From: Pontibacter beigongshangensis
GTDB lineage: Bacteria; Bacteroidota; Bacteroidia; Cytophagales; Hymenobacteraceae
NCBI RefSeq assembly: GCF_014332515.1
Contig: NZ_VFSD01000004.1
Span: 124,001-188,000 of the forward strand
DNA length: 64,000 nt
Reading direction: 5' to 3'
This document shows positions 1 through 64,000 of the stretch, piece after piece. The position numbers and the translations under genes were made by a program. The notes under the pieces are model-generated. The model worked only from the letters and a program-made list of their open reading frames with translations, did not search any database and was not told where the DNA came from. The first letter of the stretch is position 1. Each line of letters opens with the position of its first letter.

Positions 1-1253
1 CCGCCGAGTCGCCTTTGTTTAAAGCGCTGCCACTGCACGAGCACGGCCTGGAGTATATCTCTCCTCCCATCTCCGCAGCCCACCCATTCGACAACGGTAC
101 TGCTGCGGTGCTAAAAAAATCAATGGCCGAAACGGCCCGGCTGCTGGGAGCCGATGAGCAGGCCTACCTGCAGCTGATAAAGCCGCTCGTTTCCGACTGG
201 CCAAACATTGCGCACGCCACCCTCGGCCCGCTTACTATTCCCGGCCACCCCATTGCCATGGCCCGTTTTGGCCTCAATGCCCTTACCTCGGCAGAGCTGC
301 TAGCAAAAATCCGTTTCAAGACGATGGAGGCGCGCGGACTCTGGGCAGGCATGGCGGCCCACTCTATCCAGCCGCTCAGCAACATAGCCACTTCTGCCAT
401 TGGCCTGGTGCTGTTGGCCATGGGGCACCTGCGGGGTTGGCCTGTACCAAAAGGTGGCTCACAAAGTATTGCCAAAGCGCTGGCCTCTTATTTTGTGTCG
501 CTGGGCGGGAAGATAGAGACCGGCCTGTATGTGCACTCACTCCAGCAGCTGCCCTCATCGCATGCCGTGTTGCTGGATGTAACACCCAAACAGCTGCTAA
601 CCATTGCCGGGCACCAGTTCTCCTCGCTCTATAAATGGCAACTGCAAAAATACCGCTATGGCATGGGCGTGTTTAAAATAGACTGGGCCCTGGATGGGCC
701 AGTTCCTTTTACAGCACCGCAATGCCTAGAGGCCGGCACCATCCACCTGGGCAACACCTTAGAAGAAATTGCAGCCTCCGAGAAAATTACCTCTGTGGGC
801 ATGCATCCGGAGCGGCCCTTCGTGCTGATGGCGCAGCAGAGCCTCTTCGACCCATCACGCGCCCCTGAAGGAAAGCACACTGCCTGGGCCTACTGCCATG
901 TGCCCAACGGCTCTACCACTGACATGACCCAGGCCATAGAGAAACAGGTGGAGCGCTTTGCACCCGGCTTCCGCGACCGCATTCTGGCGCGCCACACCAT
1001 GAACACGCTACAAATGGAAACCTACAACCCTAACTACATCGGCGGCGACATTAACGGGGGCATCATCGATATTGGGCAGCTGTTTACACGACCAGCCCTG
1101 CGCCCCTCGCCTTACCGCACCTCCGCCAAGGGTATTTATATCTGCTCTTCCTCTACCCCTCCGGGCGGTGGCGTGCACGGCATGTGTGGTTACCATGCAG
1201 CCAGCCGCGCCCTCCGAGACATCTTCGATCTGAAGCCACTGGCACTGAAGTAA
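1..1253 (+). CDS. FAD-dependent phytoene-desaturase/retinol-saturase-like oxidoreductase, 5' truncated by window edge
   Basis: The frame is open to the left edge (codons for Ala-Glu-Ser-Pro precede the TTG at 15), so the gene starts outside the window and its N-terminal Rossmann FAD-binding part is missing. About 415 C-terminal residues are visible, against roughly 480-530 for full-length relatives. The C-terminal block with YIGGDINGG, LFTRP and STPPGGGVHGMCGY is typical of the CrtI/phytoene desaturase-like NAD(P)/FAD oxidoreductases, where it closes the FAD site. The substrate cannot be told from this part; carotenoid or other polyprenoid desaturation or saturation is the family role. It ends 24 bp before the next gene on the same strand. 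Confidence 0.8.
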   Translation, partial: AESPLFKALPLHEHGLEYISPPISAAHPFDNGTAAVLKKSMAETARLLGADEQAYLQLIKPLVSDWPNIAHATLGPLTIPGHPIAMARFGLNALTSAELLAKIRFKTMEARGLWAGMAAHSIQPLSNIATSAIGLVLLAMGHLRGWPVPKGGSQSIAKALASYFVSLGGKIETGLYVHSLQQLPSSHAVLLDVTPKQLLTIAGHQFSSLYKWQLQKYRYGMGVFKIDWALDGPVPFTAPQCLEAGTIHLGNTLEEIAASEKITSVGMHPERPFVLMAQQSLFDPSRAPEGKHTAWAYCHVPNGSTTDMTQAIEKQVERFAPGFRDRILARHTMNTLQMETYNPNYIGGDINGGIIDIGQLFTRPALRPSPYRTSAKGIYICSSSTPPGGGVHGMCGYHAASRALRDIFDLKPLALK

Positions 1254-1277
1254 CCTTTAATTAACATAACATTTGCA

Positions 1278-1826
1278 ATGGCGATAACTCCTGAACTTAA
1301 AAAAGCAGTCAGTGCACTGCCTCATGCCGAAAAAGACAAACTGCTTTTCCGCCTGCTTAAGCTCAACCCCGACCTGGTGGAGCGGCTGCAGTTCGAGCTG
1401 GTGGAACAGGGCGACTCCTTGCAGCAGCGCCGCGACGAGGTTGAAAAGTATATTGACGTTATGGTAAGGCAGCAACCTTATTCGCCTGGCTACCTGATGA
1501 TGGACCTGCGCTCTGCCAATGCCGAGATTACCCGCCACGTAAAGTACACCAAAGACAAAGAAGGCGAGATCCAGCTCACCCTGCACATGCTGCGCCACTG
1601 CCTGGAGCTCCACACCGATTTTATTGTAGCCAACCTCTACCGCGCCGATACCCTCCAAACCTACCTGGTGAAGCGCCTGCAGGTAGTACTGCAGAAACTG
1701 GGCAAACTGCACGAGGATTTATATGTGGAATATGAGGCCGATGTTAACTACGTGCTTGGAAAGCTACACGAGAAAATAGCGCCCAGACTGGCAGCACAGC
1801 ATCTGCCGAAAAGCTGGCCGTCGTAA
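1278..1826 (+). CDS. Conserved-looking hypothetical protein, all-helical, 182 aa
   Basis: I do not recognise a named family. The 182-residue product is charged and appears almost entirely helical, with no signal peptide or membrane segment, so it is probably cytoplasmic. It begins with ATG and lies 24 bp after the FAD oxidoreductase, so the two may be cotranscribed. Directly after its TAA the same frame continues for 32 sense codons to a second TAA (see the relic at 1827-1925). The function is unknown. Confidence 0.7.
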   Translation: MAITPELKKAVSALPHAEKDKLLFRLLKLNPDLVERLQFELVEQGDSLQQRRDEVEKYIDVMVRQQPYSPGYLMMDLRSANAEITRHVKYTKDKEGEIQLTLHMLRHCLELHTDFIVANLYRADTLQTYLVKRLQVVLQKLGKLHEDLYVEYEADVNYVLGKLHEKIAPRLAAQHLPKSWPS

Positions 1827-1925
1827 TTTTTTCAAATTCTGGACGAAAGCCATTTTTATTATGCTTATATTGAGGATGCCAATGTCAACGGTGTCAAGCT
1901 AAAGAAACTGGAAAAACCGAAGTAA
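1827..1925 (+). pseudogene. Possible gene relic: in-frame coding-like tail after a stop codon
   Basis: Immediately after the TAA of the preceding gene, the same frame stays open to a TAA at 1923-1925. Its peptide (including ILDESHFYYAYIEDANVNG and a Lys-rich end) reads like the C-terminus of a soluble protein. There is no start codon of its own. It could be the eroded 3' end of another gene brought here by deletion, or a former extension of the 182-aa protein. Confidence 0.3.
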
Positions 1926-2024
1926 ATCAGGTATGGAGGGTAAGCATCAGCCACTAATATGTCACGTAGCAGGTGCGGATCAGTTGGGGATCATTGTCAG
2001 CAGAAATTTTAGCCATTGAACAAC

Positions 2025-2419
2025 ATGACAGAAGAAAAACTAATAGAGCAGTTTCAACAAATTGAAGACACGTTCAATGAAGCTGTAGTATCTAATAGCG
2101 TCGACAAAATCAGACAATGTATAACTTCCGATTGGGTACTGGTAGACAGCCAGGGTGGCATAATTCCGCAGGAGAGATTTTTCAGCGTACTTGAGCAGGG
2201 ATTGCTGGCGCATACAACCATGACTAAGGAAGTATTGAGGGTCAAAGTTTATGGTGACATCGCGCTGGTAACCGGCCGCGGACAAAATACAGGTACCTGG
2301 CAAGGGCAGCTGACAAGCCCATGGAAGCCGATGAATGGATTACGGACGTTTATAAACAAGAGGAAGGAAAATGGTTGTGCGTTTTAACGCACCTAAGCCC
2401 TGTGAAAAAGGAACAATGA
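2025..2419 (+). pseudogene. NTF2-like/DUF4440 (SnoaL-fold) protein with an apparent frameshift
   Basis: From ATG 2025 (a TTG nine bases upstream is also in frame) the frame encodes an NTF2-like cone-fold protein resembling DUF4440 nuclear transport factor 2 family members. It stops at 2387 after a nonsense-like tail. The expected family ending is in another frame from about 2306-2320 to the TGA at 2417-2419 (EWITDVYKQEEGKWLCVLTH followed by LSPV), matching the usual W-x-x-V-y-x-x-x-x-G-k-W-x-C-V-x-T-H-x-x-P-V close. A one-base loss, or gain of two, between about 2300 and 2320 would join the frames. This is either a recent pseudogene or a sequencing error. Confidence 0.65.
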
Positions 2420-2422
2420 CTT

Positions 2423-2773
2423 ATGGTAACGTTGGAGACTTTAAGGAAAATGGCTCTTTCTTTTCCCGACGTGAAGGAAGAACCTCATGTTGAAAAAATA
2501 TCTTTTAGAGTTAGAAAGAAAATTTTTGCGACCTATGCCGACAAGGAGAAAAGAGCTTGCCTAAAACTTTCAGAAATAGATCAGGACGTTTTTTCTTCAG
2601 CAGACAAAACCAATATTTATCCTGTCAGTAACAGATGGGGCAAGCAGGGCTGGACTTTTTTTGAAATGGAATCGGTCAACAAAGACCTTTTTATGGACGC
2701 CCTGACCATGGCCTATTGTGAAGTAGCACCGAAAAAATTAAGGGACCAAATAAGACAAAACTATAGCGAGTAA
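2423..2773 (+). CDS. MmcQ/YjbR family protein
   Basis: This 116-residue protein has the MmcQ/YjbR (CyaY-like fold) pattern. An N-terminal helix (ETLRKMALSFPDVKEEPH) comes first, then F-R-V-R-K-K-I-F-A-T-Y strands, a central K-L-S segment, and GKQGWTFFEM followed by the C-terminal helices. Family members are small cytoplasmic proteins suggested to bind DNA, but a firm biochemical role is not established. It starts with ATG four bases after the restored stop of the NTF2-like gene, so the two probably share a transcript. Confidence 0.8.
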   Translation: MVTLETLRKMALSFPDVKEEPHVEKISFRVRKKIFATYADKEKRACLKLSEIDQDVFSSADKTNIYPVSNRWGKQGWTFFEMESVNKDLFMDALTMAYCEVAPKKLRDQIRQNYSE

Positions 2774-2881
2774 AGAATTGCCAGCAACTCAGGTAAGCGG
2801 TTCAGCAATGCTTAGTGCTGCAAACTCGCCATTCCGGCAACCTGTATAACTTTAGTGATAACCTCGACAACAGAAAACCAC

Positions 2882-3769
2882 ATGGAAGAAATAAAGAAAG
2901 AAACTATCAGCCAGGAAGTATTCGACCTGTATGATGACTACGCGCATAACCGTGTGAACCGACGCGAGTTTATGCATAAATTATCGGCTTATGCCGTGGG
3001 TGGTCTTACCGTTGCCTCGCTCATGAGTTTTCTCACGCCCGATTACCAGGGCAACATCCAGGTTAAACCAGATGACCCGCGCTTACAATCAGAATTTGTA
3101 GAGTATCAGTCTCCAAAAGGCGGCGGAACCATCAAAGCGCTTTTGTCTAAGCCGGCCGAAGCGAATAAGAAGCTCGGCGGCATTGTAGTGGTGCACGAAA
3201 ACCGGGGGCTGAACCCATATATTGAAGATGTGGGCAGAAGAGCCGCACTGGCAGGTTTTATCTCAATCGCTCCGGATGCCTTAACACCGCTGGGTGGCTA
3301 CCCCGGCACCGACGATGAAGGCCGTGCCATGCAAAGCAAGCGCGATAGAAACGAGATGCTGGAAGATTTTATAGCGGCTTACAACTACCTGAAAACCTTC
3401 CCGGACTGTAATGGCAAAGTTGGGGTAGTGGGTTTCTGCTTTGGCGGCTGGATCTCGAACATGATGGCGGTCCGTGTTCCTGATTTAGCAGCAGCTGTTC
3501 CTTTTTACGGTGGTCAGCCGGCAAGCGAAGATGTTCCCCATATAAAGGCTCCCCTGCTCCTGCATTTTGCAGAACTGGATACACGGGTGAACGAAGGCTG
3601 GCCTGCTTACGAGGCAGCGTTAAAAGAACACAAAAAAGATTACACGGCTTACATGTACCCTCAGGTAAACCACGGTTTCCATAACGACACGACCCCGCGC
3701 TATAACAAAGCCGCCGCAGAACTTGCCTGGGAACGTACTATTAGTTTTTTTAGTGAAAAACTGAAGTAA
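2882..3769 (+). CDS. Dienelactone hydrolase family protein, probably exported
   Basis: An alpha/beta hydrolase of the dienelactone hydrolase family. The N-terminus carries an arginine-containing stretch ([12 protein letters not shown]) followed by a hydrophobic segment ([16 protein letters not shown]), resembling a Tat-type signal region without a clear twin-arginine consensus. The nucleophile elbow GFCFGG contains the catalytic Cys of this family, with the Asp in ELDTRVN and the His in VNHGFHND completing the triad. ATG 2882 is preferred over the in-frame GTG at 2855 because the protein then starts MEEIKKE, as I recall for Bacteroidetes relatives. The substrate is unknown. Confidence 0.88.
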
Positions 3770-3795
3770 CCTCGGGAGGTTTCCCGGCCCTGTTT

Positions 3796-4257
3796 CTACT
3801 TCACAAACAATCGCTGATCAAACGTAAACGGCTCTGCTCCTACTATCTCTACCTTGCCAAAATCTCTGTGCCGGGGGTTGAGCAGAAAATTGTGGTTTCC
3901 CTGCACCGTGGCTGATGGCACCTTCAGGGTCAGAAACCTGGAATCGAAGACAAAGGCATCGCCTATTTCCTGGGTAGAATTGGGGTGCGGGAACAGTTTC
4001 CAATCGCTGGGTAAATCCTGTGGGGCCAGCTCCTGCATTGGCAGCTCATCCGGCACCTTTATACTGATCAGGTAATAATCATCGGGTACGATGCCGAGCG
4101 GCGTGTGCACGGCTATCTCTACGGTACACAGGGCTATAGATTCGCTGGTGTAGAGCATGGCCACGCCTTTGCTGTTCCAGCGGCCACCTGCCAGCTCCGC
4201 TCCTTTTCCGGAGAGGTCGTTACGGTACCTGCCTTTGCTTAAGCGATACACGATCAT
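3796..4257 (-). CDS. RES-domain toxin (NAD+-degrading), type II TA module
   Basis: A 153-residue RES-domain protein: the N-terminal VYRL, then G-x-R-W-N-S-K-G (GGRWNSKG), an acidic Ser-Glu segment (LYTSESIALCTVEIAVH) and a late LNPRH...V...PF end. The Arg, Glu and Ser of the RES name are visible. Known RES toxins (for example the MbcT and ParT relatives) destroy NAD+ by phosphorolysis or hydrolysis, or ADP-ribosylate a target. Its start codon overlaps the stop of the upstream Xre/ParS-like antitoxin by four bases (ATGA), the usual order for this class, so translation is probably coupled. It converges with the dienelactone hydrolase gene. Confidence 0.9.
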   Translation of the reverse strand: MIVYRLSKGRYRNDLSGKGAELAGGRWNSKGVAMLYTSESIALCTVEIAVHTPLGIVPDDYYLISIKVPDELPMQELAPQDLPSDWKLFPHPNSTQEIGDAFVFDSRFLTLKVPSATVQGNHNFLLNPRHRDFGKVEIVGAEPFTFDQRLFVK

Positions 4258-4682
4258 GCCAGCACACCATGTTCTATGCGGGTCAGCTCATCTTTTAGCA
4301 GGCTGATGCCGAAGGTGGTATCAAGCAGCTCCTTTGGTTTTAGGCCACCCAGGGCAACACTCTGCGACTCGAGCCAGATGTTAAACTTATCCTGGTCGCC
4401 AAATACGTCAATGCCCTTGTTGTACACCAGAATCACCTCAATTATTTTTTCAGAATGAATCGGGTCGAAGGTGCGCTTCTCTTTTTTATAGCGCTGAAAG
4501 GTGCGCTCCGAAAGGTGCAGGAAACCAGACCATTCATCGGTGCTGAAGGGACTTTTCTCCGCTATGGATTTAAAGGCCTCGTACTTGATGCCCTTTCTGG
4601 CCGCGCTTACCAGGGCCAGCATGCTCCGGTCGTCGGTAAGGTCGTAGCTCAGGTTGCTATCTATTTTTAATGTTTCTGCCAT
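4254..4682 (-). CDS. Xre/ParS-family (DUF2384) antitoxin partner of RES toxin
   Basis: A 142-residue antitoxin. A central helix-turn-helix region (LHLSERTFQRYKKEKRTF, about residues 55-73) is followed by the DUF2384 toxin-binding domain with FGDQDKFNIWL and a late LLDTTFGISLLKDELTRIEHG-type end. Family members neutralise RES toxins and repress their own promoter. It is the first gene of the two-gene module. The A/T-rich upstream stretch with paired TGTCAT/ACGTCA half-sites (4713-4750) is a candidate operator. Confidence 0.88.
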   Translation of the reverse strand: MAETLKIDSNLSYDLTDDRSMLALVSAARKGIKYEAFKSIAEKSPFSTDEWSGFLHLSERTFQRYKKEKRTFDPIHSEKIIEVILVYNKGIDVFGDQDKFNIWLESQSVALGGLKPKELLDTTFGISLLKDELTRIEHGVLA

Positions 4683-4712
4683 GGTGCCGTTATTTTAATC
4701 AACTCTCAAGTT

Positions 4713-4750
4713 ACGAAATCTGTCATAATAATAACGTCATTTGTCGTAAA
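4713..4750. promoter_or_regulatory. Candidate autoregulatory operator of the Xre-RES module
   Basis: An imperfect pseudo-palindrome (GTCAT and ACGTCAT around AATAATA, flanked by ACGAAAT and TTGTCGT) lies 31-68 bases upstream of the antitoxin start. Placement fits autorepression by the Xre protein. The symmetry is weak. Confidence 0.25.
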
Positions 4751-4786
4751 ATAGTTTACCACCTCGCAAAGTTGGGGGCCTACCTA

Positions 4787-5338
4787 CTATTCCCCCAGCT
4801 CATGTAGCAGTTGCCGGATCTGCCTGATGCGGCTATTCCACATGTTGCCTGACAAGTACACCTGCACCAGCACAAACGTCTGGAAGCCAGCCATCAGAAA
4901 CAGTTTCTGGGGAGTAAGCGCTACCGCAGACATAAAAAAGAGAAGAAGTGTGAGCGAAAATAGCAGCATGGCCGTGAGCGAAAAAACTTTGGCCCTCATC
5001 AACTTTTGGAGGAGCCGTTTCAGAGAATGGCAAATGTCCTGCTCCTCTGCCACCTGCCGAATGGCGAAGTACCCCAACATGTTGCTGCAAAAGTAAAACA
5101 TAGTACCGGTTACCAGAGCCACATTGGCATAAACAGGCTTTTGGTCGCCGTCAAAAATATCGTAGAAGAAGAGCAGCAGCAACACCATAAAAACTGCTTC
5201 TACCAGGAGCTTCAGCTTTACTTTCCAGATTACGGTCAGGTGCTTTTTGTTATGCAGGAAGCCTTCCATGCGCAACTTGTTGCCGGGAGCAGTACCAGCC
5301 TGCTGCCAGCTGGCTTTCATTTCTTGTAAATCCATCAT
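4787..5338 (-). CDS. Four-helix membrane protein encoded with an ECF sigma factor (possible anti-sigma)
   Basis: A 183-residue protein with an N-terminal soluble part (MDLQEMKASWQQ...) and about four hydrophobic segments, at residues 40-62, 70-93, 115-140 and 145-167. It starts one base after the stop of the ECF sigma gene, so the two are translationally coupled. That position is where anti-sigma factors sit, but no ZAS or FecR domain is visible, so anti-sigma function is only inferred from context. The N-terminal pattern, with a conserved Trp in the first helix, is common in Bacteroidetes sigma-linked membrane proteins. Confidence 0.7.
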   Translation of the reverse strand: MMDLQEMKASWQQAGTAPGNKLRMEGFLHNKKHLTVIWKVKLKLLVEAVFMVLLLLFFYDIFDGDQKPVYANVALVTGTMFYFCSNMLGYFAIRQVAEEQDICHSLKRLLQKLMRAKVFSLTAMLLFSLTLLLFFMSAVALTPQKLFLMAGFQTFVLVQVYLSGNMWNSRIRQIRQLLHELGE

Positions 5339-5339
5339 T

Positions 5340-5810
5340 TTAGGCGTTAAGTGTTTGCTTTAATTTTGATTTGATCCGGTTGAGCCGGACACCCACGTTA
5401 CTTTCGCTGATGCCCATGACCGCAGCAATTTCGTGGTAAGAGAAATCATCGAGGTACAACGAGATCAGCGCCTTGTCTACATCGTTCAGGTTGCCGAGCG
5501 CCAGGAACAGCCGCTCCTCCTGCTCCGACCTGCCTGATGGCTCCTGAAAGGCTGGTTCAGGCACTTCGGCGGTAAAACTAACCAGTGGTTTGCTTTTCCG
5601 GAAGGTAGCCAGGGCCGTGTTCAGGGCAATACGATAAACCCAGGTGCTTTCTTTGGAGGCATGCTTAAACTGCGGGTAAGACTTCCAGAGTTGGTACACC
5701 ACCTCCTGAAAAAGATCCTGCCTGTCTTCCGGACTGTTCCGGTAAAGCCGGCAGATCTTGTGCACCACCCCCTGGTACCGGTCCATCAGTTGCAGAAATT
5801 CACCTTCCAT
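5340..5810 (-). CDS. ECF-type RNA polymerase sigma factor
   Basis: A 156-residue sigma-70 family protein of the extracytoplasmic function class. Region 2 is recognisable in DLFQEVVYQLWKSYPQF and STWVYRIALNTAL, and region 4 in SLYLDDFSYHEIAAVMGISESNVGVRL (helix-turn-helix, about residues 120-146). The intervening linker lacks regions 1.1 and 3, as expected. It directs RNA polymerase to its own promoter set. The partner gene for a small membrane protein follows with a one-base gap. Confidence 0.92.
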   Translation of the reverse strand: MEGEFLQLMDRYQGVVHKICRLYRNSPEDRQDLFQEVVYQLWKSYPQFKHASKESTWVYRIALNTALATFRKSKPLVSFTAEVPEPAFQEPSGRSEQEERLFLALGNLNDVDKALISLYLDDFSYHEIAAVMGISESNVGVRLNRIKSKLKQTLNA

Positions 5811-6162
5811 GTGTTTTTAAATAAAAGATTGAGCGGATGAGTGATTGAGTGAATAGTTCTAAAGTATATTCTAACTTGCCAACGGGTAGCTTGTTTCCTT
5901 TATTAGTTGCAGTTGATGGTAAAAACTTACAGTGGCTTGCAGAAATTTTTATGGTAAAGCGATCAGTAGCAGCAGAGGCTGCCTGAAATCCCAAATTATT
6001 TGAATGAAAAATGCCCTCCGGATGCTAAATTGCTGCTGCCAGTGGGTTAATCAAGCTGAGCAATTTAGGCACCTGCTTAAATTACTGCAGCAAGAGCTGC
6101 CATATCTTAAGCACGGGGAGCCCGTACATTTAATTCTTATGTAACAATCATTCTTACGAACT
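5811..6162. other. Intergenic region between divergent sigma operon and aldo/keto reductase
   Basis: 352 bases without a convincing gene. It holds the first copy of the dispersed intergenic repeat (5993-6040) and must carry the promoters of both divergent genes, though I see no clear TAnnTTTG element. Confidence 0.6.
5993..6040 (+). repeat. Dispersed intergenic repeat, copy 1
   Basis: Matches the family layout: AAATTATTTGAATGAAAA, then TGCCCTCCGGATGC, then TTGCTGCTGCC. It lies in a divergent intergenic region. Confidence 0.75.
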
Positions 6163-7194
6163 ATGAAATATAATCTCTTAGGCGATACAGGGGTGCTGGT
6201 ATCGGAACTTTGCTTTGGCACCATGACTTTTGGCGGAGAAGGCTACTGGGAAGCCATCGGCAAACAGCAGATCGGCGAGGTAAATGATCTGCTGAAAATC
6301 GCCATCGACGCGGGCATTAACTTCATCGATACGGCCAATGTGTACTCCTACGGGCAATCGGAGCAATTGCTGGGCGAGAGCCTGAAACAAACCGGTATTT
6401 CGCGCAACGAACTCTTTATCGCCACCAAGGTGCGTGGGCGCATGGCCCCCGGCGCCAACAATATCGGCCTTTCCCGCTACCACATCATGCAGTCGGTAAA
6501 CGAGAGTTTGCAACGCCTGCAAATGGACCATATAGACCTGCTGTACGTGCACGGCGTAGACAAGCTGACCTCCGTGGAGCAGGTGGTGCAGACTTTGCAT
6601 GACCTGGTAACGAGCGGAAAAGTGCGCTATGTAGGCATCTGCAACTGGCCCGCCTGGATGGTGATGAAAGCCCTCGGCATTGCCCGCCAGCACGGCTGGC
6701 ACGAGTTTGCGGCCATGCAATATTTCTACGCCATCGCCAACCGCGATTCGGAGCGCGACCTGCTGCCACTGGCCGAAGACCAGCACCTGGCTTTTATGCC
6801 CTGGAGCCCCCTGGCTGGCGGATTCCTGTCAGGCAAATTTACCCGCGACAAGACCAACACCGGCGGCCAGTCAAGGCGCGACAATTTTGATTTCCCGGTT
6901 ATCGACAAAGAAAAAGCCTACGACATTATTGACGTGCTGATCCCGATGGGTGAAAGCCGGGGCGTTTCGGCAGCAGAGGTGGCGCTGGCCTGGGTCCGGC
7001 AGCAGAAAGGCATTACCAGCACCATTATAGGAGCCAAGAACCCGGAGCAGCTGAAGTCCAACATCCACTCCACCACCTTCGACCTCACAACCGAAGAGCT
7101 GCAGCAGCTGGAGGAGGTGAGCAAACCAGCCCCCTCCTACCCCAACTGGATGGTGGAACGCCAGATGCGCGAGCGCTACCCGGACGAGCAGTAG
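6163..7194 (+). CDS. Aldo/keto reductase
   Basis: A 343-residue AKR (TIM-barrel, NADPH-dependent carbonyl reductase). The catalytic tetrad is visible: Asp and Tyr in FIDTANVYSYG, Lys in IATKVRG and His in LLYVHGVD. The phosphate-binding end ITSTIIGAKNPEQLKSNI is typical of AKRs that use NADP(H). Length and motifs fit the large group of YajO/YhdN-like reductases, whose substrates are mostly undefined aldehydes and ketones. It is monocistronic between two repeat-bearing intergenic regions. Confidence 0.93.
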   Translation: MKYNLLGDTGVLVSELCFGTMTFGGEGYWEAIGKQQIGEVNDLLKIAIDAGINFIDTANVYSYGQSEQLLGESLKQTGISRNELFIATKVRGRMAPGANNIGLSRYHIMQSVNESLQRLQMDHIDLLYVHGVDKLTSVEQVVQTLHDLVTSGKVRYVGICNWPAWMVMKALGIARQHGWHEFAAMQYFYAIANRDSERDLLPLAEDQHLAFMPWSPLAGGFLSGKFTRDKTNTGGQSRRDNFDFPVIDKEKAYDIIDVLIPMGESRGVSAAEVALAWVRQQKGITSTIIGAKNPEQLKSNIHSTTFDLTTEELQQLEEVSKPAPSYPNWMVERQMRERYPDEQ

Positions 7195-7297
7195 GCTTTT
7201 CTTAGATTTGGAGATTTGAAAATGATGGAATTTGGAGTTGATTTTGTCGGGCTCGATACAATAGAAATAGATAGCCACAGTACGTTTGTTGCTGCGC

Positions 7298-7340
7298 CTA
7301 TTCTGCACATCCTTTCATCCCGGGAATCCTGATTCAGACA
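7298..7340 (-). repeat. GTCTGAATCAGGATT-type repeat
   Basis: On the minus strand this reads TCTGAATCAGGATTCCCGG followed by GATGAAAGGAT and GCAGAA. It is clearly related to 17279-17320. It abuts the CTG end of dispersed repeat copy 2. Confidence 0.65.
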
Positions 7341-7390
7341 GCAGCAGAAGGCCTGTTGATGCTCGGAGGGGCATTTTTATTTAAATAATT
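7340..7390 (-). repeat. Dispersed intergenic repeat, copy 2
   Basis: Reverse orientation: AATTATTTAAATAAAAATGC, CCCTCCGAGC, then TTCTGCTGCTG. Tandem intergenic position. Confidence 0.75.
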
Positions 7391-7392
7391 GG

Positions 7393-7530
7393 TCAGCATC
7401 AGCATGTACAGAATGAATGGATAGCCAACAAAGGGGTAGCTGCGAACAATTATGGAATATGGAGCACTTTGGTTTAATCATGTAATCCCTTATTCAGAAA
7501 ATTCATTTCTGTTGTACATGCTGATGCTGA
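7393..7530. mobile_element. Possible miniature inverted-repeat element (MITE-like)
   Basis: Two perfect 18-bp inverted ends, TCAGCATCAGCATGTACA at 7393-7410 and its complement at 7513-7530, enclose about 100 bp. The similarity continues inward (GAATGAAT against ATTCATTTC). An octamer TAAATAAT lies just outside both ends (7382-7389 and 7531-7538), like a target duplication, though three bases separate the left copy from the end. There is no coding potential inside. Confidence 0.45.
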
Positions 7531-7655
7531 TAAATAATGCTGTGCCCTCTTAAAGCTTTTAGAGTGCCTTTTTAGTATTCTAGAAGAATCAATTTCGCCT
7601 TGCAGCACTTTTTTGCCGCCTCAGGCGTTATAGCTGCTAACCAAGAAATTTAATT

Positions 7656-8369
7656 ATGCGATACTGGTTAGCAGTGGCAGGTGCAGTGGCGGTGAGCCTG
7701 AGTGCCTGCCATACTCAGAATACTTTAACAGAAACCCAGGCTCAGGATAAAAACGCTTTCACGCTGGCCGATGTCGTGCCCGTGAGCCAGGCACAGACCC
7801 AACAGGAAAAGGAGCAGCAGAAGAGGTTCCGGATCGAAAGCATCAAGCGGTTCTCTTCAGCAAAAGCAGCAGCCACCTATTATGTGGCACAGGCTAAACG
7901 AAACTTTAACGAGCAAAAAAACGACTCTGCCGCCTACCTGTTTGGCCGGGCCTGGCTCCTCGACAGCACCAACAACGAAACTTTCTGGGGCTACGGGCTG
8001 GTATACGGGCAGCAAAAGGCCTACGACAAGGCCCTTTATGTACTTTACCGCGCCCTGGATAAAGACAAGGAAAACTCCCGGCTGTTGACCGATATCGCCA
8101 CCAGCCACCTCGGCAGGTTCTATGACGAAAACAGCCCCGCCGACCTGCTCCAAAGCAAAAAACTGCTGGAAAGCGCCATTGCAGCCTCTCCCGGCTTTGC
8201 CGATGCGTATTATAAACTGGCCATCAGCAGTTATTACCTGCAGGAATATGCCAAAGCCTGGGAGTACCTGCATAAAAGCATTTTGCAGGACAAGGAAATA
8301 GCCGACCCTATCTTTGTGGCGGCACTCCTGCAAAAACAACCTGACCCACAGGGCCTTTACCAGCAGTAA
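7656..8369 (+). CDS. TPR-repeat lipoprotein
   Basis: A 237-residue protein with a lipoprotein signal peptide (hydrophobic core AVAGAVAVSLSAC, lipobox Cys at residue 18) and at least three tetratricopeptide repeats from about residue 80 on (for example AYDKALYVLYRAL and EYAKAWEYLHKSI). It should sit in the envelope as a protein-interaction scaffold. It is homologous to the next gene: both have AWLL, a W-x-(Y/F)-G-L-V segment and a PDP(Q/K)G end. This suggests tandem duplication. The partner is unknown. Confidence 0.82.
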   Translation: MRYWLAVAGAVAVSLSACHTQNTLTETQAQDKNAFTLADVVPVSQAQTQQEKEQQKRFRIESIKRFSSAKAAATYYVAQAKRNFNEQKNDSAAYLFGRAWLLDSTNNETFWGYGLVYGQQKAYDKALYVLYRALDKDKENSRLLTDIATSHLGRFYDENSPADLLQSKKLLESAIAASPGFADAYYKLAISSYYLQEYAKAWEYLHKSILQDKEIADPIFVAALLQKQPDPQGLYQQ

Positions 8370-8460
8370 AACAGAGGATATACTTGATTAATATTTGTAT
8401 ATGCACTACATTTAGGACTTCCGAAATCAGGAAAATAACAACATCCACTTATTCTTTACC

Positions 8461-9168
8461 ATGAGAAAACTATTGATTGCCGTTTTTGCACTCTTTGCAG
8501 CAACCACAACCTCTTTTGCCCAGGAAACTGCCGAGCAGCCAAACCCAAGCGTGCTGCCCATGTTCGGCAACATCCCCAAAACAGAAGCAGAGCAGATCAA
8601 AGACCAGAAATTCCTCTCCAGTTGCGACAACAGCTTTAGCACCCGCCAGGAGGCCAGCCAGTTTTTCATGAACCGTGGCTGGGAGTATTTTAACGAGGGG
8701 CAGGTAGACACGGCCGTATACCGCTTTAACCTGGCCTGGCTCCTGAACCCCAACAATGCCAACACATATTGGGCGTTCGGGCTGGTAACATTCGGCCAGG
8801 GCAAGTTAAGCGAATCGATAGGCTATTATGAGAAGGCGCTGGCAATTGAGCCTAAAAACTCCCTGATGCTTTCTGATATCGCCTCTTCCTACCTGGCGCT
8901 GCACGAGGCCGAACAGAAAAAGAGCAAGAAGAAAAAAACCTTCAAGAAAGTTGTGGAATACACTTCCAAAGCCCTGGAAGCAGACTCATCCAATGCTTTT
9001 GCCTTGTACACCATGTCTAAGGTTAAATACCAGGAGAAGAAGTACGAAGACGCCTGGGCTTACCTACACAAGGGTCGTGAGCAGAACGTAGCCAACATCG
9101 ACTTTGTTTACCTCACCAACCTGATGGCCGAGATGCCAGACCCAAAAGGCTTCTTCAAAAACAATTAA
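8461..9168 (+). CDS. TPR-repeat periplasmic/secreted protein, paralogue of preceding gene
   Basis: A 235-residue protein with a Sec signal peptide (MRKLLIAVFALFAATTTSFA) but no lipobox Cys, followed by TPR motifs (KLSESIGYYEKALAIEP, KKVVEYTSKALEADSSNAFA, KYEDAWAYLHKG) and a Lys-rich loop (KKSKKKKTFKK). It shares its core and its PDPKGF end with the lipoprotein upstream. The likely arrangement is one membrane-anchored and one soluble version of the same scaffold. It is followed by a strong terminator. An AATATTTG at 8390-8397, one mismatch from the Bacteroidetes -7 element, could be its own promoter. Confidence 0.82.
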   Translation: MRKLLIAVFALFAATTTSFAQETAEQPNPSVLPMFGNIPKTEAEQIKDQKFLSSCDNSFSTRQEASQFFMNRGWEYFNEGQVDTAVYRFNLAWLLNPNNANTYWAFGLVTFGQGKLSESIGYYEKALAIEPKNSLMLSDIASSYLALHEAEQKKSKKKKTFKKVVEYTSKALEADSSNAFALYTMSKVKYQEKKYEDAWAYLHKGREQNVANIDFVYLTNLMAEMPDPKGFFKNN

Positions 9169-9187
9169 CTACCCGCTGAGTTTACAG

Positions 9188-9237
9188 CCGACAAAAAAAG
9201 AGACGCACCCCACCGGTAGCGTCTCTTTTTTTGTCGG
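9188..9237 (+). terminator. Intrinsic terminator after TPR gene
   Basis: A perfect 19-bp stem (arms 9188-9206 and 9219-9237, core AGAGACGC/GCGTCTCT) with its T run inside the 3' arm and a 12-base loop. Confidence 0.9.
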
Positions 9238-9458
9238 CACCCGCCCTGCCTTGGAACGGATTTTGTTCGTACTGAGAAGGCTTCACAAAGCGGTCAGCAT
9301 ACATGCCGTAATTGTAAAAAGCAGCAAAACGCTTCTGTTGTTAGAAGGAGGCAGCCTGAAGAAAGTTTCTAATTTTGAATTTAGCAACGTCCTTTAGCAC
9401 TTTACTGTCAACTGCTAAAAAAACATGACTTTCCATTTTCAAACCATTTCAGGATACT

Positions 9459-9466
9459 TATATTTG
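9459..9466 (+). promoter_or_regulatory. Bacteroidetes-type -7 promoter element
   Basis: TATATTTG matches the TAnnTTTG consensus exactly and lies 30 bases before the ATG of the OmpA-family lipoprotein. I do not see a convincing -33 TTTG. Confidence 0.5.
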
Positions 9467-9496
9467 TTTAACTCTTTCGCCTAATCACCATTATTT

Positions 9497-10375
9497 ATGA
9501 AAAACCATTTTTACAGAGCATCCCTGTTTCTATTGGCAGGGTCCCTGTCCTTATCGTCGTGTGTTGTCTCCAAAAAAAAGTATGAAGATCTGCTGTCGCG
9601 CAAAAATGCGCTGGAGGTAGACAAATCGGGCCTGGAAAAGCAGAAGCAGACACTTGAGCAGCAGAAAGCCACTTTGGAGCGTGACAAAGCCAGCCTGGAG
9701 CAGGAGCGCGCTACGCTGGAGCAGCAGAAAAACGAGTACGAGCGCAGCCTGGCGCAGGCCCTGAAGGAAGGAAAAACACTGGGCGAGAACCTGAACATGA
9801 GCAAGACCCAGATCGACCGCCTGAACGCCGACCTGAAAGCCCGTGAGCAGCGCCTGGCCGAGCTGCAGCGCATCCTCGACGAGAAAGACAAAGCCGTAAA
9901 TGCGCTCCGGGCCAAAGTGAGCAGTGCCCTGCTCGGCTTCAACGACAAGGACCTGACCATTAACGTGCGGAACGGCAAGGTGTATGTGTCGCTGGCAGAG
10001 CAGTTGCTGTTCCAGTCCGGCTCCACCAAGGTAGATCCCAAAGGCGTTGACGCTCTTCGTAAGCTCGCCGCTGTGCTGAAAGAGCAGCAGGATGTGAATG
10101 TGCTGGTAGAAGGCCATACTGACGACGTGCCAATAGCCAGAGGAACGGTAGGCATGCAGGACAACTGGGACCTGAGCGTGCTCCGGGCTACGGAGATTAC
10201 CCGCATTTTGGCCAACGCCGGCGTCGACCCGACCCGTGTAACGCCTTCTGGCCGCTCTCTGTACGTGCCTCTGGATGCAACCAAAACAAGGGAAGCCCGC
10301 CAGAAAAACCGCCGCACCGAGATTATCCTCACTCCTAAACTAGATGAACTCTTCCAGATACTGGAAACGACCTGA
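9497..10375 (+). CDS. OmpA-family lipoprotein with coiled coil
   Basis: A 292-residue envelope protein. It has a lipoprotein signal peptide (LFLLAGSLSLSSC) and a long coiled coil at about residues 35-145 with repeated LE-x-(Q/D)-K-x-x-LE heptads. A C-terminal OmpA domain (about 165-285) carries the peptidoglycan-binding pattern VEGHTDDVPI, NWDLSVLRATEI and RQKNRRTEI. It should tether the outer membrane to the cell wall through diaminopimelate binding. Many relatives carry the same KKKYEDL start. A TAnnTTTG promoter lies 30 bases upstream, and two large hairpins follow the gene. Confidence 0.92.
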   Translation: MKNHFYRASLFLLAGSLSLSSCVVSKKKYEDLLSRKNALEVDKSGLEKQKQTLEQQKATLERDKASLEQERATLEQQKNEYERSLAQALKEGKTLGENLNMSKTQIDRLNADLKAREQRLAELQRILDEKDKAVNALRAKVSSALLGFNDKDLTINVRNGKVYVSLAEQLLFQSGSTKVDPKGVDALRKLAAVLKEQQDVNVLVEGHTDDVPIARGTVGMQDNWDLSVLRATEITRILANAGVDPTRVTPSGRSLYVPLDATKTREARQKNRRTEIILTPKLDELFQILETT

Positions 10376-10390
10376 TCATTTATTAATGAC

Positions 10391-10452
10391 AGAGGGAGCG
10401 GATGCGGGAATATGGGCCTGATTTAGCTTATATTCCCGCATCCGCTCCCTCT
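10391..10452. repeat. Perfect 23-bp inverted repeat (large hairpin)
   Basis: The arms 10391-10413 (AGAGGGAGCGGATGCGGGAA plus TAT) and 10430-10452 are perfectly complementary, with a 16-base loop. There is no T run, so it is not a classical terminator. It sits between convergent genes. Confidence 0.85.
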
Positions 10453-10460
10453 GGTACTAT

Positions 10461-10506
10461 TTAACAACAAAGGCCAGCTCCTCACGGTGCTGGCCTTTGT
10501 TGTTAA
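10461..10506. terminator. Bidirectional terminator-like hairpin between ompA-like gene and rluF
   Basis: A perfect 18-bp stem (TTAACAACAAAGGCCAGC, 10461-10478, with 10489-10506) and a 10-base loop. The outer arms are A/T rich on both sides, fitting termination of both convergent genes. Confidence 0.7.
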
Positions 10507-10545
10507 CTCAGGTTCGACTATAACGGTTGGCAGCGATAATAGCAT

Positions 10546-11508
10546 CTACCTTTTCCGCGACCGACCTCTCCCCTTTCCAGCCGTCTCGTGGCGGGAGGTG
10601 CGGCCTGCAGGCTTACCGGCACCGGCATTCTTTGACTTGCCTGCACTACCTGGTCTGCTTGATTTTTCTGAGGCTTTTGCCCCTGCTCTGTTGGGAGCCC
10701 CACTACCCGGCTTCCCTTTTTTAGGCGCTTTCTTTACCGGATGCTGCTGCCCGGCCGCCGCCGTTTTCGTGCCCCCATTTTTAGCGGCGGCGGCCGGCAG
10801 TGTAGATTCGGAATGACTGATCAGCTTAAAAATATTGTCGAGTTCCTGCGGCGTCAGGTCGCGCCAGTCGCCCGTGGGTAGTCCTTTCAGGGTAATGTTC
10901 ATGATCCGGACCCGTTCCAGCCGGGTTACTTCATAGCCAAAGTATTCGCACATTCTGCGGATCTGCCGGTTCAGCCCCTGAATCAGGATGATGCGGAAAA
11001 CATTGGGCCCTTCTTTTGTGACCTCACATTTTTTGGTGGTAGTGCCAAGTATAGGCACGCCACCGGCCATACCCGCTATAAACTGGTCTGTAAGGGGCTT
11101 GTTTACCGTAACCACATATTCCTTCTCGTGCCTGTTGCCTGCCCGCAGAATCTTGTTCACAATATCGCCGTTGCTGGTCAGGAAAATAAGGCCCTGCGAA
11201 TCTTTATCGAGGCGGCCGATAGGGAAAATGCGCTGGCTGTGGTTAATGTACTCTACTATATTGTCTTTCGTGCCCGCTTCTGTGGTGCTTACGATGCCAA
11301 CGGGCTTATTAAAGGCCAGGTATACGGCATCTTCTTCCTTTCTGGGCTCAATGGCATGTCCGTTTACCATCACCACATCTTTGGGCCTGACCTGGTCGCT
11401 GAGGCTGGCCTTCTTGCCATTAATAAGCACATGCCCTTGCTCTATGTATTTGTCGGCCTGCCGTCTGGAGCAGATACCGCTATCGCTTATGTACTTATTT
11501 AACCGCAT
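10546..11508 (-). CDS. rluF: 23S rRNA pseudouridine synthase RluF-like, with basic tail
   Basis: A 320-residue pseudouridine synthase. It has an N-terminal S4 RNA-binding domain (residues 1-60, [20 protein letters not shown]) and a RsuA/RluB/E/F-type catalytic domain with [19 protein letters not shown] containing the catalytic Asp. [14 protein letters not shown] and [18 protein letters not shown] follow E. coli RluF closely. Residues after about 245 form a low-complexity Lys/Ala/Gly/Arg tail, common in Bacteroidetes and probably rRNA-binding. In E. coli RluF modifies U2604 of 23S rRNA. Confidence 0.9.
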
Positions 11509-12183
11509 TATTATTATAAATTAATTTGTCTGTTACGCTGCTACTAATTCAAAACTATTTTCCACCTTTCTGTTTCTTCCGCATAAGGCCGCATACGCTG
11601 CTGCCATAGCGCCCTCAATACTCTTCATGCCGTTCAAACGCCATGGTTTGATCAGTTGGAGAAGAAGAAAAAGGTTGATAGATAAATTATTCTAATCAAA
11701 AAGGCCCTCCTGAGATCTATTTTGCTGCTGCTGCTCTCCATACATCCTGCAGGCAAATCCAATTTCTGCAAACATTCTGCTTTCATATTTGTATAAAGGT
11801 GAGACTTTAATCTTACAGCCTGGCGCAGGCCAACGAAATGCGCCAGGCCATGTAACTGTAAGAGGAAGATGCCACCTTCCGTTTTAAAGCAACCAGAACC
11901 AAAGAGTATGCTCGTAAAGAAACTAAATCTTATCTACAAAGTAAAAGCCCTTTTTGCCTATCCGGCTTCACCTACAATCTTCAGCACTGACAAATAAAAT
12001 AAATGTCTCAAAATGATGTTATAACTTCATTAATTGACCCAAACGATGGAAACCGGATAAGGCTTTTCTTAACCTACGGCGGCACTCATTCCGTAAGAAG
12101 TAGATTAAATCAAAGAAAGAAAGCCCCATGTAACGATTTTACTTATTAAGTTTACGGTCGGATAGCACCATACACACTAGCAA
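11509..12183. other. Intergenic region between rluF and the mla operon
   Basis: 675 bases between divergent genes. It holds dispersed repeat copy 3 (11684-11735) and a 10-bp GCCTGGCGCA hairpin (11818-11848). Two short ORFs (11869-11997, 42 codons, and 12003-12149, 48 codons) are too small and unsupported to call. Confidence 0.5.
11684..11735 (+). repeat. Dispersed intergenic repeat, copy 3
   Basis: AAATTATTCTAATCAAAAA, GGCCCTCCTGAGATC, then TTTGCTGCTGCTGCTC. It lies between divergent genes. Confidence 0.8.
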
Positions 12184-12996
12184 ATGGATTCAAAAGACAA
12201 CCAAAGCCCTACCAGAACCAGAAAATATGTTCTTACCAGAAGGTTAGACCGCATGTTAATGGAGCTAAGCAGGGTCTATTTTTTTGTGGTCCGTTTTTTT
12301 AAAGAAGTATTTTTCCCGCCTTACGAGTTCAGAGAAATTATAAAGCAGTGCTACGAAGTGGGCGTTCGCTCACTCCCGCTCATTGCCCTGACAGGTTTTA
12401 TTATCGGCATCGTGTTCACCAACCAGTCGCGCCCCTCCCTCTCGGAGTTCGGTGCCACCTCCTGGCTGCCTGCCCTGGTGTCTATTGCCATTGTCAGGGC
12501 GCTGGCCCCTTTGGTAACAGCCATTATTGCAGCAGGCAGGGTGGGTTCGAGCATCGGGGCAGAACTTGGCTCCATGCGCGTAACCGAACAGATCGACGCG
12601 ATGGAGGTGTCGGCCACCAATCCTTTCAAATTTCTGGTGGTGAGCAGGGTGCTGGCCACCACCTTTATGATTCCGACCCTTACCATGTTTACCATGCTCG
12701 TGGCCCTGGCGGGTGCCTACCTGAATGTGCACCAGAACGAGCAGACCAGTTTTGCCACCTTCGTGCAACAGGTATTTAATGCCATGACCTTTCTGGATAT
12801 TTTCTCGGCCATTATTAAAGCCTTTATTTTTGGGTTTACGGTGGGCATGGTAGGCTGCTACAAAGGGTACTTCTCCTCCAAAGGAACAGAGGGAGTAGGC
12901 AAAGCAGCGAACTCCTCGGTGGTAACGGCCATGTTCCTTATTTTTATCGAAGAACTGCTTGCCCTCCAGATCATTAACGCCATAAGAGCATTGTAA
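12184..12996 (+). CDS. mlaE: MlaE-family ABC transporter permease (DUF140)
   Basis: A 270-residue integral membrane protein of the MlaE/DUF140 permease family. It has about five hydrophobic segments and the family blocks LTGFIIGIVFTNQ, VRALAPLVTAIIAAGRVGSS, GAELGSMRVTEQIDAMEV and KAFIFGFTVGMVGCYKGY. With the following ATPase and MCE protein it forms an inner-membrane lipid transporter between the two membranes (Mla-type). It is the first gene of a three-gene operon, with an 11-base gap to mlaF. A 40-residue charged N-terminal extension precedes the first membrane segment. Confidence 0.92.
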   Translation: MDSKDNQSPTRTRKYVLTRRLDRMLMELSRVYFFVVRFFKEVFFPPYEFREIIKQCYEVGVRSLPLIALTGFIIGIVFTNQSRPSLSEFGATSWLPALVSIAIVRALAPLVTAIIAAGRVGSSIGAELGSMRVTEQIDAMEVSATNPFKFLVVSRVLATTFMIPTLTMFTMLVALAGAYLNVHQNEQTSFATFVQQVFNAMTFLDIFSAIIKAFIFGFTVGMVGCYKGYFSSKGTEGVGKAANSSVVTAMFLIFIEELLALQIINAIRAL

Positions 12997-13007
12997 GGCC
13001 TTTTTAA

Positions 13008-13781
13008 ATGAAGAAGAAAATACCTAAAATAGATAAAACCCAAAAAGTTATTGCCATCAAAGGGCTGAAGAAAGCCTTTGATGAATTTGAAGTGCTGCGC
13101 GGGGTGGACCTGGACCTTTACAAAGGCGAAAACCTGGTGGTTTTAGGACGGTCCGGCACCGGCAAGTCGGTGCTGATCAAGATTATCTCGGGCCTGCTGC
13201 GCCCCGACGAGGGGCAGGTGAATGTGCTGGGGCAAGAAGTGAACAGGCTCTCGCAGAAGGAACTGGACAGCCTGCGGCTGAAGATCGGGTTCTCGTTTCA
13301 GAACAGCGCTCTTTACGATAGCATGACGGTGCGCGAAAACCTGGAGTTTCCGCTGATCCGCAACTCCAGGGAGCTTTCCAGAAAAGAGATCAACCGCATT
13401 ATAAACATAGTGCTCGAAGCAGTCGGTCTTTCCCAGACCATCGATCAGATGCCCTCCGAGCTTTCGGGCGGACAGCGCAAACGTATTGGCATTGCCCGAA
13501 CCCTGATCCTGAAGCCCGATATTATGCTCTACGATGAGCCTACTGCCGGACTCGACCCGCTTACCTGCATCGAAATCAACTCGCTCATCAATCAGGTACA
13601 GCGGCGGTTCAACACGTCCTCCATCATTATTACCCACGACCTTACCTGTGCCCGCGCTGTCGGTGACCGGCTGGTCATGCTGCTCGACGGCCAGTTTCAG
13701 CGGCAGGGTACTTTTGAGGAGGTTTTTGACTCGGAGGATGAGCGCGTAAAATCATTTTATAACTACAACTTTATAGACTAA
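13008..13781 (+). CDS. mlaF: MlaF-family ABC transporter ATPase
   Basis: A 257-residue ABC ATPase. Walker A is GRSGTGKS (47-54), the signature is LSGGQRKRIGIARTL, Walker B is IMLYDEPTAGLDP and the switch His is in IIITHDL. The sequence and its position between mlaE and mlaD identify it as the energy subunit of the lipid transporter. Its TAA is immediately followed by the ATG of mlaD. Confidence 0.93.
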   Translation: MKKKIPKIDKTQKVIAIKGLKKAFDEFEVLRGVDLDLYKGENLVVLGRSGTGKSVLIKIISGLLRPDEGQVNVLGQEVNRLSQKELDSLRLKIGFSFQNSALYDSMTVRENLEFPLIRNSRELSRKEINRIINIVLEAVGLSQTIDQMPSELSGGQRKRIGIARTLILKPDIMLYDEPTAGLDPLTCIEINSLINQVQRRFNTSSIIITHDLTCARAVGDRLVMLLDGQFQRQGTFEEVFDSEDERVKSFYNYNFID

Positions 13782-14780
13782 ATGAGTGCTGCAGAAAATA
13801 AACGTTCCGTGATGGTTGGCATCTTTGTGCTGCTGGGCATCATTATATTTGTGATAGGCATTTTTACCCTGGCAGGGCAACAGAAACGCTTCATTAACAG
13901 CATCAGCCTGCATGCCGTGTTCGATGATGTGGCTGGCCTGAAGCCTGGGAACAACGTCTGGTTCTCCGGGGTAAAGATCGGAACGGTGAAAGAGATAAGA
14001 TTTGCCGGAGAATCGCAGGTGGAAATAAGCCTGAACATCCAGGCCGACGTGCAGCAGTTCGTCCGCCGAGATGCCCGGGTCAGGATCAGCTCCGAAAGCC
14101 TTATCGGCAACCGGATTCTGGAGATCTACGGTGGCTCGCCTCAGGCTCCACCGGTACAGGAAGGCGACGTGCTGCAGTCTGAGAACCCGCTTAATACCGA
14201 CGACCTGATGGTGACGCTGCAGGAAAACAACAAGAACCTGGTATCGATCACCTCCGATTTTAAGGAGCTGAGCTCTAAACTGGTAAACGGGGAGGGAACC
14301 GTAGGCGCTATGCTCACAGACTCTACACTGGCCAACAACTTCCGGAACATAGTAGCGAGCCTGCAGCAAACATCTGCCAATACCGTACGGGCTTCCCGGT
14401 CGCTGAACCAGTTCACGGCCACGCTCAACACCAAAGACGGCCTGATAAACGAACTTGCCACCGATACCTCTGTATTCCGGCAGTTACAGGCCTCGGTAGC
14501 GCAGCTGCAGCAGGCCACCAGCTCTGCCACGGCCATCACCAACAACCTGCAGGAGGCAAGCAGCCAGCTGACCAACGGCAACAATGCTGCCGGCGTGATC
14601 CTGAACGACCCGGAGTTTGCGAACAGGTTAAAAGCAACCATGCAAAACCTGGAGACCAGCACCGAGAAATTTGACCAGAACATGGAGGCGCTGCAGCACA
14701 ACTTTCTGCTCAGAGGCTTCTTTAAGCGCCAGGCCAAAGAGGAGGCAAAGCAAGAACAGGAGCAGGAGGCACAGCCGTAA
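13782..14780 (+). CDS. mlaD: MlaD/MCE-domain lipid transport protein
   Basis: A 332-residue protein with one N-terminal transmembrane anchor (about residues 9-30, MVGIFVLLGIIIFVIGIFTL). An MCE domain (about 37-115: VFDDVAGLKPGNNVWFSGVKIGTV and RISSESLIGNRILEI) follows, then a long helical tail rich in Gln, Ser and Thr. MCE proteins form periplasmic hexamers that carry phospholipid between the membranes. No MlaC or MlaB gene follows, as is common in Bacteroidetes. A strong terminator closes the operon. Confidence 0.92.
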   Translation: MSAAENKRSVMVGIFVLLGIIIFVIGIFTLAGQQKRFINSISLHAVFDDVAGLKPGNNVWFSGVKIGTVKEIRFAGESQVEISLNIQADVQQFVRRDARVRISSESLIGNRILEIYGGSPQAPPVQEGDVLQSENPLNTDDLMVTLQENNKNLVSITSDFKELSSKLVNGEGTVGAMLTDSTLANNFRNIVASLQQTSANTVRASRSLNQFTATLNTKDGLINELATDTSVFRQLQASVAQLQQATSSATAITNNLQEASSQLTNGNNAAGVILNDPEFANRLKATMQNLETSTEKFDQNMEALQHNFLLRGFFKRQAKEEAKQEQEQEAQP

Positions 14781-14798
14781 AAGCCTGTATGAAGACAA

Positions 14799-14840
14799 AC
14801 AGAGCCTGCAGCAATCAAATGCTGCAGGCTCTGTTTTTTA
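14799..14840 (+). terminator. Intrinsic terminator of the mlaEFD operon
   Basis: A perfect 15-bp stem (14799-14813 and 14820-14834, core AGAGCCTGCAGCA) with a six-base loop and a run of T. Confidence 0.92.
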
Positions 14841-14990
14841 TTGCCAAGCTCTTGTTTGTCAGGTTGAGACTATGGTTTTGATAAAGTCGGGCATCCAAAG
14901 AAATATTGATGCCCCATCATAAGTGCTGAACAATTTAGATTTTTAGCTCTGAATAAAAGCATCAGCCAATAAAATCAGTAGCACACAATC

Positions 14991-15048
14991 GAATTACCCT
15001 AATGAAAAAGGCCCTCCAGAGGCTGACAGCCTGCCGGAAGGCCTTCTC
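14991..15048 (+). repeat. Dispersed intergenic repeat, copy 4 (degenerate, terminator-like)
   Basis: GAATTACCCTAATGAAAAA then GGCCCTCCAGAGGC. The CTG end is replaced by a sequence that makes an AAGGCC/GGCCTT hairpin. It lies between convergent genes and may terminate the HIT gene. Confidence 0.6.
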
Positions 15049-15072
15049 GCTGTTTATTTGCAGGGAAAGTGG

Positions 15073-15474
15073 TCAGCCTTTGGCGTAAGCCGCCCTGATC
15101 TTTTGGAGCACTTCTACAAACTCCTCTTTGCTGAATTGTTGCTTGTTGGCAAAGTTCATGTCCTGCATGCTGTTGAGCGGGATCAGGTGCACGTGGGCAT
15201 GGGGCACCTCCAGCCCTACCACGGCCACTCCGATGCGCTTGCAGGGCACCGCTTTTTCTATGGCAGCGGCCACTTTCTTGGAGAAAAGCATCAGCCCGGC
15301 ATATAGCTCATCGTCCAGATCGAAAATATAATCGATCTGTTGCTTCGGCACCACCAGGGTGTGGCCTTTCGTAGTCGGGAACACATCCAGGAAAGCCAGG
15401 TAACGGTCGTCCTCAACAATTTTGTAGGCAGGGATTTCGCCGTTTACTATTTTAGTGAAGATAGAGGCTGCCAT
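15073..15474 (-). CDS. HIT-family (histidine triad) protein
   Basis: A 133-residue histidine-triad nucleotide-binding protein. The triad H-x-H-x-H is at residues 92-96 (PHAHVHLIPL), and the N-terminal SIFTKIVNGEIPAYKIVEDD is the standard HIT start. Family members hydrolyse nucleoside 5'-phosphoramidates and similar adenosine nucleotides in the cytoplasm. It follows greA by four bases on the same strand, so the two form an operon. Confidence 0.93.
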   Translation of the reverse strand: MAASIFTKIVNGEIPAYKIVEDDRYLAFLDVFPTTKGHTLVVPKQQIDYIFDLDDELYAGLMLFSKKVAAAIEKAVPCKRIGVAVVGLEVPHAHVHLIPLNSMQDMNFANKQQFSKEEFVEVLQKIRAAYAKG

Positions 15475-15478
15475 GGTC

Positions 15479-15952
15479 TTATCGGCTTATTTCCAGCACC
15501 TCGAACTGCAGCTTACCAGCAGGAACCGTGATCTCAGCAATATCGCCCACCGATTTCCCCAACAGGCCTTTGCCGATGGGTGACTTCACAGAGATTTTGC
15601 CTGCTGCCAGATCTGCTTCTTCCTCTGCCACCAGCGTGTAATCCATCACCATGTTATTTTTAGTGTTCTTGATCTTTACTTTCGACAGGATCAGGGCCTT
15701 GCTCATGTCCATGTGCGTTTCGTCGATAAGCCGGGCATTGCCTACCACCTCTTCCAGTTTGGCAATTTTAAGTTCCAGGTGCCCCTGGGCATCCTTGGCC
15801 GCATCATACTCTGCATTCTCGCTCAGGTCGCCTTTGTCGCGTGCTTCTGCCAGCTGTCGTGCTACTTCAGACCGGCCCTTTGTCTTCAACTCTGCCAGTT
15901 CATCCTTTAGTTTCTGTAAACCTTCGGCAGTGTAATAAGAAATGTTGCTCAT
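15479..15952 (-). CDS. greA: Transcription elongation factor GreA
   Basis: A 157-residue GreA. The N-terminal coiled coil (residues 1-75) ends in the acidic tip with DLSENAEYDAAK, which reaches into the RNA polymerase secondary channel. The C-terminal FKBP-like domain has KISVKSPIGKGLLGKSVGD. It stimulates cleavage of backtracked transcripts. The gene has a leader of about 200 bases with a promoter (16162-16195) and a terminator-like hairpin (15980-16020) just before the start codon, suggesting attenuation. Confidence 0.95.
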   Translation of the reverse strand: MSNISYYTAEGLQKLKDELAELKTKGRSEVARQLAEARDKGDLSENAEYDAAKDAQGHLELKIAKLEEVVGNARLIDETHMDMSKALILSKVKIKNTKNNMVMDYTLVAEEEADLAAGKISVKSPIGKGLLGKSVGDIAEITVPAGKLQFEVLEISR

Positions 15953-15969
15953 AATAGTTCTTCTGTTTA

Positions 15970-16020
15970 AAACACAAAAACAAAAAGAACGGCTATGGCA
16001 TGCATAACCGTTCTTTTTGT
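15970..16020 (-). terminator. Terminator-like hairpin in the greA leader
   Basis: An 18-bp stem with one G-T pair (15980-15997 and 16003-16020, core AAAAAGAACGG) and a five-base loop. On the minus strand it is followed by a T-rich stretch, 18 bases before the greA ATG. It could end transcripts from the upstream dehydrogenase gene or attenuate greA. Confidence 0.75.
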
Positions 16021-16161
16021 AAGTATATGTTGTTTGTTAATTCAATCTATCAAAAAAACAGCAGCATGGCTGGCTCTTAAGCGCTACCGATTGTCTGTTG
16101 GCTACTGTTCTGCTTCTGCTAAAAATTAGTTTTGATGTTCCACTTTTACTGCAGACTTGGG

Positions 16162-16195
16162 CAAATATAGCAATTTTTTAAATACGCCCCCCAAA
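16162..16195 (-). promoter_or_regulatory. greA: Candidate greA promoter
   Basis: On the minus strand TTTG, a 22-base spacer and TATATTTG match the Bacteroidetes -33 (TTTG) and -7 (TAnnTTTG) elements. The predicted start lies about 200 bases before greA. Confidence 0.55.
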
Positions 16196-16226
16196 CTGAC
16201 GACAATAAAATTTGAACGACCATTAA

Positions 16227-17177
16227 TTAACCCGGCAGCAGCAGCTGCTTAATTTTGGCAGCGAGCGCCTCATTTATTTTGCGATAAGACTCATGGGTCC
16301 AGCCAGCAATATGAGGCGTGAGCACAACATGTTGCGCCCTGCGCAGATAGTCGAATTCCTGTTGCTGTCGCTCAGTCAGGGTTTGTAGCTTCTCGTTTTC
16401 CAGCACGTCGAGCGCGGCCCCCTTCAGCTGCCCCTGCTGCAGGTGCTGCACCAGCGCCGACTGGTCCACCACTTCTCCCCTGGACGTGTTGACGAACCAG
16501 ATTTTTTTTCTAAAACCGCTGAAGAAGGCCTCGTTGGCAAAGTGCCTGTTCTCAGTGAAGTACGGGATGTGCAGGCTCACAATGTCAGCCTCGGCCTGAA
16601 TTTCTTCCAGGGTGGCGCTGATAGCAGGAGCACCTATTTTGTGCGGTGCGTAACAGTCGTGAGCTAAAAGACGGCAGCCAAAACCCATCAGTATACGACC
16701 AAAGCTCTGCCCCATGTTTCCATAGCCGATTATCCCGACGGTTTTGCCGCCTATCTCCTCCCCCCTGTTTTCCTCGCGTAGCCATACCTGCTCCCGGACC
16801 TGCCCGTCGCTGCGGACAATGCTCCGCATCAGCGCCAGCAGCATGCCCAGGGCATGCTCTCCTACCGCTTCACGGTTGCCTTCGTTGGCGCCCAGCACAG
16901 CGATGCCCATCTGCTCCAGCTTTTCTACCTCTATGTTGTCCAGGCCTGCACCGGCACGAGCAACAAACCGCAGTTTTCTGGCTGTCGCCACTGTTTCGGG
17001 GGTAATGCGCATCTTGCTCCGCACAATCAGCCCGTCGAAATCCTGCAGAGCAGCCGGCACTTCTTCCGGCTTTATTCCAGGCCTGTAATCTGCCGCAACG
17101 CCAATAGCCTCTAACAATCCGGAAATGCTCGGATGCATTTCATCAATAATCAGGCAACGAAAAGTGGTGATTGACAT
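16227..17177 (-). CDS. D-isomer-specific 2-hydroxyacid dehydrogenase (phosphoglycerate dehydrogenase-like)
   Basis: A 316-residue NAD-dependent 2-hydroxyacid dehydrogenase. The Rossmann motif is GIIGYGNMG (148-156). Substrate-binding VARAGAGLDNIE, the catalytic Arg in VNTSRGEVVD, the Glu in ALDVLENEK and the His in TPHIAGWTHES are all present. It resembles the short SerA/GyaR class without an ACT domain, so it could oxidise 3-phosphoglycerate or reduce another 2-oxoacid. No serine pathway gene lies nearby to decide. It is monocistronic. Confidence 0.9.
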   Translation of the reverse strand: MSITTFRCLIIDEMHPSISGLLEAIGVAADYRPGIKPEEVPAALQDFDGLIVRSKMRITPETVATARKLRFVARAGAGLDNIEVEKLEQMGIAVLGANEGNREAVGEHALGMLLALMRSIVRSDGQVREQVWLREENRGEEIGGKTVGIIGYGNMGQSFGRILMGFGCRLLAHDCYAPHKIGAPAISATLEEIQAEADIVSLHIPYFTENRHFANEAFFSGFRKKIWFVNTSRGEVVDQSALVQHLQQGQLKGAALDVLENEKLQTLTERQQQEFDYLRRAQHVVLTPHIAGWTHESYRKINEALAAKIKQLLLPG

Positions 17178-17220
17178 TTTTACCAGTAATAAGTTGATTT
17201 GTTAAATCTGAATAAAATAT

Positions 17221-17276
17221 AAATTATTTAAATAAAAAAGGCCTTCCCGAGGCGCTGCTGCTGCTGCTGCTGCTGT
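17221..17276 (+). repeat. Dispersed intergenic repeat, copy 5
   Basis: AAATTATTTAAATAAAAAA, GGCCTTCCCGAGGC, then a pure (GCT)n tract of about six units, the longest in the family here. Confidence 0.82.
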
Positions 17277-17278
17277 TT

Positions 17279-17366
17279 TGTCAGAATCAGGATTCTCAGG
17301 ATGAAAGGATTTACAGGAAGTATTTGTCAGAATCAAATTTCCAGAATGAAAGAATGTTCAGAATAT
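17279..17366 (+). repeat. Two tandem GTCAGAATCA-type repeats
   Basis: The first unit (17279-17320) reads GTCAGAATCAGGATTCTCAG then GATGAAAGGAT. The second (17325-17366) reads GTCAGAATCAAATTTCCAGA then ATGAAAGAATG. Both are homologous to 7298-7340. Confidence 0.65.
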
Positions 17367-17483
17367 GCGCAGCACCAAACTTACTGTAGCTATTTATTTC
17401 TAGGTGTGTTAAGCCCGTCAGAATCATTTTCATATTCCTTCATCTACAAATCTTCAAATTCCTCAATTTCCAAATCTCCAAAT

Positions 17484-18836
17484 TCACAGATTATACAGGG
17501 CATGCGCTACAGCAAAATAGATGGCCAGGCCAAGCAGGTCGTTTGCTGTGGTGATGAAAGGGCCTGCTGCCACGGCCGGGTTTATGCCAAAACGGTCCAG
17601 CACCATGGGTGTAAGCGTGCCCATTAACGAAGCCAGCATCACCACCGAAAACAGCGCCACAGACACCACCGTCGACAACGTAATATCTCTGCGGAATAAG
17701 TACGACAAACCAAACACCAGTATCGAAATAATGGCCGCATTCAGGAGCGCCACCAGCAGTACCTTTAGCATACGCTGCCCAAAATGCTCAAAAATTACGG
17801 TGTTGGACGAAAGTGTCTGGATGATGATGGAGGAGGATTGAATCCCTACATTCCCGCCCGTGGCCGTAATAAGCGGCACAAACAGGGCTACAGCAGGCAA
17901 CATGGCAATATCGGCTTCAAAAAGCCCCATAAACTGGGCTGCCAACAAACCGCCCACCATGCCAATGATAAGCCACGGCAGCCGTGAGCGTGAGATGCGG
18001 AATACGCTGTCATCTTCCTCCACATTCTCCGTGATACCCGTCATGAGCTGGCGGCTGAGTTCGGCCTGCTCCTGCATCACGTCCACCACGTCATCGATGG
18101 TGATGCGCCCGAGCAGGCGGCCTTGTATGTTCACCACCGGTATCGACTCCAGGTCATATTTCTGCATCACAGCCACCACCTCGTTCTCATCCTTAAACGA
18201 TTCTATCGAGATCACGTCGGGGTTGTAAATATCCTTTACCAGCACATCATCTTTGGAGAGCAGCAGGTTCTTTACGCTTACGCGCCCCACCAGAATATCG
18301 CGGTTGTCGACCACGTACACGGTATAGATCCGGGCCACATCCTCTGCCTGCCGCCTTATCTCCTCTATGCACTGGCGTACGCGCCAGTTCAGGTTCACCT
18401 TTATGAGCTCTTTCGCCATCAGGCCGCCGGCACAGTCCTCTTCGTAATGCAGCAGGTCCAGGATAGCGGCCGTGCGGTCCTCGTCTAGCAGGGCAATCAC
18501 TTCCTCGCGCCGCTGCACCGACTGCTCGTTCAGGATGTCTACCGCATCATCCGAGTCCATCAGGTTCACGTAGCGGGCAATTTCCTGGCTGGTAAAGTTA
18601 TCCAGGAAGTCTGTGCGGATATCATAGTCCAGGTCGCTCAGTATCTCTGCCCCCACCTCGGGCGGCAGCAGGTCCATTACGTACTTGCTTTCGTTGGCAT
18701 CGAGCTCATACAGCACCGTGGTGATATCGGCAGGATACAAATCAGTCATACTTTCCAGTATGAATGCCTTATCCTGGCGCTCAATCGCCTCCTCTACCTG
18801 GGTTATGAACTCGCGCGTAATCTCTACATGAATCAT
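17484..18836 (-). CDS. mgtE: Magnesium transporter MgtE
   Basis: A 450-residue MgtE. It has an N-terminal helical superfamily domain (about 1-125), tandem CBS domains (about 130-250, DILVGRVSVKNLL and GRLLGRITIDDVVDVM), a plug helix and a five-segment membrane domain (about 285-450). The conserved ATGGNVGIQSSSIIIQTL and the late PFITTANDLLGLAIYF form the Mg2+ pore. The CBS and N domains sense cytoplasmic Mg2+ and close the channel. Its start overlaps the rsmA stop by four bases, so it is translationally coupled to rsmA. Confidence 0.95.
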   Translation of the reverse strand: MIHVEITREFITQVEEAIERQDKAFILESMTDLYPADITTVLYELDANESKYVMDLLPPEVGAEILSDLDYDIRTDFLDNFTSQEIARYVNLMDSDDAVDILNEQSVQRREEVIALLDEDRTAAILDLLHYEEDCAGGLMAKELIKVNLNWRVRQCIEEIRRQAEDVARIYTVYVVDNRDILVGRVSVKNLLLSKDDVLVKDIYNPDVISIESFKDENEVVAVMQKYDLESIPVVNIQGRLLGRITIDDVVDVMQEQAELSRQLMTGITENVEEDDSVFRISRSRLPWLIIGMVGGLLAAQFMGLFEADIAMLPAVALFVPLITATGGNVGIQSSSIIIQTLSSNTVIFEHFGQRMLKVLLVALLNAAIISILVFGLSYLFRRDITLSTVVSVALFSVVMLASLMGTLTPMVLDRFGINPAVAAGPFITTANDLLGLAIYFAVAHALYNL

Positions 18837-19615
18837 GACAGGTTCTGCTCTATCAGTTGGGTAAGTTGAACAAACTCCTGCACCGACAGCTGCTCGGCGC
18901 GCTGGTCAAAAACCGGCTGCGTTAGCACCTCGGGCGGCAGGTTGTAGGTTTTCAGGCAGTTGCGGAGGGTTTTGCGCCGCGTGCCGAAGCTGAGCTTCAC
19001 TACCTCAAAAAAGCGTTTCTCGTTGCAGGGCAGCTCCTCCACCTCGTTGCGCATCAGGCCAATAACCGCCGACTTTACCTTTGGCTTGGGGTGAAACACC
19101 TGCTCACTTACGGTAAATTTATAGTCGATGGTGTAAAACGCCTGCAGCAGCACGCTCAGGATGCCATAGGTTTTGGAGCCCGGAGGGGCTGCCAGCCGCT
19201 CCGCCACCTCTTTCTGCAACATGCACACTACTTCAGGCACCCGGTCGCGGTGCTGGAGCACTTTAAAAAAGATCTGGCTCGAAATGTTGTATGGGAAGTT
19301 ACCGATAATCGCAAACTTACCCGGAAACAGTGTACTTAGGTCTGTGCGCAGGAAATCGGCCGAGAGGATCCGGTCCTGCAGTTGGGGGAAGTGCTCCTTT
19401 AAATACGCGATGGATTCGCGGTCTATGTCTACGACCGTGGTGGTGTATTCTTTATGCTGCAACAGGTACTGCGTGAGCACGCCCATGCCAGGGCCTATCT
19501 CCAGCACATCCGTTACGCCATGGTGCAGCGTCAGTTGCTCTACAATTTTCATGGCGATGTTCTGGTCTATCAGAAAATGCTGCCCCAGGTGTTTTTTCGG
19601 ACTTACTTTGCTCAC
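18833..19615 (-). CDS. rsmA: 16S rRNA (adenine1518/1519-N6)-dimethyltransferase RsmA (KsgA)
   Basis: A 260-residue SAM-dependent rRNA dimethyltransferase. The SAM site is EIGPGMGVLTQYLL, the catalytic motif IV is NFPYNISSQIFFKVL (N-F-P-Y in place of N-L-P-Y), and the start KKHLGQHFLIDQNIAMKIVE is diagnostic. The C-terminal helical domain includes SFGTRRKTLRNCL. It dimethylates two adjacent adenines in helix 45 late in 30S assembly. It is first in an operon with mgtE. Confidence 0.95.
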   Translation of the reverse strand: MSKVSPKKHLGQHFLIDQNIAMKIVEQLTLHHGVTDVLEIGPGMGVLTQYLLQHKEYTTTVVDIDRESIAYLKEHFPQLQDRILSADFLRTDLSTLFPGKFAIIGNFPYNISSQIFFKVLQHRDRVPEVVCMLQKEVAERLAAPPGSKTYGILSVLLQAFYTIDYKFTVSEQVFHPKPKVKSAVIGLMRNEVEELPCNEKRFFEVVKLSFGTRRKTLRNCLKTYNLPPEVLTQPVFDQRAEQLSVQEFVQLTQLIEQNLS

Positions 19616-19753
19616 GTTACTTTTCTTTAATTTTCAGGACGGATTGGTGAATCATCCGTTCAAATATTTATTAACTATCTTCCCTCCTGCCGCCAAACCT
19701 TCACATTAACTTATATACTTACTATATTGCATCCTCAAAGATACGAACGACAA

Positions 19754-21187
19754 ATGCCGACACAACTTAAATACAGCGCAACACCCGGTAAAAATGCCGA
19801 TATTGTCTTAATTGTGCAGGCAGCACAACCAGCGCTTCCCGATGATTTTTCAAAAGAAGAGGCTGCCTATGTGCAGCAGCAGCTAGGCCAGCAGGCAAAA
19901 CTCATCTCCCTGAACCGCTATACCCACCGCATCTATGTGGTGGTAGCGCCTGAGGCTAAGACGGAGCACGCTGCCCATGAGGCGCTGCGGCAGGCGGGAT
20001 ACAACCTGTTGAAGCACCTGAAGGCAGAAAAAGTGCCGTCCGTAACCCTGGTTGACACTACCGGTTCCCGCGCCAGCCTATACCTGGCTGAAGGCCTTTT
20101 CCTGAGCAATTTCCAGTTCCAGAAGTACAAGACCAAAGATGTAAAGCCCAGCCCACTGGATACCATTGTGATTACCGGCTCCGCTGCAAACGAACAGGAG
20201 GTACAGGAACTGCAGCATGTGCTGGAAGCCGTACACATAGCACGCGAGTTGGTGAACGAACCTCATAGCCACCAGACGGCAGAACAGTTCAGCGTTCAAC
20301 TGGAAGAACTAGGGCAGCAGGCTGGTTTCAGAACCGATGTATTGGATGAGATAAAAATACAGTCGCTGAAAATGGGCGGCCTGCTGGCCGTGAACCAGGG
20401 CAGCGAAGACCCGCCGACTTTCACCATTATGGAATGGAAGCCGGAGCAGCCGCAGAACGACAAGCCATACGTGCTGGTGGGCAAAGGCGTGGTGTATGAT
20501 ACCGGAGGGCTCAGCCTGAAACCCACGCCACAATCGATGGATTTTATGAAGTCTGATATGGCCGGCGCAGCGGCAGTGGCAGGCATTATGTATGCCATAG
20601 CCAAAAACAAGCTGCCCCTGCACGTCATCGGGCTGGTGCCAGCCACCGACAACCGCCCCGGCGGAAAAGCCTTTGCCCCTGGCGACGTGATTACCATGCA
20701 CAACGGCATGACCGTGGAAGTGATGAATACCGATGCTGAAGGACGCCTGCTCCTGGCCGATGCCCTGAGCTTTGCCCAAAGGTACCACCCGGCCCTTGTG
20801 TTCGACCTGGCCACCCTGACAGGGGCGGCTGCGCGGGCAGTAGGCAAAGAAGGACTGGTAGCCATGGGCAATGCCGGTGACGAGGTGATGAGTGCCCTGA
20901 AAAAAGCAGGCGAGCAGGTGCACGAGCGCATTGTGGAGTTCCCCCTCTGGGATGAATATAAAAAGCACATCGAATCGGACATTGCAGACCTCAAAAACCT
21001 GGGAGGGGCAGATGCCGGCGCCATTTCGGCGGGCAAGTTCCTGGAGTGTTTTACCAACTATCCGTGGGTGCACCTCGACATTGCCGGGGTAGCTTTTCTG
21101 CATGGTGAAGATTCCTATCGAGGTAAAATGGCAACAGGCGCTGGCGTTCGTCTAATTTATCATTACCTTCGCGCATTGGCCCAATAA
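19754..21187 (+). CDS. pepA: Leucyl aminopeptidase (M17 family)
   Basis: A 477-residue M17 aminopeptidase (about 486 if the in-frame TTG at 19727 were used; ATG 19754 is preferred). The two-zinc catalytic domain has VGKGVVYDTGGLSLKP, MKSDMAGAAAV, the signature NTDAEGRLLLADAL and the late GKFLECF segment. It cleaves N-terminal residues from peptides in the cytoplasm. It is seven bases upstream of pdxA and begins a plus-strand housekeeping run. Confidence 0.93.
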   Translation: MPTQLKYSATPGKNADIVLIVQAAQPALPDDFSKEEAAYVQQQLGQQAKLISLNRYTHRIYVVVAPEAKTEHAAHEALRQAGYNLLKHLKAEKVPSVTLVDTTGSRASLYLAEGLFLSNFQFQKYKTKDVKPSPLDTIVITGSAANEQEVQELQHVLEAVHIARELVNEPHSHQTAEQFSVQLEELGQQAGFRTDVLDEIKIQSLKMGGLLAVNQGSEDPPTFTIMEWKPEQPQNDKPYVLVGKGVVYDTGGLSLKPTPQSMDFMKSDMAGAAAVAGIMYAIAKNKLPLHVIGLVPATDNRPGGKAFAPGDVITMHNGMTVEVMNTDAEGRLLLADALSFAQRYHPALVFDLATLTGAAARAVGKEGLVAMGNAGDEVMSALKKAGEQVHERIVEFPLWDEYKKHIESDIADLKNLGGADAGAISAGKFLECFTNYPWVHLDIAGVAFLHGEDSYRGKMATGAGVRLIYHYLRALAQ

Positions 21188-21194
21188 GTACCAA

Positions 21195-22214
21195 ATGGAG
21201 AAACATAAAATCAGGTTAGGAATCAGTATTGGCGACACCAACGGCATTGGCCCCGAGATAATCGTTAAAACCCTTTCTGACCAGCGCGTTCTTAATTACT
21301 GCATTCCTGTTATCTATGGCTCCGCCGCCTTGTTCACCAGCATCCGGAAAAGCCTGGGAGCGGAGCATTTCCACTTCCAGCAGGTAGACCATGCCGACGC
21401 CCTGGTGCCGCGCAAAGTAAACCTGATCCATTGCTGGCCGGAGGAACCGGCACTGGAGCCTGGCAAGCCAACCCCGGAATCCGGAAAGGCGTCGCTACAG
21501 TCGCTGATGGCTGCCTGCCAGGATCTGAAAGCCGGTAAACTGGACGGCCTGGTAACTGCTCCGATTAACAAAGACAACATCCAGACCGATGAGTTCCGGT
21601 TTCCGGGACATACCGAGTTCCTGACATCGTATTTTGATGCCGCTGAAAGCCTGATGCTCCTGGTGAGCGGCGACCTGCGCGTGGCCACCGTGACGGGGCA
21701 TATGCCCATCAACGAAGTTTCCGGAAAGCTCTCAGTGGAGTTGCTGATCCGGAAACTGACGATCCTGCTGGAGTCGCTGCGCCTGGATTTTGGCATACTG
21801 AAACCGCGCGTGGCCGTACTTGGTCTAAACCCGCATGCCGGGGAGAATGGTTTGCTTGGATCAGAAGAGACGGACATTATCCGTCCGGCGGTGCTGCACA
21901 TGAAAGAGCGCGGCCACCTGGTGTTTGGCCCTTACCCGGCCGACGGTTTTTTTGGCATGCGCCAATACAAGCAGGTAGACGCAGTGCTGTCGATGTACCA
22001 CGACCAGGGCCTGATTCCGTTCAAAACGCTGGCTTTTGAAAACGGCGTTAACTTCACGGCCGGACTGCCGATCGTAAGAACCTCACCTGACCATGGCACG
22101 GCCTATGATATTGCAGCTAAACACGTTGCCGATGAGACGTCTTTCCGCGAAGCGCTCTTCACGGCCTGCGACATAATCCGTAAACGCCAGGAAGCCGAAC
22201 ATCCTGCCGTATAA
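21195..22214 (+). CDS. pdxA: 4-hydroxythreonine-4-phosphate dehydrogenase PdxA
   Basis: A 339-residue PdxA. The start has ISIGDTNGIGPEI, the metal-binding His residues are in FPGHTEF, MYHDQGLIPFK and RTSPDHGTAYDIA, and TAPINKDNIQ marks the substrate loop. It oxidises 4-phosphohydroxy-L-threonine in the DXP-dependent vitamin B6 pathway. It lies seven bases after the aminopeptidase gene. Confidence 0.95.
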   Translation: MEKHKIRLGISIGDTNGIGPEIIVKTLSDQRVLNYCIPVIYGSAALFTSIRKSLGAEHFHFQQVDHADALVPRKVNLIHCWPEEPALEPGKPTPESGKASLQSLMAACQDLKAGKLDGLVTAPINKDNIQTDEFRFPGHTEFLTSYFDAAESLMLLVSGDLRVATVTGHMPINEVSGKLSVELLIRKLTILLESLRLDFGILKPRVAVLGLNPHAGENGLLGSEETDIIRPAVLHMKERGHLVFGPYPADGFFGMRQYKQVDAVLSMYHDQGLIPFKTLAFENGVNFTAGLPIVRTSPDHGTAYDIAAKHVADETSFREALFTACDIIRKRQEAEHPAV

Positions 22215-22250
22215 TATAGGCAAGTAGTTTTTTTTGTCAGAAATATGTTG

Positions 22251-22258
22251 TAATTTTG
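22251..22258 (+). promoter_or_regulatory. -7 promoter element before DUF177 gene
   Basis: TAATTTTG matches TAnnTTTG exactly, 24 bases before the GTG start. A TTTG at 22233-22236 is closer than the usual -33 spacing, so the upstream element is uncertain. Confidence 0.55.
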
Positions 22259-22281
22259 CATCTTGCAAAAAAGCTGCGGGT

Positions 22282-22830
22282 GTGAAAAAGCTAAAAGATT
22301 ATGAAATCGGCATAGCCAAACTCAGTAACAAGAAGCACTTGTACGAGTTTGAGATGGACGACTCATTTTTCGATTTGTTTGGGAAGGAGATCCTACAGGG
22401 CGGAAACCTGAAGGCCAAGGTAGAACTTGACAAAACCGAGTCGCTGCTGACGCTGACCTTTGCCATACAGGGAGACGTGAAGCTGATCTGTGACCGAAGC
22501 CTGGAAGAGTTTGAACAGCCTGTGGATTTGCAGGAGGTGGTGCGGATGCGGTTTGGTCCGGAGAACAAGGAACTCGATGACGACCTTTGGGAAATAACCC
22601 CCGAAACGCAGCATATAAACGTGGCGCAGCACCTCTATGATTTCATAGCGCTTTCGCTGCCCATGAAAAAGCTGCACCCCCGCTTTCTGGAGGAGCAGGA
22701 CGAGGACGACGATGACGACATACTCATCTACTCTTCGCGCCAGGCGGACCAGGAAGCAGGCAGTGATGAAGACGGCAACGACGATGAGGACACGGATCCT
22801 CGTTGGGACGCACTCAAGAATCTGAATTAA
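22282..22830 (+). CDS. DUF177 (YceD-like) protein
   Basis: A 182-residue protein of the YceD/DUF177 family, encoded just before ribosomal protein L32 as in most bacteria. GTG 22282 is chosen because it follows a promoter by 24 bases and yields MKKLKDYEIGIAKL; the upstream in-frame TTG lies inside the promoter. The C-terminal 40 residues are very acidic (EDEDDDDDILIYSSR and a DEDGNDDEDTD stretch). YceD is implicated in 23S rRNA accumulation. The usual C-x-x-C pairs are not evident: only one Cys (LICDRSL) is seen. Confidence 0.88.
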   Translation: MKKLKDYEIGIAKLSNKKHLYEFEMDDSFFDLFGKEILQGGNLKAKVELDKTESLLTLTFAIQGDVKLICDRSLEEFEQPVDLQEVVRMRFGPENKELDDDLWEITPETQHINVAQHLYDFIALSLPMKKLHPRFLEEQDEDDDDDILIYSSRQADQEAGSDEDGNDDEDTDPRWDALKNLN

Positions 22831-22883
22831 GTAAAGTAGAAATATCAACCAAGTATAAACTGCATTAAACTATTTAACTAAAA

Positions 22884-23081
22884 ATGGCACATCCTAAACG
22901 TAAGATTTCGAAGACCAGAAGAGATAAGAGAAGAACTCACCAAAAACTTTCTGAGAAAGCCATTGCTCTTTGCCCTACCACAGACACGCCGCACTTGTAT
23001 CACCATGCTTATGTGGTAGAAGGAGATCTGTTCCACAAAGGCAAACTGGCTATCAAAAATTATACAACGAACGCCCAGTAA
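22884..23081 (+). CDS. rpmF: 50S ribosomal protein L32
   Basis: A 65-residue L32. [19 protein letters not shown] is the standard start and [14 protein letters not shown] the middle. Of the zinc Cys positions of other L32 proteins only one Cys remains (ALCPTT), the zinc-free form common in Bacteroidetes. It sits between the DUF177 gene and plsX in the classic order. Confidence 0.96.
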
Positions 23082-23138
23082 GCAATAGCCTGCTTTTGAT
23101 TTAGTTCTGTATAATTTAAAACAAAAATATCCCAGTAC

Positions 23139-24080
23139 ATGAGGATCGCCTTAGACGCTATGGGCGGCGATTATGCACCTGAGGCTATCATTAAGGGTGC
23201 AATACTCGCTGCAGAGCAGCTTGAGAAAGATGATGAAATCCTGCTTATCGGGCAGGAGGAAATTGTTCGTTCGCTGTTAACAGAATTAGGATATACCGGC
23301 AGTAGTATAAAGGTTGTAAACGCCACTCAGGTTATCGGGATGGCGGAGCACCCTACCAAGGCTCTTTCCCAGAAAACGGATTCCAGTATTGCCGTTGGCT
23401 ATGGTCTGTTAAAAGCCCAGCAGGCGGATGCTTTCTGCAGCGCAGGAAACACGGGCGCCATGCTGGTGGGCGCCATGTTCAGCGTAAAATCAATTGAAGG
23501 AATAATCAGGCCTGCCATTGCCGGTTTCGCGCCGAAATTAAGCGGCGGCTTTGGCGTGATCCTGGATGTTGGGGCTAATGTGGATTGTAAGCCGGAGGTG
23601 CTGGAGCAATTCGGCGAGACAGGCTCCATCTACGCCAAGTACGTGCTTGGCATAGAAAACCCGAAGGTTGGCCTGATGAACCTGGGAGAGGAAGAGAGCA
23701 AAGGGACAGTAAACATTCAGGCTGCCCACCAGCGCCTGAAAAACAACCCAAACATTAACTTCATCGGAAACCTGGAGGGGCGCGATCTTTTTAACGACAA
23801 GGCCGATGTGATTGTTTGCGACGGTTATACCGGCAACATCATCATCAAAATGGCAGAGTCAATTTACGAGATCATGGCCGAAAAAAATATCAAGGATCCT
23901 TTCTTTGATAATTTTAACTACGAGGCTGCTGGTGGCAGCCCCATCTTAGGCATTAACGGCAACGCGGTTATCGGTCACGGTGTGTCGAGCCCGCTGGCGG
24001 TGTGCAACATGGTGGTGCTGGCACAGAAGATGGTTTCATCCAAAATTTCAGAACGGTTCCGTAAGAATTACAGCGCCTAG
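23139..24080 (+). CDS. plsX: Phosphate acyltransferase PlsX
   Basis: A 313-residue PlsX, with [13 protein letters not shown] at the start and the family blocks [20 protein letters not shown] and [12 protein letters not shown]. It makes acyl-phosphate from acyl-ACP for PlsY in phospholipid synthesis, as a peripheral membrane enzyme. It lies downstream of rpmF, and a terminator follows before fabH, so fabH can also be transcribed separately. Confidence 0.96.
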
Positions 24081-24113
24081 CCTGTTTGCCTGGCCTCCAC
24101 CCCATCGAATACT

Positions 24114-24176
24114 ACCTGGTATAAACAAAACAGCAACTCTTTTTAAGGTTCTGTCAGTTTATACCAGGTTTTTTTT
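24114..24176 (+). terminator. Terminator after plsX
   Basis: A perfect 13-bp stem (ACCTGGTATAAAC, 24114-24126, with 24157-24169) and an unusually long 30-base loop, followed by a T run. Confidence 0.8.
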
Positions 24177-24221
24177 ATTAATTTGCCCGCTCAAACTTTT
24201 ACCCTTAGAAACTATTATAAC

Positions 24222-25220
24222 ATGAGTAAAATTACTGCCGCTATTACAGGCGTAAGTGGCTACGCTCCCGAGTATGTGCTTACCAACAAAGAACTGGAGA
24301 CCTTGGTGGAAACCAACGACGAATGGATCGTGAGCCGCACGGGAATTAAGGAAAGGCGCATCCTGAAGGGCGAAAACCAGGGCACTTCTCAGATTGCCAT
24401 TCCTGCAGTAAAAGAATTACTTAAAAAGACCAATACCAGGCCAGAGGAAGTAGACTTGCTGATCTGTGCCACCACCACCCCCGACATGGTTTTCCCGGCC
24501 ACGGCCAACCTGATTACGGCAGAAGTGGGAGCTGTAAACGCTTTCGGATACGACCTGCAGGCCGCCTGCTCCGGCTTCCTGTTCGCGCTGGCTACAGGGT
24601 CCAAATTCATTGAATCGGGCCAGTACAAGAAAGTGATTGTGGTAGGTGCCGATAAAATGTCGGCCATAGTAGATTATACAGACCGCACCACCTGCATTAT
24701 TTTTGGAGATGGCGGTGGCGCCGTTATGCTGGAACCTAATACCGAAGGCTATGGTGTGTTGGACCAGGTCCTGAAATCAGACGGAGCAGGCGCTCCTTAC
24801 CTGCATATGAAAGCAGGTGGCAGCCGCAAACCAGCCACCATGGAAACAGTAGCAGCCCGCGAACACTTTGCTTACCAGGAAGGCCAGACGGTGTTTAAGT
24901 TCGCCGTAAAAAACATGGCCGACGTATCGGCTGAGGTGATGGAGCGCAACAACCTGACCTCGGAAGATGTTGCCTGGCTCGTGCCCCACCAGGCTAACAA
25001 GCGCATTATAGAGGCCACTGCCAACCGCATGGGCGTTTCCAGCGAGAAGGTGATGCTCAACATCCAGAAATACGGCAACACCACCAGCGGCACCATCCCG
25101 CTTTGCCTCTGGGAGTATGAGCCACAATTAAAGAAAGGCGACAACCTGATTCTGGCAGCCTTTGGCGGCGGCTTTACCTGGGGTTCCATTTACCTGAAGT
25201 GGGCCTACGATCCGAAATAG
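24222..25220 (+). CDS. fabH: 3-oxoacyl-ACP synthase III FabH
   Basis: A 332-residue KAS III. The catalytic triad is Cys116 ([12 protein letters not shown]), the His in [12 protein letters not shown] and the Asn in [11 protein letters not shown]. It condenses acetyl-CoA or a branched primer with malonyl-ACP to start fatty acid synthesis. ATG 24222 is preferred to the upstream TTG at 24183, which lies inside the plsX terminator region. TTAATTTG at 24177-24184, one mismatch from the -7 consensus, may be its own promoter. The DUF177-rpmF-plsX-fabH order is conserved. Confidence 0.95.
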
Positions 25221-25241
25221 CATTCTCTTACCCATAAATTT

Positions 25242-25265
25242 AAGCGGCCCGGTGCCGCTTTTTTT
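25242..25265 (+). terminator. Terminator after fabH
   Basis: Stem AAGCGGC/GCCGCTT with a five-base loop and a T run. Confidence 0.92.
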
Positions 25266-25278
25266 GTGCCTTACCAGG

Positions 25279-25325
25279 CAGCGGCAGCAGAAGCCTCGGA
25301 GGGGGCAAAACCATTAGAATAATTT
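25279..25325 (-). repeat. Dispersed intergenic repeat, copy 6
   Basis: On the minus strand: AAATTATTCTAATGG, TTTTGCCCCCTCCGAGGC, then TTCTGCTGCCGCTGC. Confidence 0.8.
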
Positions 25326-25459
25326 GGTTAACGCACCAATGGGTCCATGGTCGATCTGTTGGTTCTTCAAGTTGCAAAACCAGTAGATGCACGACATTAA
25401 CAATGAAACTCCGAACTCGTCCCCTAATTAAGCTACAGAATTTACCCAGCAGCCATTTC

Positions 25460-25495
25460 AAATTATTTAAATGAAAATGGCCCTCCGGAGCCATC
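25460..25495 (+). repeat. Dispersed intergenic repeat, copy 7 (lacks CTG end)
   Basis: AAATTATTTAAATGAAAAT then GGCCCTCCGGAGCC. The CTG run is missing. Confidence 0.7.
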
Positions 25496-25719
25496 AATGC
25501 CCTTAAGTGGCATGGGGGATAGCGCGCGGTTATTTTTAAGTAACAGCCCCCAAATGGGGCTCGCACACCTGGTGTTTTGTCAAATTAACATTAGACATGA
25601 TGGCAGCTAGGCTTTCTGGCAGCTTTGCAAGCATTAAACCATTCTAATAATCGAATTGGTGGAGGAGTATTGGTCATTATATCGGCTGCCTACAAAAAAA
25701 CAAAAACAGGCATAAAAAC

Positions 25720-25747
25720 AAAGAGGAGCGTTTTACGGCTCCTCTTT
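25720..25747 (-). terminator. Terminator of susC1-susD1 operon
   Basis: Stem AAAGAGGAGC/GCTCCTCTTT with an eight-base loop. On the minus strand it is followed by a T-rich run. Confidence 0.85.
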
Positions 25748-25791
25748 ATACTTGAACTAACTTTCGAAAAACTGTATTTCATCCCCCACTT

Positions 25792-27420
25792 TTAATTGGC
25801 ATAAGCAGGGTTCTGCGGATATACCCCGGCATCCAGGGCAATGGCCGACAAGGGAATCGGGCGCAAAATTTTATAGTGCCCGTTTGCTCCCTGAAACGGC
25901 TCGACACCCATGTTTACCAGCTCTATCACCTGCGGGTTGTACTTTTTGTTGCGTTCCATGAGTTTGCCGGTACGCTTCAGGTCTGCCCAGCGGTGGCCTT
26001 CTCCGGCCAGTTCACGGGCTCTCTCGTCCAGAATAAAGTCGATGTTAATATCACTCGCCCCTATTTGCATGTCTGCCTCATGGCCCGGCATGGCAGCGCG
26101 ACGGCGTACCTCGTTTATTCGGTTGGCAGCTGTGGCGTTGTCGCCCTTCTTAAAGTAAGCCTCGGCAGCGAGCAGGTACGTCTCCCCTAGGCGGGCCAGA
26201 AAGAGGTCGTGCGTGTAGCGCACAGACGGCAGCGAGTTTCTGTCATACTTGCTTAGGGCAGGATATTCCGCCTGGTTGTTCAGACTCCACCACTCCGGAG
26301 AGATAGGCTTTATCCGGGCATTGCGCCGATTAGCCGGGTCTGCTGCCCGCCAGCTTGCCGTATCAGCGATTTGCTGTTGTGTTCTGGGGTAGTAGTAGCT
26401 GATCGGGTATTTGTTCGGATCTTCGTGGTAACCGACATACGGCGAGGTGCGCACGATCATAAAGGTGCCTTCAAACCGGCTGTCGTACTCGCCAAAAACA
26501 TTCCAGAGGTACTCTGATACTTTCAGCCGCAGTTGTTTAAACACCCCCTCGCTGGTACCTGTAATCAGAGGGCCGTACGGGGTGTCCCACTGGTGGGTGC
26601 CACCGTTCAGGGTGGAAGCGGCATCGTACTGGATAGAAAAGATAATCTCCGGGTTTGCATCGTTTTTGAAAGCGAAGATCTCCTTGTAGGGTACAGAAAG
26701 TGCCTGCCCGTTTATGGCTGCATCAGCATAGGTGGCGGCCTTGTCGAAATCAGACGCCTGACCGAAGGTTTCATAGCCTCTGGTAAGGTAGGCTTTTGCC
26801 AGAAAATGCCGCACCGCGCGCTTGGTAACCCGGCCAAACTGCGCTTGTGTTTCGGGCACCTCATTCAGCGCCTGCTCCATCTCGGCAATAATAAACTGGT
26901 AAGTTTCTTCAGCTGATTGCCGTTCAAAATGGGTGATGGGCTTATCCACCATTTCCGTTACGATACTTACCCCGCCAAAGTGCTGCACCAGCAGGAAGTA
27001 GTAGTAGGCTCTCAGAAACCGCATCTCCCCTTTACGCGATTCTAACGCTGTAAAATCAGCCGTTTTCTCTGCATAGTGAAGCGCAATGTTCGTCACCTGA
27101 ATGCTCCTGTAAACCGCGTGGAAAAAGTCGGACACCTGCCTTGTGCCGGGCGTGAGGGTGTGGTAGCTGGTGAGCCCCAAAGGAGCCTCCTGCCCTGTGC
27201 CAAAGAACAGATCAGTGCCAGACAGAAAAATAAACGGCTGCGGCTCATACACCTCCCGAAGGGTAGAGTACGCGGAGTTGACCAGTGTCTCGTAGCCTCC
27301 CTGCGTCAGGTAATAGGTATCGGCAGTGGCATTGCTTTTATTGTCTTCATCTAAAAAATCTGAACAACTACTGGCCGACAGAAGACACAATAACCCTGAT
27401 ATATATAGAAACTTTTTCAT
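25792..27420 (-). CDS. SusD/RagB-family nutrient-binding outer-membrane lipoprotein
   Basis: A 542-residue SusD-like lipoprotein. The signal peptide ends in LLSASSC (lipobox Cys about residue 19) followed by SDFLDEDNKS. TPR-like N-terminal helices (KGEMRFLRAYYYFLLVQHFGG) and the C-terminal SusD block (FILDERARELAGEGHRWADLKRTGKL) are clear. It caps the SusC1 barrel on the cell surface and binds the glycan. It starts five bases after the susC1 stop. The ligand cannot be inferred from the sequence. Confidence 0.95.
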   Translation of the reverse strand: MKKFLYISGLLCLLSASSCSDFLDEDNKSNATADTYYLTQGGYETLVNSAYSTLREVYEPQPFIFLSGTDLFFGTGQEAPLGLTSYHTLTPGTRQVSDFFHAVYRSIQVTNIALHYAEKTADFTALESRKGEMRFLRAYYYFLLVQHFGGVSIVTEMVDKPITHFERQSAEETYQFIIAEMEQALNEVPETQAQFGRVTKRAVRHFLAKAYLTRGYETFGQASDFDKAATYADAAINGQALSVPYKEIFAFKNDANPEIIFSIQYDAASTLNGGTHQWDTPYGPLITGTSEGVFKQLRLKVSEYLWNVFGEYDSRFEGTFMIVRTSPYVGYHEDPNKYPISYYYPRTQQQIADTASWRAADPANRRNARIKPISPEWWSLNNQAEYPALSKYDRNSLPSVRYTHDLFLARLGETYLLAAEAYFKKGDNATAANRINEVRRRAAMPGHEADMQIGASDINIDFILDERARELAGEGHRWADLKRTGKLMERNKKYNPQVIELVNMGVEPFQGANGHYKILRPIPLSAIALDAGVYPQNPAYAN

Positions 27421-27424
27421 ATTC

Positions 27425-30400
27425 TTAGAAGTTTATGTTTGTACCAATCTGATAAATAGAGAAGGAGGATGAGTTGGCATTCGACCCGGATAAACCGGCT
27501 CCCGCCCATTCAGGATCGAACCCGTCGTACTTGGTCCATACATAGGGGTTAAGTGCGTTCACGTACAGCCTGGCACCCTGCAGACCTAACTTTTTAAGCA
27601 GCACGGGTCCGAAATTATAGCCCAAGGTAACATTCTGCAATCGCACAAAAGAGGCGTCCTTGTTAAAGCCCGGATAGCCGTAATCCTCCGCGTCTTCGCC
27701 CCAGTACTGCCCCTGGTTGCGCGGTTGCGGATAGGTGTTGCTGTATCTTGATACTGTCACCGGGTTGTCGCGCATGTAGTAAGGCACGTCCAGGATCTGC
27801 TTGCTGTTAAGGTCGGTGAATTCGCGGTGGAAAGGGCTGTACAGGTACACGCCCTGGGCAGTATAAAGGTTAGCCGTGAAATCGAAGTTTTTGAAAGAAA
27901 AAGTAGAGGCCAATCCACCTACCCAATCCGGAATCGGCGAGCCCAGCACCTTCATGTCGTTATCGATATCGATCACGCCATCGCCATTCAGGTCCTTCAC
28001 TTTGGCGGTTCCCTCTAAGGTTAAGTCTCCTTCCGGCACTTCATCTTTCTGCCAGATGCCGTCGAACACCATGCCGTACACCACGTCTACAGGCTCGCCA
28101 ATAAACCAGCGGTTGGCTACGTCATCCTCTTTTTTACCATAGAGCTCCACAATCCGGTTTCGGTTGGCAGAGAACGTGAAGTTGGTTTCCCAGGTAAAGT
28201 CACCGGCTTTTACGTTGATGGTTCTCAGTTGCAGTTCCACGCCTTTGTTGCTGAGCGAGCCTACGTTGTCCATCATTGTGGCCCAGCCGGTCGGCACGGC
28301 CAGTTTCCGCTCCATCAGCAGGTTCAGCGACAACTTATCGTACACGTTCACTTCGCCGGCAATTCTGTTGTTCAGGAAACCAAAGTCAACCCCCAGGTTC
28401 CACTCGCGGGTGCGCTCCCAGGTCAGGTCTTTGTTTGCGATGGCACTCGGACGGAAGCCATTGGCCAGGGACCCGTTCCAATCGTAATAGGTCTGGCGGT
28501 TTACGGCAAACTGGGTCTCATAAGGGTTAATGTTGTCGTTGCCGGTATAGCCGAAGCTCAGCCTCACTTTTAAATTGGAGATGGCGCTCATATCTCGCAA
28601 GAAGGTTTCTTCAGAGGCTATCCAGGCTGCCCCAACAGATGGGAAGAAAGCCCACTTATGGCCGGGAGCCAGGCGGGAAGAGCCGTCCCAGCGGGCGGTT
28701 GCCGTCAGCATATACCTGTCCCGGAAGGAGTAGTTCAGCCTGTTGGTATACGACATCAGCGTGCTCTTGCGGTAGTCGCTCGAAAGGTTAAAGGTGTTCT
28801 GAGGGGCACTGCCGAGGTTGAAGAACTCCGAGTTGAACGGCAGGCCATTGCCATAGCCATACAGATACTCATACCTGTCCATCAGCATGGAATGAATAAA
28901 GTCGTAATCGAACCTGTGCTCATTCAGTTGCTTGCTTACCCGCAGCTGGTTGTCCCAGATATAAGAAAAATCCTGCGAGGTAGACATCTGGGCTCTGTTG
29001 GTGTTGCCGGTTGCCAGGGCATCCCAATACTCGCCGGAACGCTGAAACCGCATGTTAGGCGAGAAGGTAGACCGGAGCGAAATACCCTCTATTGGCTTGA
29101 ACTGCAGGTGGAAATTGGAGATCAGGTAATACTGCTGGGTGTTGAACTTGTTATACTTCAGTTCCGCCAGGGGGCTCACGTTGCCCGAAATTCCGGTCAT
29201 CGGCTGCCGGATCAGTTCGCCGTTCTCATCAAAAGCCGGGGCATAGGGAGGCATCCGGAAAAGCTGCCGCATGGCCGTGCTGCTCCTCAACTCCCGGTCG
29301 GTATAGGCCAGGTTAATATTGGTGCCCATCGACCACTGCTCCGAAATGTTGGCGTTCACGTTGCCCTTGAAGTTATACTTTTTGAACTCCTGCCCTTCAA
29401 TGTTTCCATTATCGCCCTGGTAGCCGGCACCTATGGTAAAGTTAAGCTTTTCGTTCCCTCCCGACCCGGAAATGAAGTGGTTGGTCTGGATGCTCGATTT
29501 TAATTGCTCCCCAAGCCAGTCGTAGTGGTTGCGGTTGCCCAAGTGCAGTTTCCAGTACTCATGGGCCGCACCAGACGAAGGGAAACCATAGAGCCCGTCC
29601 GGAGCTGATGGAGTTCTTCCGGCTACCAGGTCGCCCACAATGCCCCTGTTCATGGTATACAAAATGGCTTCGTCCGCATCCAGGAAGTCGGGCATGTTGG
29701 CGATGGTCCGGATGCCCGTGAAGCCGGAATATTGCACCCCGGTTCTTCCCTTCAGGCCTGCCCCGGATTTGGTGGTCACGATCACCACGCCGTTTGATCC
29801 CCTGGAACCGTAAATGGCCGTGGAGGAGGCGTCTTTCAGGATGTCGATCCGTTCAATGTCCATCGGGTTCAGGAAGTTGATATTGTCGGTCATCACCCCA
29901 TCCACCACAAACAAGGGGTTACCGCCAGTCAAGGAGTTGATGCCCCTGATGTTGATGTTGAAATCGCTTCCGGGTAAACCGGTGTTGGCCGTGATATTGA
30001 CACCGGCCACCTGCCCCTGCAGCGCGGCAAGCGGACTGGTGGTTCCTCTCTTCACAATATCCTCGTTGCTCACCGATACCACGGCACCGGTCAGGTCAGA
30101 CTTCTTAATTTCGCCGTAGCCAACCACCACAACCTCCTCCAAAGCACGGGCATCTGGCAAGAGCGTTACGTTAATAGTTGAACGGTTATTGATGGCTACT
30201 TCATGGGTTTTAAAGCCGATGTAAGAAATCACCAGCGTGCCGTTTCCGTCCGGCACAGGGAGGCTATAGGAGCCATTTATATCGGAGGCTGTTCCTCTGG
30301 AAGTGCCTTTCAGCACGACCGTCACCCCGGGAAGCCCCTCTCCTTTTTCATCTGTCACTTTTCCGGAGATGCTCCTTTCCTGCTGAGCTCCGCCTCCGGG

Positions 30401-30538
30401 AGTGATGCTACTAATCTGTTGCTGCCCGCTGCCCGGCAAACCCGTAGCGGATACATGCCCTTGGCCAAAGGCCAGCTGGCATGCCCCTAGCAGCATACAC
30501 GGCAATACCATTTTTTTGATCGCGTAATACTTTCTCAT
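27425..30538 (-). CDS. SusC/RagA-family TonB-dependent outer-membrane receptor
   Basis: A 1037-residue SusC-like TonB-dependent transporter. It has a signal peptide (to about residue 26), a carboxypeptidase-regulatory-like domain (about 55-130, ISGKVTDEKGEGLPGVTVVLKG) and the TonB-linked EEVVVVGYG box. A plug domain with NIRGINSLTGGNPLFVVDGV and SSTAIYGSRGSNGVVIVTT precedes a beta barrel ending in Phe. It imports oligosaccharides with SusD1. It has no adjacent glycosidase, unlike a complete polysaccharide locus. Two LacI-type operators lie about 290 and 350 bases upstream. Confidence 0.95.
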   Translation of the reverse strand: MRKYYAIKKMVLPCMLLGACQLAFGQGHVSATGLPGSGQQQISSITPGGGAQQERSISGKVTDEKGEGLPGVTVVLKGTSRGTASDINGSYSLPVPDGNGTLVISYIGFKTHEVAINNRSTINVTLLPDARALEEVVVVGYGEIKKSDLTGAVVSVSNEDIVKRGTTSPLAALQGQVAGVNITANTGLPGSDFNINIRGINSLTGGNPLFVVDGVMTDNINFLNPMDIERIDILKDASSTAIYGSRGSNGVVIVTTKSGAGLKGRTGVQYSGFTGIRTIANMPDFLDADEAILYTMNRGIVGDLVAGRTPSAPDGLYGFPSSGAAHEYWKLHLGNRNHYDWLGEQLKSSIQTNHFISGSGGNEKLNFTIGAGYQGDNGNIEGQEFKKYNFKGNVNANISEQWSMGTNINLAYTDRELRSSTAMRQLFRMPPYAPAFDENGELIRQPMTGISGNVSPLAELKYNKFNTQQYYLISNFHLQFKPIEGISLRSTFSPNMRFQRSGEYWDALATGNTNRAQMSTSQDFSYIWDNQLRVSKQLNEHRFDYDFIHSMLMDRYEYLYGYGNGLPFNSEFFNLGSAPQNTFNLSSDYRKSTLMSYTNRLNYSFRDRYMLTATARWDGSSRLAPGHKWAFFPSVGAAWIASEETFLRDMSAISNLKVRLSFGYTGNDNINPYETQFAVNRQTYYDWNGSLANGFRPSAIANKDLTWERTREWNLGVDFGFLNNRIAGEVNVYDKLSLNLLMERKLAVPTGWATMMDNVGSLSNKGVELQLRTINVKAGDFTWETNFTFSANRNRIVELYGKKEDDVANRWFIGEPVDVVYGMVFDGIWQKDEVPEGDLTLEGTAKVKDLNGDGVIDIDNDMKVLGSPIPDWVGGLASTFSFKNFDFTANLYTAQGVYLYSPFHREFTDLNSKQILDVPYYMRDNPVTVSRYSNTYPQPRNQGQYWGEDAEDYGYPGFNKDASFVRLQNVTLGYNFGPVLLKKLGLQGARLYVNALNPYVWTKYDGFDPEWAGAGLSGSNANSSSFSIYQIGTNINF

Positions 30539-30693
30539 GGCTTTTACATTAGAGATTTAACATAAAACTTTTACTTCCTGATATTCTTCATGCGCATTTG
30601 ATATTAGATTAATTCTGTTACTAAAAGGGTTTTAAAAGACGGTTCAGCTTCATCAAGACGAAAGACAGCATGCAGAGTCGTTGGGGCATAGAA

Positions 30694-30748
30694 GGAGCGG
30701 CAGAGGTTCAGAAAAGCTGGAAAGGCCAATTTTCATTAGAATAATTGC
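30694..30748 (-). repeat. Dispersed intergenic repeat, copy 8 (degenerate)
   Basis: On the minus strand: GCAATTATTCTAATGAAAA, then a diverged core (TTGGCCTTTCCAGC) and CCTCTGCCGCTCC. Confidence 0.6.
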
Positions 30749-30824
30749 TTTTCCATTGTGACAGAGAAGAACCTTACAGGGTCCTCAGGATGCGAGCAGC
30801 GGTAGTTGTAATAACTCCTTATTA

Positions 30825-30838
30825 TGTAAACGTTTTCA
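30825..30838. promoter_or_regulatory. LacI-family operator, site 1
   Basis: TGTAAACGTTTTCA, one half-site mismatch from the perfect palindrome at site 2. It carries the central CG typical of LacI/GalR-family operators. Confidence 0.6.
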
Positions 30839-30889
30839 AAGTTAAAGCATATTTTCTGCTAGATTATTGTTTCAACAAGAATATGGCAC

Positions 30890-30903
30890 TGTAAACGTTT
30901 ACA
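30890..30903. promoter_or_regulatory. LacI-family operator, site 2
   Basis: A perfect 14-bp palindrome TGTAAACGTTTACA. Its centre is 65 bp from site 1, close to six helical turns, which would suit looping between the two sites. Confidence 0.65.
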
Positions 30904-30928
30904 TATAATAATGTAGGTAAAAATATTT

Positions 30929-30952
30929 TTACTTACAAACATTAGTAAGTAA
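30929..30952. promoter_or_regulatory. Palindrome and shared 20-bp motif, site A
   Basis: TTACTTAC and GTAAGTAA arms enclose eight bases. The inner 20 bases (30933-30952) match the motif TTACAAAnnTTAGTwAGTAA also found at 49418-49437 and, less closely, at 55542-55562. Confidence 0.45.
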
Positions 30953-31160
30953 TTTTTAATCTGATTTTAATGTCCCTCATTAATAAGCCTGGACAAAAGC
31001 TCCTTCCACTGCCCGCCCGTAACTGAAAATAGGGCACCACAACAGCCGCCATAAAGTTTTCTGGCTGGTGAATCTGAATACAGGAAAATAGGAATAAGCC
31101 AGAATTTGATAAATTGCAGGTCTATAGCATAAGCACCCTACGACCATAAGCGAACCAGAC

Positions 31161-32111
31161 ATGAAGATAAAGAAGGCAGTTATTACCGCAGCCGCCCGCG
31201 GAGAACGATTGTACCCGGTGGCAGACACCATTCAGAAGGCCATGCTCCCGGTTATCGACATCGATGGCCTGCACAAGCCCGTTATCCAGATTATTGCTGA
31301 GGAAGCCTTTGCCAGTGGCATAGAGGAGCTTGGTATTGTGTGTGCCCCCGGCGACGGGGAGCGCTACCTGAGTTCCTTCGCCTCGCTGCGCGACAACCTG
31401 CTGAAATCCTTTAAAAGTGTGGACTGGGCCAGGAAGCAGGCCGAGAAGGTAGACGACCTGCTGCACCGGCTGCAGTTTGCTGAGCAGCAGGAACCCCTGG
31501 GCTATGGCCACGCCGTGTACTGCGCCCGTGAATTCGTGAACAACGAGCCCTTCCTGCTCCTGCTCGGCGATTATCTCTACGTGTCGGATATGCTGCAAAA
31601 GCGATGCGCGGCGCAGCTGGTGGAGCTGGCCACACAGGAGAGCTGCTCAGTTTCGGCTGTAAACCCTACCATAGAACACCAGATAGGCCGCTATGGCACC
31701 CTTACCGGCAAACAGGTTGCAGGTAAAACTGGCGTGTACCAGATCGATAAGATCATAGAGAAACCGTCGTTAAGCATAGCCGAACTGGAATTGCAGACGC
31801 CCGGGCTGCGGGTGGGCTACTACCTCTGCTTTTTCGGCATGCACGTGTTCACCCCTGCTGTGTTCGATCTGCTGCAAAAGCAGGTGGAGCAGCACAGCCA
31901 GAACGTTATGCTTACCCCTGCCCTGCAGGAACTGGCCACACAGGAAAAGTACCTGGCCCTGGAAGTGAAAGGCAATCGCTATGACCTGAGCCGCAAACAC
32001 GGCCTGCTCAGTGCGCAGGTGGCCCTCGGCCTGGCCGGTGAAGCCCACAGCGAAACCCTCACCACCCTGGTGGAGTTGCTGGCCGAAGCCAACGCCCGAA
32101 AATCAAACTAA
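31161..32111 (+). CDS. GalU-like nucleotidyltransferase (UTP-glucose-1-phosphate uridylyltransferase family)
   Basis: A 316-residue sugar-phosphate nucleotidyltransferase. The nucleotide loop is degenerate: AAARGERLYPVADTIQKAML replaces the usual G-x-G-T-R-x-x-P-x-T. FLLLLGDYLYVSD retains the Asp that binds Mg2+/NTP, and KIIEKPS matches the sugar-binding block. It most resembles bacterial GalU. Activity may be altered by the changed loop. It is followed in the same direction by the kinase-pyrophosphorylase fusion, 224 bases away, so the two probably act in one nucleotide-sugar pathway. Confidence 0.85.
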   Translation: MKIKKAVITAAARGERLYPVADTIQKAMLPVIDIDGLHKPVIQIIAEEAFASGIEELGIVCAPGDGERYLSSFASLRDNLLKSFKSVDWARKQAEKVDDLLHRLQFAEQQEPLGYGHAVYCAREFVNNEPFLLLLGDYLYVSDMLQKRCAAQLVELATQESCSVSAVNPTIEHQIGRYGTLTGKQVAGKTGVYQIDKIIEKPSLSIAELELQTPGLRVGYYLCFFGMHVFTPAVFDLLQKQVEQHSQNVMLTPALQELATQEKYLALEVKGNRYDLSRKHGLLSAQVALGLAGEAHSETLTTLVELLAEANARKSN

Positions 32112-32128
32112 AAAAGACGCAGGACACA

Positions 32129-32320
32129 AGACACAGGATTTTTAAGTAACAGATCGGCGGTACCACTTCCTGAAAGGTAAGAGCAAGAAGAGCTAAAACA
32201 TAAGTAATAAAACCATAAGGCTGGCAATTATTTAAATAAAAACAGCCCTCCGGCGCCTTTTGCTGCCGTTGCCACAGTTCTAGTAAATTGCATAAGGTGC
32301 TGCGTCTTATATCCTGTGTC
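32129..32320. repeat. Inverted GACACAGGAT units flanking repeat copy 9
   Basis: GACACAGGAT at 32130-32139 and its complement at 32311-32320, each next to an AGACGC/GCGTCT word, lie on either side of the dispersed repeat in this gap. Confidence 0.4.
32225..32273 (+). repeat. Dispersed intergenic repeat, copy 9
   Basis: CAATTATTTAAATAAAAA, CAGCCCTCCGGCGCC, then TTTTGCTGCCGTTGCC. It lies between two same-strand genes. Confidence 0.75.
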
Positions 32321-32334
32321 TCAAAATAAAAAGG

Positions 32335-35300
32335 ATGAATATTTTTATACAAACCATCACCTCGGCAGAGGCCACTATACGTAACCGGTCTTTTTTTGAA
32401 CTCAGCCGGGGCTTATCGGCCAGGGAGCTGCAGCGTGACCTGCGGGAGCTGGATGTTTTCCGGAAAACCACGCCTAACCTATACGACAAGGTAAGGGCGA
32501 TCCTGTTCCTGTATGCAGGCTACCGGTTTTTCCTGATGCAGGCCAGCGAGACACCTTCTGTCGGCAAAATAGCTTATGCCGGGTTTGAGCACCTGCTGGG
32601 CCGGAGGTTTGAGAAAGCCATCAGCACATTTTTGCAGGAGCTGGAGAAGCACGGACCTAATGCCGCCCTGTTCATCGCCCTGTCTGAAAGTTATCACCAC
32701 CTGTCGTTCCAGATCCTGGCCGACCAGGTGCGCAGGAGCGTGCGCTCCAGCAAAGGCAACCAATGGATGTTCCGGGTAGGCCACCAGCAGGAGCACCCGA
32801 TCCGGATTCACCCGCGGCTGCTGCAGCGCACTGACAATTCGCTCTTCTACCCGATCCTGCACGAGCACACCTCCGTGCGCATGGACCTCACCCACAGCGG
32901 CTGGTCCGATATCTTTTTCCTCGGGATGGACTACCCGGAAGGCGCCCGGGTAATTAACCTCTCCATCGACCTGGGCGTGTTTGGCCGTGATGCCGACATA
33001 CGTCCGCCCCTGCACGCGTATGTGCGCGTTATCCAGGAGCCGGTGCTGCGCCTGACCAGTATCGACCTGAACACCACCAAAGATATCCAGGACCTGGCCG
33101 ACCTGTTTAATTTCGGCAACGATTACCTGAGCCTGGTAAAGGCCGGCGTGATTGCCTCCGGGTTAATTCCGCCCTCTTTTGAAGGCACGAACCAATCCCT
33201 GCCCGAAATTCTGGCCCGTATCGTGGCGCCGGGCATGGGCATAGAACTGGTGACCAAAGTAAACGATATCCCGAAAGGCTCCCGCTTCGCCGTTTCCACC
33301 AACCTGCTGGGCTCCATTATCAGTCTGCTGATGCGGGCTACCGGCCAGACAAAATCAGTAGAAGGTGGTTTGGATGAAACGGAAAGACGCCTGGTTGCCT
33401 CCCGGGCTATTCTGGGGGAGTGGATTGGCGGCTCCGGCGGTGGCTGGCAGGACTCAGGCGGCGTCTGGCCCGGCATTAAAGCTATACAGGGCACGTTTGC
33501 GCAGGAAGGCGACCCGGAGTACGGCATCAGCAGAGGCACGCTGCTGCCGCGCCACCGCGTGCTGCAGGGCCATGAAGTGCACCCCGCCATGGCCGACAAA
33601 ATTATGAGCTCGCTGGTGCTGATGCACGGCGGCATGGCCTCTAACGTAGGCCCCATCCTGGAGATGGTGACGGAGAAATACCTCTTGCGCGGCGAACAAG
33701 AATGGGCGGCACGGCAGCAGACCAACCAGATCTTCGACAACATACTGGCGGCCATCCGCGATGGTGATATCCAAAAACTGGGAGCCAACACCGCCAGAAA
33801 CTGGGAAGGCCCCATCAAAACCATTATTCCCTGGGCCTCCACCTATTTTACCGAGCAGATCATCGCTAAAGCAAAGCAGACGTTTGGCAACGATTACTAT
33901 GGCTTCCTGATGCTGGGCGGCATGTCGGGTGGCGGCATGGGCATGTTCGTGAACCCGGAGCGCTACGAAGATTACAAACTGGGCGTGCTCGACATCCTCC
34001 GGAAAACCAAGTCCGAACTGTCGGACTCGCTGCCGTTTGCCATGGAGCCGGTGGTGTACAACTGGAGCATCAACCACAAAGGCACCTGGTCTACGCTGCA
34101 CGAAGGCAACGAGGCGCTGATGCCGGAGCAGTACTATGCCATCCATGTGTCGGAGCTGGTACGAAAAGAGCCTTCCACCATTTCTTATATCAGGCGGGCG
34201 GAGATAGACCTTTTCACGACTTATTGCGAACAGAACAACCTGGCTTACCCCCTGCTGCGCACCATCGTGAGCAACCTGTTTAAGGTGTCGGACCCTACCA
34301 CGCAAGGCAACCGCAGCCTCGAAAATGAGAAGGCGGAGCAGGTGAAGAAGTCTAATGGCTTCGATTTTATCCAGCATGAGGAAATCAGGGAGCAGCTGCA
34401 GAAAGGCCGCATCGGCTTATCCCGCAACCGCCTTCCTGCCGAAACCTCCATCGAAGATGTACAGGCTGGCGATACGGTGAACCTGGAGGATCTGGCCACT
34501 GCCAAAACAACCGGTGCCGCCGCCATCCGTGCCGGCAAAGTAGCCGTGCTCAGCCTGGCAGCCGGTGTGGGCAGCCGCTGGACCAAAGGAGCCGGCGTGA
34601 TAAAAGCGTTGAACCCCTTTGTGGAAATTAATGGCCGGCACCGCAGCTTCCTGGAAATTCACCTGGCCAAGACCCGCAAAGTGGCAGCGCAGTATCAGGC
34701 GCAGATTCCGCATATCGTGGCCACCAGTTATCTGACGCATGCCCCTATTAGCAGGAAACTGAAGCAGACGCAGAATTTCGGCTATGCAACAGGCGCTGTT
34801 TACCTCTCAGAAGGCCGCTCGATCGGGCAGCGTTTTGTGCCGATGGAGCGCGACCTGCGTTTTATGTGGGAGGAGATGCCACAGGAGACACTCGATGAGA
34901 ACAAGCAGAAAGTGCGCGATGCCGTGCGCCAGAGCATGATCAACTGGGCAAAGGGCAAAGGCGAAGGAACCGACTATGTCGACAACATCGCCGCACAACG
35001 CTTCTCGCCGCTTGGCCACTGGTATGAAGTATCGAACATGCTGCGCAATGGCACGCTGGCCAAACTCCTGCAGGAGCAGCCGCAACTGCAGACCATCATG
35101 CTGCACAACATTGATACCTTAGGAGCCGACATTCACGCAGCCGCTCTTGGCTACCACCTGGAGTCGGGCAACATGCTCACTTTTGAGGTGGTGCCACGCC
35201 GCATCGAAGACCAGGGCGGCGGATTGGCTCGCGTAAACGGCCAGGTACGCTTGCTCGAAGGCCTGGCCCAACCCCGCGAGGAAGATGAACTCAAGCTAAG

Positions 35301-35685
35301 CTACTACAACTCCAACACCACCTGGATCCAGATAAACCCGCTCCTGCAGTTGTTTGGTCTGACTCGCGAAGACCTGCAGATAGGTGATGCCAACCAGCTT
35401 GCCAAAGCCGTGCGCCGGGTGGCCCACCGCATCCCGACCTATGTCACCATCAAAGAGGTAAAGTACCGCTGGGGTCACGGCCAGGAAGACATCTACCCCG
35501 TCGCGCAGATCGAAAAGCTGTGGACCGACATGACGGCCCTGCCGGATGTGAAATGTGGCTACGTGGTGGTGCCCCGCACCAGAGGCCAGCAACTGAAAGA
35601 CCCTGCCCAGTTGGATGCCTGGGTAACAGACGGCAGCAAAGATTTTGTAGTGTCGCTGGGAGAGTTTCAAGCAGGGTTGAAATAG
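32335..35685 (+). CDS. Bifunctional GHMP-type sugar kinase / UDP-sugar pyrophosphorylase fusion
   Basis: An 1116-residue fusion. After a helical N-terminal region (1-175) comes a GHMP-kinase-like part (about 180-600): RMDLTHSGWSD, a changed phosphate loop PKGSRFAVSTN (313-323, normally P-x-x-x-G-L-G-S-S), the GGGWQDSGG block (368-376) seen in fucokinase and heptose kinase, and GGMSGGGMG (528-536). From about 735 on, LSLAAGVGSRWTKGAG (739-754) and IKALNPFVEINGR resemble UDP-sugar pyrophosphorylases. Kinase plus pyrophosphorylase on one chain would convert a free sugar to a nucleotide sugar. The domain order is reversed relative to Bacteroides Fkp. The sugar is unknown. Confidence 0.75.
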   Translation: MNIFIQTITSAEATIRNRSFFELSRGLSARELQRDLRELDVFRKTTPNLYDKVRAILFLYAGYRFFLMQASETPSVGKIAYAGFEHLLGRRFEKAISTFLQELEKHGPNAALFIALSESYHHLSFQILADQVRRSVRSSKGNQWMFRVGHQQEHPIRIHPRLLQRTDNSLFYPILHEHTSVRMDLTHSGWSDIFFLGMDYPEGARVINLSIDLGVFGRDADIRPPLHAYVRVIQEPVLRLTSIDLNTTKDIQDLADLFNFGNDYLSLVKAGVIASGLIPPSFEGTNQSLPEILARIVAPGMGIELVTKVNDIPKGSRFAVSTNLLGSIISLLMRATGQTKSVEGGLDETERRLVASRAILGEWIGGSGGGWQDSGGVWPGIKAIQGTFAQEGDPEYGISRGTLLPRHRVLQGHEVHPAMADKIMSSLVLMHGGMASNVGPILEMVTEKYLLRGEQEWAARQQTNQIFDNILAAIRDGDIQKLGANTARNWEGPIKTIIPWASTYFTEQIIAKAKQTFGNDYYGFLMLGGMSGGGMGMFVNPERYEDYKLGVLDILRKTKSELSDSLPFAMEPVVYNWSINHKGTWSTLHEGNEALMPEQYYAIHVSELVRKEPSTISYIRRAEIDLFTTYCEQNNLAYPLLRTIVSNLFKVSDPTTQGNRSLENEKAEQVKKSNGFDFIQHEEIREQLQKGRIGLSRNRLPAETSIEDVQAGDTVNLEDLATAKTTGAAAIRAGKVAVLSLAAGVGSRWTKGAGVIKALNPFVEINGRHRSFLEIHLAKTRKVAAQYQAQIPHIVATSYLTHAPISRKLKQTQNFGYATGAVYLSEGRSIGQRFVPMERDLRFMWEEMPQETLDENKQKVRDAVRQSMINWAKGKGEGTDYVDNIAAQRFSPLGHWYEVSNMLRNGTLAKLLQEQPQLQTIMLHNIDTLGADIHAAALGYHLESGNMLTFEVVPRRIEDQGGGLARVNGQVRLLEGLAQPREEDELKLSYYNSNTTWIQINPLLQLFGLTREDLQIGDANQLAKAVRRVAHRIPTYVTIKEVKYRWGHGQEDIYPVAQIEKLWTDMTALPDVKCGYVVVPRTRGQQLKDPAQLDAWVTDGSKDFVVSLGEFQAGLK

Positions 35686-35711
35686 AGGTCACTCAGGGCT
35701 TAAAATAAAAA

Positions 35712-35752
35712 CAGGCTGTAGCGCATTCTTTTCAAAAAGGAGCTACAGCCTG
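35712..35752. terminator. Terminator-like hairpin between convergent genes
   Basis: Stem CAGGCTGTAGC/GCTACAGCCTG with a 19-base loop, between the fusion gene and the BASS gene. Repeat copy 10 starts at its 3' edge. Confidence 0.65.
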
Positions 35753-35810
35753 AATTATTCTAATGAAAAATGCCCTCCAGAGCCTTAACCTTTATTGGCG
35801 CTACTGCTCT
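35753..35810 (+). repeat. Dispersed intergenic repeat, copy 10
   Basis: AATTATTCTAATGAAAAA, TGCCCTCCAGAGCC, then a diverged CTG end (GGCGCTACTGCTC). Confidence 0.75.
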
Positions 35811-35831
35811 GAAGGCTACCGTTCATTTCTT

Positions 35832-37187
35832 TCACTCTTTTACTTTACTGATTATCGGTCCGTCTGCCACAGTTCCAGCCTGCTCCTCCTGATGCTCAGT
35901 TGAAATTTCCTTAATCGGTCTGCTGCGCCAGTAGTTGGCCAGTATTGAACCTGAGATGTTCATCCAGGGGCTGAACACCGCTGAGGCAAGCCCTACTGTA
36001 CCGAGCTTACCCATGCTTCCGGCCAGACCAGAGGCCATGCCCCCATTCTGCAAGCCAACTTCAAATGCCATGGATCGGGCCGAAATCTTATCAAGCCCTA
36101 ACAGCCTGCTGAACCAGTACCCAAAGAAGTACCCAGCCCCATTGTGCAGCACGGCAGCTAAAAATAGCAGGAACCCTACCTGTAGTAAATTATCGCGACC
36201 GGCAGCGGTGGTAACGGTCGTAAAATACACAATGCCAAACATCGAGATATAAGGCATAAAGCTGTCGAGCCGCTCGTATTTGGTGGTTGCAATATGATAA
36301 AACAACCCGACCAGGAAAGCACCGGTGAAAAAGCTCAGCACCTCCGCCGTCTGCAGGGCTGCAGCAGACAGGTTAGCCTCCATCAAACTCCAGAAACCAA
36401 ACGGCAGTGCCAGTAGCCAGACTACGCATCCCACAGCAATCAACCGCACCGTTTTCCAGCCTTGTGGCGAAGCCTTTTTCAGGTAGTCGTGCAGGAGCGC
36501 GGCTCCAATGGGTACAATCACAATCTTGATGATCTCCATCATCATGTTCATGAATTTCACCTCAATCATAGTGCCGGCAAACAGCTTCATCATAAACGGA
36601 GTCATGAAAGGCGCGATCAGGGTGGCGATGGCCGTAACTGTTACAGAAAGCACCAGGTTAGCACGTGCAATGTACACCATTACGTTAGAGGCCAGCCCGC
36701 TGGAGCAGGCGCCAATCAGAATAACACCGGCCGCGATCTCAGGCTCGAACTGAAAAACTTTAGTGAGCAAAAACCCCACTACCGGCATAATAGAAAACTG
36801 GCACAGCAGCCCAATGAACACGCCACGGCCTGTTGTAGCCAGTCCGGTAAAATCACGCAAACTCATCTGTATCCCCATGCCGAACATCACCAACTGCACC
36901 ACCAGCAGAATCAACCACTTATTGCGCAAATCAAAATCGCCCCAGTTCAGGAAGGCGGCCGGGTAGATCATAGCAGCTATAACGGCCACCAGAATCCAGG
37001 TGGTATACTGGTACCCTTTTAAGGCAGGAACGGCTCCTATACCAATGGCGGCAGCAACAGCAGTAACCACGGCTGCTGGTTGCCAGATTGCCGCATTCCC
37101 CAGCAGTAGCCCTACCAGCAGGAGCAGAAGCGCCAGCGCCGCCAGGCCCAGGCATATTTTTCGCAAGCTATTCATAGGCCTTCCCAT
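35832..37187 (-). CDS. BASS-family Na+-coupled organic-acid symporter
   Basis: A 451-residue membrane protein of the bile acid:sodium symporter (BASS) family. It has two extra N-terminal hydrophobic segments and then about nine or ten more. Typical blocks are FGMGIQMSLRDF, GACSSGLASNVMVYIARAN (Na+ site) and EVGLQNGGMASGLA. BASS proteins import anionic organic acids. It is the last gene of the four-gene operon. ATG 37187 abuts the preceding stop; ATG 37175 (MNSLRKICLG) is an alternative start. Context suggests that it imports the acid which the operon degrades. Confidence 0.88.
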   Translation of the reverse strand: MGRPMNSLRKICLGLAALALLLLLVGLLLGNAAIWQPAAVVTAVAAAIGIGAVPALKGYQYTTWILVAVIAAMIYPAAFLNWGDFDLRNKWLILLVVQLVMFGMGIQMSLRDFTGLATTGRGVFIGLLCQFSIMPVVGFLLTKVFQFEPEIAAGVILIGACSSGLASNVMVYIARANLVLSVTVTAIATLIAPFMTPFMMKLFAGTMIEVKFMNMMMEIIKIVIVPIGAALLHDYLKKASPQGWKTVRLIAVGCVVWLLALPFGFWSLMEANLSAAALQTAEVLSFFTGAFLVGLFYHIATTKYERLDSFMPYISMFGIVYFTTVTTAAGRDNLLQVGFLLFLAAVLHNGAGYFFGYWFSRLLGLDKISARSMAFEVGLQNGGMASGLAGSMGKLGTVGLASAVFSPWMNISGSILANYWRSRPIKEISTEHQEEQAGTVADGPIISKVKE

Positions 37188-37847
37188 CTACAACACAGTT
37201 GCCAGATGCTTAATGGCCTGGGGCGGGCTGGCAATGATCGGCACGCGTTTCGTTTCTTCGTCCAGCGTGTCTACCACACGGGCCATAGAGGCTTGCGCCA
37301 GCAGAATCACGTCTACCTGACCGGCCAATTCTTTTAAGGCTGCCGCCACCATCGCATCGTGTCTGGCCGCATCGCCACTCATCAGAGCTTCAAATGCGCC
37401 GTCGCAGAGTTTAGAGGTGAGTTCTATTTCCTTGCCTGCCGCGGCCGCCCTGCGCTTTACCAGGTCGCTGGTGGGGCCGAGGGTGGTGGGCAGCGTGGCA
37501 ATTACGCCAATTCGTTTTCCGGTTTGCACGGCCAGGTCGGCCATCGGCTGGTCTACGCGCAGCACAGGCACACTAGTGAGGGCGGCGGCGGCCTCTACGG
37601 CAGCCCCAATGGAGGAGCAGGTAACCATGATATAATCGGCTCCGGCTGCCTCTGCTGAACCTACATAATCCACCACGCGCCGGGAAGTGGCAGCTGTTAA
37701 TTCGCCCCGTGAGATCACGTCTTTTATCAGGCTGTCGTCCACGATGTTAAACACGTTTACGTCGGGCAGCGACTCGTTGCAGAGTTGTTGAAATACGGGT
37801 ACTAAAGTGGCTGATGTATGGATCAGGCCTAATGTTTTCTTTTTCAT
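37188..37847 (-). CDS. Asp/Glu-racemase-fold protein with one catalytic Cys
   Basis: A 219-residue member of the aspartate/glutamate/hydantoin racemase superfamily. The first catalytic Cys is present (Cys77, YIMVTCSSIGAAVE). The position that carries the second Cys in racemases reads LLAQASMARV, without Cys. Two-base racemization is therefore unlikely, and a one-base isomerase, decarboxylase or hydrolase role is more plausible (inference). It lies five bases after the kinase gene and its stop abuts the BASS start, so it belongs to the same acid-degrading operon. Confidence 0.8.
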   Translation of the reverse strand: MKKKTLGLIHTSATLVPVFQQLCNESLPDVNVFNIVDDSLIKDVISRGELTAATSRRVVDYVGSAEAAGADYIMVTCSSIGAAVEAAAALTSVPVLRVDQPMADLAVQTGKRIGVIATLPTTLGPTSDLVKRRAAAAGKEIELTSKLCDGAFEALMSGDAARHDAMVAAALKELAGQVDVILLAQASMARVVDTLDEETKRVPIIASPPQAIKHLATVL

Positions 37848-37852
37848 CTGGT

Positions 37853-39253
37853 TTAGGTATTAAGGATGTTTAGTTTTGATTTGCCCTGGGCGGCAAGGCC
37901 GAAATAATCCGGGGAGCCTACCTGGCCTCCTTTAAAGTTTACTTCCAAGCCATCCAGGGGCGAGCCTGGGGCAAAGGCCTTGCAAAGCGGAGCGCCAGGT
38001 GAGAGTGGCGCAACCATTTCCACGGCCTCTATGCCCATGGCACGGGCGGCAAAGCTGGAGGTATCGCCGCCGGCAACTACTATTCGTGTAACGGAGGTTT
38101 GCGCTGCCACTCCCCTGGCTATCTCCCCCAAAGCGGTGCCATAAAGTTTAGCCGTTTGTCCTTGGAGACCGAGCTCCCGCAGCAATTCGTTTGTTTCTGC
38201 CACACGCGCATCGTCTGCGCCACAACTCGTATGAACGATCACGCTCCGGCCTGAGCTGATATATCCTGCAGCTTCTGCCATACAGGCAGCCACTTCGGCT
38301 GAGGCATCTGCCTGTCGTGCAATGGCAGCGGTATCTAACCGAACCTCTGCAAACCCTGCTGCCCGCGCCCAGTCAATCTGGCCGGAGGTGACAGGAGAGC
38401 AACTGCCGGAAACTACCAGCAAAGGTTCAGCCGCTTCAGGAGTTGCCCAGCGCTGTGGCGGCTGCAGCACTCCCTGCTCCTGCCAGTGGTTGCCGAGCGC
38501 CATTTCGATGCCGGATGATCCGACAGAAAAAAGAGGTTTATCAGGAGAGGCATAGGCATCAATTAACCGGCCGATGCCAGCCATTTGGTTTTCGTACACA
38601 GCATCAAACAGCACTACTTCTGCGCCTCCTGCTACTGTGGCTCTTAAAGCTTCTGCCGCCTTCGCCGCTGGCAGCACCACCTGCAGAATATCGACTAAGC
38701 CAATTTTTTTGGAGGTCTGCCGGGACAGGTGCAGGCGCAGATCGCTCTCGTCGGCAGGTGTAACGGGGTGTTTGCTCATGCTGGGGTGCCGGTCGAGGCG
38801 GTGGATGGTGCCCTTGCTCCCGATGCCCATGCGGGCAAACAGATTCCCGAAAGCACAGTAGCGACCCAGCGCAGGCGCAGCCACCAGGAGCGGCACAAAA
38901 TCGGCTCCGAAAATGGCGGTAGCCACGTCAATGGCTTTGCCGATGCTGCCCGTTGTGGGCGAAGAGTCGAAGGTGGAGCAGACTTTGTAATGTACGTGGG
39001 CAGCACCCAGGGCACGAAGCGCAGCAAAAGCGGGCTTCAGCTCCTGCTCCATTTCGGCGGGGGCCATGGCGCGCGTCATGCCGGCCACACCAATGGCTTG
39101 CAGCCCCTCGTAGCGGGCCAACTGCTCCGGTGTGGGCGGCTGAATAAAAAGAGCTGTTTTGGCTCCTGCCCTGCTCAGGAACTCCAGCGCGTCGGTAGAA
39201 CCCGTGAAGTCATCGCCATAGTAGGCCAGTAAAAGTTCACCTGGTTTTGCCAT
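37853..39253 (-). CDS. Four-carbon acid sugar kinase family protein (DUF1537; OtnK/OiaK-like)
   Basis: A 466-residue DUF1537 kinase. The N-terminal domain starts LLAYYGDDFTGSTDALEF (8-25), the substrate-side signature, and HYKVCSTFDSSPTTGSIG lies near residue 90. The C-terminal nucleotide domain has IVVAGGDTSSFAARAMGIEA. Family members phosphorylate C4 or branched sugar acids (D-threonate, D-erythronate, 3-oxo-isoapionate). It is two bases after a RuBisCO-like gene, the pairing described for OiaK and OiaX in D-apiose catabolism. The exact substrate is not proven. Confidence 0.88.
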   Translation of the reverse strand: MAKPGELLLAYYGDDFTGSTDALEFLSRAGAKTALFIQPPTPEQLARYEGLQAIGVAGMTRAMAPAEMEQELKPAFAALRALGAAHVHYKVCSTFDSSPTTGSIGKAIDVATAIFGADFVPLLVAAPALGRYCAFGNLFARMGIGSKGTIHRLDRHPSMSKHPVTPADESDLRLHLSRQTSKKIGLVDILQVVLPAAKAAEALRATVAGGAEVVLFDAVYENQMAGIGRLIDAYASPDKPLFSVGSSGIEMALGNHWQEQGVLQPPQRWATPEAAEPLLVVSGSCSPVTSGQIDWARAAGFAEVRLDTAAIARQADASAEVAACMAEAAGYISSGRSVIVHTSCGADDARVAETNELLRELGLQGQTAKLYGTALGEIARGVAAQTSVTRIVVAGGDTSSFAARAMGIEAVEMVAPLSPGAPLCKAFAPGSPLDGLEVNFKGGQVGSPDYFGLAAQGKSKLNILNT

Positions 39254-39255
39254 GC

Positions 39256-40500
39256 TTATTTTGAGCCAAATTTTTCAACTGATTTTGCGAACTCCGGATA
39301 CTCGGCCGCTGCTTCTTCTACGGATAAGCCTTTCACGGCTGCCTCCCAGGCCTGACGCAGGGCTACCACACCACCTGTCGGGCCATTGGGGTGCGCCATA
39401 ATGCCACCGCCTGCCATGTAGAGCAGATCCGTGGTCTGGGTGCGGCGATAAGTTTCCGGAGCCTGTCCGCCCCATTGCCCCGACGACACCACCGGCAGCA
39501 CCGAATAGCCACCGAGCATCGGCTTCAGGCAGGCCTCAATGGAGCGAACCACCGAATCATCCGATTCCCAGAACTTGTTCTGGATGCCGTTCACGTGGAT
39601 CTGATCCACGCCAGCCAGTCGCCAGAGTTTCTGGTAGGCCGGGAACTCGATGCCCAGCAGCGGGTGCCTATTGAGCATGCCCCATCCGTTGCGGTGCCCA
39701 TGAATGGCCAGTTGCCCCTGGTCGCACACTTTCTTGGCTCCTGCCAGGCCCACACTGTTCAGGCTCACCATGGCACAGGTACCTCCTGCCGCTACTACTT
39801 TATCATAACGCCTTAGCATCGAATCAATTTCATCGCTTACGTTAAAGGCGTACATTACTTTCTTTCCGGTTTTGTCGGCATGGTCGTTGACCACGCGCAT
39901 TACCGCATCCACGCGCTCCTCAAAAGGCGAATTGGCAGAAGAAGAAAGCAGCTCATCGTCTTTTATAAAGTCTATACCGGCTTCGGCCAGGGTCTTCACC
40001 AGCTCCGCTGTCTGCTGCGGAGTCATGCCAATGCTGGGTTTGATGATGGTGCCGATCAGTGGGCGGCCTTCCACGCCGGTTAGTTTGCGGCAGCCTTCTA
40101 TGCCAAATCGTGGTCCCTTAAAGTGGTCGGCAAACGAGGCGGGCACTTCCAGGTCCATCAGCTTCAGACCTGTGAACTGGGTGATCTCATACAGGTTTCC
40201 TTGCAGCGTCGATACCATGGTAGGCAGGTTGTAGCCAAAGTTCTCGATCGACCACGACACCTCGATGGAAGCCCGGTGGTACTGGCCCTTGGCAGATACG
40301 GCACCCGGAATAGCTGGCTCGGTTACCGTCTCTAAATGGGTAATAGACTCCACACGGGCTGCAAAGCGCTGCTTAAGTTCCTCGGTTTCGCCAGGCACTG
40401 CCACAAATGTGCCCGAAGACTGCTCCCCTGCCAGCACAGCGGCAGCTTTTTCAAGGTCGTAAGGTGTTTCGATGTAGTACCTTGCTGTTATTCTTTCCAT
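39256..40500 (-). CDS. RuBisCO-like protein (form IV; candidate OiaX-type decarboxylase)
   Basis: A 414-residue RuBisCO large-subunit homologue. The first active-site Lys (K154, TIIKPSIG) is kept but the second (K177 of plant RuBisCO) is Ser156. The carbamylation-site Lys and metal ligands are intact (FIKDDE, K180, D182, E183), as are His269-Arg270, the SSG at 339-341 and the GGGIMAHPNGPTGG phosphate loop (364-377). The loop-6 G-K-x-x-G is not recognisable. It is thus an RLP and not a CO2-fixing enzyme. Pairing with a DUF1537 kinase suggests 3-oxo-isoapionate-4-phosphate decarboxylase or a close relative. It is the first gene of the operon. Confidence 0.9.
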   Translation of the reverse strand: MERITARYYIETPYDLEKAAAVLAGEQSSGTFVAVPGETEELKQRFAARVESITHLETVTEPAIPGAVSAKGQYHRASIEVSWSIENFGYNLPTMVSTLQGNLYEITQFTGLKLMDLEVPASFADHFKGPRFGIEGCRKLTGVEGRPLIGTIIKPSIGMTPQQTAELVKTLAEAGIDFIKDDELLSSSANSPFEERVDAVMRVVNDHADKTGKKVMYAFNVSDEIDSMLRRYDKVVAAGGTCAMVSLNSVGLAGAKKVCDQGQLAIHGHRNGWGMLNRHPLLGIEFPAYQKLWRLAGVDQIHVNGIQNKFWESDDSVVRSIEACLKPMLGGYSVLPVVSSGQWGGQAPETYRRTQTTDLLYMAGGGIMAHPNGPTGGVVALRQAWEAAVKGLSVEEAAAEYPEFAKSVEKFGSK

Positions 40501-40653
40501 AAAGTCTTTTCTGCCTTTTAAGCGATGTTGGTTTTATATAAAAGCGTTCTGTCCTTGAAACTGAAGGGCCATTGCCTGAGTGACTTCTTTTATCTTCTTC
40601 ATTTCCAGGGTCGAACTATCGTTTGTTAAATCTAAACTTAAATTTAATGAAAG

Positions 40654-40711
40654 CAATTATTCTAAGTAGAAATGCCCTCAGGAGCACTTTGCTCTTGCTG
40701 CGGCTGCTACT
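40654..40711 (+). repeat. Dispersed intergenic repeat, copy 11
   Basis: CAATTATTCTAAGTAGAAA, TGCCCTCAGGAGC, then GCTCTTGCTGCGGCTGCTAC. Confidence 0.75.
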
Positions 40712-40883
40712 GCCTTAGGGGTGAAGCTGCCGCAACCTACTTATTTCACATGTAAAGTAGCAATTTATATTTAAAGGATCGAAATTATTGCAGGAGAATT
40801 TTGAAGATTGGTGTGGGCAAAGAGCCTCCGCAACGCAGGGGGCGCTAGTTGTAAACAGAAATTTGGGGATATACCTTCCCTGG

Positions 40884-40930
40884 AAATTATTCTAATGAAA
40901 ACAGACCTCCAGAGCTTTCTGCTGCTGCTA
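40884..40930 (+). repeat. Dispersed intergenic repeat, copy 12
   Basis: AAATTATTCTAATGAAAA, CAGACCTCCAGAGC, then TTTCTGCTGCTGCTA. A TTGTCTGAATCAGAATT unit follows five bases later. Confidence 0.8.
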
Positions 40931-40935
40931 CAACA

Positions 40936-41074
40936 TTGTCTGAATCAGAATTTTAACAATATCTCAAAAACTGAAAAAGTGTAGCACCTGAAGTTCAGGA
41001 GCATATTTTTCAGATGCGGTTCAGCAATAAATATTCTGCTTATTCTAAAATTCTGTCAATTCTGATTCAGACAA
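40936..41074. repeat. Inverted pair of TTGTCTGAATCAGAATT units
   Basis: Perfect 17-bp copies at 40936-40952 and, inverted, at 41058-41074, 105 bp apart. The unit is related to the GTCTGAATCAGGATT repeats at 7298 and 17279. Confidence 0.6.
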
Positions 41075-41110
41075 GATAATTCCCGTACCCGCATTTTGAA
41101 GACAGCAAAG

Positions 41111-42052
41111 TCAGTTTCCCGGATAAAGATGAGAAATTCTATCGTGTACTTGCTGGTAATTGAGTATGGGAGTTCCGGCCAGCTTCCCTTTTTCTAAGAC
41201 ATAATCCACCAGGAAAACCTTCTCATGGGGCATCTGTTGCTCAAAGTCCAACTGCATGGATGTTTTAGATCCGGGTGGGAAATTGTTGATCAGAGCTATG
41301 GATTCCTCTACTATGTTATGGTGAAGCTCCACGCCAGTGGCGGCAGCCAACAACTTCACTTCAAGCATCATGTTCCGTAGCAGCTCCCGTAAATATGGGT
41401 CGGCAAGCAGCTCCCCGAAGGTCTTGTTATAAGCGGTGGTGATGGCAGCAACCGGTGAGAGAAACAGGAATTTTCGCCACAACACAGGTTTAATATCCTC
41501 ATAAAAGGCAATGTCCAGGCCAGCGTCTGCAACTGCTTTTATAAGCCAGGCATACGGCGCGGGCGTGTCGCCACCCACCAGAACTTTGCCGGGGCCTCCC
41601 TTGTGCAGCACTTTTCCGGGGGCCATTACATTCGACACCACATAAATGCACCCTTCCAGCACCTGCCCCTTCTCCGGCAGTACGCTCCTGATAACATCTT
41701 TGGCCTGCACCATGTTCTGGAGTGGCAGCAGCACGGTATCAGGTCCGATCACGGCAGCGTATGTTTTCAGTGCTTCGGCCAAGGAAAAGGATTTGGTGGT
41801 GAGAAACAGCGCATCCAGCAGCCCGATCTCCTGCGGGTCATCGCTTACCAGATCCGGAAACACTACCTGTTCGCCTCCGCCGCTCCTCAACAGCAACCCG
41901 TTTTCCTGAATAGCCTGCCGTGTCTGGCCCCTGCAGATAAAGACGATCTCCACCTCGGGCCTATGTGCATAAAAACCGGCCAGCGGCGCCCCGATAAAAC
42001 CGCCAACACCACCAATTCCAAGGATTCCTATTCTTTTCTTTGTCTGAAGCAT
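41111..42052 (-). CDS. 2-dehydropantoate 2-reductase (ApbA/PanE) family protein
   Basis: A 313-residue PanE-family NADPH-dependent reductase. The Rossmann loop is GILGIGGVGGFIGAPLA (about 9-25) and the catalytic Lys is in PVLWRKFLFLSPVAA. The late helix has PPGSKTSMQLDFEQ, as in PanE proteins. The usual role is ketopantoate reduction for pantothenate and CoA. It is 611 bp upstream of the RLP operon on the same strand and separated by repeats, so a role on sugar-acid intermediates is possible but unsupported. Confidence 0.88.
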   Translation of the reverse strand: MLQTKKRIGILGIGGVGGFIGAPLAGFYAHRPEVEIVFICRGQTRQAIQENGLLLRSGGGEQVVFPDLVSDDPQEIGLLDALFLTTKSFSLAEALKTYAAVIGPDTVLLPLQNMVQAKDVIRSVLPEKGQVLEGCIYVVSNVMAPGKVLHKGGPGKVLVGGDTPAPYAWLIKAVADAGLDIAFYEDIKPVLWRKFLFLSPVAAITTAYNKTFGELLADPYLRELLRNMMLEVKLLAAATGVELHHNIVEESIALINNFPPGSKTSMQLDFEQQMPHEKVFLVDYVLEKGKLAGTPILNYQQVHDRISHLYPGN

Positions 42053-42424
42053 ACCCGCAATTTAAGTCTTGCCTGCTTAAAATCAAGAAGCGGGTGAAGG
42101 AATGATTTCGGGGGCTTTGCCAAATTAGAAATTCAAAATTAGAAATTATGGCAACTGTGCTTTCTGTCAGCGTTACAGACATTGTAATTTTCTACAATTC
42201 AATCTGAAGGCCCACGGGTGCATCGGTTGGTAAGAAACTGGGTAATTAACGTCCAGATGATAAAATACCGGCAATCAGCTCTAAGTTCAGGATCGCTTAC
42301 AAGAGTAGCAGCATGAGAAGCAGCAGAGCTTCAGGAGGGGCAAATTCATTAGAATAATTTAGCGGGCAGGACTTGCGTGGTGACCTTACGTCTGCTCTGA
42401 AGCATCCCTTACGACAGGCGCATC
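42053..42424. other. Intergenic region with repeat copy 13
   Basis: 372 bases. An AATTAGAAATTCAAAATTAG tract (42122-42142) contains an exact minus-strand TAATTTTG (42134-42141) that could be the PanE promoter, with an 80-base leader. Copy 13 of the repeat is at 42306-42360. There is no gene. Confidence 0.55.
42306..42360 (-). repeat. Dispersed intergenic repeat, copy 13
   Basis: On the minus strand: AAATTATTCTAATGAA, TTTGCCCCTCCTGAAGC, then TCTGCTGCTTC and further CTGCTAC. Confidence 0.78.
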
Positions 42425-42943
42425 TCATTCATAAAAGGGATCGGCATACTGTACGGTGCCATCTTTACCTCTGAGAGCGCCCTCTCTTAGCCCCAGGGCC
42501 AGAAAGGCTTCGTCCGGCACATCAAAAGGGCACCTGATTCCCCATCTGGAGGCACGCTGAAAACCGAAACGCGGATAATACCCCGGATGCCCCAGCACGA
42601 TCACGGAATCGAACCCCAGATCTTCGGCCCTGGCCAGCCCGGCCCTGATAAGCTCCCGGCCAATACCTGCGCGCTGGTGCTCCGGATGCACCGCCATCGG
42701 TGCCAGGGCAAGCGACTCATGGGAGGTCTCTCCCTGTATCTTGATTCTGGTAAAAAGGATATATCCCACAATTTCCTGCTGCCGCACCGCCACCAGCGAG
42801 AGTTCGGGTACAAAAGCCTCTGTTTTCCGCAGCCTTTCCACAAGGCGGCTTTCATTGTCCCGGCCAAAAGCCAGTTGGTTCAAGACGAGGACAGCTTCCA
42901 TGTCTCTGCTTTCCTCTTCTCTGATTTTACAAGTTTTTCTCAT
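42425..42943 (-). CDS. GNAT-family N-acetyltransferase
   Basis: A 172-residue GNAT acetyltransferase. The acetyl-CoA loop is HQRAGIGRELIRAGL (Q/R-x-x-G-x-G) and the following strand VIVLGHPGYYPRFGFQ resembles the YhbS class, whose members acetylate small molecules or proteins. The N-terminus reads IREEESRDMEAVLVLNQLAFG. No neighbour suggests its substrate. It is monocistronic. Confidence 0.9.
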   Translation of the reverse strand: MRKTCKIREEESRDMEAVLVLNQLAFGRDNESRLVERLRKTEAFVPELSLVAVRQQEIVGYILFTRIKIQGETSHESLALAPMAVHPEHQRAGIGRELIRAGLARAEDLGFDSVIVLGHPGYYPRFGFQRASRWGIRCPFDVPDEAFLALGLREGALRGKDGTVQYADPFYE

Positions 42944-43674
42944 TCGCGGGGTTTATAAGTTTGTTTGTAGGGTAACACGCAAGCGCTGAACAGACAGCCA
43001 AAACGGAGGATTCGGATTTTGATAGGATAATTTACCTATTTATTTTGATTATTTTAAAAATTTAACGCCTAAATAGAAATAAATCAGAATATTTATATTT
43101 AGATAAAAAGTTCAGCTGCAGGAGACGCAGAGAATTACAGGAAACCGGACCCTCTTCCCATTATCATTTGGAACCGCTGCCTTAAGTTTCCCTGCGCTGT
43201 TCCCTCGCAGGGTATTTTCTATGAGTCAGCAATTGGCCTGGCTCCTGCACAGAAGGGTCTGCTGGGGAGACATCCCGGGGATAAAGGCGTTCAAATGAAG
43301 TAATCGTAGGAATAGCAGTGCTTTGCGGCTTTTTATTTTCCTGGCCGCCTGAGCAGAAGGCTCAAACCTATTATCAGATAGATGTTCTATTTTTTCCAAA
43401 CTAACAGGTACCCCGACTTCTGTTGGATGGTCCCGCGTACGTCAAGTCAAATTGCAGCAAAACGGACGTTTGTTTAAATGGCATGAATGAACAATCGTTA
43501 AGCAGGTTTGGTAAAAAAATATCCTAAACAGGGCTTTCGGACCTCCTGCAGGCGGTAAACAGCTTTAGTGGAGAGAATATTTTTTTAAACAAATTATATA
43601 AATACCCCATGAAATAGATAGTCAGGCTGCACATTTTCACTAATAAACTCTATATTTATAAAAAAATAAAAATC
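42944..43674. other. Long intergenic region before the glycosidase-like lipoprotein gene
   Basis: 731 bases between divergent genes, A/T rich at both ends. It has a weak CCCTGCG hairpin (43190-43212) but no repeat of the dispersed family and no credible ORF above 30 codons. A promoter is expected near 43640, where only a TATATTTA is seen. Confidence 0.5.
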
Positions 43675-46437
43675 ATGAAGCGTATACTGTTATTAGTGCC
43701 CCTTCTGATCCTGCTGTTCGTATCCTGTAGGCAGAACGATCTGAATTCTTCAAAAAGGGAAGCCGTCACCATTGTCATTCCGCAGGCAGCCCCCTCCCGG
43801 GTAACCTTTGGCGCGGAAAAGCTGAAAAAGACGCTGGAAGACTCCGGCTACGAAACAAAAATCGTAAGCCAGGACAAGCAGCCGAAACGCGGCAGGCAGA
43901 TAAGGATTGATTTTGATGCGAATGCCGCCACCAATAACGTGACGGCTGTGAACAACACCAATGCCACCGGCAAAGAAGGCTTCACGATCTCTACTTCTGA
44001 AAACGTGCTGACCATTAGCGGAAATGATGCCTCCGGTGCCCTGTACGGTTGCCTGGAACTGGCCGACCGGGTAAAAAGCCAGGGTAAAATTCCGGCAAAC
44101 CTGCAGCTGACCGACCAGCCTGAGATGGTGCTGCGCGGAACTGCCATCGGCGTGCAGAAAACCTATTACCTGCCCGGCCGCACCGTGTACGAGTACCCCT
44201 ACACTGAAGAAGAGTTTCCGTGGTTCTACGACAAGAAGCACTGGACGGACTACCTTGACATGATGGTGGAAAACCGCTACAACTCCCTCTACCTCTGGAA
44301 CGGGCACCCCTTTGCCTCACTGGTAAAACTGCCCGACTACCCCTATGCCCTGGAGGTAGATGAAGAAACCTTCGCCAAAAACGAAGAGATGTACCGCTTC
44401 CTGACTGAAGAAGCCGAAAAGCGTGGCATCTGGGTCATTCAGATGTTCTACAACATCATCGTTTCAAAGCCCTTTGCTGAAAAGCACGGCATCAAGACGC
44501 AGGAAAGAAACCGGCCTATTACGCCGCTGCTCTCAGACTATACCCGCAAATCTATCGCCGCCTTTGTAGAGAAATACCCGAACGTGGGCCTGCTCATTAC
44601 CCTGGGTGAGGCGATGGAAGGCGTAGGTCAGGACGATGTGGACTGGTTTACGAAGACCATTATACCCGGCGTGCAGGACGGCCTGAAGGCCACTGGCCAG
44701 ACCATAGAGCCCCCTATTGTGCTCAGAGCGCACGACACCGATGCCCCCCGCGTGATGAAAGCTGCCCTGCCGATTTACAAGAACCTGTACACCATGGCCA
44801 AGTATAATGGCGAGGCCCTTACCACCTACACCCCCCGCGGTAAATGGGCCGAGCTGCACCGCAGCCTGAGCCGCATCGGCACCGTGCATATCCAGAACGT
44901 GCACATCCTGGCCAACCTGGAGCCCTTCCGGTACAGCTCGCCGGATTTTATCCAGAAAAGCGTGATCGCCATGCATGACGTCTATGAGTCGAACGGCTTG
45001 CACCTGTACCCACAGGCCTCTTACTGGGACTGGCCTTACGCCGCCGACAAAACAGAGGAGCGCCTGCTGCAGATAGACCGCGACTGGATGTGGTACGAAG
45101 CCTGGGCCCGCTACGCCTGGAAAGCCAGAAGAGACAAATCAGAGGAAGAGACCTACTGGAGCAATAAGCTGGGCAAAGAATTTGGTATGCCTGCCGAAAA
45201 TGCGAAGCATGTGCTGGAGGCCCATGAAGAAGCGGGCGAAATATCTCCTAAAATACTGCGCCGCTTCGGCATTACCGACGGCAACCGGCAAACCTCCACC
45301 CTGGGCATGCTGATGACTCAGCTGATAAACCCGTTCCGGTACAGCCTGTTCACGATGCTCTATGAATCAGAGGCTCCGGAAGGAGAAATGATTATTGAAT
45401 ACGGCGAAAAAGAATGGAAGAAAGAGCCGCATATAGGCGAAACACCGCTTCAGGTGGCCGAGGAAATTGTGGAGCATGGCCGCAAAGCAGTGGAGGCGAT
45501 AGACAAGGCTGCCCCGGCTGTAACCAGAAACAAGGAAGAGTTCGACCGCCTGAAAAATGACATGTACAGTTACAACGCCATGGCCAACCACTACTCCGAA
45601 AAAGTGAAAGCCGCCATTGCCGTTCTGCGCTTCAAATATTCGGAAGACGTGGCAGACCTCGAAAAAGCACTGCCGCACCTCGAAAAAAGTGTAGCCCATT
45701 ACCGCGACCTGGTAAAACTTACAAAAGACACGTACCTGTATGCCAACAGCATGCAGACACCGCAGCGTAAAATCCCTGTGCGTGCCACCGACGGAGCCTT
45801 TAAGCATTGGGAGGAGCTCCTGCCGATATACGAGGAAGAACTAGAGACATTCAAGACCCGCATAGATTCTCTTAAAACCAAACGGAATGTGGCTGCTGCC
45901 AAAGTGGTGCCTTACAAAAACGCACATGTTGTCCTCCAATCCAAAACTGAAGGATCTTATACACTTGCAAAAGGCCAGAAACTATTCTCAGACACCACGG
46001 TACTGATTACGGACGTAGCCCCGGAACTGAAAGCTTTAAAGGGGATACGCTTTTCCAAGGCCAGACAGGTAACCGAAGGAACAAACATCCGGTTCACGGC
46101 AAACAAGCCCGTTAAATTGCTGGTGGGCTATTTTAACAAGCCGAAAGCCTACGGCAGTGAGCAGGACCCGAACTTTGCAAGAGCCCCCGAACTGGAAACC
46201 GACGCCACCGCCAATGACTATGGTCAGGGTGAGATCAAAATATCGAATGCGGTACTGGCCGGCGATTTGCCCCCGGTAAATGTCCACGCCTATTCTTTTG
46301 GTGCCGGTAACCACACCCTGAACCTGCCAAAAGGCGCCCTGCTGCTACTCGGTTTCATAGACGGCAACCAGGAAGTGCGTATCTACGACGCGGGCTTAGC
46401 CGGTAGCGCCAAAGACATAGACTGGCTATTTGAGTAA
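43675..46437 (+). CDS. Secreted lipoprotein, glycoside-hydrolase-like (GH67/GH20-type N-terminus), specificity unknown
   Basis: A 920-residue surface or periplasmic lipoprotein (LLILLFVSC, lipobox Cys18). Residues 30-150 resemble the non-catalytic beta/alpha domain that precedes the barrel in GH20 and GH67 enzymes (FGAEKLKKTLEDSGYETKI, GKEGFTISTSENVLTISGND, GALYGCLELAD). A TIM-barrel-like part follows (DYLDMMVENRYNSLYLWNGH, RGIWVIQMFYNI, LLITLGEAMEG, RAHDTDAP), then a long helical region. Acidic residues in LGEAMEG and RAHDTDAP are candidate catalytic groups. The pectin-type esterase downstream suggests a uronic-acid substrate, but I cannot assign a CAZy family. Confidence 0.7.
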   Translation: MKRILLLVPLLILLFVSCRQNDLNSSKREAVTIVIPQAAPSRVTFGAEKLKKTLEDSGYETKIVSQDKQPKRGRQIRIDFDANAATNNVTAVNNTNATGKEGFTISTSENVLTISGNDASGALYGCLELADRVKSQGKIPANLQLTDQPEMVLRGTAIGVQKTYYLPGRTVYEYPYTEEEFPWFYDKKHWTDYLDMMVENRYNSLYLWNGHPFASLVKLPDYPYALEVDEETFAKNEEMYRFLTEEAEKRGIWVIQMFYNIIVSKPFAEKHGIKTQERNRPITPLLSDYTRKSIAAFVEKYPNVGLLITLGEAMEGVGQDDVDWFTKTIIPGVQDGLKATGQTIEPPIVLRAHDTDAPRVMKAALPIYKNLYTMAKYNGEALTTYTPRGKWAELHRSLSRIGTVHIQNVHILANLEPFRYSSPDFIQKSVIAMHDVYESNGLHLYPQASYWDWPYAADKTEERLLQIDRDWMWYEAWARYAWKARRDKSEEETYWSNKLGKEFGMPAENAKHVLEAHEEAGEISPKILRRFGITDGNRQTSTLGMLMTQLINPFRYSLFTMLYESEAPEGEMIIEYGEKEWKKEPHIGETPLQVAEEIVEHGRKAVEAIDKAAPAVTRNKEEFDRLKNDMYSYNAMANHYSEKVKAAIAVLRFKYSEDVADLEKALPHLEKSVAHYRDLVKLTKDTYLYANSMQTPQRKIPVRATDGAFKHWEELLPIYEEELETFKTRIDSLKTKRNVAAAKVVPYKNAHVVLQSKTEGSYTLAKGQKLFSDTTVLITDVAPELKALKGIRFSKARQVTEGTNIRFTANKPVKLLVGYFNKPKAYGSEQDPNFARAPELETDATANDYGQGEIKISNAVLAGDLPPVNVHAYSFGAGNHTLNLPKGALLLLGFIDGNQEVRIYDAGLAGSAKDIDWLFE

Positions 46438-46476
46438 TTTTCCGGACAGGAATCCGAATCTCATTCATTCCTAAAC

Positions 46477-46514
46477 AAAAAAGGAGAGCCAACAATTTGG
46501 CTCTCCTTTTTTGT
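46477..46514 (+). terminator. Terminator after the glycosidase-like gene
   Basis: Perfect 14-bp stem AAAAAAGGAGAGCC with its complement (46477-46490, 46499-46512), an eight-base loop and T-rich 3' arm. Confidence 0.92.
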
Positions 46515-46600
46515 TTTCAGGCTTTCCTGAAACCGCTCTTCATCTTTCAGACGGATGGGTTTGTTTGCTGACTTTCTGTTACATCAAGGGCACTTCAGGA

Positions 46601-46656
46601 GCAGTGGCAGCAGCAGCAGCAAAAGGCTCGGGAGGCCTGGTTTCATTCAAATAATT
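46601..46656 (-). repeat. Dispersed intergenic repeat, copy 14
   Basis: On the minus strand: AATTATTTGAATGAAA, CCAGGCCTCCCGAGCC, then TTTTGCTGCTGCTGCTGCC. Confidence 0.8.
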
Positions 46657-46774
46657 CAGACATCAAAAAAATCACAAGCTATCCCAACTCAAACCATGAT
46701 TTGGGATTATGAAGCAGAGTGTTACTCATCCATAACTTCTAATTTTGAATTTCTAATTTTTAATTAAAAACAAG

Positions 46775-47107
46775 CTACCTCCTGCTGATTCTGACAAAGC
46801 CCTTATTGTACACTCTTTTGTTTGTCACTTCATCTACCTCGTACCAGATATCGACTTCGTAAGCGGGCGTGCTGTAGGTGGTGGCGAACTGCTCCTCATC
46901 GTTGATGATCTTATAATCTGTCACCATTTCGTAGCCATCATCCAGCGCCTCGTAATATGCCTCATCGTCATCATCAAATTCCTCTAAGTAGCGGTTATAT
47001 ACCTCATGGTACTGATCCGTAACCACCTCATACAATCGTTGCAGGGCGGGGGGATCAAATTCCATATATCCCTCCCTGTCTTTCGTCCATCTTCCTTCTT
47101 GTTCCAT
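46775..47107 (-). CDS. Small acidic hypothetical protein, 110 aa
   Basis: I do not recognise a family. The 110-residue product is rich in Asp, Glu and Tyr (YLEEFDDDDEAYYEALDDGYEMV) and has no signal peptide or membrane segment. A beta-rich end (TYSTPAYEVDIWYEVDEVTNKRVYNKGFV) suggests a small folded domain. It lies downstream of the sugar isomerase gene but past a hairpin. A longer ATG-initiated frame is not available. Confidence 0.6.
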   Translation of the reverse strand: MEQEGRWTKDREGYMEFDPPALQRLYEVVTDQYHEVYNRYLEEFDDDDEAYYEALDDGYEMVTDYKIINDEEQFATTYSTPAYEVDIWYEVDEVTNKRVYNKGFVRISRR

Positions 47108-47124
47108 AGTGGCTAAAACTATAG

Positions 47125-47159
47125 TAAACCCGCCAGGTTTCCATAACCTGGCGGGTTTA
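47125..47159 (-). terminator. Terminator-like hairpin after sugar isomerase gene
   Basis: Perfect 15-bp stem TAAACCCGCCAGGTT with its complement and a five-base loop. The T run is weak. It separates the isomerase operon from the 110-aa gene. Confidence 0.75.
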
Positions 47160-47164
47160 CCTTA

Positions 47165-48220
47165 CTAATCTAATCCCAGCACCTTCTTATTCAGGCCCGT
47201 ATCTATCCCCGAAGCAGCAAAGTCGTCAAATGCTTTTTCTGTCACTCTGATGATATGGTCTTTGATAAAGGCTGCTCCTTCCACAGCACCATCTTCCGGA
47301 TGTTTCAGGGCGCACTCCCACTCCATTACGGCCCAGCCGTCGAAGTTGTAGGCGGTTAGTTTACTGAAGATGGCTTTGAAATCCACCTGGCCGTCGCCGA
47401 GGGAGCGGAAGCGGCCTGCGCGGTTCACCCAGCTCTGGTAGCCGCCGTACACGCCCTGTTTTCCGGTCGGGTTAAACTCGGCATCTTTTACATGAAACAT
47501 GCGGATGCGCTCATGATAATGGTCGATGTAAGAGAGGTAGTCAAGACACTGGAGCACAAAATGCGAGGGGTCGTAGAGCAGGCAGGCACGTGCATGGTTG
47601 TTTACTTTTTCCAGAAACATTTCATACGATATGCCATCATGCAGGTCCTCGCCCGGGTGAATCTCGTAGCAGACATCCACGCCACTATCCTCAAAGGCAT
47701 TCAGGATGGGGAGCCACCTGTTAGCCAGCTCCTGAAAACCAGCCTCCACCAGGCCCGCGGGACGCTGTGGCCAGGGGTAAACAGTTTGCCAGAGCAAGGC
47801 CCCGCTGAAAGTGGCATGGGCATTCAGGCCCAGGTGCTCAGAGGCCTTGGCTGCATATTTAAGCTGCTGCACCGCCCACTCCGTACGGGCTTTGGGATTG
47901 TTGTGATACTTTTCCGGCGCAAAACCATCGAACAGCTGGTCGTAGGCCGGGTTTACGGCCACCAGTTGCCCCTGCAGGTGCGTAGAGAGTTCTGTTATCT
48001 GCAAGCCCTGGCTCTCTACGAGGCCTTTTATTTCATCTGCATACGTTTTGCTTTCGGCGGCCTTTTGCAGATCGAAGTAGTGCGGGTTCCAGGTCGGTAT
48101 CTGCACCCCTTCAAAGCCGATGCTTTTGGCCCAGCGGCAGATGGCCTCTAAATTATCGAAGGGAGGGTTTTCGCCCAGAAACTGGGCTAAGAAAATGGCG
48201 GGTCCTTTTATTGTTTTCAT
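47165..48220 (-). CDS. Sugar phosphate isomerase/epimerase (AP-endonuclease-2-like TIM barrel)
   Basis: A 351-residue member of the xylose-isomerase-like TIM barrel family. Metal-ligand blocks are VCYEIHPGEDLHDG, LLYDPSHFVLQCLD, IRMFHVKDAEF and VMEWECALKHP, giving the usual Glu-Asp-His-Glu set. It should interconvert or epimerise a sugar. It lies eight bases after the Gfo/Idh/MocA gene, the common oxidoreductase-isomerase pair for catabolism of unusual sugars and inositols. The substrate is not evident. Confidence 0.9.
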   Translation of the reverse strand: MKTIKGPAIFLAQFLGENPPFDNLEAICRWAKSIGFEGVQIPTWNPHYFDLQKAAESKTYADEIKGLVESQGLQITELSTHLQGQLVAVNPAYDQLFDGFAPEKYHNNPKARTEWAVQQLKYAAKASEHLGLNAHATFSGALLWQTVYPWPQRPAGLVEAGFQELANRWLPILNAFEDSGVDVCYEIHPGEDLHDGISYEMFLEKVNNHARACLLYDPSHFVLQCLDYLSYIDHYHERIRMFHVKDAEFNPTGKQGVYGGYQSWVNRAGRFRSLGDGQVDFKAIFSKLTAYNFDGWAVMEWECALKHPEDGAVEGAAFIKDHIIRVTEKAFDDFAASGIDTGLNKKVLGLD

Positions 48221-48228
48221 TTCCTGGT

Positions 48229-49386
48229 TTAGATAGTGAAGTCAGTCCATTTTTTATCTGATTTGCCGGAGGCGATCACATGCTCAATAAAAGCCATGCC
48301 CCGCACCCCTTCCGCTATGCCAGGGTAATCCTGCCATTCGGGCTGGGGCTCTGTGCCTTCTATTTCAGCTTTTACACAAAAAGCAAAATTGCGGTAAAGG
48401 TTGGCAAAGGCTTCGAGATAGCCTTCGGGATGGCCGGCCGGGGTGCGGGTATTGTGCTGGGCATAGGAGCTGGTGTAGCCGCCGCCGGTGCGGTAAATCT
48501 CCGTTGGCCGGTCGAGCCATTTTACCTGGAGAGTGTTGGCTATATCCTGCTGCCACTCCAGCCCGCCTTTTTCCCCGTACACCCTTATTTTGACGTTGTT
48601 CTCCTCTCCTGCTGCTACCTGGGTGGCCATGAGCACACCGGTAGCGCCATTGTTAAACCTCAGAAATGCGGCGCCGTCGTCATCCAACTGGCGGCCTTCC
48701 ACTACTATGTTAATGTCGGCACAAAGCTGTGTTACCTCCAGCCCCGTTACATACTCTGCCAGGTTAAAAGCATGGGTGCCGATATCGCCCATGCCACCGG
48801 CTTTGCCACTCTGCTCGGGGTTGGTTCGCCAGGAGGCCTGCTTGTTTTCGCCGCCTTCGGCAAAGGTGCTGAGCCAGCCCTGCGGGTACTCTACATACAC
48901 TTTCCGGATCCTGCCCAGCTTGCCCGATGCCACCAGCTGCTTTGCCTCCTTCACCATCGGGTAGCCGGTGTAAGTGTGCGTTAGGCAGAAAAGTTTACCC
49001 GTCTGGCTGGCAACTTTCCGTAGCGCCAGCGCCTCCTCCAGCGAGAAGGTCATGGGCTTATCCAGGATCACATGAAAGCCGTTTTCCATGGCCAGCCTGG
49101 CCGGTTCGAAGTGGACATGATTGGGTGTTACAATGCTGATGACCTGCACACGCTGGTCTTCGGGGAGCTGCTTTTCTTTTTCGTACAGCTCCTGGTAACT
49201 GGCATACACGCGCTCCGGCGCAAGCCCCAGCAGTTTGCCGCTCACTTCCGATTTTTCGGGATGGCTGCTGAAGGCGCCGCACACCAGCTCGTAGGCATTG
49301 TCGAGCTGGGCAGCTATGCGGTGAACGGCACCTATAAAGGCACCTTGTCCGCCGCCTACCATTCCAAGTCTGAGTTTTTTATGCAT
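48229..49386 (-). CDS. Gfo/Idh/MocA-family oxidoreductase
   Basis: A 385-residue NAD(P)-dependent sugar or inositol dehydrogenase. The Rossmann loop GMVGGGQGAFIGAVH (about 8-22), the catalytic-site EKP-like block LDKPMTFSLEEAL, and GGMGDIGTHAFNLAEYVTG with the conserved Asp and His are present. It forms an operon with the sugar isomerase. A 20-bp motif related to sites A and C lies 32 bases upstream (49418-49437) and may overlap the promoter. Confidence 0.92.
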   Translation of the reverse strand: MHKKLRLGMVGGGQGAFIGAVHRIAAQLDNAYELVCGAFSSHPEKSEVSGKLLGLAPERVYASYQELYEKEKQLPEDQRVQVISIVTPNHVHFEPARLAMENGFHVILDKPMTFSLEEALALRKVASQTGKLFCLTHTYTGYPMVKEAKQLVASGKLGRIRKVYVEYPQGWLSTFAEGGENKQASWRTNPEQSGKAGGMGDIGTHAFNLAEYVTGLEVTQLCADINIVVEGRQLDDDGAAFLRFNNGATGVLMATQVAAGEENNVKIRVYGEKGGLEWQQDIANTLQVKWLDRPTEIYRTGGGYTSSYAQHNTRTPAGHPEGYLEAFANLYRNFAFCVKAEIEGTEPQPEWQDYPGIAEGVRGMAFIEHVIASGKSDKKWTDFTI

Positions 49387-49417
49387 CTTTTGGTTGTAAG
49401 AGAATAGCTGATTTTAT

Positions 49418-49437
49418 TTACAAATCTTAGTTAGTAA
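49418..49437. promoter_or_regulatory. Shared 20-bp motif, site B, upstream of Gfo/Idh/MocA operon
   Basis: TTACAAATCTTAGTTAGTAA matches site A at 30933-30952 in 17 of 20 positions and site C (55542-55562) in most. The outer bases are palindromic (TTTAC/GTAAA). On the minus strand it includes AAGATTTG, one mismatch from TAnnTTTG, so it may overlap the promoter. Confidence 0.5.
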
Positions 49438-49525
49438 AAAAAATCAAATATTCCTCTTTATTCTTTCAGAAACCTAAAAGAATGCCTTTAGCCTGAGCGG
49501 CATGAAAAACCCTTGTAAATTAAAA

Positions 49526-49574
49526 ATCAGTGCTTTAGCCGCAGAATTATCAAAGCTGTGGTTAAAGCACTGAT
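49526..49574 (-). terminator. Terminator after the FAD/Fe-S dehydrogenase gene
   Basis: A stem of about 19 bp (ATCAGTGCTTTAGCCGCAG against 49556-49574, with two G-T pairs) and an 11-base loop, followed by a T-rich run on the minus strand. Confidence 0.82.
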
Positions 49575-49606
49575 GTTGGTTTTTGATCTAAACGGAAATC
49601 TTTGCC

Positions 49607-52579
49607 TTAAGCTGTTTGCTCCTTCAGGGCCAGCCACAGAATCTCAGCCGGATGGAGCGCCTCGCGGGTGGTGCCGTCTTTGATCTGGTGCCGGCAACTG
49701 GTGCCTGCTGCTGCAATTAGCGTGTCGGGCGCCTGTGCCTCTACTGCCGGGAACAGCACCAGGCCGCCTATTTTCATAGAAACATCGAAGTGCTCTTTCT
49801 CATACCCAAACGAACCGGCCATGCCACAACAGCCTGACGGAATCTGCTCCACTACATAGTTTTCTGGCAGCGACAGAATTTTATGCGTGGGCACGAGGGC
49901 ATTAAGCGCTTTCTGGTAGCAGTGGCCGTGCAGCTTGATGAGTTGTGGTTTATCTGTGAACTGGCCAGCAGAAATATGGCCTTTCTCCGCTTCCTGCACC
50001 AGAAATTCTTCGAGCAGAAACGAATTCGAGGCCAGGAACTGCGCATCTGGCAACAGCTCCGGCGACACCAGGTCCGGGTACTCATCCCGGAAGGTCAGGA
50101 TGGCAGATGGTTCTATGCCAATAAGCGGCACACCTGGCTGCACCACCTTCGCAAGCTGCTGCACATTGGCGTTGGCAATTTCTTTGGCTTTTTTTACCAG
50201 GCCTTTGGAGAGGTAGGTGCGGCCGCTTTCCAGGTGGTCCGGCATCAACACTTCGTAGCCCAGGGCCGTAAGGAGTTGCACCGTTGTTTTGCCGATCTCC
50301 ACATCGTTGTAATTGGTAAACTCATCGCAGAACAGGATTACCTGCCGTGCCAGCTGCTGCTCCCTGCCAGATGCTTTCCGCTCTTTGTCCCATTTCTTCT
50401 TCCAGCTCCGCAAGGTGGTGTTGCCTACCTTTGGCAAAGAACGATCCGGGGCAAAGCCGATCATTTTCTTCACCAGGTTGCTGGTCACGCTGTTGTTGAT
50501 CACGTAGTTGTACAGCTGCGGAAACAGCGAAGCGAGCTGCTGCGACTTTGTAAAGTTGCCGATCATCCAGGTGCGGAAAGGCACGCCATTGGCTTCGTAG
50601 TAGTGCTGCAGAAACTCGGCTTTCATCTTGGCCACATCCACACTGCTCGGGCACTCACTCTTGCAGGCTTTGCAGCTCAGGCACAGGTCCATCACCTCCT
50701 TTATCTCCTCGTGGTCGAAGCGATTTTCTTTAGGGGAGCTGGTAAGGAACTGGCGCAGAATGTTGGCACGGGCGCGGGTGGTATCTTTTTCCTGGCGCGT
50801 GGCCATGTAGCTGGGGCACATGGTGCCGCCCGAAATATGAGTCTTGCGGCAGTCGCCGGAGCCGGAGCATTTCTCAGCCAGCCGCAGAATACCTTCCTGC
50901 CTCGTAAAATCAAACAGCGTCACTACCGGTATTACCTGCTTGTCGGGTTCGTAGCGCAGCTGCTCGTTCATGGGCGGCGTGTTTACGATCTTGTTGGCAT
51001 TGAAAATGCTCTTCGGGTCAAAGGCGAGTTTCACCCTTTTCAATAATGTGTACACTTCCTCGCCCAGTACTGTCGAAATAAACTCACCGCGCAGGCGGCC
51101 ATCGCCGTGCTCGCCGCTCAGGGAGCCGTTGTATTTCTTCACCAGCAGGGCGGTGTCGTGCAGCACTGTCCGGAAGAGCTCTTTGCCTTCAGAAGTTTTC
51201 AGGTTAATCATCGGTTCCACGTGCAGTTCACCGGCTCCGGCATGCGCGTAGTACGAAGCATTGAGCTTGTACTTCTCCAGAATCACCTGCAGGTCGGCAA
51301 TGTAGGCCGGCAGATCCTCCGGCGACACGGCACAGTCTTCTATGAGGTTCACGGGTTGATAATCTCCGGGCAGGTTTCGTATCAATCCTAAGCCAGCTTT
51401 CCGGACATCCCAGGCCAGTTTGGTTTGCGCGCCTCTTACGAGTGGGTAGGCATAGCCTAGGCCGGCTTCCTTTAGATCGGTTACCAGGGCGTTGGCCATG
51501 GCCGTAATTTCTTTCTGGGTATCGGCCATGAATTCTACCATGAGCAAGGCTGCCGGTTCGCCTTCAATAAAGAAGCGGTTGTACTGGTACACCGGGTGCC
51601 CTTTAGTGAATCCGAGAATATAGTCGTCGACCAGTTCCGAGGCCATGGGCTGGTGCTTCAGGGCCACCAGGTTCACCAGCAGGGCCTCCGGCAGGGAACT
51701 GCAGTGGATGCAGACCAGGCCTTCCTCTTTCGGAGGCAGCGGCATCAGGTTCAGTTTTGCTTCTGTTACAAAGGCCAGCGTACCCTCGGAGCCAGCCAGC
51801 AAATTGCAAAGATTCAGCGCATCGGTACCTGCCGCCACGGCATTGGCTACCAGAATATCAAGGGCGTAGCCTGTGTTGCGACGGGTAAGTGTGGCCTTTG
51901 GGTAGTTTTTTTCTATGACCGCTCTGTTGGCATCATTTCTTACTATCTCGCTCACTTCCCGGTAAATGTCGCCTTCTACGGTGGTGAGCTTACATTTGGC
52001 GGCTACCTCTTCTGCCGACAGTGGCCTGAACTCCGTTTCGGTGCCATCGCTCAGCAACACTTTTGCCGAGAGCAGGTGTTCACGCGTATCGCCCCACACA
52101 ATGGAGTGGAGGCCGCAGGAGTTGTTACCAATCATCCCCCCTATCATGGCGCGATTGGCCGTGGAGGTCTCGGGGCCAAACATGAGCCCGTGTGGCCTGA
52201 GAAAAGCATTCAGGTCGTCGCGTATAACGCCGGGCTGCACCCGTACCCAGCGCTCCTGCACGTTCACTTCCAGCACCTGGGTCATGTATCTGGAAATATC
52301 TACCACCATGCCGTTGCCTACTACCTGGCCTGCCAGCGAAGTACCCGCTGCCCGGGGTATGAGCGACAGCCGGTGCCGGTTGGCGAACTGGATCAGCGCT
52401 TCAATATCGGCGGCTGTTTTCGGAATAGCCACGGCCAGCGGCTGCTCCTGGTACACGGAGGCGTCGGTGGCGTAGATCCGTTTCTGCGACTCGTGCAGCG
52501 AAGAATTATCGAAGTAAAACTCTCCTTGGAGCTGGGCGGCGATTTCAGCAAAAGCAGAGGGGTGTGGGGCGGAATTCAT
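49607..52579 (-). CDS. FAD-linked oxidase / Fe-S protein fusion (D-lactate/glycolate dehydrogenase type)
   Basis: A 990-residue fusion. The N-terminal half is a BBE/GlcD-like FAD-binding domain (IPRAAGTSLAGQVVGNGMVVDISRYM-type loop, FGPETSTANRAMIGGMIGNNSCG, GSEGTLAFVTEAKL). The C-terminal half has cysteine-rich Fe-S segments (CSGSGDCRK near 569-577, CLSCKACKSECP near 630-645) and a Cys-Cys-Gly domain (GCCGMAGSFGYE). This resembles YdiJ/Dld-II proteins that oxidise D-2-hydroxyacids and pass electrons to quinone. It could use D-lactate, glycolate or 2-hydroxyglutarate. It is monocistronic. Confidence 0.92.
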   Translation of the reverse strand: MNSAPHPSAFAEIAAQLQGEFYFDNSSLHESQKRIYATDASVYQEQPLAVAIPKTAADIEALIQFANRHRLSLIPRAAGTSLAGQVVGNGMVVDISRYMTQVLEVNVQERWVRVQPGVIRDDLNAFLRPHGLMFGPETSTANRAMIGGMIGNNSCGLHSIVWGDTREHLLSAKVLLSDGTETEFRPLSAEEVAAKCKLTTVEGDIYREVSEIVRNDANRAVIEKNYPKATLTRRNTGYALDILVANAVAAGTDALNLCNLLAGSEGTLAFVTEAKLNLMPLPPKEEGLVCIHCSSLPEALLVNLVALKHQPMASELVDDYILGFTKGHPVYQYNRFFIEGEPAALLMVEFMADTQKEITAMANALVTDLKEAGLGYAYPLVRGAQTKLAWDVRKAGLGLIRNLPGDYQPVNLIEDCAVSPEDLPAYIADLQVILEKYKLNASYYAHAGAGELHVEPMINLKTSEGKELFRTVLHDTALLVKKYNGSLSGEHGDGRLRGEFISTVLGEEVYTLLKRVKLAFDPKSIFNANKIVNTPPMNEQLRYEPDKQVIPVVTLFDFTRQEGILRLAEKCSGSGDCRKTHISGGTMCPSYMATRQEKDTTRARANILRQFLTSSPKENRFDHEEIKEVMDLCLSCKACKSECPSSVDVAKMKAEFLQHYYEANGVPFRTWMIGNFTKSQQLASLFPQLYNYVINNSVTSNLVKKMIGFAPDRSLPKVGNTTLRSWKKKWDKERKASGREQQLARQVILFCDEFTNYNDVEIGKTTVQLLTALGYEVLMPDHLESGRTYLSKGLVKKAKEIANANVQQLAKVVQPGVPLIGIEPSAILTFRDEYPDLVSPELLPDAQFLASNSFLLEEFLVQEAEKGHISAGQFTDKPQLIKLHGHCYQKALNALVPTHKILSLPENYVVEQIPSGCCGMAGSFGYEKEHFDVSMKIGGLVLFPAVEAQAPDTLIAAAGTSCRHQIKDGTTREALHPAEILWLALKEQTA

Positions 52580-52921
52580 TTGGCAGATGCTAGCTATTAG
52601 ATGTAAGACTATTGAGGTGGAAGGTTTAACCAGGGCATTTCATTTATTGCCTGTTTCCTCCCTTTGCACTATCAAAAAGCAATTTATACTTATCCGTTGA
52701 CAATTCCGTACGGGTAGTTCTTAATCTGAATTATTTGAATGAAAAAGGGCCTCGGGAGGACTCTGCTGCTGCTGCTCTTGTTTAGATTATAGATGTTAGA
52801 TGCTGGATTTTAGACTTTCTTGTCTAAATCATGAAGGCGACGATTGCCTGATTAAGTGCCTACTTCAGACACTCGCAGGAGCTGCGCACGCTGGGAGGTC
52901 ATGGCTGCTTCTCTTATGTTT
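52580..52921. other. Intergenic region with repeat copy 15
   Basis: 342 bases between two minus-strand genes. Repeat copy 15 is at 52728-52778. No promoter or gene is recognised. Confidence 0.6.
52728..52778 (+). repeat. Dispersed intergenic repeat, copy 15
   Basis: GAATTATTTGAATGAAAAA, GGGCCTCGGGAGGA, then CTCTGCTGCTGCTGCTC. Confidence 0.8.
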
Positions 52922-54124
52922 TTACAAACTTCTTCTGAGGAGGAGCGCTGCGGCGTTTCCTCCGAAGCCGGCTGCCGTGATCAGGATTCTGTTGATCTGC
53001 CTGGCAACGCCTGTGGTAATGCGGGTGGCATAAGGGAAAGAGAGCACTTCCTGTTGCTGCAGCACGTGCAGGGCATATTCCATGCTCAGGCAGGCCGAAG
53101 CACCTAAAGTGTGGCCGGTCAGCCATTTGGTAGAGGCAATGGCAGGCATATTTTCTTCCCCAAAAACACTTAACAGGGCCTGCCACTCTGCTGCGTCTCC
53201 GGCTATGGTGCCGGGCGCGTGCATGATGACCAGGTCTATTGGTTCTGTACTGTCAGCTTTCTGCAGTGCATCCTGCATGGCCTTTTTGAAGTTAGCGCCA
53301 TCTCTGGATATGCCGGTTTTGCTACCGATCGTTTCAAAACCGAAACCCACCGCTTCGATTAGCACTGCGCCGGAGCCGGAAGTTGCCAGGGCAGTGGCGG
53401 TGGCTCTCTCCAGGGCAAAAACAGCTGCGCCCTCTCCCAGCACAAACGTGTTCTTCTGCTCGGCGTTGTGCGGGCGGCACGGGAATGGAACCCCGGCTTC
53501 TGGTGTGTAAATACCGATGGCTTTCATCTGGGCAATGGTAAACGGGGTAAGAGGCGCTTCGGCTGCTCCTGCCAGAAACCTGGCTGCCATACCGGATTTG
53601 AGCCAGGCAAACGCATTCGCGATGGCCTGGATACCGGTGCTGCAGGTTACGGAGTGGCTGAGCGTGGCGCCGGAGCAGCCCAGATCCTGCGCCACCCACG
53701 ACGACACATTGCCCAGTGTCGTAACCGGCGAGGTATGCGACGGAACTGTGCCGGTCTGCTGAAATTCCTGCACATACTGCTCAAACAGCCCCGTAGCTCC
53801 CCTCGAGGAGCCTATGTTGACAGCAATTTCGTTTTCGCTGGCCCAGCCTGCCGCTGCTACAGCCTGCCGGCCGGCCAGGATCGCCATCAGCACAGAGCGG
53901 TCAAGCGCCTGATAGGCTTTTTTCTCCTGCGCCAGCATCCGGAGCGCTGCTTCCGTGGCTGATGGCAGGGCGGCAACCGGGGTTGGCATCCCGACGTGGT
54001 CCTGCATCTGAAAAGCGGGCTGCCCACGCCTGTAGGCCCCGGCAACTGTTTCGCTGCCATGCCCCATAGACGAGAGGGAGCCATAGCCCCTAATGACGAT
54101 ATATTCTTTCTGAGTCAAATTCAT
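52922..54124 (-). CDS. Stand-alone beta-ketoacyl synthase (FabF/KAS II type)
   Basis: A 400-residue condensing enzyme from ATG 54124 (MNLTQKEYIV...); an in-frame ATG at 54184 would add 20 residues without clear similarity. The catalytic Cys161 (SVTCSTGIQAIA), His302 (MHAPGTIAGD), Lys333 (STKWLTGH) and His338 (GHTLGASACL) are all present, so it should be active. It has no partner ACP, ketoreductase or dehydratase beside it, unlike aryl polyene or polyketide loci. Its role in lipid or secondary metabolism is open. Confidence 0.88.
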   Translation of the reverse strand: MNLTQKEYIVIRGYGSLSSMGHGSETVAGAYRRGQPAFQMQDHVGMPTPVAALPSATEAALRMLAQEKKAYQALDRSVLMAILAGRQAVAAAGWASENEIAVNIGSSRGATGLFEQYVQEFQQTGTVPSHTSPVTTLGNVSSWVAQDLGCSGATLSHSVTCSTGIQAIANAFAWLKSGMAARFLAGAAEAPLTPFTIAQMKAIGIYTPEAGVPFPCRPHNAEQKNTFVLGEGAAVFALERATATALATSGSGAVLIEAVGFGFETIGSKTGISRDGANFKKAMQDALQKADSTEPIDLVIMHAPGTIAGDAAEWQALLSVFGEENMPAIASTKWLTGHTLGASACLSMEYALHVLQQQEVLSFPYATRITTGVARQINRILITAAGFGGNAAALLLRRSL

Positions 54125-54216
54125 TTTCTGTAAAGAAACTGCAAAACAGCTGCCATAGTTTATCAGACAGCGCTTCGCCTTCACGAACAGAAACAGCTCT
54201 CCAGGAGGTTCAGAGC

Positions 54217-54262
54217 AAATTATTCTAATGAAAAAGCCCCTCCGGAGGCGCTGCCACTGCTG
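54217..54262 (+). repeat. Dispersed intergenic repeat, copy 16
   Basis: AAATTATTCTAATGAAAAA, GCCCCTCCGGAGGC, then GCTGCCACTGCTG. Closest to the family consensus. Confidence 0.82.
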
Positions 54263-54507
54263 ATGGTCTGCCGTGGCCGGGATGCTTTTTCCGGAAACCC
54301 GTTCACGGTTCCTGGCACAAAGGTATAGGATGCTCCTTTAGCACAAATACTTCTGCCATAATTTTTTATGGGAGCGGATGTTGAAAGGACTTGCACAGAA
54401 TAGGAGTAGCCGCTGAGAATATAGCAGCCATCAAAGCAAAAAACTGGTAAAAAAGGGCCTTCATTGTTGTTTTCGGGAGCAGGATAGCCAAAAGATATGA
54501 GGTAGAG

Positions 54508-54729
54508 TTGTTACTTTCATTGTTTCGGGAAGCGCCCACGCATCACGCACATCCGGAACAGAGGGCTGTGGGGAAGTGGCTGCGACCTGGAGCGGGAGCG
54601 GCAAAAGAGCGGGGCCAGACAGGCGGCCAGCGGGTGGCACACACCAGGGGCAGCAAGCGGGAGCAGTTCCACAAATACGGCTCGGCCGACGCTGCCTTCA
54701 GCGCACACGCGGGCCACTTTACAGTTTAG
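54508..54729 (+). CDS. Questionable GC-rich ORF, 73 aa
   Basis: An ORF with an Arg/Lys/Gly/His-rich product ending EQFHKYGSADAAFSAHAGHF. The patch is much more GC rich than its surroundings. The frame also overlaps other open frames, so composition alone may explain it. No family is recognised. It could be a small basic protein, an eroded import or noise. Confidence 0.2.
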   Translation: MLLSLFREAPTHHAHPEQRAVGKWLRPGAGAAKERGQTGGQRVAHTRGSKREQFHKYGSADAAFSAHAGHFTV

Positions 54730-54740
54730 GGCCGGGCCGA

Positions 54741-55199
54741 TTAATCCTCAGCGGAAATGCCCTCAATCCATTCTGCTGCCTCCCGGTACGATTTGAACTG
54801 CCTCACCTCTATTTCTGAGCTTAATTCTGTCTGCACCTCACGGGCCAGTCTTTTAAACTGCTCCATGTTGTGGTTGTGGCAGGTAATGCGTGCAAGCTTT
54901 GTTAAGGTAGATTGTGAGGCCAACGGCACCAGCACCCCCAGCACCCAGTTCAGATCCTGAACGGATACATCCTGCAGGTTGGTGGTATCCTGTATCCAGT
55001 ACAAGACTGCTTCTTTTTGCAGGAAATCGGCAAAGATATAGGCCGCCGCCCGGTACTCTTCGCTGGTGGGCTGGCGTGTCCACTCAGAATACAAAAGTCT
55101 TGTCCCTTTGTCCACTACCACATGCAGATAAGGATTTCTATACTCATGTACTCCTTCCAACAAGGTATCCATTTCCATAAAACTCACTCCATCCGGCAA
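54741..55199 (-). CDS. Hypothetical protein, STAS/SpoIIAA-like, 152 aa
   Basis: A 152-residue soluble protein with alternating strands and helices: LHVVVDKGTRLLYSEWTRQPTSEE, LYWIQDTTNLQDVSVQDLNWV, KLARITCHNHNMEQFKRLAREV and VRQFKSYREAAEWI. This is the beta-alpha layout of STAS/SpoIIAA-like proteins common in Bacteroidetes, but I see no conserved Ser phosphosite. It follows the 108-aa gene by 15 bases and is probably cotranscribed. The function is unknown. Confidence 0.65.
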   Translation of the reverse strand: MPDGVSFMEMDTLLEGVHEYRNPYLHVVVDKGTRLLYSEWTRQPTSEEYRAAAYIFADFLQKEAVLYWIQDTTNLQDVSVQDLNWVLGVLVPLASQSTLTKLARITCHNHNMEQFKRLAREVQTELSSEIEVRQFKSYREAAEWIEGISAED

Positions 55200-55214
55200 A
55201 AAGTCTGCAGTTAC

Positions 55215-55541
55215 TCACTTTTCGTTCTCAAGGGTAAAACCAAGATTCGATTTCAGATGCAAAAAGCATTCGTCCGCATCCCGGTACTTGGCGAGCAGGG
55301 CGTCGTATCCGTTCTCAGTTACTCTGATATACATCAGCAGGTCGGGCTCCTTGGTGTTTTGATAATAGTACGAATATTTCTTTAAATGGGGCAATTCGCT
55401 GTAGGCAATAAGATTGAAATTTATCTCAAAATATCTCTCCGAAATGCTCTTCTTCCCTTTCTCCAGCACGGAGTAATGGATGTAGCCGTCCTTCAGAAAG
55501 GGCCGTAGGTGTTCGCTTATTTTGCTCATGGTCGGTAGCAT
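55215..55541 (-). CDS. Hypothetical protein, 108 aa
   Basis: I do not recognise a family. The 108-residue product is soluble, with a central strand-rich region (ISERYFEINFNLIAYSEL) and aromatic pairs (YSYYYQ). ATG 55541 gives MLPTMSKISEHL; the second ATG at 55529 is equally possible. It heads a two-gene unit with the STAS-like gene. A 21-bp motif resembling sites A and B lies immediately before the first ATG (55542-55562), which would suit a repressor site. Confidence 0.55.
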   Translation of the reverse strand: MLPTMSKISEHLRPFLKDGYIHYSVLEKGKKSISERYFEINFNLIAYSELPHLKKYSYYYQNTKEPDLLMYIRVTENGYDALLAKYRDADECFLHLKSNLGFTLENEK

Positions 55542-55562
55542 TTAACTAATCCTAGTTAGTAA
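55542..55562. promoter_or_regulatory. Shared motif, site C, upstream of the 108-aa gene
   Basis: It contains ACTAATCCTAGTTAGTAA and matches site B in 18 of 21 positions (aligned over 49417-49437). It directly abuts the ATG at 55541. Confidence 0.45.
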
Positions 55563-56100
55563 AAAAAACAACCCAAAACACATATTTTTTAATAATCAGG
55601 CAGATTAATGGCCCTTATCTCTTTAGTGCGTGCTGAAGAACCTGATTCCTGCCTTGTCACCCAGGAGCAAGCAGCTGCAAATCAACAGCTTATAGTCCCG
55701 AAAAAAAACCATCAGGCTGCTGCTGCAAAAAACACCGGAGAACAAGGGCGTCAGGCCCCAACTCTCTGCCTGTCTGTCAAGTTTTGCCCCCGTTTATTCT
55801 ATACTGAAACAGGAAAAAAAAGTACTGCCGGCAGGGGCTTTATTTGCACAGCCTGAAAGTCCGTCCGGACAAACGGCTGCTGCCGGCATACTTCTCCTGC
55901 CTCCACAGATTTTCAGTTGCTCCTAGCTAACGGCCGCCAGCTCCTGCCCCCTCGAGAGCGCCCTGCGTCTGCCGCTGGTTTTTCTCCGGAAAGCCATTCC
56001 TGAACATCGGGAAGGCAGGACACACCATGATAGGGGTTGTTTTTAGGCCTTCTACCTTTGCGGATATGAAAAGCCCGGCACCCTTTTCGACACATTGCCC

Positions 56101-56149
56101 AAATTATTCTAATGTAAACTGACCTCAAGAGGCTTTTCTGCTGCTGCTC
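56101..56149 (+). repeat. Dispersed intergenic repeat, copy 17
   Basis: AAATTATTCTAATGTAAAC, TGACCTCAAGAGGC, then TTTTCTGCTGCTGCTC. Confidence 0.8.
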
Positions 56150-56217
56150 AGGAAGAGGTTACACTTTGTTGACGCGAGCACTTGCCTTTTTCCGAAGATC
56201 TGTACAACGACAGGACC

Positions 56218-57525
56218 ATGATTAAAAGCAATAACTACCTGAAACAGCTGACACTGGCACTATCTTTTCTGACGGGTACGGCCTTTGCCCAGCAAACAGA
56301 TTTTAAATTTGATTTCGGAAGCGGAAAAACGGCAGGAGGTTACCAGGCTGTGCCGGCAACAGCAGCGTATTCCCCGCAAACCGGCTATGGATTCGACTTT
56401 GGCACAAGCGTGACGTCCGTGAACAGAAAAGGGAAAAATAAGCTGACCGGCGATTTCGTAACCAGCGACCAACCCTTTTATTTCTCGGTAAAGGTGCCGG
56501 AGGGAAATTATAAAGTAACCCTTACCTTCGGAGACAGGCAGGAAAGTACCTCTACCACCGTAAAGGCCGAATCGCGCCGCCTCATGCTGGAGAACCTGCA
56601 GACACAGACGGGCGGGTTTAGAACGGAAACCATCATTGTCCATATCAAAGACCGCGTGATTGACGGCGAACGCCAGGTAAGCCTGAAGCAGCGTGAACTC
56701 ACCAAACTGGACTGGGATGACAAGCTAACTCTGGAGTTTACCGGTGGCACCGCCCTGAACGCAATCGAGATCAGCAAGGCCGACGACCAGATTACTGTTT
56801 TCCTGGCCGGGAACTCCACTGTGGTAAACCAGGAAGAAGAACCCTGGGCCTCGTGGGGGCAAATGATACCGTGTTTCTTTAAACCCGGTGTGGCCATCGC
56901 CAACCATGCCGAGTCGGGCCTTTCGCTGGGCAGTTTTATTGGCAGCAAACGCCTCGAAAAAATACTGCGCATTATAAAGCCAGGCGACTATGTTTTTGTG
57001 GAGTTCGGCCACAACGATGCGAAAGAGAAAGGACCAAACGACGGGCCCTACAAATCCTACACCGATCGCCTGCACTTCTTCGCCAAAGAAATAAAAGACA
57101 AAGGAGCCACGATGGTCCTCCTTACCCCCACTGCCCGCAGGTCTTTTAACCAGGAGGGGGATATGACGAACTCGCACGGCGAGTACCCGGCGGCAGCCCG
57201 GAAAGTGGCCGCCGCAGAAAACCTTGCCCTGATAGACCTCACCTCCCTGACCACTACCCTTTACGAAACGCTCGGCATGGAGGGCTCTAAAAATGCCTTT
57301 GTCATTTACCCGGAGCTGAACCTGAACGACAACACCCATTTTAACCCTTACGGGGCTTACCAGATTGCCAGGCTGGTGGCGCAGGGCATCAAGGACCAGA
57401 AGCTGCCGCTCGCAGCGCTGCTGCATCCTATGCCAAACTACCTGCCAACCCAACCCGATTCCTTCGAAAATTACAATTGGCCGCCCAGTCCTAAAGCCAG
57501 TGCAGCTAAACCGGACGGTAATTGA
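56218..57525 (+). CDS. Rhamnogalacturonan acetylesterase-like SGNH hydrolase
   Basis: A 435-residue exported esterase. The signal peptide ends in TGTAFAQ, and an N-terminal beta-sandwich module follows (FKFDFGSGKTAGGY, about residues 25-165). The SGNH catalytic domain has block I FLAGNSTV (Asn replaces the usual Asp after Gly), block II AESGLSLGSF, block III FVEFGHNDAK and block V DNTHFNPYGAYQIARL with the Asp-His pair. This matches CE12 rhamnogalacturonan acetylesterases, which remove acetyl groups from pectin. ATG 56218 is preferred over an upstream TTG at 56182. It precedes susC2 by 478 bases in the same direction. Confidence 0.9.
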   Translation: MIKSNNYLKQLTLALSFLTGTAFAQQTDFKFDFGSGKTAGGYQAVPATAAYSPQTGYGFDFGTSVTSVNRKGKNKLTGDFVTSDQPFYFSVKVPEGNYKVTLTFGDRQESTSTTVKAESRRLMLENLQTQTGGFRTETIIVHIKDRVIDGERQVSLKQRELTKLDWDDKLTLEFTGGTALNAIEISKADDQITVFLAGNSTVVNQEEEPWASWGQMIPCFFKPGVAIANHAESGLSLGSFIGSKRLEKILRIIKPGDYVFVEFGHNDAKEKGPNDGPYKSYTDRLHFFAKEIKDKGATMVLLTPTARRSFNQEGDMTNSHGEYPAAARKVAAAENLALIDLTSLTTTLYETLGMEGSKNAFVIYPELNLNDNTHFNPYGAYQIARLVAQGIKDQKLPLAALLHPMPNYLPTQPDSFENYNWPPSPKASAAKPDGN

Positions 57526-58003
57526 GTCAACAGCCGTTGAATTCCTTTTGACGTTATGGATATACCCCAGGCCGGGGATAATTTAGTTTGCATACCGATA
57601 CAAACAAACATTAGCATATCAATTCTTTACCTGTGCAGCCGTGGCAAACACGCCATCCTTATGGTTTGAGGCCACTACGCTATCTTTTTATATAGAACAG
57701 GCAAACTCCCCACCTATAGCATGACCCTATAAACGGTATGCGACTGTCTTTCTTTTTTACCGGCTGGCAGCCGATTTTCGGAAAATTATGCATCGAAAAA
57801 ACAGCATAAATAAGCGTATCTGTATATAATACTCAAAAAACACCCTCCCCTGCTTATTTATATAGAAACTGATTTTATTCCCTGTAATCCCTAAACCAGA
57901 CCGCCATGGGGGCAGGATACCGCAGGACACAAAGCCTTTCTCAAATAAATAAATTTATACTTGGCTTCATTGAGCCAGAATTTTAACCACTAAAACAAAT
58001 AAC
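57526..58003. other. Intergenic region upstream of susC2
   Basis: 478 bases. The words TTATATAGAAC (near 57688) and TTATATAGAAAC (near 57856) occur about 168 bp apart, and TATACTTG (57957-57964), one mismatch from TAnnTTTG, lies 39 bases before susC2. No dispersed repeat and no gene are seen. Confidence 0.5.
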
Positions 58004-61000
58004 ATGAAGAAAAACTTACATTATGGTAGGTACGTGTTCTGGGCCATGGCCTCGCTGGGGCTAAGCTCGAATGTAGTGAAGGCTGAGAATGGACAGCCTC
58101 TGAACCTGCCTGTTGTTGAATTTTCAGCAACAGCGGGGCGCTTCTCAGAAGTTGCCCTGGTAAAAGATGCTGCGCAGACGATAACCGTATCGGGCCGTGT
58201 GGTGGACAACACGGGCGAAGGATTGCCAGGTGTAAGCGTGGTAGTAAAAGGAACAACCATCGGCGCCAACACTGATATCGACGGACGTTACAGCTTAACG
58301 GTGCCTAATGGCAATGCTACGCTTGTCTTCTCTTATATCGGTTTTGTATCGCAAGAGGTCGCCCTGAACAATCGGGCTGTGCTTGACGTGACCATGGCAA
58401 CCGACACCAAAACGCTCGAAGAAGTAGTGGTGGTTGGGTACGGCACGCAGAAGAAAAGCGATTTGACAGGTGCCATCACCAGTGTGTCTTCCGCGGTAAT
58501 TGAGGAACGGCCGGTGCAGAACGTGCTGCAGGCCCTGCAGGGTAGAGCTGCCGGTGTAAACGTTTCTACAAACGTCCGTCCGGGTGAGACGCCTAGTGTG
58601 AGCATACGTGGTAACCGGTCACTTACAGCAGATAATGGGCCGCTTTATGTAGTGGACGGCATCCCGATCGTAGCTGCGCTGGGTGTTACCTCCTTCTCTA
58701 TAAATGATATACACCCGAACGACATCGCCTCTGTGGAAGTGCTGAAGGATGCCTCGGCCACGGCTATTTACGGATCGCGAGGCGCGAACGGCGTTATCCT
58801 GATCACCACCAAAAAGGGTACTGCCGGTAAAGTTTCCGTTAACTATAACCATACTACCTCCCTCGATTCCTATAAGTCGCTAACCGATTGGATGGACGGT
58901 GGCCAGTATATCGACCGGTGGCGCGAATCGCTGATGTATGGCCGCAATTACCAGCTAACTACTAACACAGACCGGACGCAGGCGCCTACCATCTGGTATC
59001 CGGATCCGTTTATAGACAGGGAGAAAATGAACCTGGGCGTAGACCAGAGATCATTAAATAATGTGTGGGCAGGTTATGAATGGGAAGAATACGGAGTAAC
59101 CCCTAGAACACGACCTACCACACCGGAAGAACAAGCCATGGGCTGGCCCGCGCAGGTGCCGGTTTACAACTCCCAGAACATCCCAACCTTCGATTGGAGA
59201 GATGCCGCAACCCGCACAGGGGTAACCCAGAACCACCAGCTCTCCCTTTCTTCTGGTACCGAAACCTCCAGGGTCTATCTTTCGCTTGGGTATTACGACC
59301 AGAAAGGCGTACAGCGCGACCAGGATTTTAAACGTTTCAACGTGAACCTGAATGGCGATATCTCTCCTAAAAAATGGCTTACGCTGGGCACCTCTGTAAT
59401 GGGTTCTTTTTCGTTGCAGAACTACGGCGTAAACCCACCCAATACGAGCAACACGGGCTCTAAAGACCTTTTCTCAAGAGCCAACGACCAGTTTCCGTTT
59501 GCTTTCCCCAGAGACGAGAATGGCGATTTTATCAGGAATACCGGTCCTAACATTAACATCTGGAACCCCCTGGTGGACATAGACCAGACTAAAAACGAAA
59601 GACGCTCCTCAGCCATTATGGCCAATATGTTTACGGAGCTGAAGTTTACGCCCTGGCTGAAGTACCGCCTGAACTTTGGTGCGCAGGTGCGCAACTTCAG
59701 AAACGGAGCCTGGACAGGTCCTGAAGCTACTAGCCACTTGACTAACCGGCCCAACACTGCCGGCTATAACCGTGAGGAGAACTTTTCGTGGGTAGCGGAG
59801 AATCTGCTTTTCGTTGATAAGACCTTTGCCGATATCCATACCATTGGCGTAACCCTGCTCCAGTCTCAGCAAGCCTCCAGAAGAGAAAACATCGGTACTA
59901 ACGTGTCTAGCACCATTATCCCTTTAAGTTTGTGGTACGACTTGGGCTCTAACACGGTAGGTCGCCCGGATGGCTATGGCACCGGCTTCACCGAAAACAC
60001 GCTGATGTCATGGATGGGTCGTATAAACTATTCCCTCATGGACAGGTACCTGCTTACAGCTTCCGGCCGTTACGATGGATCATCTGTGCTGGCTCCAGGC
60101 AACAAATGGGACTTCTTCCCTTCATTTGCCTTTGCCTGGAAAATGCAAGAAGAAAGCTTTATGGAGAACTTAACCTGGATCTCTGAACTTAAGCCGCGTA
60201 TCGGCTATGGTGTAACCGGTAACTCTTCTGTGAACCCCTATACCTCCTCCGGTCCTCTAAGCAGAAACCCTTATTCATTTGGTTCCGTGGCTGGTATTGG
60301 TTATTTGCCTCAGTTAGTGCAGAACCCCAACCTGAGCTGGGAAAAAACAGCTCAATCTAACATAGGTGTGGATTTTGGTGTACTGAACAACCGTATTACA
60401 GGTTCCGTTGAACTATACGAGGCCAGAACCTCAGACCTTATCATGGAGAGATCGCTGCCTGCTGTAACTGGTTATGTTAACAAATTCGAGAACATCGGTA
60501 AAACTCGTAACAGAGGTTTGGAACTAACCCTTTCAACAGTAAATATTGAAACAAAAGACTTTACCTGGAGCACTGATATAAACTTCTCCAGAAACAGAGA
60601 AGAAATTGTGGAGTTGATAAATGGTAAAGAAGACATGCTGGCAAATACCTGGTTTATCGGGTACCCGGTAAGTGGTGTTTACCGCCATTACGATAATGCT
60701 GGCATCTGGCAGAACACCCCGGAAGACCTTGCGGAGATGGCAAAGTTTAATGCTAACCGGCACAATTTCTACCCCGGCTCTATTAAAATTGTGGATCAAA
60801 ACGGAGACTATAGGATAGACGGTGAAGATTATGTGATCAGGGGTCACAATCGTCCGAAATGGACAGGTGGTTTAAACACTAACTTCCGTTATAAAAATCT
60901 GACTTTGCAATCATTTATTTACGCAAGAGTTGGCCAGACTTATTTTGGAGGTTACCCTAACTCTTATGGTGGTGTATTTCCTAATGGCCGGGTTGAAAAC

Positions 61001-61378
61001 GATGTATGGACATTCCAGAACCCTGGGGGGCGCTGGCCAATGCCCTATAACGGAACACTCGCATATGACAACTTTACGCCAGCCATGCAATTCCACAGTG
61101 GTTCTTTCGTAACTGTCAGAAATATTTCACTTTCCTATGATTTCCCGCAAACCATGTTGAGCAGGTTCTTCCTGAACAACCTGCAGCTGAACGTGCAGGT
61201 GCTGAACCCCTTCATTTTTGGGGGCGATATCGTGCAGATGGGTCTGAACCCGGACGACGATACGAACTGGGGAAGACAATCGCAGGCGAACAGCAACAGC
61301 ACTTCTCCGCTGGGTGGTACCAACAACAACACCATTCTGCAGCAAAGTGTAGTGTTTGGCTTAAGGGTTGGTTTCTAA
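58004..61378 (+). CDS. SusC/RagA-family TonB-dependent receptor, pair 2
   Basis: A 1124-residue SusC-like transporter. It has a signal peptide (to about residue 27) and a carboxypeptidase-like domain (about 60-130, VSGRVVDNTGEGLPGVSVVVKG). TLEEVVVVGYGTQKKSDLTG and a plug with SIRGNRSLTADNGPLYVVDG and ASATAIYGSRGANGVILIT follow, then a barrel ending in Phe. With the adjoining susD2 it forms the import complex of a polysaccharide locus. The esterase 0.5 kb upstream points to rhamnogalacturonan-type pectin as the ligand. Confidence 0.95.
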   Translation: MKKNLHYGRYVFWAMASLGLSSNVVKAENGQPLNLPVVEFSATAGRFSEVALVKDAAQTITVSGRVVDNTGEGLPGVSVVVKGTTIGANTDIDGRYSLTVPNGNATLVFSYIGFVSQEVALNNRAVLDVTMATDTKTLEEVVVVGYGTQKKSDLTGAITSVSSAVIEERPVQNVLQALQGRAAGVNVSTNVRPGETPSVSIRGNRSLTADNGPLYVVDGIPIVAALGVTSFSINDIHPNDIASVEVLKDASATAIYGSRGANGVILITTKKGTAGKVSVNYNHTTSLDSYKSLTDWMDGGQYIDRWRESLMYGRNYQLTTNTDRTQAPTIWYPDPFIDREKMNLGVDQRSLNNVWAGYEWEEYGVTPRTRPTTPEEQAMGWPAQVPVYNSQNIPTFDWRDAATRTGVTQNHQLSLSSGTETSRVYLSLGYYDQKGVQRDQDFKRFNVNLNGDISPKKWLTLGTSVMGSFSLQNYGVNPPNTSNTGSKDLFSRANDQFPFAFPRDENGDFIRNTGPNINIWNPLVDIDQTKNERRSSAIMANMFTELKFTPWLKYRLNFGAQVRNFRNGAWTGPEATSHLTNRPNTAGYNREENFSWVAENLLFVDKTFADIHTIGVTLLQSQQASRRENIGTNVSSTIIPLSLWYDLGSNTVGRPDGYGTGFTENTLMSWMGRINYSLMDRYLLTASGRYDGSSVLAPGNKWDFFPSFAFAWKMQEESFMENLTWISELKPRIGYGVTGNSSVNPYTSSGPLSRNPYSFGSVAGIGYLPQLVQNPNLSWEKTAQSNIGVDFGVLNNRITGSVELYEARTSDLIMERSLPAVTGYVNKFENIGKTRNRGLELTLSTVNIETKDFTWSTDINFSRNREEIVELINGKEDMLANTWFIGYPVSGVYRHYDNAGIWQNTPEDLAEMAKFNANRHNFYPGSIKIVDQNGDYRIDGEDYVIRGHNRPKWTGGLNTNFRYKNLTLQSFIYARVGQTYFGGYPNSYGGVFPNGRVENDVWTFQNPGGRWPMPYNGTLAYDNFTPAMQFHSGSFVTVRNISLSYDFPQTMLSRFFLNNLQLNVQVLNPFIFGGDIVQMGLNPDDDTNWGRQSQANSNSTSPLGGTNNNTILQQSVVFGLRVGF

Positions 61379-61405
61379 TTCATGTTTTTAAAAAAGATTC
61401 TTCTT

Positions 61406-63580
61406 ATGAAAAAATATATTGCAATACTTCTGCTAGCCACTTCCACCTTATCGTGTAAGGACTTTCTGGAAGAAGAGCAGGTGGCGAACCTGACTCAGAA
61501 CTATTATAACAACGAGAACGGGCTCGACGCTTTAATAAAAGGCCTCTATGTGTATGCCCGGGTAAAGCATGAGTGGGATGCCAACGGCGCCAGGTTAATT
61601 GAGCCTGAAACAGATGCCTACCGCACCGCAAACGTAGGTTGGGCCCGGATGGGGGTAGCCGAATTCGGCTCCGATGTGAGCAACATTGCCGCTAACGTGA
61701 ACAACTTCCTCGGTGCTTCTAACTCCAACTACGCTCCCATGGGTGCCTACCCGCACATCAACAACTGTAATATTGCCCTCGACATAATCGACAATATTCA
61801 GCCTGGCCGGTTCGGCACTGACGAAGCTTACAGAAACACCAGAAAAGCCGAGATCCTGTTTCTGCGCTCCTGGGCTTATTATCTTATTTCGAACCAGCTC
61901 GGCGATGTGCCGCTGCTGCTGGAGCCGAAAAGAGAAGATAATGGCATATACTTCTATCCGAAAACCAAACTGGAGGATATATATAAGCAGATAATCTCCG
62001 ACATGACCTTCGCTTACCAGCACCTGCCAACCACTGCGTCAGAAAGAGGACGTGTAACCAAATGGGCAGCCGGTCATTTTCTGGCGAAGCTATACCTGAA
62101 CCGTGCCCAGGCTGCCGGCTTCCAGAACAGCTCCGAAGAACATTTGCGGATGCTCTTTAAAGGCAATGTAGCCACCGACCTCGATTCTGTTATCACCGTG
62201 GCATCTGAGGTTATATCTGGTACTGGCGGCGCACTTGCCCCTGATTACTGGACATTGTTTAACCCGGCTGTTTCTGAATCAAACCCGCACTCCGAAGTTT
62301 TATGGTCGGCGCAGTTCGACGAGAATACAGGGCTCAATGGCCGTTTCGGCGGTAACAGGTCTGTTAACTACCACGTAGGCGACTACACCTTCCAATCGGG
62401 GGTAACACGCTCCATGGCATATGGCCGGCCGTTTGGCACGTTTAAACCTACCGACTGGGGCTACGACAATTTCCGCGATAAAGTGAACGACTCGCGCTAT
62501 TACAAAACCTTTCAGTACGAGTATGTAAGTAACATGCCAACTTTACAGGCAAGCAGTTCATTTGTCTGGGATGCAAAATCTGCGGCTTGGTGGAATGAAA
62601 ATAAACCTGAAGGGGCTCCAACTGTTTCACACCTTGCCCCACCCCCTTTAAACAAAAGAATATTACCGAATAGCAGAGCTATTATTTATCTGGAGAACCA
62701 GAAAGAAGAAGCCCTGGACTCAGCGATGGTGATGAGCATGCCGTTTCAGTTTATGGTGCGCTGGGTTAAGTCAGCTAAAACCGGTCGCCACTACTATCGC
62801 CTGTTTATAGATGGCACTGACATGGGCCTTGCCACCAACCGCCAGGCACCTTATCTATCGTCTAAAAAATATGTGGACCCTACAAGAGGTGGCAGCGCCA
62901 GCGAAGCGAACTTCAACAGTGAGGCAGGTACCCGCGATGCCATTCTCATGCGCCTGGCAGAAACCTACATGATTAGAGCAGAAGCCTACGGACGTAAAGG
63001 GCTGTACAGCATGGCTATTGCCGACATTAACGTGCTGCGCCAGCGTGCGGCCTACAAGGCTGGTGAGAGCCGCCCTGCTGTGCTGGCCGAGTTTGAGCCT
63101 CAGCGAACCACCCTCGATCCGGCAGAACTGGTGGCTCCTTACGCTGCCACTACCAACTCTTTCGAGAAAATAATGGTGACAGAAAACCACTTCACACCAG
63201 GTACTCTTGAAGCTGAAAGAGAAGATTATATCCCGACCGTGAACACGAAAGAGGATATGTTTATTCACTTTATCTACAACGAGAAAGCCCGTGAGTTTTT
63301 GTCAGAAGGCATCGCCTGGGAAGATCAGCACAATGCCGGCATTCTGTATGAGCGCCTGGTGTACCTCAACCAGATGGCATCTGACAGAATGGGTCTGTGG
63401 CCTACCGCATTTAACACCGCCAGCGGCAACGGCCAGGACGGCAACGGCAAAGGCCTGGTGCAGAAGCACTATACCTTCCGTGTGTGGCCAAACGCCTACC
63501 TGGTGCAGCTTACTGACGAGAACGGCAATGCGCTGGATGCTGCAGCAAGAGCCGCCTATCAGAACCCCGGATATAATTAA
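61406..63580 (+). CDS. SusD/RagB-family lipoprotein, pair 2 (long form)
   Basis: A 724-residue SusD-like lipoprotein (ATG 61406, MKKYIAILLLATSTLSCKDF, lipobox Cys17; the upstream ATG 61382 adds eight residues). It is much longer than SusD1 because of extra inserts between residues 250 and 500. The TPR-like part RKAEILFLRSWAYYLISNQLGDVP and the SusD end FIYNEKAREFLSEGIAWED are clear. It lies 28 bases after susC2. The inserts probably shape a larger or branched-ligand binding site. Confidence 0.94.
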   Translation: MKKYIAILLLATSTLSCKDFLEEEQVANLTQNYYNNENGLDALIKGLYVYARVKHEWDANGARLIEPETDAYRTANVGWARMGVAEFGSDVSNIAANVNNFLGASNSNYAPMGAYPHINNCNIALDIIDNIQPGRFGTDEAYRNTRKAEILFLRSWAYYLISNQLGDVPLLLEPKREDNGIYFYPKTKLEDIYKQIISDMTFAYQHLPTTASERGRVTKWAAGHFLAKLYLNRAQAAGFQNSSEEHLRMLFKGNVATDLDSVITVASEVISGTGGALAPDYWTLFNPAVSESNPHSEVLWSAQFDENTGLNGRFGGNRSVNYHVGDYTFQSGVTRSMAYGRPFGTFKPTDWGYDNFRDKVNDSRYYKTFQYEYVSNMPTLQASSSFVWDAKSAAWWNENKPEGAPTVSHLAPPPLNKRILPNSRAIIYLENQKEEALDSAMVMSMPFQFMVRWVKSAKTGRHYYRLFIDGTDMGLATNRQAPYLSSKKYVDPTRGGSASEANFNSEAGTRDAILMRLAETYMIRAEAYGRKGLYSMAIADINVLRQRAAYKAGESRPAVLAEFEPQRTTLDPAELVAPYAATTNSFEKIMVTENHFTPGTLEAEREDYIPTVNTKEDMFIHFIYNEKAREFLSEGIAWEDQHNAGILYERLVYLNQMASDRMGLWPTAFNTASGNGQDGNGKGLVQKHYTFRVWPNAYLVQLTDENGNALDAAARAAYQNPGYN

Positions 63581-63615
63581 GACGGTTAAGAAATTTGATT
63601 TTTAGCCAATTATTA

Positions 63616-63649
63616 AAAGAGGCTGCTCCTTAGAGCAGCCTCTTTTTTT
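63616..63649 (+). terminator. Terminator after susD2
   Basis: Perfect 13-bp stem AAAGAGGCTGCTC with its complement, a four-base loop and a long T run. Confidence 0.95.
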
Positions 63650-63668
63650 TTGTTCAAGATGGCTATGC

Positions 63669-63724
63669 CGGAGCAACGGCCGGAGCAGCAGAGGCTCCGG
63701 AAGGGCTTTTTCATTAGAATAATT
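63669..63724 (-). repeat. Dispersed intergenic repeat, copy 18
   Basis: On the minus strand: AATTATTCTAATGAAAAA, GCCCTTCCGGAGCC, then TCTGCTGCTCCGGCCGTTGC. Confidence 0.8.
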
Positions 63725-63781
63725 GAAGTGCATACCATATTATGGGATTTGGTTTATAAGTCAAAACGGTAAAACCACTAT

Positions 63782-63892
63782 CACTGCCGCGAGCTTGTAG
63801 CTCGCGGATTTAATTGGAACGAGTTTCCACCTCGTGAACAGCACTCTTATCGCGTGTAGGCTTACCGCACAGGCTGGAAGCTCGCGGCAGTG
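63782..63892. repeat. 111-bp palindromic element with 15-bp inverted ends
   Basis: CACTGCCGCGAGCTT (63782-63796) and its perfect complement (63878-63892) enclose a series of short hairpins (CGCGAGCT/AGCTCGCG, ACGAG/CTCGT). There is no coding capacity. It has the look of a non-autonomous or structured-RNA repeat. Confidence 0.6.
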
Positions 63893-64000
63893 TACTTTTG
63901 GATGATTATAGAGCCCCATGATATGTAGTACACGTCAATTATTTTGAAATATAGCTTCTTCAACCCTCTAATTTCAAATCAACAAACAACCTATTGTCTA

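Follow-up and report, generated by a model that had tools for sequence, protein, structure and literature searches.

The Pontibacter genome from which the window is taken (G000, 5.75 Mb; the window is the whole 64,000-nucleotide stretch analyzed here) and that of a sister species (G068) each carry an estimated 1,700 copies of a short, almost exclusively intergenic element, and in the orthologous gaps that were sampled the two species largely share the places and orientations of their copies while each genome spells the element in a manner of its own. With a probability of roughly 0.5, we interpret these copies as vertically inherited recognition sites at the level of DNA that co-evolve with a putative reader. 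The wider proposal, that the estimated 1,700 copies constitute inherited intergenic address sites, re-spelled in concert and governed by a dialect-bearing system for self-recognition or chromosome organization, is more tentative and in our judgment falls somewhat short of an even chance. Dispersed bacterial repeats are usually taken for mobile debris, found at different places in different species. The sites described here keep place and orientation in the sampled gaps despite erased flanks, and their spelling has moved together; concerted re-spelling at kept places is the look that reader-site co-evolution would be expected to have. Since two sister genomes offer two dialects and one sharp motif that can serve as bait, such co-evolution is directly testable, and the motif provides a route to a protein, specific to this lineage, with an architectural, termination or uptake role.

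An abundant intergenic repeat family

All 18 copies that the initial annotation had listed in the window are present at the places it gave, and, as it also described, they lie outside genes (18/18, as judged by a home-made hexamer gene caller that truncates some starts), occur in both orientations and are found in divergent, convergent and tandem gaps. With mismatches counted against a 30-column consensus, divergent gaps hold the copies at 5994..6043 (+, 1 mismatch), 11685..11734 (+, 1; absent from the orthologous G068 gap), 30697..30746 (-, 5) and 56102..56151 (+, 3). Convergent gaps hold those at 14992..15041 (+, 2) and 35753..35802 (+, 0), both of which have a G068 counterpart in the same place and orientation (for the latter, the distance to the gene end is 79 nt versus 77 nt in G068), as well as the head-to-head copies at 25275..25324 (-, 7) and 25461..25510 (+, 0) and the copy at 46607..46656 (-, 3). 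Tandem gaps hold copies at 7341..7390 (-, 3), 17222..17271 (+, 1; with a long CTG tail, and found in the same gap and orientation in G068), 32226..32275 (+, 1; absent from the orthologous G068 gap), 40655..40704 (+, 4) and, sharing its gap, 40885..40934 (+, 1), 42310..42359 (-, 4), 52729..52778 (+, 2) and 54218..54267 (+, 0); the copy at 63675..63724 (-, 0) lies beyond the final gene call of the window. Thus 17 of the 18 show 0-5 mismatches to the consensus. Against AATTATTNNAATNAAAA, scanned with a limit of 3 mismatches, 12 window copies have none, 2 have one and 3 have two; the minus-strand copy at 25324, read directly, lies beyond that limit with 4 mismatches, all within the AAAA part. Positions 1-12 of this copy fit and its AAAA part does not.

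Genome-wide, the hundreds of extragenic copies that the initial annotation had proposed looking for were found. The exact A/T block (AATTATTYNAATNAAAA) occurs 1,003 times in G000, almost evenly divided between the two strands (503 + 500), and its reversed control matches exactly only 1 + 0 times; at up to 6 mismatches, 399 copies were counted in 1.338 Mb of G000 as against 2 for the reversed sequence. The repeat family is real. Among the 49 other Pontibacter genomes, G068 has 795 exact A/T blocks and the remaining 48 have 0-2. When three of these (G064, G003 and G069) were sampled for a comparable element, G064 had no word at the threshold, and G003 and G069 had different short words instead. 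Our copy counts omit copies with at least 7 mismatches (at least 6 in some tables). The numbers of matching sites drop near those of the reversed control at 7-9 mismatches, which implies few decayed intermediates; in G068 the sites with 7, 8 and 9 mismatches number 17 versus 6, 44 versus 23 and 168 versus 129 in the control, a modest excess, greater than in G000, that was obtained with a scanned consensus closer to the G000 dialect.

The constant part of the element comprises positions 1-30, in which a short variable spacer separates a 17-bp A/T block from the core CCYTCCRGAG. The left edge of the element is sharp, its core CTCCGGAG forms a short palindrome, and in G000 its 3' tail is poorly defined. 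Of the three parts first described, the GCTGCTGCTG run varies most from copy to copy: a CTG-like piece is present in 264 of 369 G000 copies by a loose test that has no computed background, and a run of three CTG triplets, by a strict test, in 34% of G000 copies, 1% of the sequences upstream of copies and 2% of G068 copies.

The confinement of the element to the spaces between genes is nearly complete, with 351 of 355 G000 copies and 202 of 204 G068 copies outside predicted genes and the others (4/355 and 2/204) overlapping predicted genes by half. ATG-initiated ORFs of at least 100 aa cover 81% of the sequence yet contain just 27 of 390 copies. There are also no copies in a prophage stretch (6.6 expected) or in a stretch with conjugative-element genes (5.3 expected), although these stretches were chosen as the lowest of 67 and 40 windows and the p-values are uncorrected for that choice. 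Neighboring copies no more than 400 bp apart were found as 47 tandem, 16 tail-to-tail and 15 head-to-head pairs in G000 and as 26, 10 and 13, respectively, in G068, ratios near 2:1:1 in which no excess of inverted doublets was seen in either genome. Searches of the openly licensed literature found no papers on intergenic repeats in Pontibacter, on repetitive extragenic sequences in Hymenobacter, on DNA uptake in Pontibacter or on uptake signal sequences and natural competence in Bacteroidetes; the matches for interspersed intergenic repeats in Bacteroidetes and for concerted evolution at orthologous positions appear unrelated by title.

Kept places and changed spelling

From the stretches of the two genomes that were compared we assembled 121 orthologs, 90 adjacent pairs and 69 gaps of at least 60 nt in both genomes, or 67 gaps once 2 on a contig with conjugative-element genes are set aside. 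Among these 67 the element is present in both species in 22, in neither in 39 and in only one in 6 (Fisher p 1e-11). Differences in presence or absence at orthologous gaps, for which the initial annotation had suggested looking, thus exist but are few compared with the shared gaps. Gap type and length would lead one to expect about 13 shared gaps, and none of 20,000 simulations reached 22 (69-gap set), but other preferences at insertion, over and above these two properties, might account for part of the shared occupancy. In shared gaps with one copy per species, orientation agrees in 12 of 12 (P about 6e-4) and the median positional offset is 19 nt versus 49.5 expected (P about 0.01). The 10 multi-copy shared gaps include 6 in which all copies agree in orientation and 4 with one opposite copy, and copy numbers are unequal in 6 of the 10, so that copying or loss must have continued after the split. 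Within the one-copy pairs the fixed A/T columns are 93% identical and the upstream flank is 27% identical, which is the random level; the free columns of ortholog pairs are hardly more alike than those of random copies (8 pairs).

The spelling of the element is specific to each species. The core CCTYCNRAAG has 693 copies in G068 and 16 in G000, whereas CCYTCNRGAG has 587 in G000 and 51 in G068, and in the shared gaps themselves T23/A28 occurs in 27 of 27 G068 copies and 0 of 31 G000 copies. The G000 spelling combines a C23/G28 core with an often CTG-rich tail, and the G068 spelling a T23/A28 core with a CAAGGGT end. A point against a site that acts as DNA is that the exchange of C23/G28 for T23/A28 might represent a compensatory base-pair change from one species to the other; columns 23 and 28 are also the best covarying pair within G000 (z 2.8).

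The initial annotation had offered two ideas, transposase-driven movement of a REP-like element and a binding site for an abundant protein. The binding site fits better, because places and orientations are the same in the two species while the consensus has shifted genome-wide, and because the fixed columns persist beside flanks and free columns that have been randomized; the REP moved by a RAYT fares less well (see below). On the reading that we favor, each copy would be a sequence-specific recognition site that functions at the level of DNA rather than through RNA or protein. Before G000 and G068 separated, an already complete element of about 30-58 bp was probably copied through the intergenic spaces of their shared ancestor. 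Since then most of the sampled places have been inherited with their orientation, and nearly all copies in each genome came to be spelled in that genome's own way. A putative sequence-reading protein of the lineage would hold the fixed columns constant, and its taste would have changed between the species. Most of the sites sit at a distance from promoters, so our first guess at their function would be a part in boundaries, in the nucleoid or in DNA topology.

Alternative explanations

An unlikely explanation, but one to be taken seriously, is a non-autonomous mobile element of the REP or MITE type that is moved in trans by a putative transposase, with conversion or re-insertion overwriting old copies and so producing species spelling at shared places. 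In its favor, copying certainly multiplied the element at some stage, its left edge is sharp, orthologous gaps differ in copy number, and one G000 copy (C2:1371-1434) is fully palindromic and resembles two inverted ends. The element resembles REP and REPIN sequences in that its short intergenic copies number in the hundreds to thousands and point either way, and in that the family varies among related genomes; REP/REPIN populations are reported to last for millions of years (PMC8049555). Unlike them, it has its places and orientations in common between two species with its spelling changed genome-wide, which, together with the scarcity of decayed copies and the empty prophage and conjugative-element stretches, counts against continued movement. 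It also lacks both the over-represented inverted doublets of REPINs (PMC3116915) and the GTAG or CGTC tag found at one end of REP elements (PMC3733652), no such tag being seen in column frequencies from position -5 to 60 (G000) or 70 (G068). Y1_Tnp genes occur in 43 of the 50 genus genomes, most of which are without the element. We read 8 of the 11 Y1_Tnp loci of the two species (6/6 in G000, 2/5 in G068), and three of these genes (L191, L193 and L310) have an element copy within about 350 nt; at L193 there is an inverted pair, on the upstream side of the gene. A RAYT flanked by full copies, which the initial annotation had envisaged, is nevertheless not the rule, most of the 8 loci being accompanied by other palindromes (by eye), and the 19.3 kb around the six G000 genes contains 5 element copies, a density close to that of the genome as a whole. 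A RAYT-mobilized REP was rejected on these grounds, with the copies near 3 of the 8 genes counted as background. The Bacteroidetes TnpAREP subclass 2.6, which has atypical structures (PMC6006769), resembles the present case in belonging to the same phylum and in having dispersed copies of the structures beside its TnpA genes, but the TnpA genes here mostly have palindromes of their own that are unlike the element. The element is like MITEs or solo terminal inverted repeats in being short and dispersed, with a sharp left end and one full palindromic copy. MITEs, however, include terminal inverted repeats by definition; the element consensus is without paired ends (no second complementary end in the column frequencies of G000 or G068), no parent element was found and decayed copies are few.

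Uptake sequences provide a different precedent, in which the element would be a self mark: an uptake receptor would prefer fragments that bear the motif, recombination would keep the sites in place, and the whole set would drift to a new dialect upon a change of receptor. We consider this idea distinctly unlikely. Like the DNA uptake sequences of the Neisseriaceae, whose dialects number about 1,900-5,900 copies per genome (PMC3630211), the element is balanced between the strands, comes in species dialects and has a copy number of comparable magnitude, and its inherited places and its absence from some stretches of mobile genes likewise speak for the idea; another word, AGGTATAGC, is present at 1,365-2,768 copies in 12 of 50 Pontibacter genomes, and among the matches listed for it in the openly licensed literature all appear unrelated. 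The proposed address sites, with dialects comparable to those of uptake sequences, are longer (at least 30 bp), have a sharp left edge, are biased in orientation near genes and are confined almost wholly between genes, a comparison made at the level of sequence; DNA uptake sequences are also common inside coding sequence (PMC3630211). Point mutation and drive should leave many partial copies, and few are seen. The uptake sequences of the Pasteurellaceae (USS) belong to the same class. The bias just mentioned is about 2:1, with 140 tandem-gap copies against the genes and 75 along them in G000 (91 versus 45 in G068), and it counts against a direction-blind site. It is also what makes a transcription terminator or 3'-end signal, read against the forward strand of the element (GGAGGG, then TTTTCATTAGAATAATT), worth weighing. 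Against-gene copies are more often within 50 nt of a stop codon than those facing the other way (40/140 versus 10/75, G000), short divergent gaps seldom contain a copy, and the sequence allows a 3-bp stem capped by a YGGA loop. Such a signal is nonetheless improbable, with 75 of 215 tandem-gap copies facing the other way, 56 of 351 G000 copies in divergent gaps, hairpin axes 50-54 that do not covary consistently, and the far A/T block as the most constant part; a scan for terminator replacement was confounded because the element fills the scanned space. The earlier view that the copies are not simply promoters or terminators is supported by a bias of only about 2:1 and by hairpin columns that lack consistent covariation. 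Remnants of coding sequence (N-Y-[SLA]-N-[EQK]-[KN]-x-P-P-E) would suit columns 7-9, where TCN, TTR and GCT predominate and TTY is rare in G000 and G068 alike, and the codon immediately upstream, which is never a stop in 117 copies. We regard them as scarcely credible and rejected them, given frozen third positions in the AAT, TAT, AAT and VAA codons, stops at upstream codons 2 and 3 in 10 and 9 of the 117 copies, and no conserved start codon.

Other candidates were tried and set aside. An RNA hairpin is disfavored by the lack of consistent covariation in the hairpin columns over five axes (sums 50-54) in 364 + 207 copies, and Rfam gave 0 matches within the window at gathering scores. A replication-direction signal was rejected, orientation having no clear dependence on GC skew (plus/minus 112/71 at negative and 54/40 at positive skew in G000; 23/28 and 33/23 in G068). 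Palindromic copies are, by eye, isolated cases. A larger parent transposon was rejected since in-register pairs that reach 80 nt make up only 93 of 2,764 in G000 and 91 of 1,320 in G068; some of the pairs of at least 80 nt are segmental duplicates or nested palindromes.

Abundance and anatomy of the element

All 18 intergenic repeats listed in the initial annotation are present in the window and lie outside predicted genes; 17 are recovered by scanning for the 17-bp A/T block with at most 3 mismatches, and the remaining copy (25324) carries 4. The observation of a repeat family is confirmed, and it is strengthened by genome-wide counts and by comparison between species. The word AATTATTYNAATNAAAA occurs 1,003 times in the 5.75-Mb Pontibacter beigongshangensis genome (503 and 500 by strand), as compared to once for the same pattern read backwards, and 1.338 Mb of this genome contains 399 copies that differ from a 30-column consensus at no more than 6 positions, as compared to 2 in the reversed sequence. 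Extrapolation predicts ~1,716 copies for the whole genome and ~1,693 for a sister species, G068 (from 211 in 0.773 Mb). Among the 50 Pontibacter genomes searched, the element is confined to these two: G068 has 795 exact A/T blocks and each of the other 48 genomes has 0-2. G068 is also the nearest relative found, with 83% DNA identity over a 2.1-kb query (window 23139-25220), as compared to 74-78% for the other 48. In a sample of 390 genomes of the order, which did not include G068, a longer element pattern matched P. beigongshangensis alone, at 754 places.

The P. beigongshangensis consensus reads AATTATT-YN-AAT-V-AAAA-NNS-CCYTCC-R-GAG, followed by a T-rich stretch and often by a CTG-rich tail. 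Of 2,764 in-register pairs of copies, 2,448 become similar no more than 10 nt from position 1, and the similarity usually stops at positions 30-59. Columns 8 and 9 are coupled, in that C is followed by any base and T nearly always by a purine; columns 7-9 follow a codon-like rule (TCN, TTR or GCT, with TTY rare) that is seen in both species. Intermediates are few. Sites with 7, 8 and 9 mismatches come near the level of the reversed control, at 20, 60 and 207 in P. beigongshangensis (7, 46 and 204 in the control) and 17, 44 and 168 in G068 (6, 23 and 129), a modest surplus that is greater in G068, which the scanned consensus fits less well. An old neutral burst should leave many decayed copies behind, and no such large residue is seen. 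A single P. beigongshangensis copy (contig C2, 1371-1434) is a full palindrome, AATTATTCAGATGAAAAAGCCCTTCC plus its complement, and is perhaps an ancestral form. A second family of intergenic repeats, of the TGTCTGAATCAGGATT type, adjoins some copies (window 7303-7340, 17279-17316 and 41032-41073).

Placement among genes and in copy-poor stretches

For copies with at most 5 mismatches and called genes on both sides, an overlap of at least half with a predicted gene was found in only 4 of 355 in P. beigongshangensis and 2 of 204 in G068. When any ATG-initiated ORF of at least 100 aa is counted instead, a rougher criterion, 27 of 390 and 6 of 207 copies, respectively, fall inside one; such ORFs cover 81% and 80% of the sequence. 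Copies become common from gap lengths of ~100 nt upward between convergent genes, ~200 nt between tandem genes and ~300 nt between divergent genes, which indicates that they avoid the promoter side. In tandem gaps the element tends to run against the direction of the genes (140 of 215 in P. beigongshangensis, p 1e-5; 91 of 136 in G068, p 1e-4), and no clear relation to GC skew was seen in the way it is oriented. Neighboring copies are tandem, tail-to-tail or head-to-head in 47, 16 and 15 cases in P. beigongshangensis and in 26, 10 and 13 cases in G068, which approximates the ratio of 2:1:1 expected by chance.

We also looked at several of the 20-kb stretches with the fewest copies relative to their gaps; as these were selected for poverty, their figures are illustrative and not proof. 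In P. beigongshangensis, a prophage (contig C1, 360001-380000; terminase, dUTPase and ERF among 10 proteins scanned) has 0 copies where 6.6 are expected. In G068, five separate stretches with 0 copies carry, respectively, conjugative-transposon genes (TraJ, TraM and ArdC; 5.3 expected); kinases and a hydrolase together with transposase-type proteins, which make up three of the nine scanned (6.6); TIR and DUF4365 proteins (4.6); a ribosomal-protein cluster (4.2); and a urease cluster (3.6). These stretches fit an old, inherited set of elements rather than rapid present-day spread.

Shared places and divergent spelling

Adjacent orthologous genes were paired across the fetched parts of the two genomes (1.338 and 0.773 Mb). 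This gave 69 gaps that measure 60 nt or more in either genome. The element is present in both species in 22 of them, in neither in 41, in P. beigongshangensis only in 4 and in G068 only in 2. Gap type and length alone predict 13.2 co-occupied gaps, and none of 20,000 simulations reached 22; when two gaps from a G068 contig that carries genes of a conjugative element are set aside, 67 remain, of which 39 are empty in both (Fisher p 1e-11). Orientations are shared as well. The two species agree in each of the 12 gaps that contain a single copy per genome, where the offset from the gene end differs by a median of 19 nt as compared to 49.5 nt under random placement (P about 0.01), and of the 10 multi-copy co-occupied gaps, 6 are uniform in orientation and 4 have one opposed copy. 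Median length differences among the 67 gaps are 7 nt without the element and 124.5 nt when occupied. The two gaps set aside (G068 locus L251 and P. beigongshangensis contig C1, ~274-276 kb) are equal in length between species (494/494 and 310/310), which suggests recent transfer.

The spelling of the element, by contrast, is split into species dialects. Counted together with the A/T block, there are 693 matches to the core CCTYCNRAAG in G068 and 16 in P. beigongshangensis, as compared to 51 and 587, respectively, for CCYTCNRGAG. T at column 23 with A at column 28 has a frequency of 95% in G068 and 3% in P. beigongshangensis, and C23 with G28 marks none and 72% of the copies; AAGGGT at +46 to +65 is found in 68% and 1%, and a strict CTG run in 2% and 34%. 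The split holds within co-occupied gaps, where T23/A28 is present in 27 of 27 G068 copies and 0 of 31 P. beigongshangensis copies, and a looser AAGG[GC] near the 3' end in 26 of 27 and 3 of 31, so the change occurred at shared sites and not by exchange of sets of places. Identity in the 12 one-copy pairs is 93% in the fixed A/T columns and 27% in the upstream flank. In an earlier set of 8 pairs, likeness over columns 1-30 was 0.762 as compared to 0.718 for random cross-genome copies (p about 0.05), and for the flanks no difference from such random pairings was detectable. Free columns and flanks have thus been randomized while the fixed columns were kept.

Candidate explanations: transposases, uptake sequences and recognition sites

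The initial annotation had proposed either a transposase-moved, REP-like element or a protein-binding site. In the REPIN literature, dispersed families are tied to RAYTs, and the combination of positional conservation with concerted sequence change was not found in the parts of those papers considered here (PMC3116915, PMC8049555, PMC3733652, PMC6006769). Of the eight Y1_Tnp (RAYT-like) loci read with their flanks (6 of 6 in P. beigongshangensis, 2 of 5 in G068), three have element copies close by, ~30 nt upstream of the gene at L191, as an inverted pair upstream of that at L193 and ~60 nt downstream of that at L310. Most of the eight are, by eye, adjoined by distinct palindromes of their own (e.g., CGCGAGCTTTCAGCTCG and AGGTGTAGTTGAAAACTACACCT), however, and the 5 copies in 19.3 kb around the six P. 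beigongshangensis genes approximate the density expectation. Y1_Tnp genes occur in 43 of the 50 Pontibacter genomes and so do not track the element. The transposase proposal, as far as RAYTs are concerned, is not supported. As for a folded RNA or hairpin, there is no Rfam match in the window and no consistent covariation at axis sums 50-54 in either species. The best single pair, columns 23-28 (z 2.8 in P. beigongshangensis), changes from C-G to T-A in G068, and a small structural role for it is conceivable.

We favor, with a probability of about one half, the reading that the copies are DNA-level recognition sites, the part of the earlier proposal that is supported. The element would have been seeded by copying in the common ancestor of the two species, and the preference of a putative trans-acting reader may then have shifted between them. 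The nearest analogue for such dialects is the DNA uptake sequence; in Neisseriaceae, a genome contains ~1,900-5,900 copies of its dialect, according to the portion of PMC3630211 considered here. That the element itself serves in uptake gains some plausibility from the 9-mer AGGTATAGC, possibly an uptake-sequence-like or HIP1-like word, which is abundant and strand-balanced (1,365-2,768 copies) in 12 of the 50 Pontibacter genomes, with at most 297 in the others and ~19-50 per genome for its reversal; in one of the 12, G003, it occurs in both genes and gaps (L273-L279). The element, however, is far longer than an uptake sequence, hardly ever lies within genes and is seldom found as a partial copy. 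In another Pontibacter genome, G069 (L266-L272), a further iterated word, CCATATATAAA, and its relatives are enriched in gaps.
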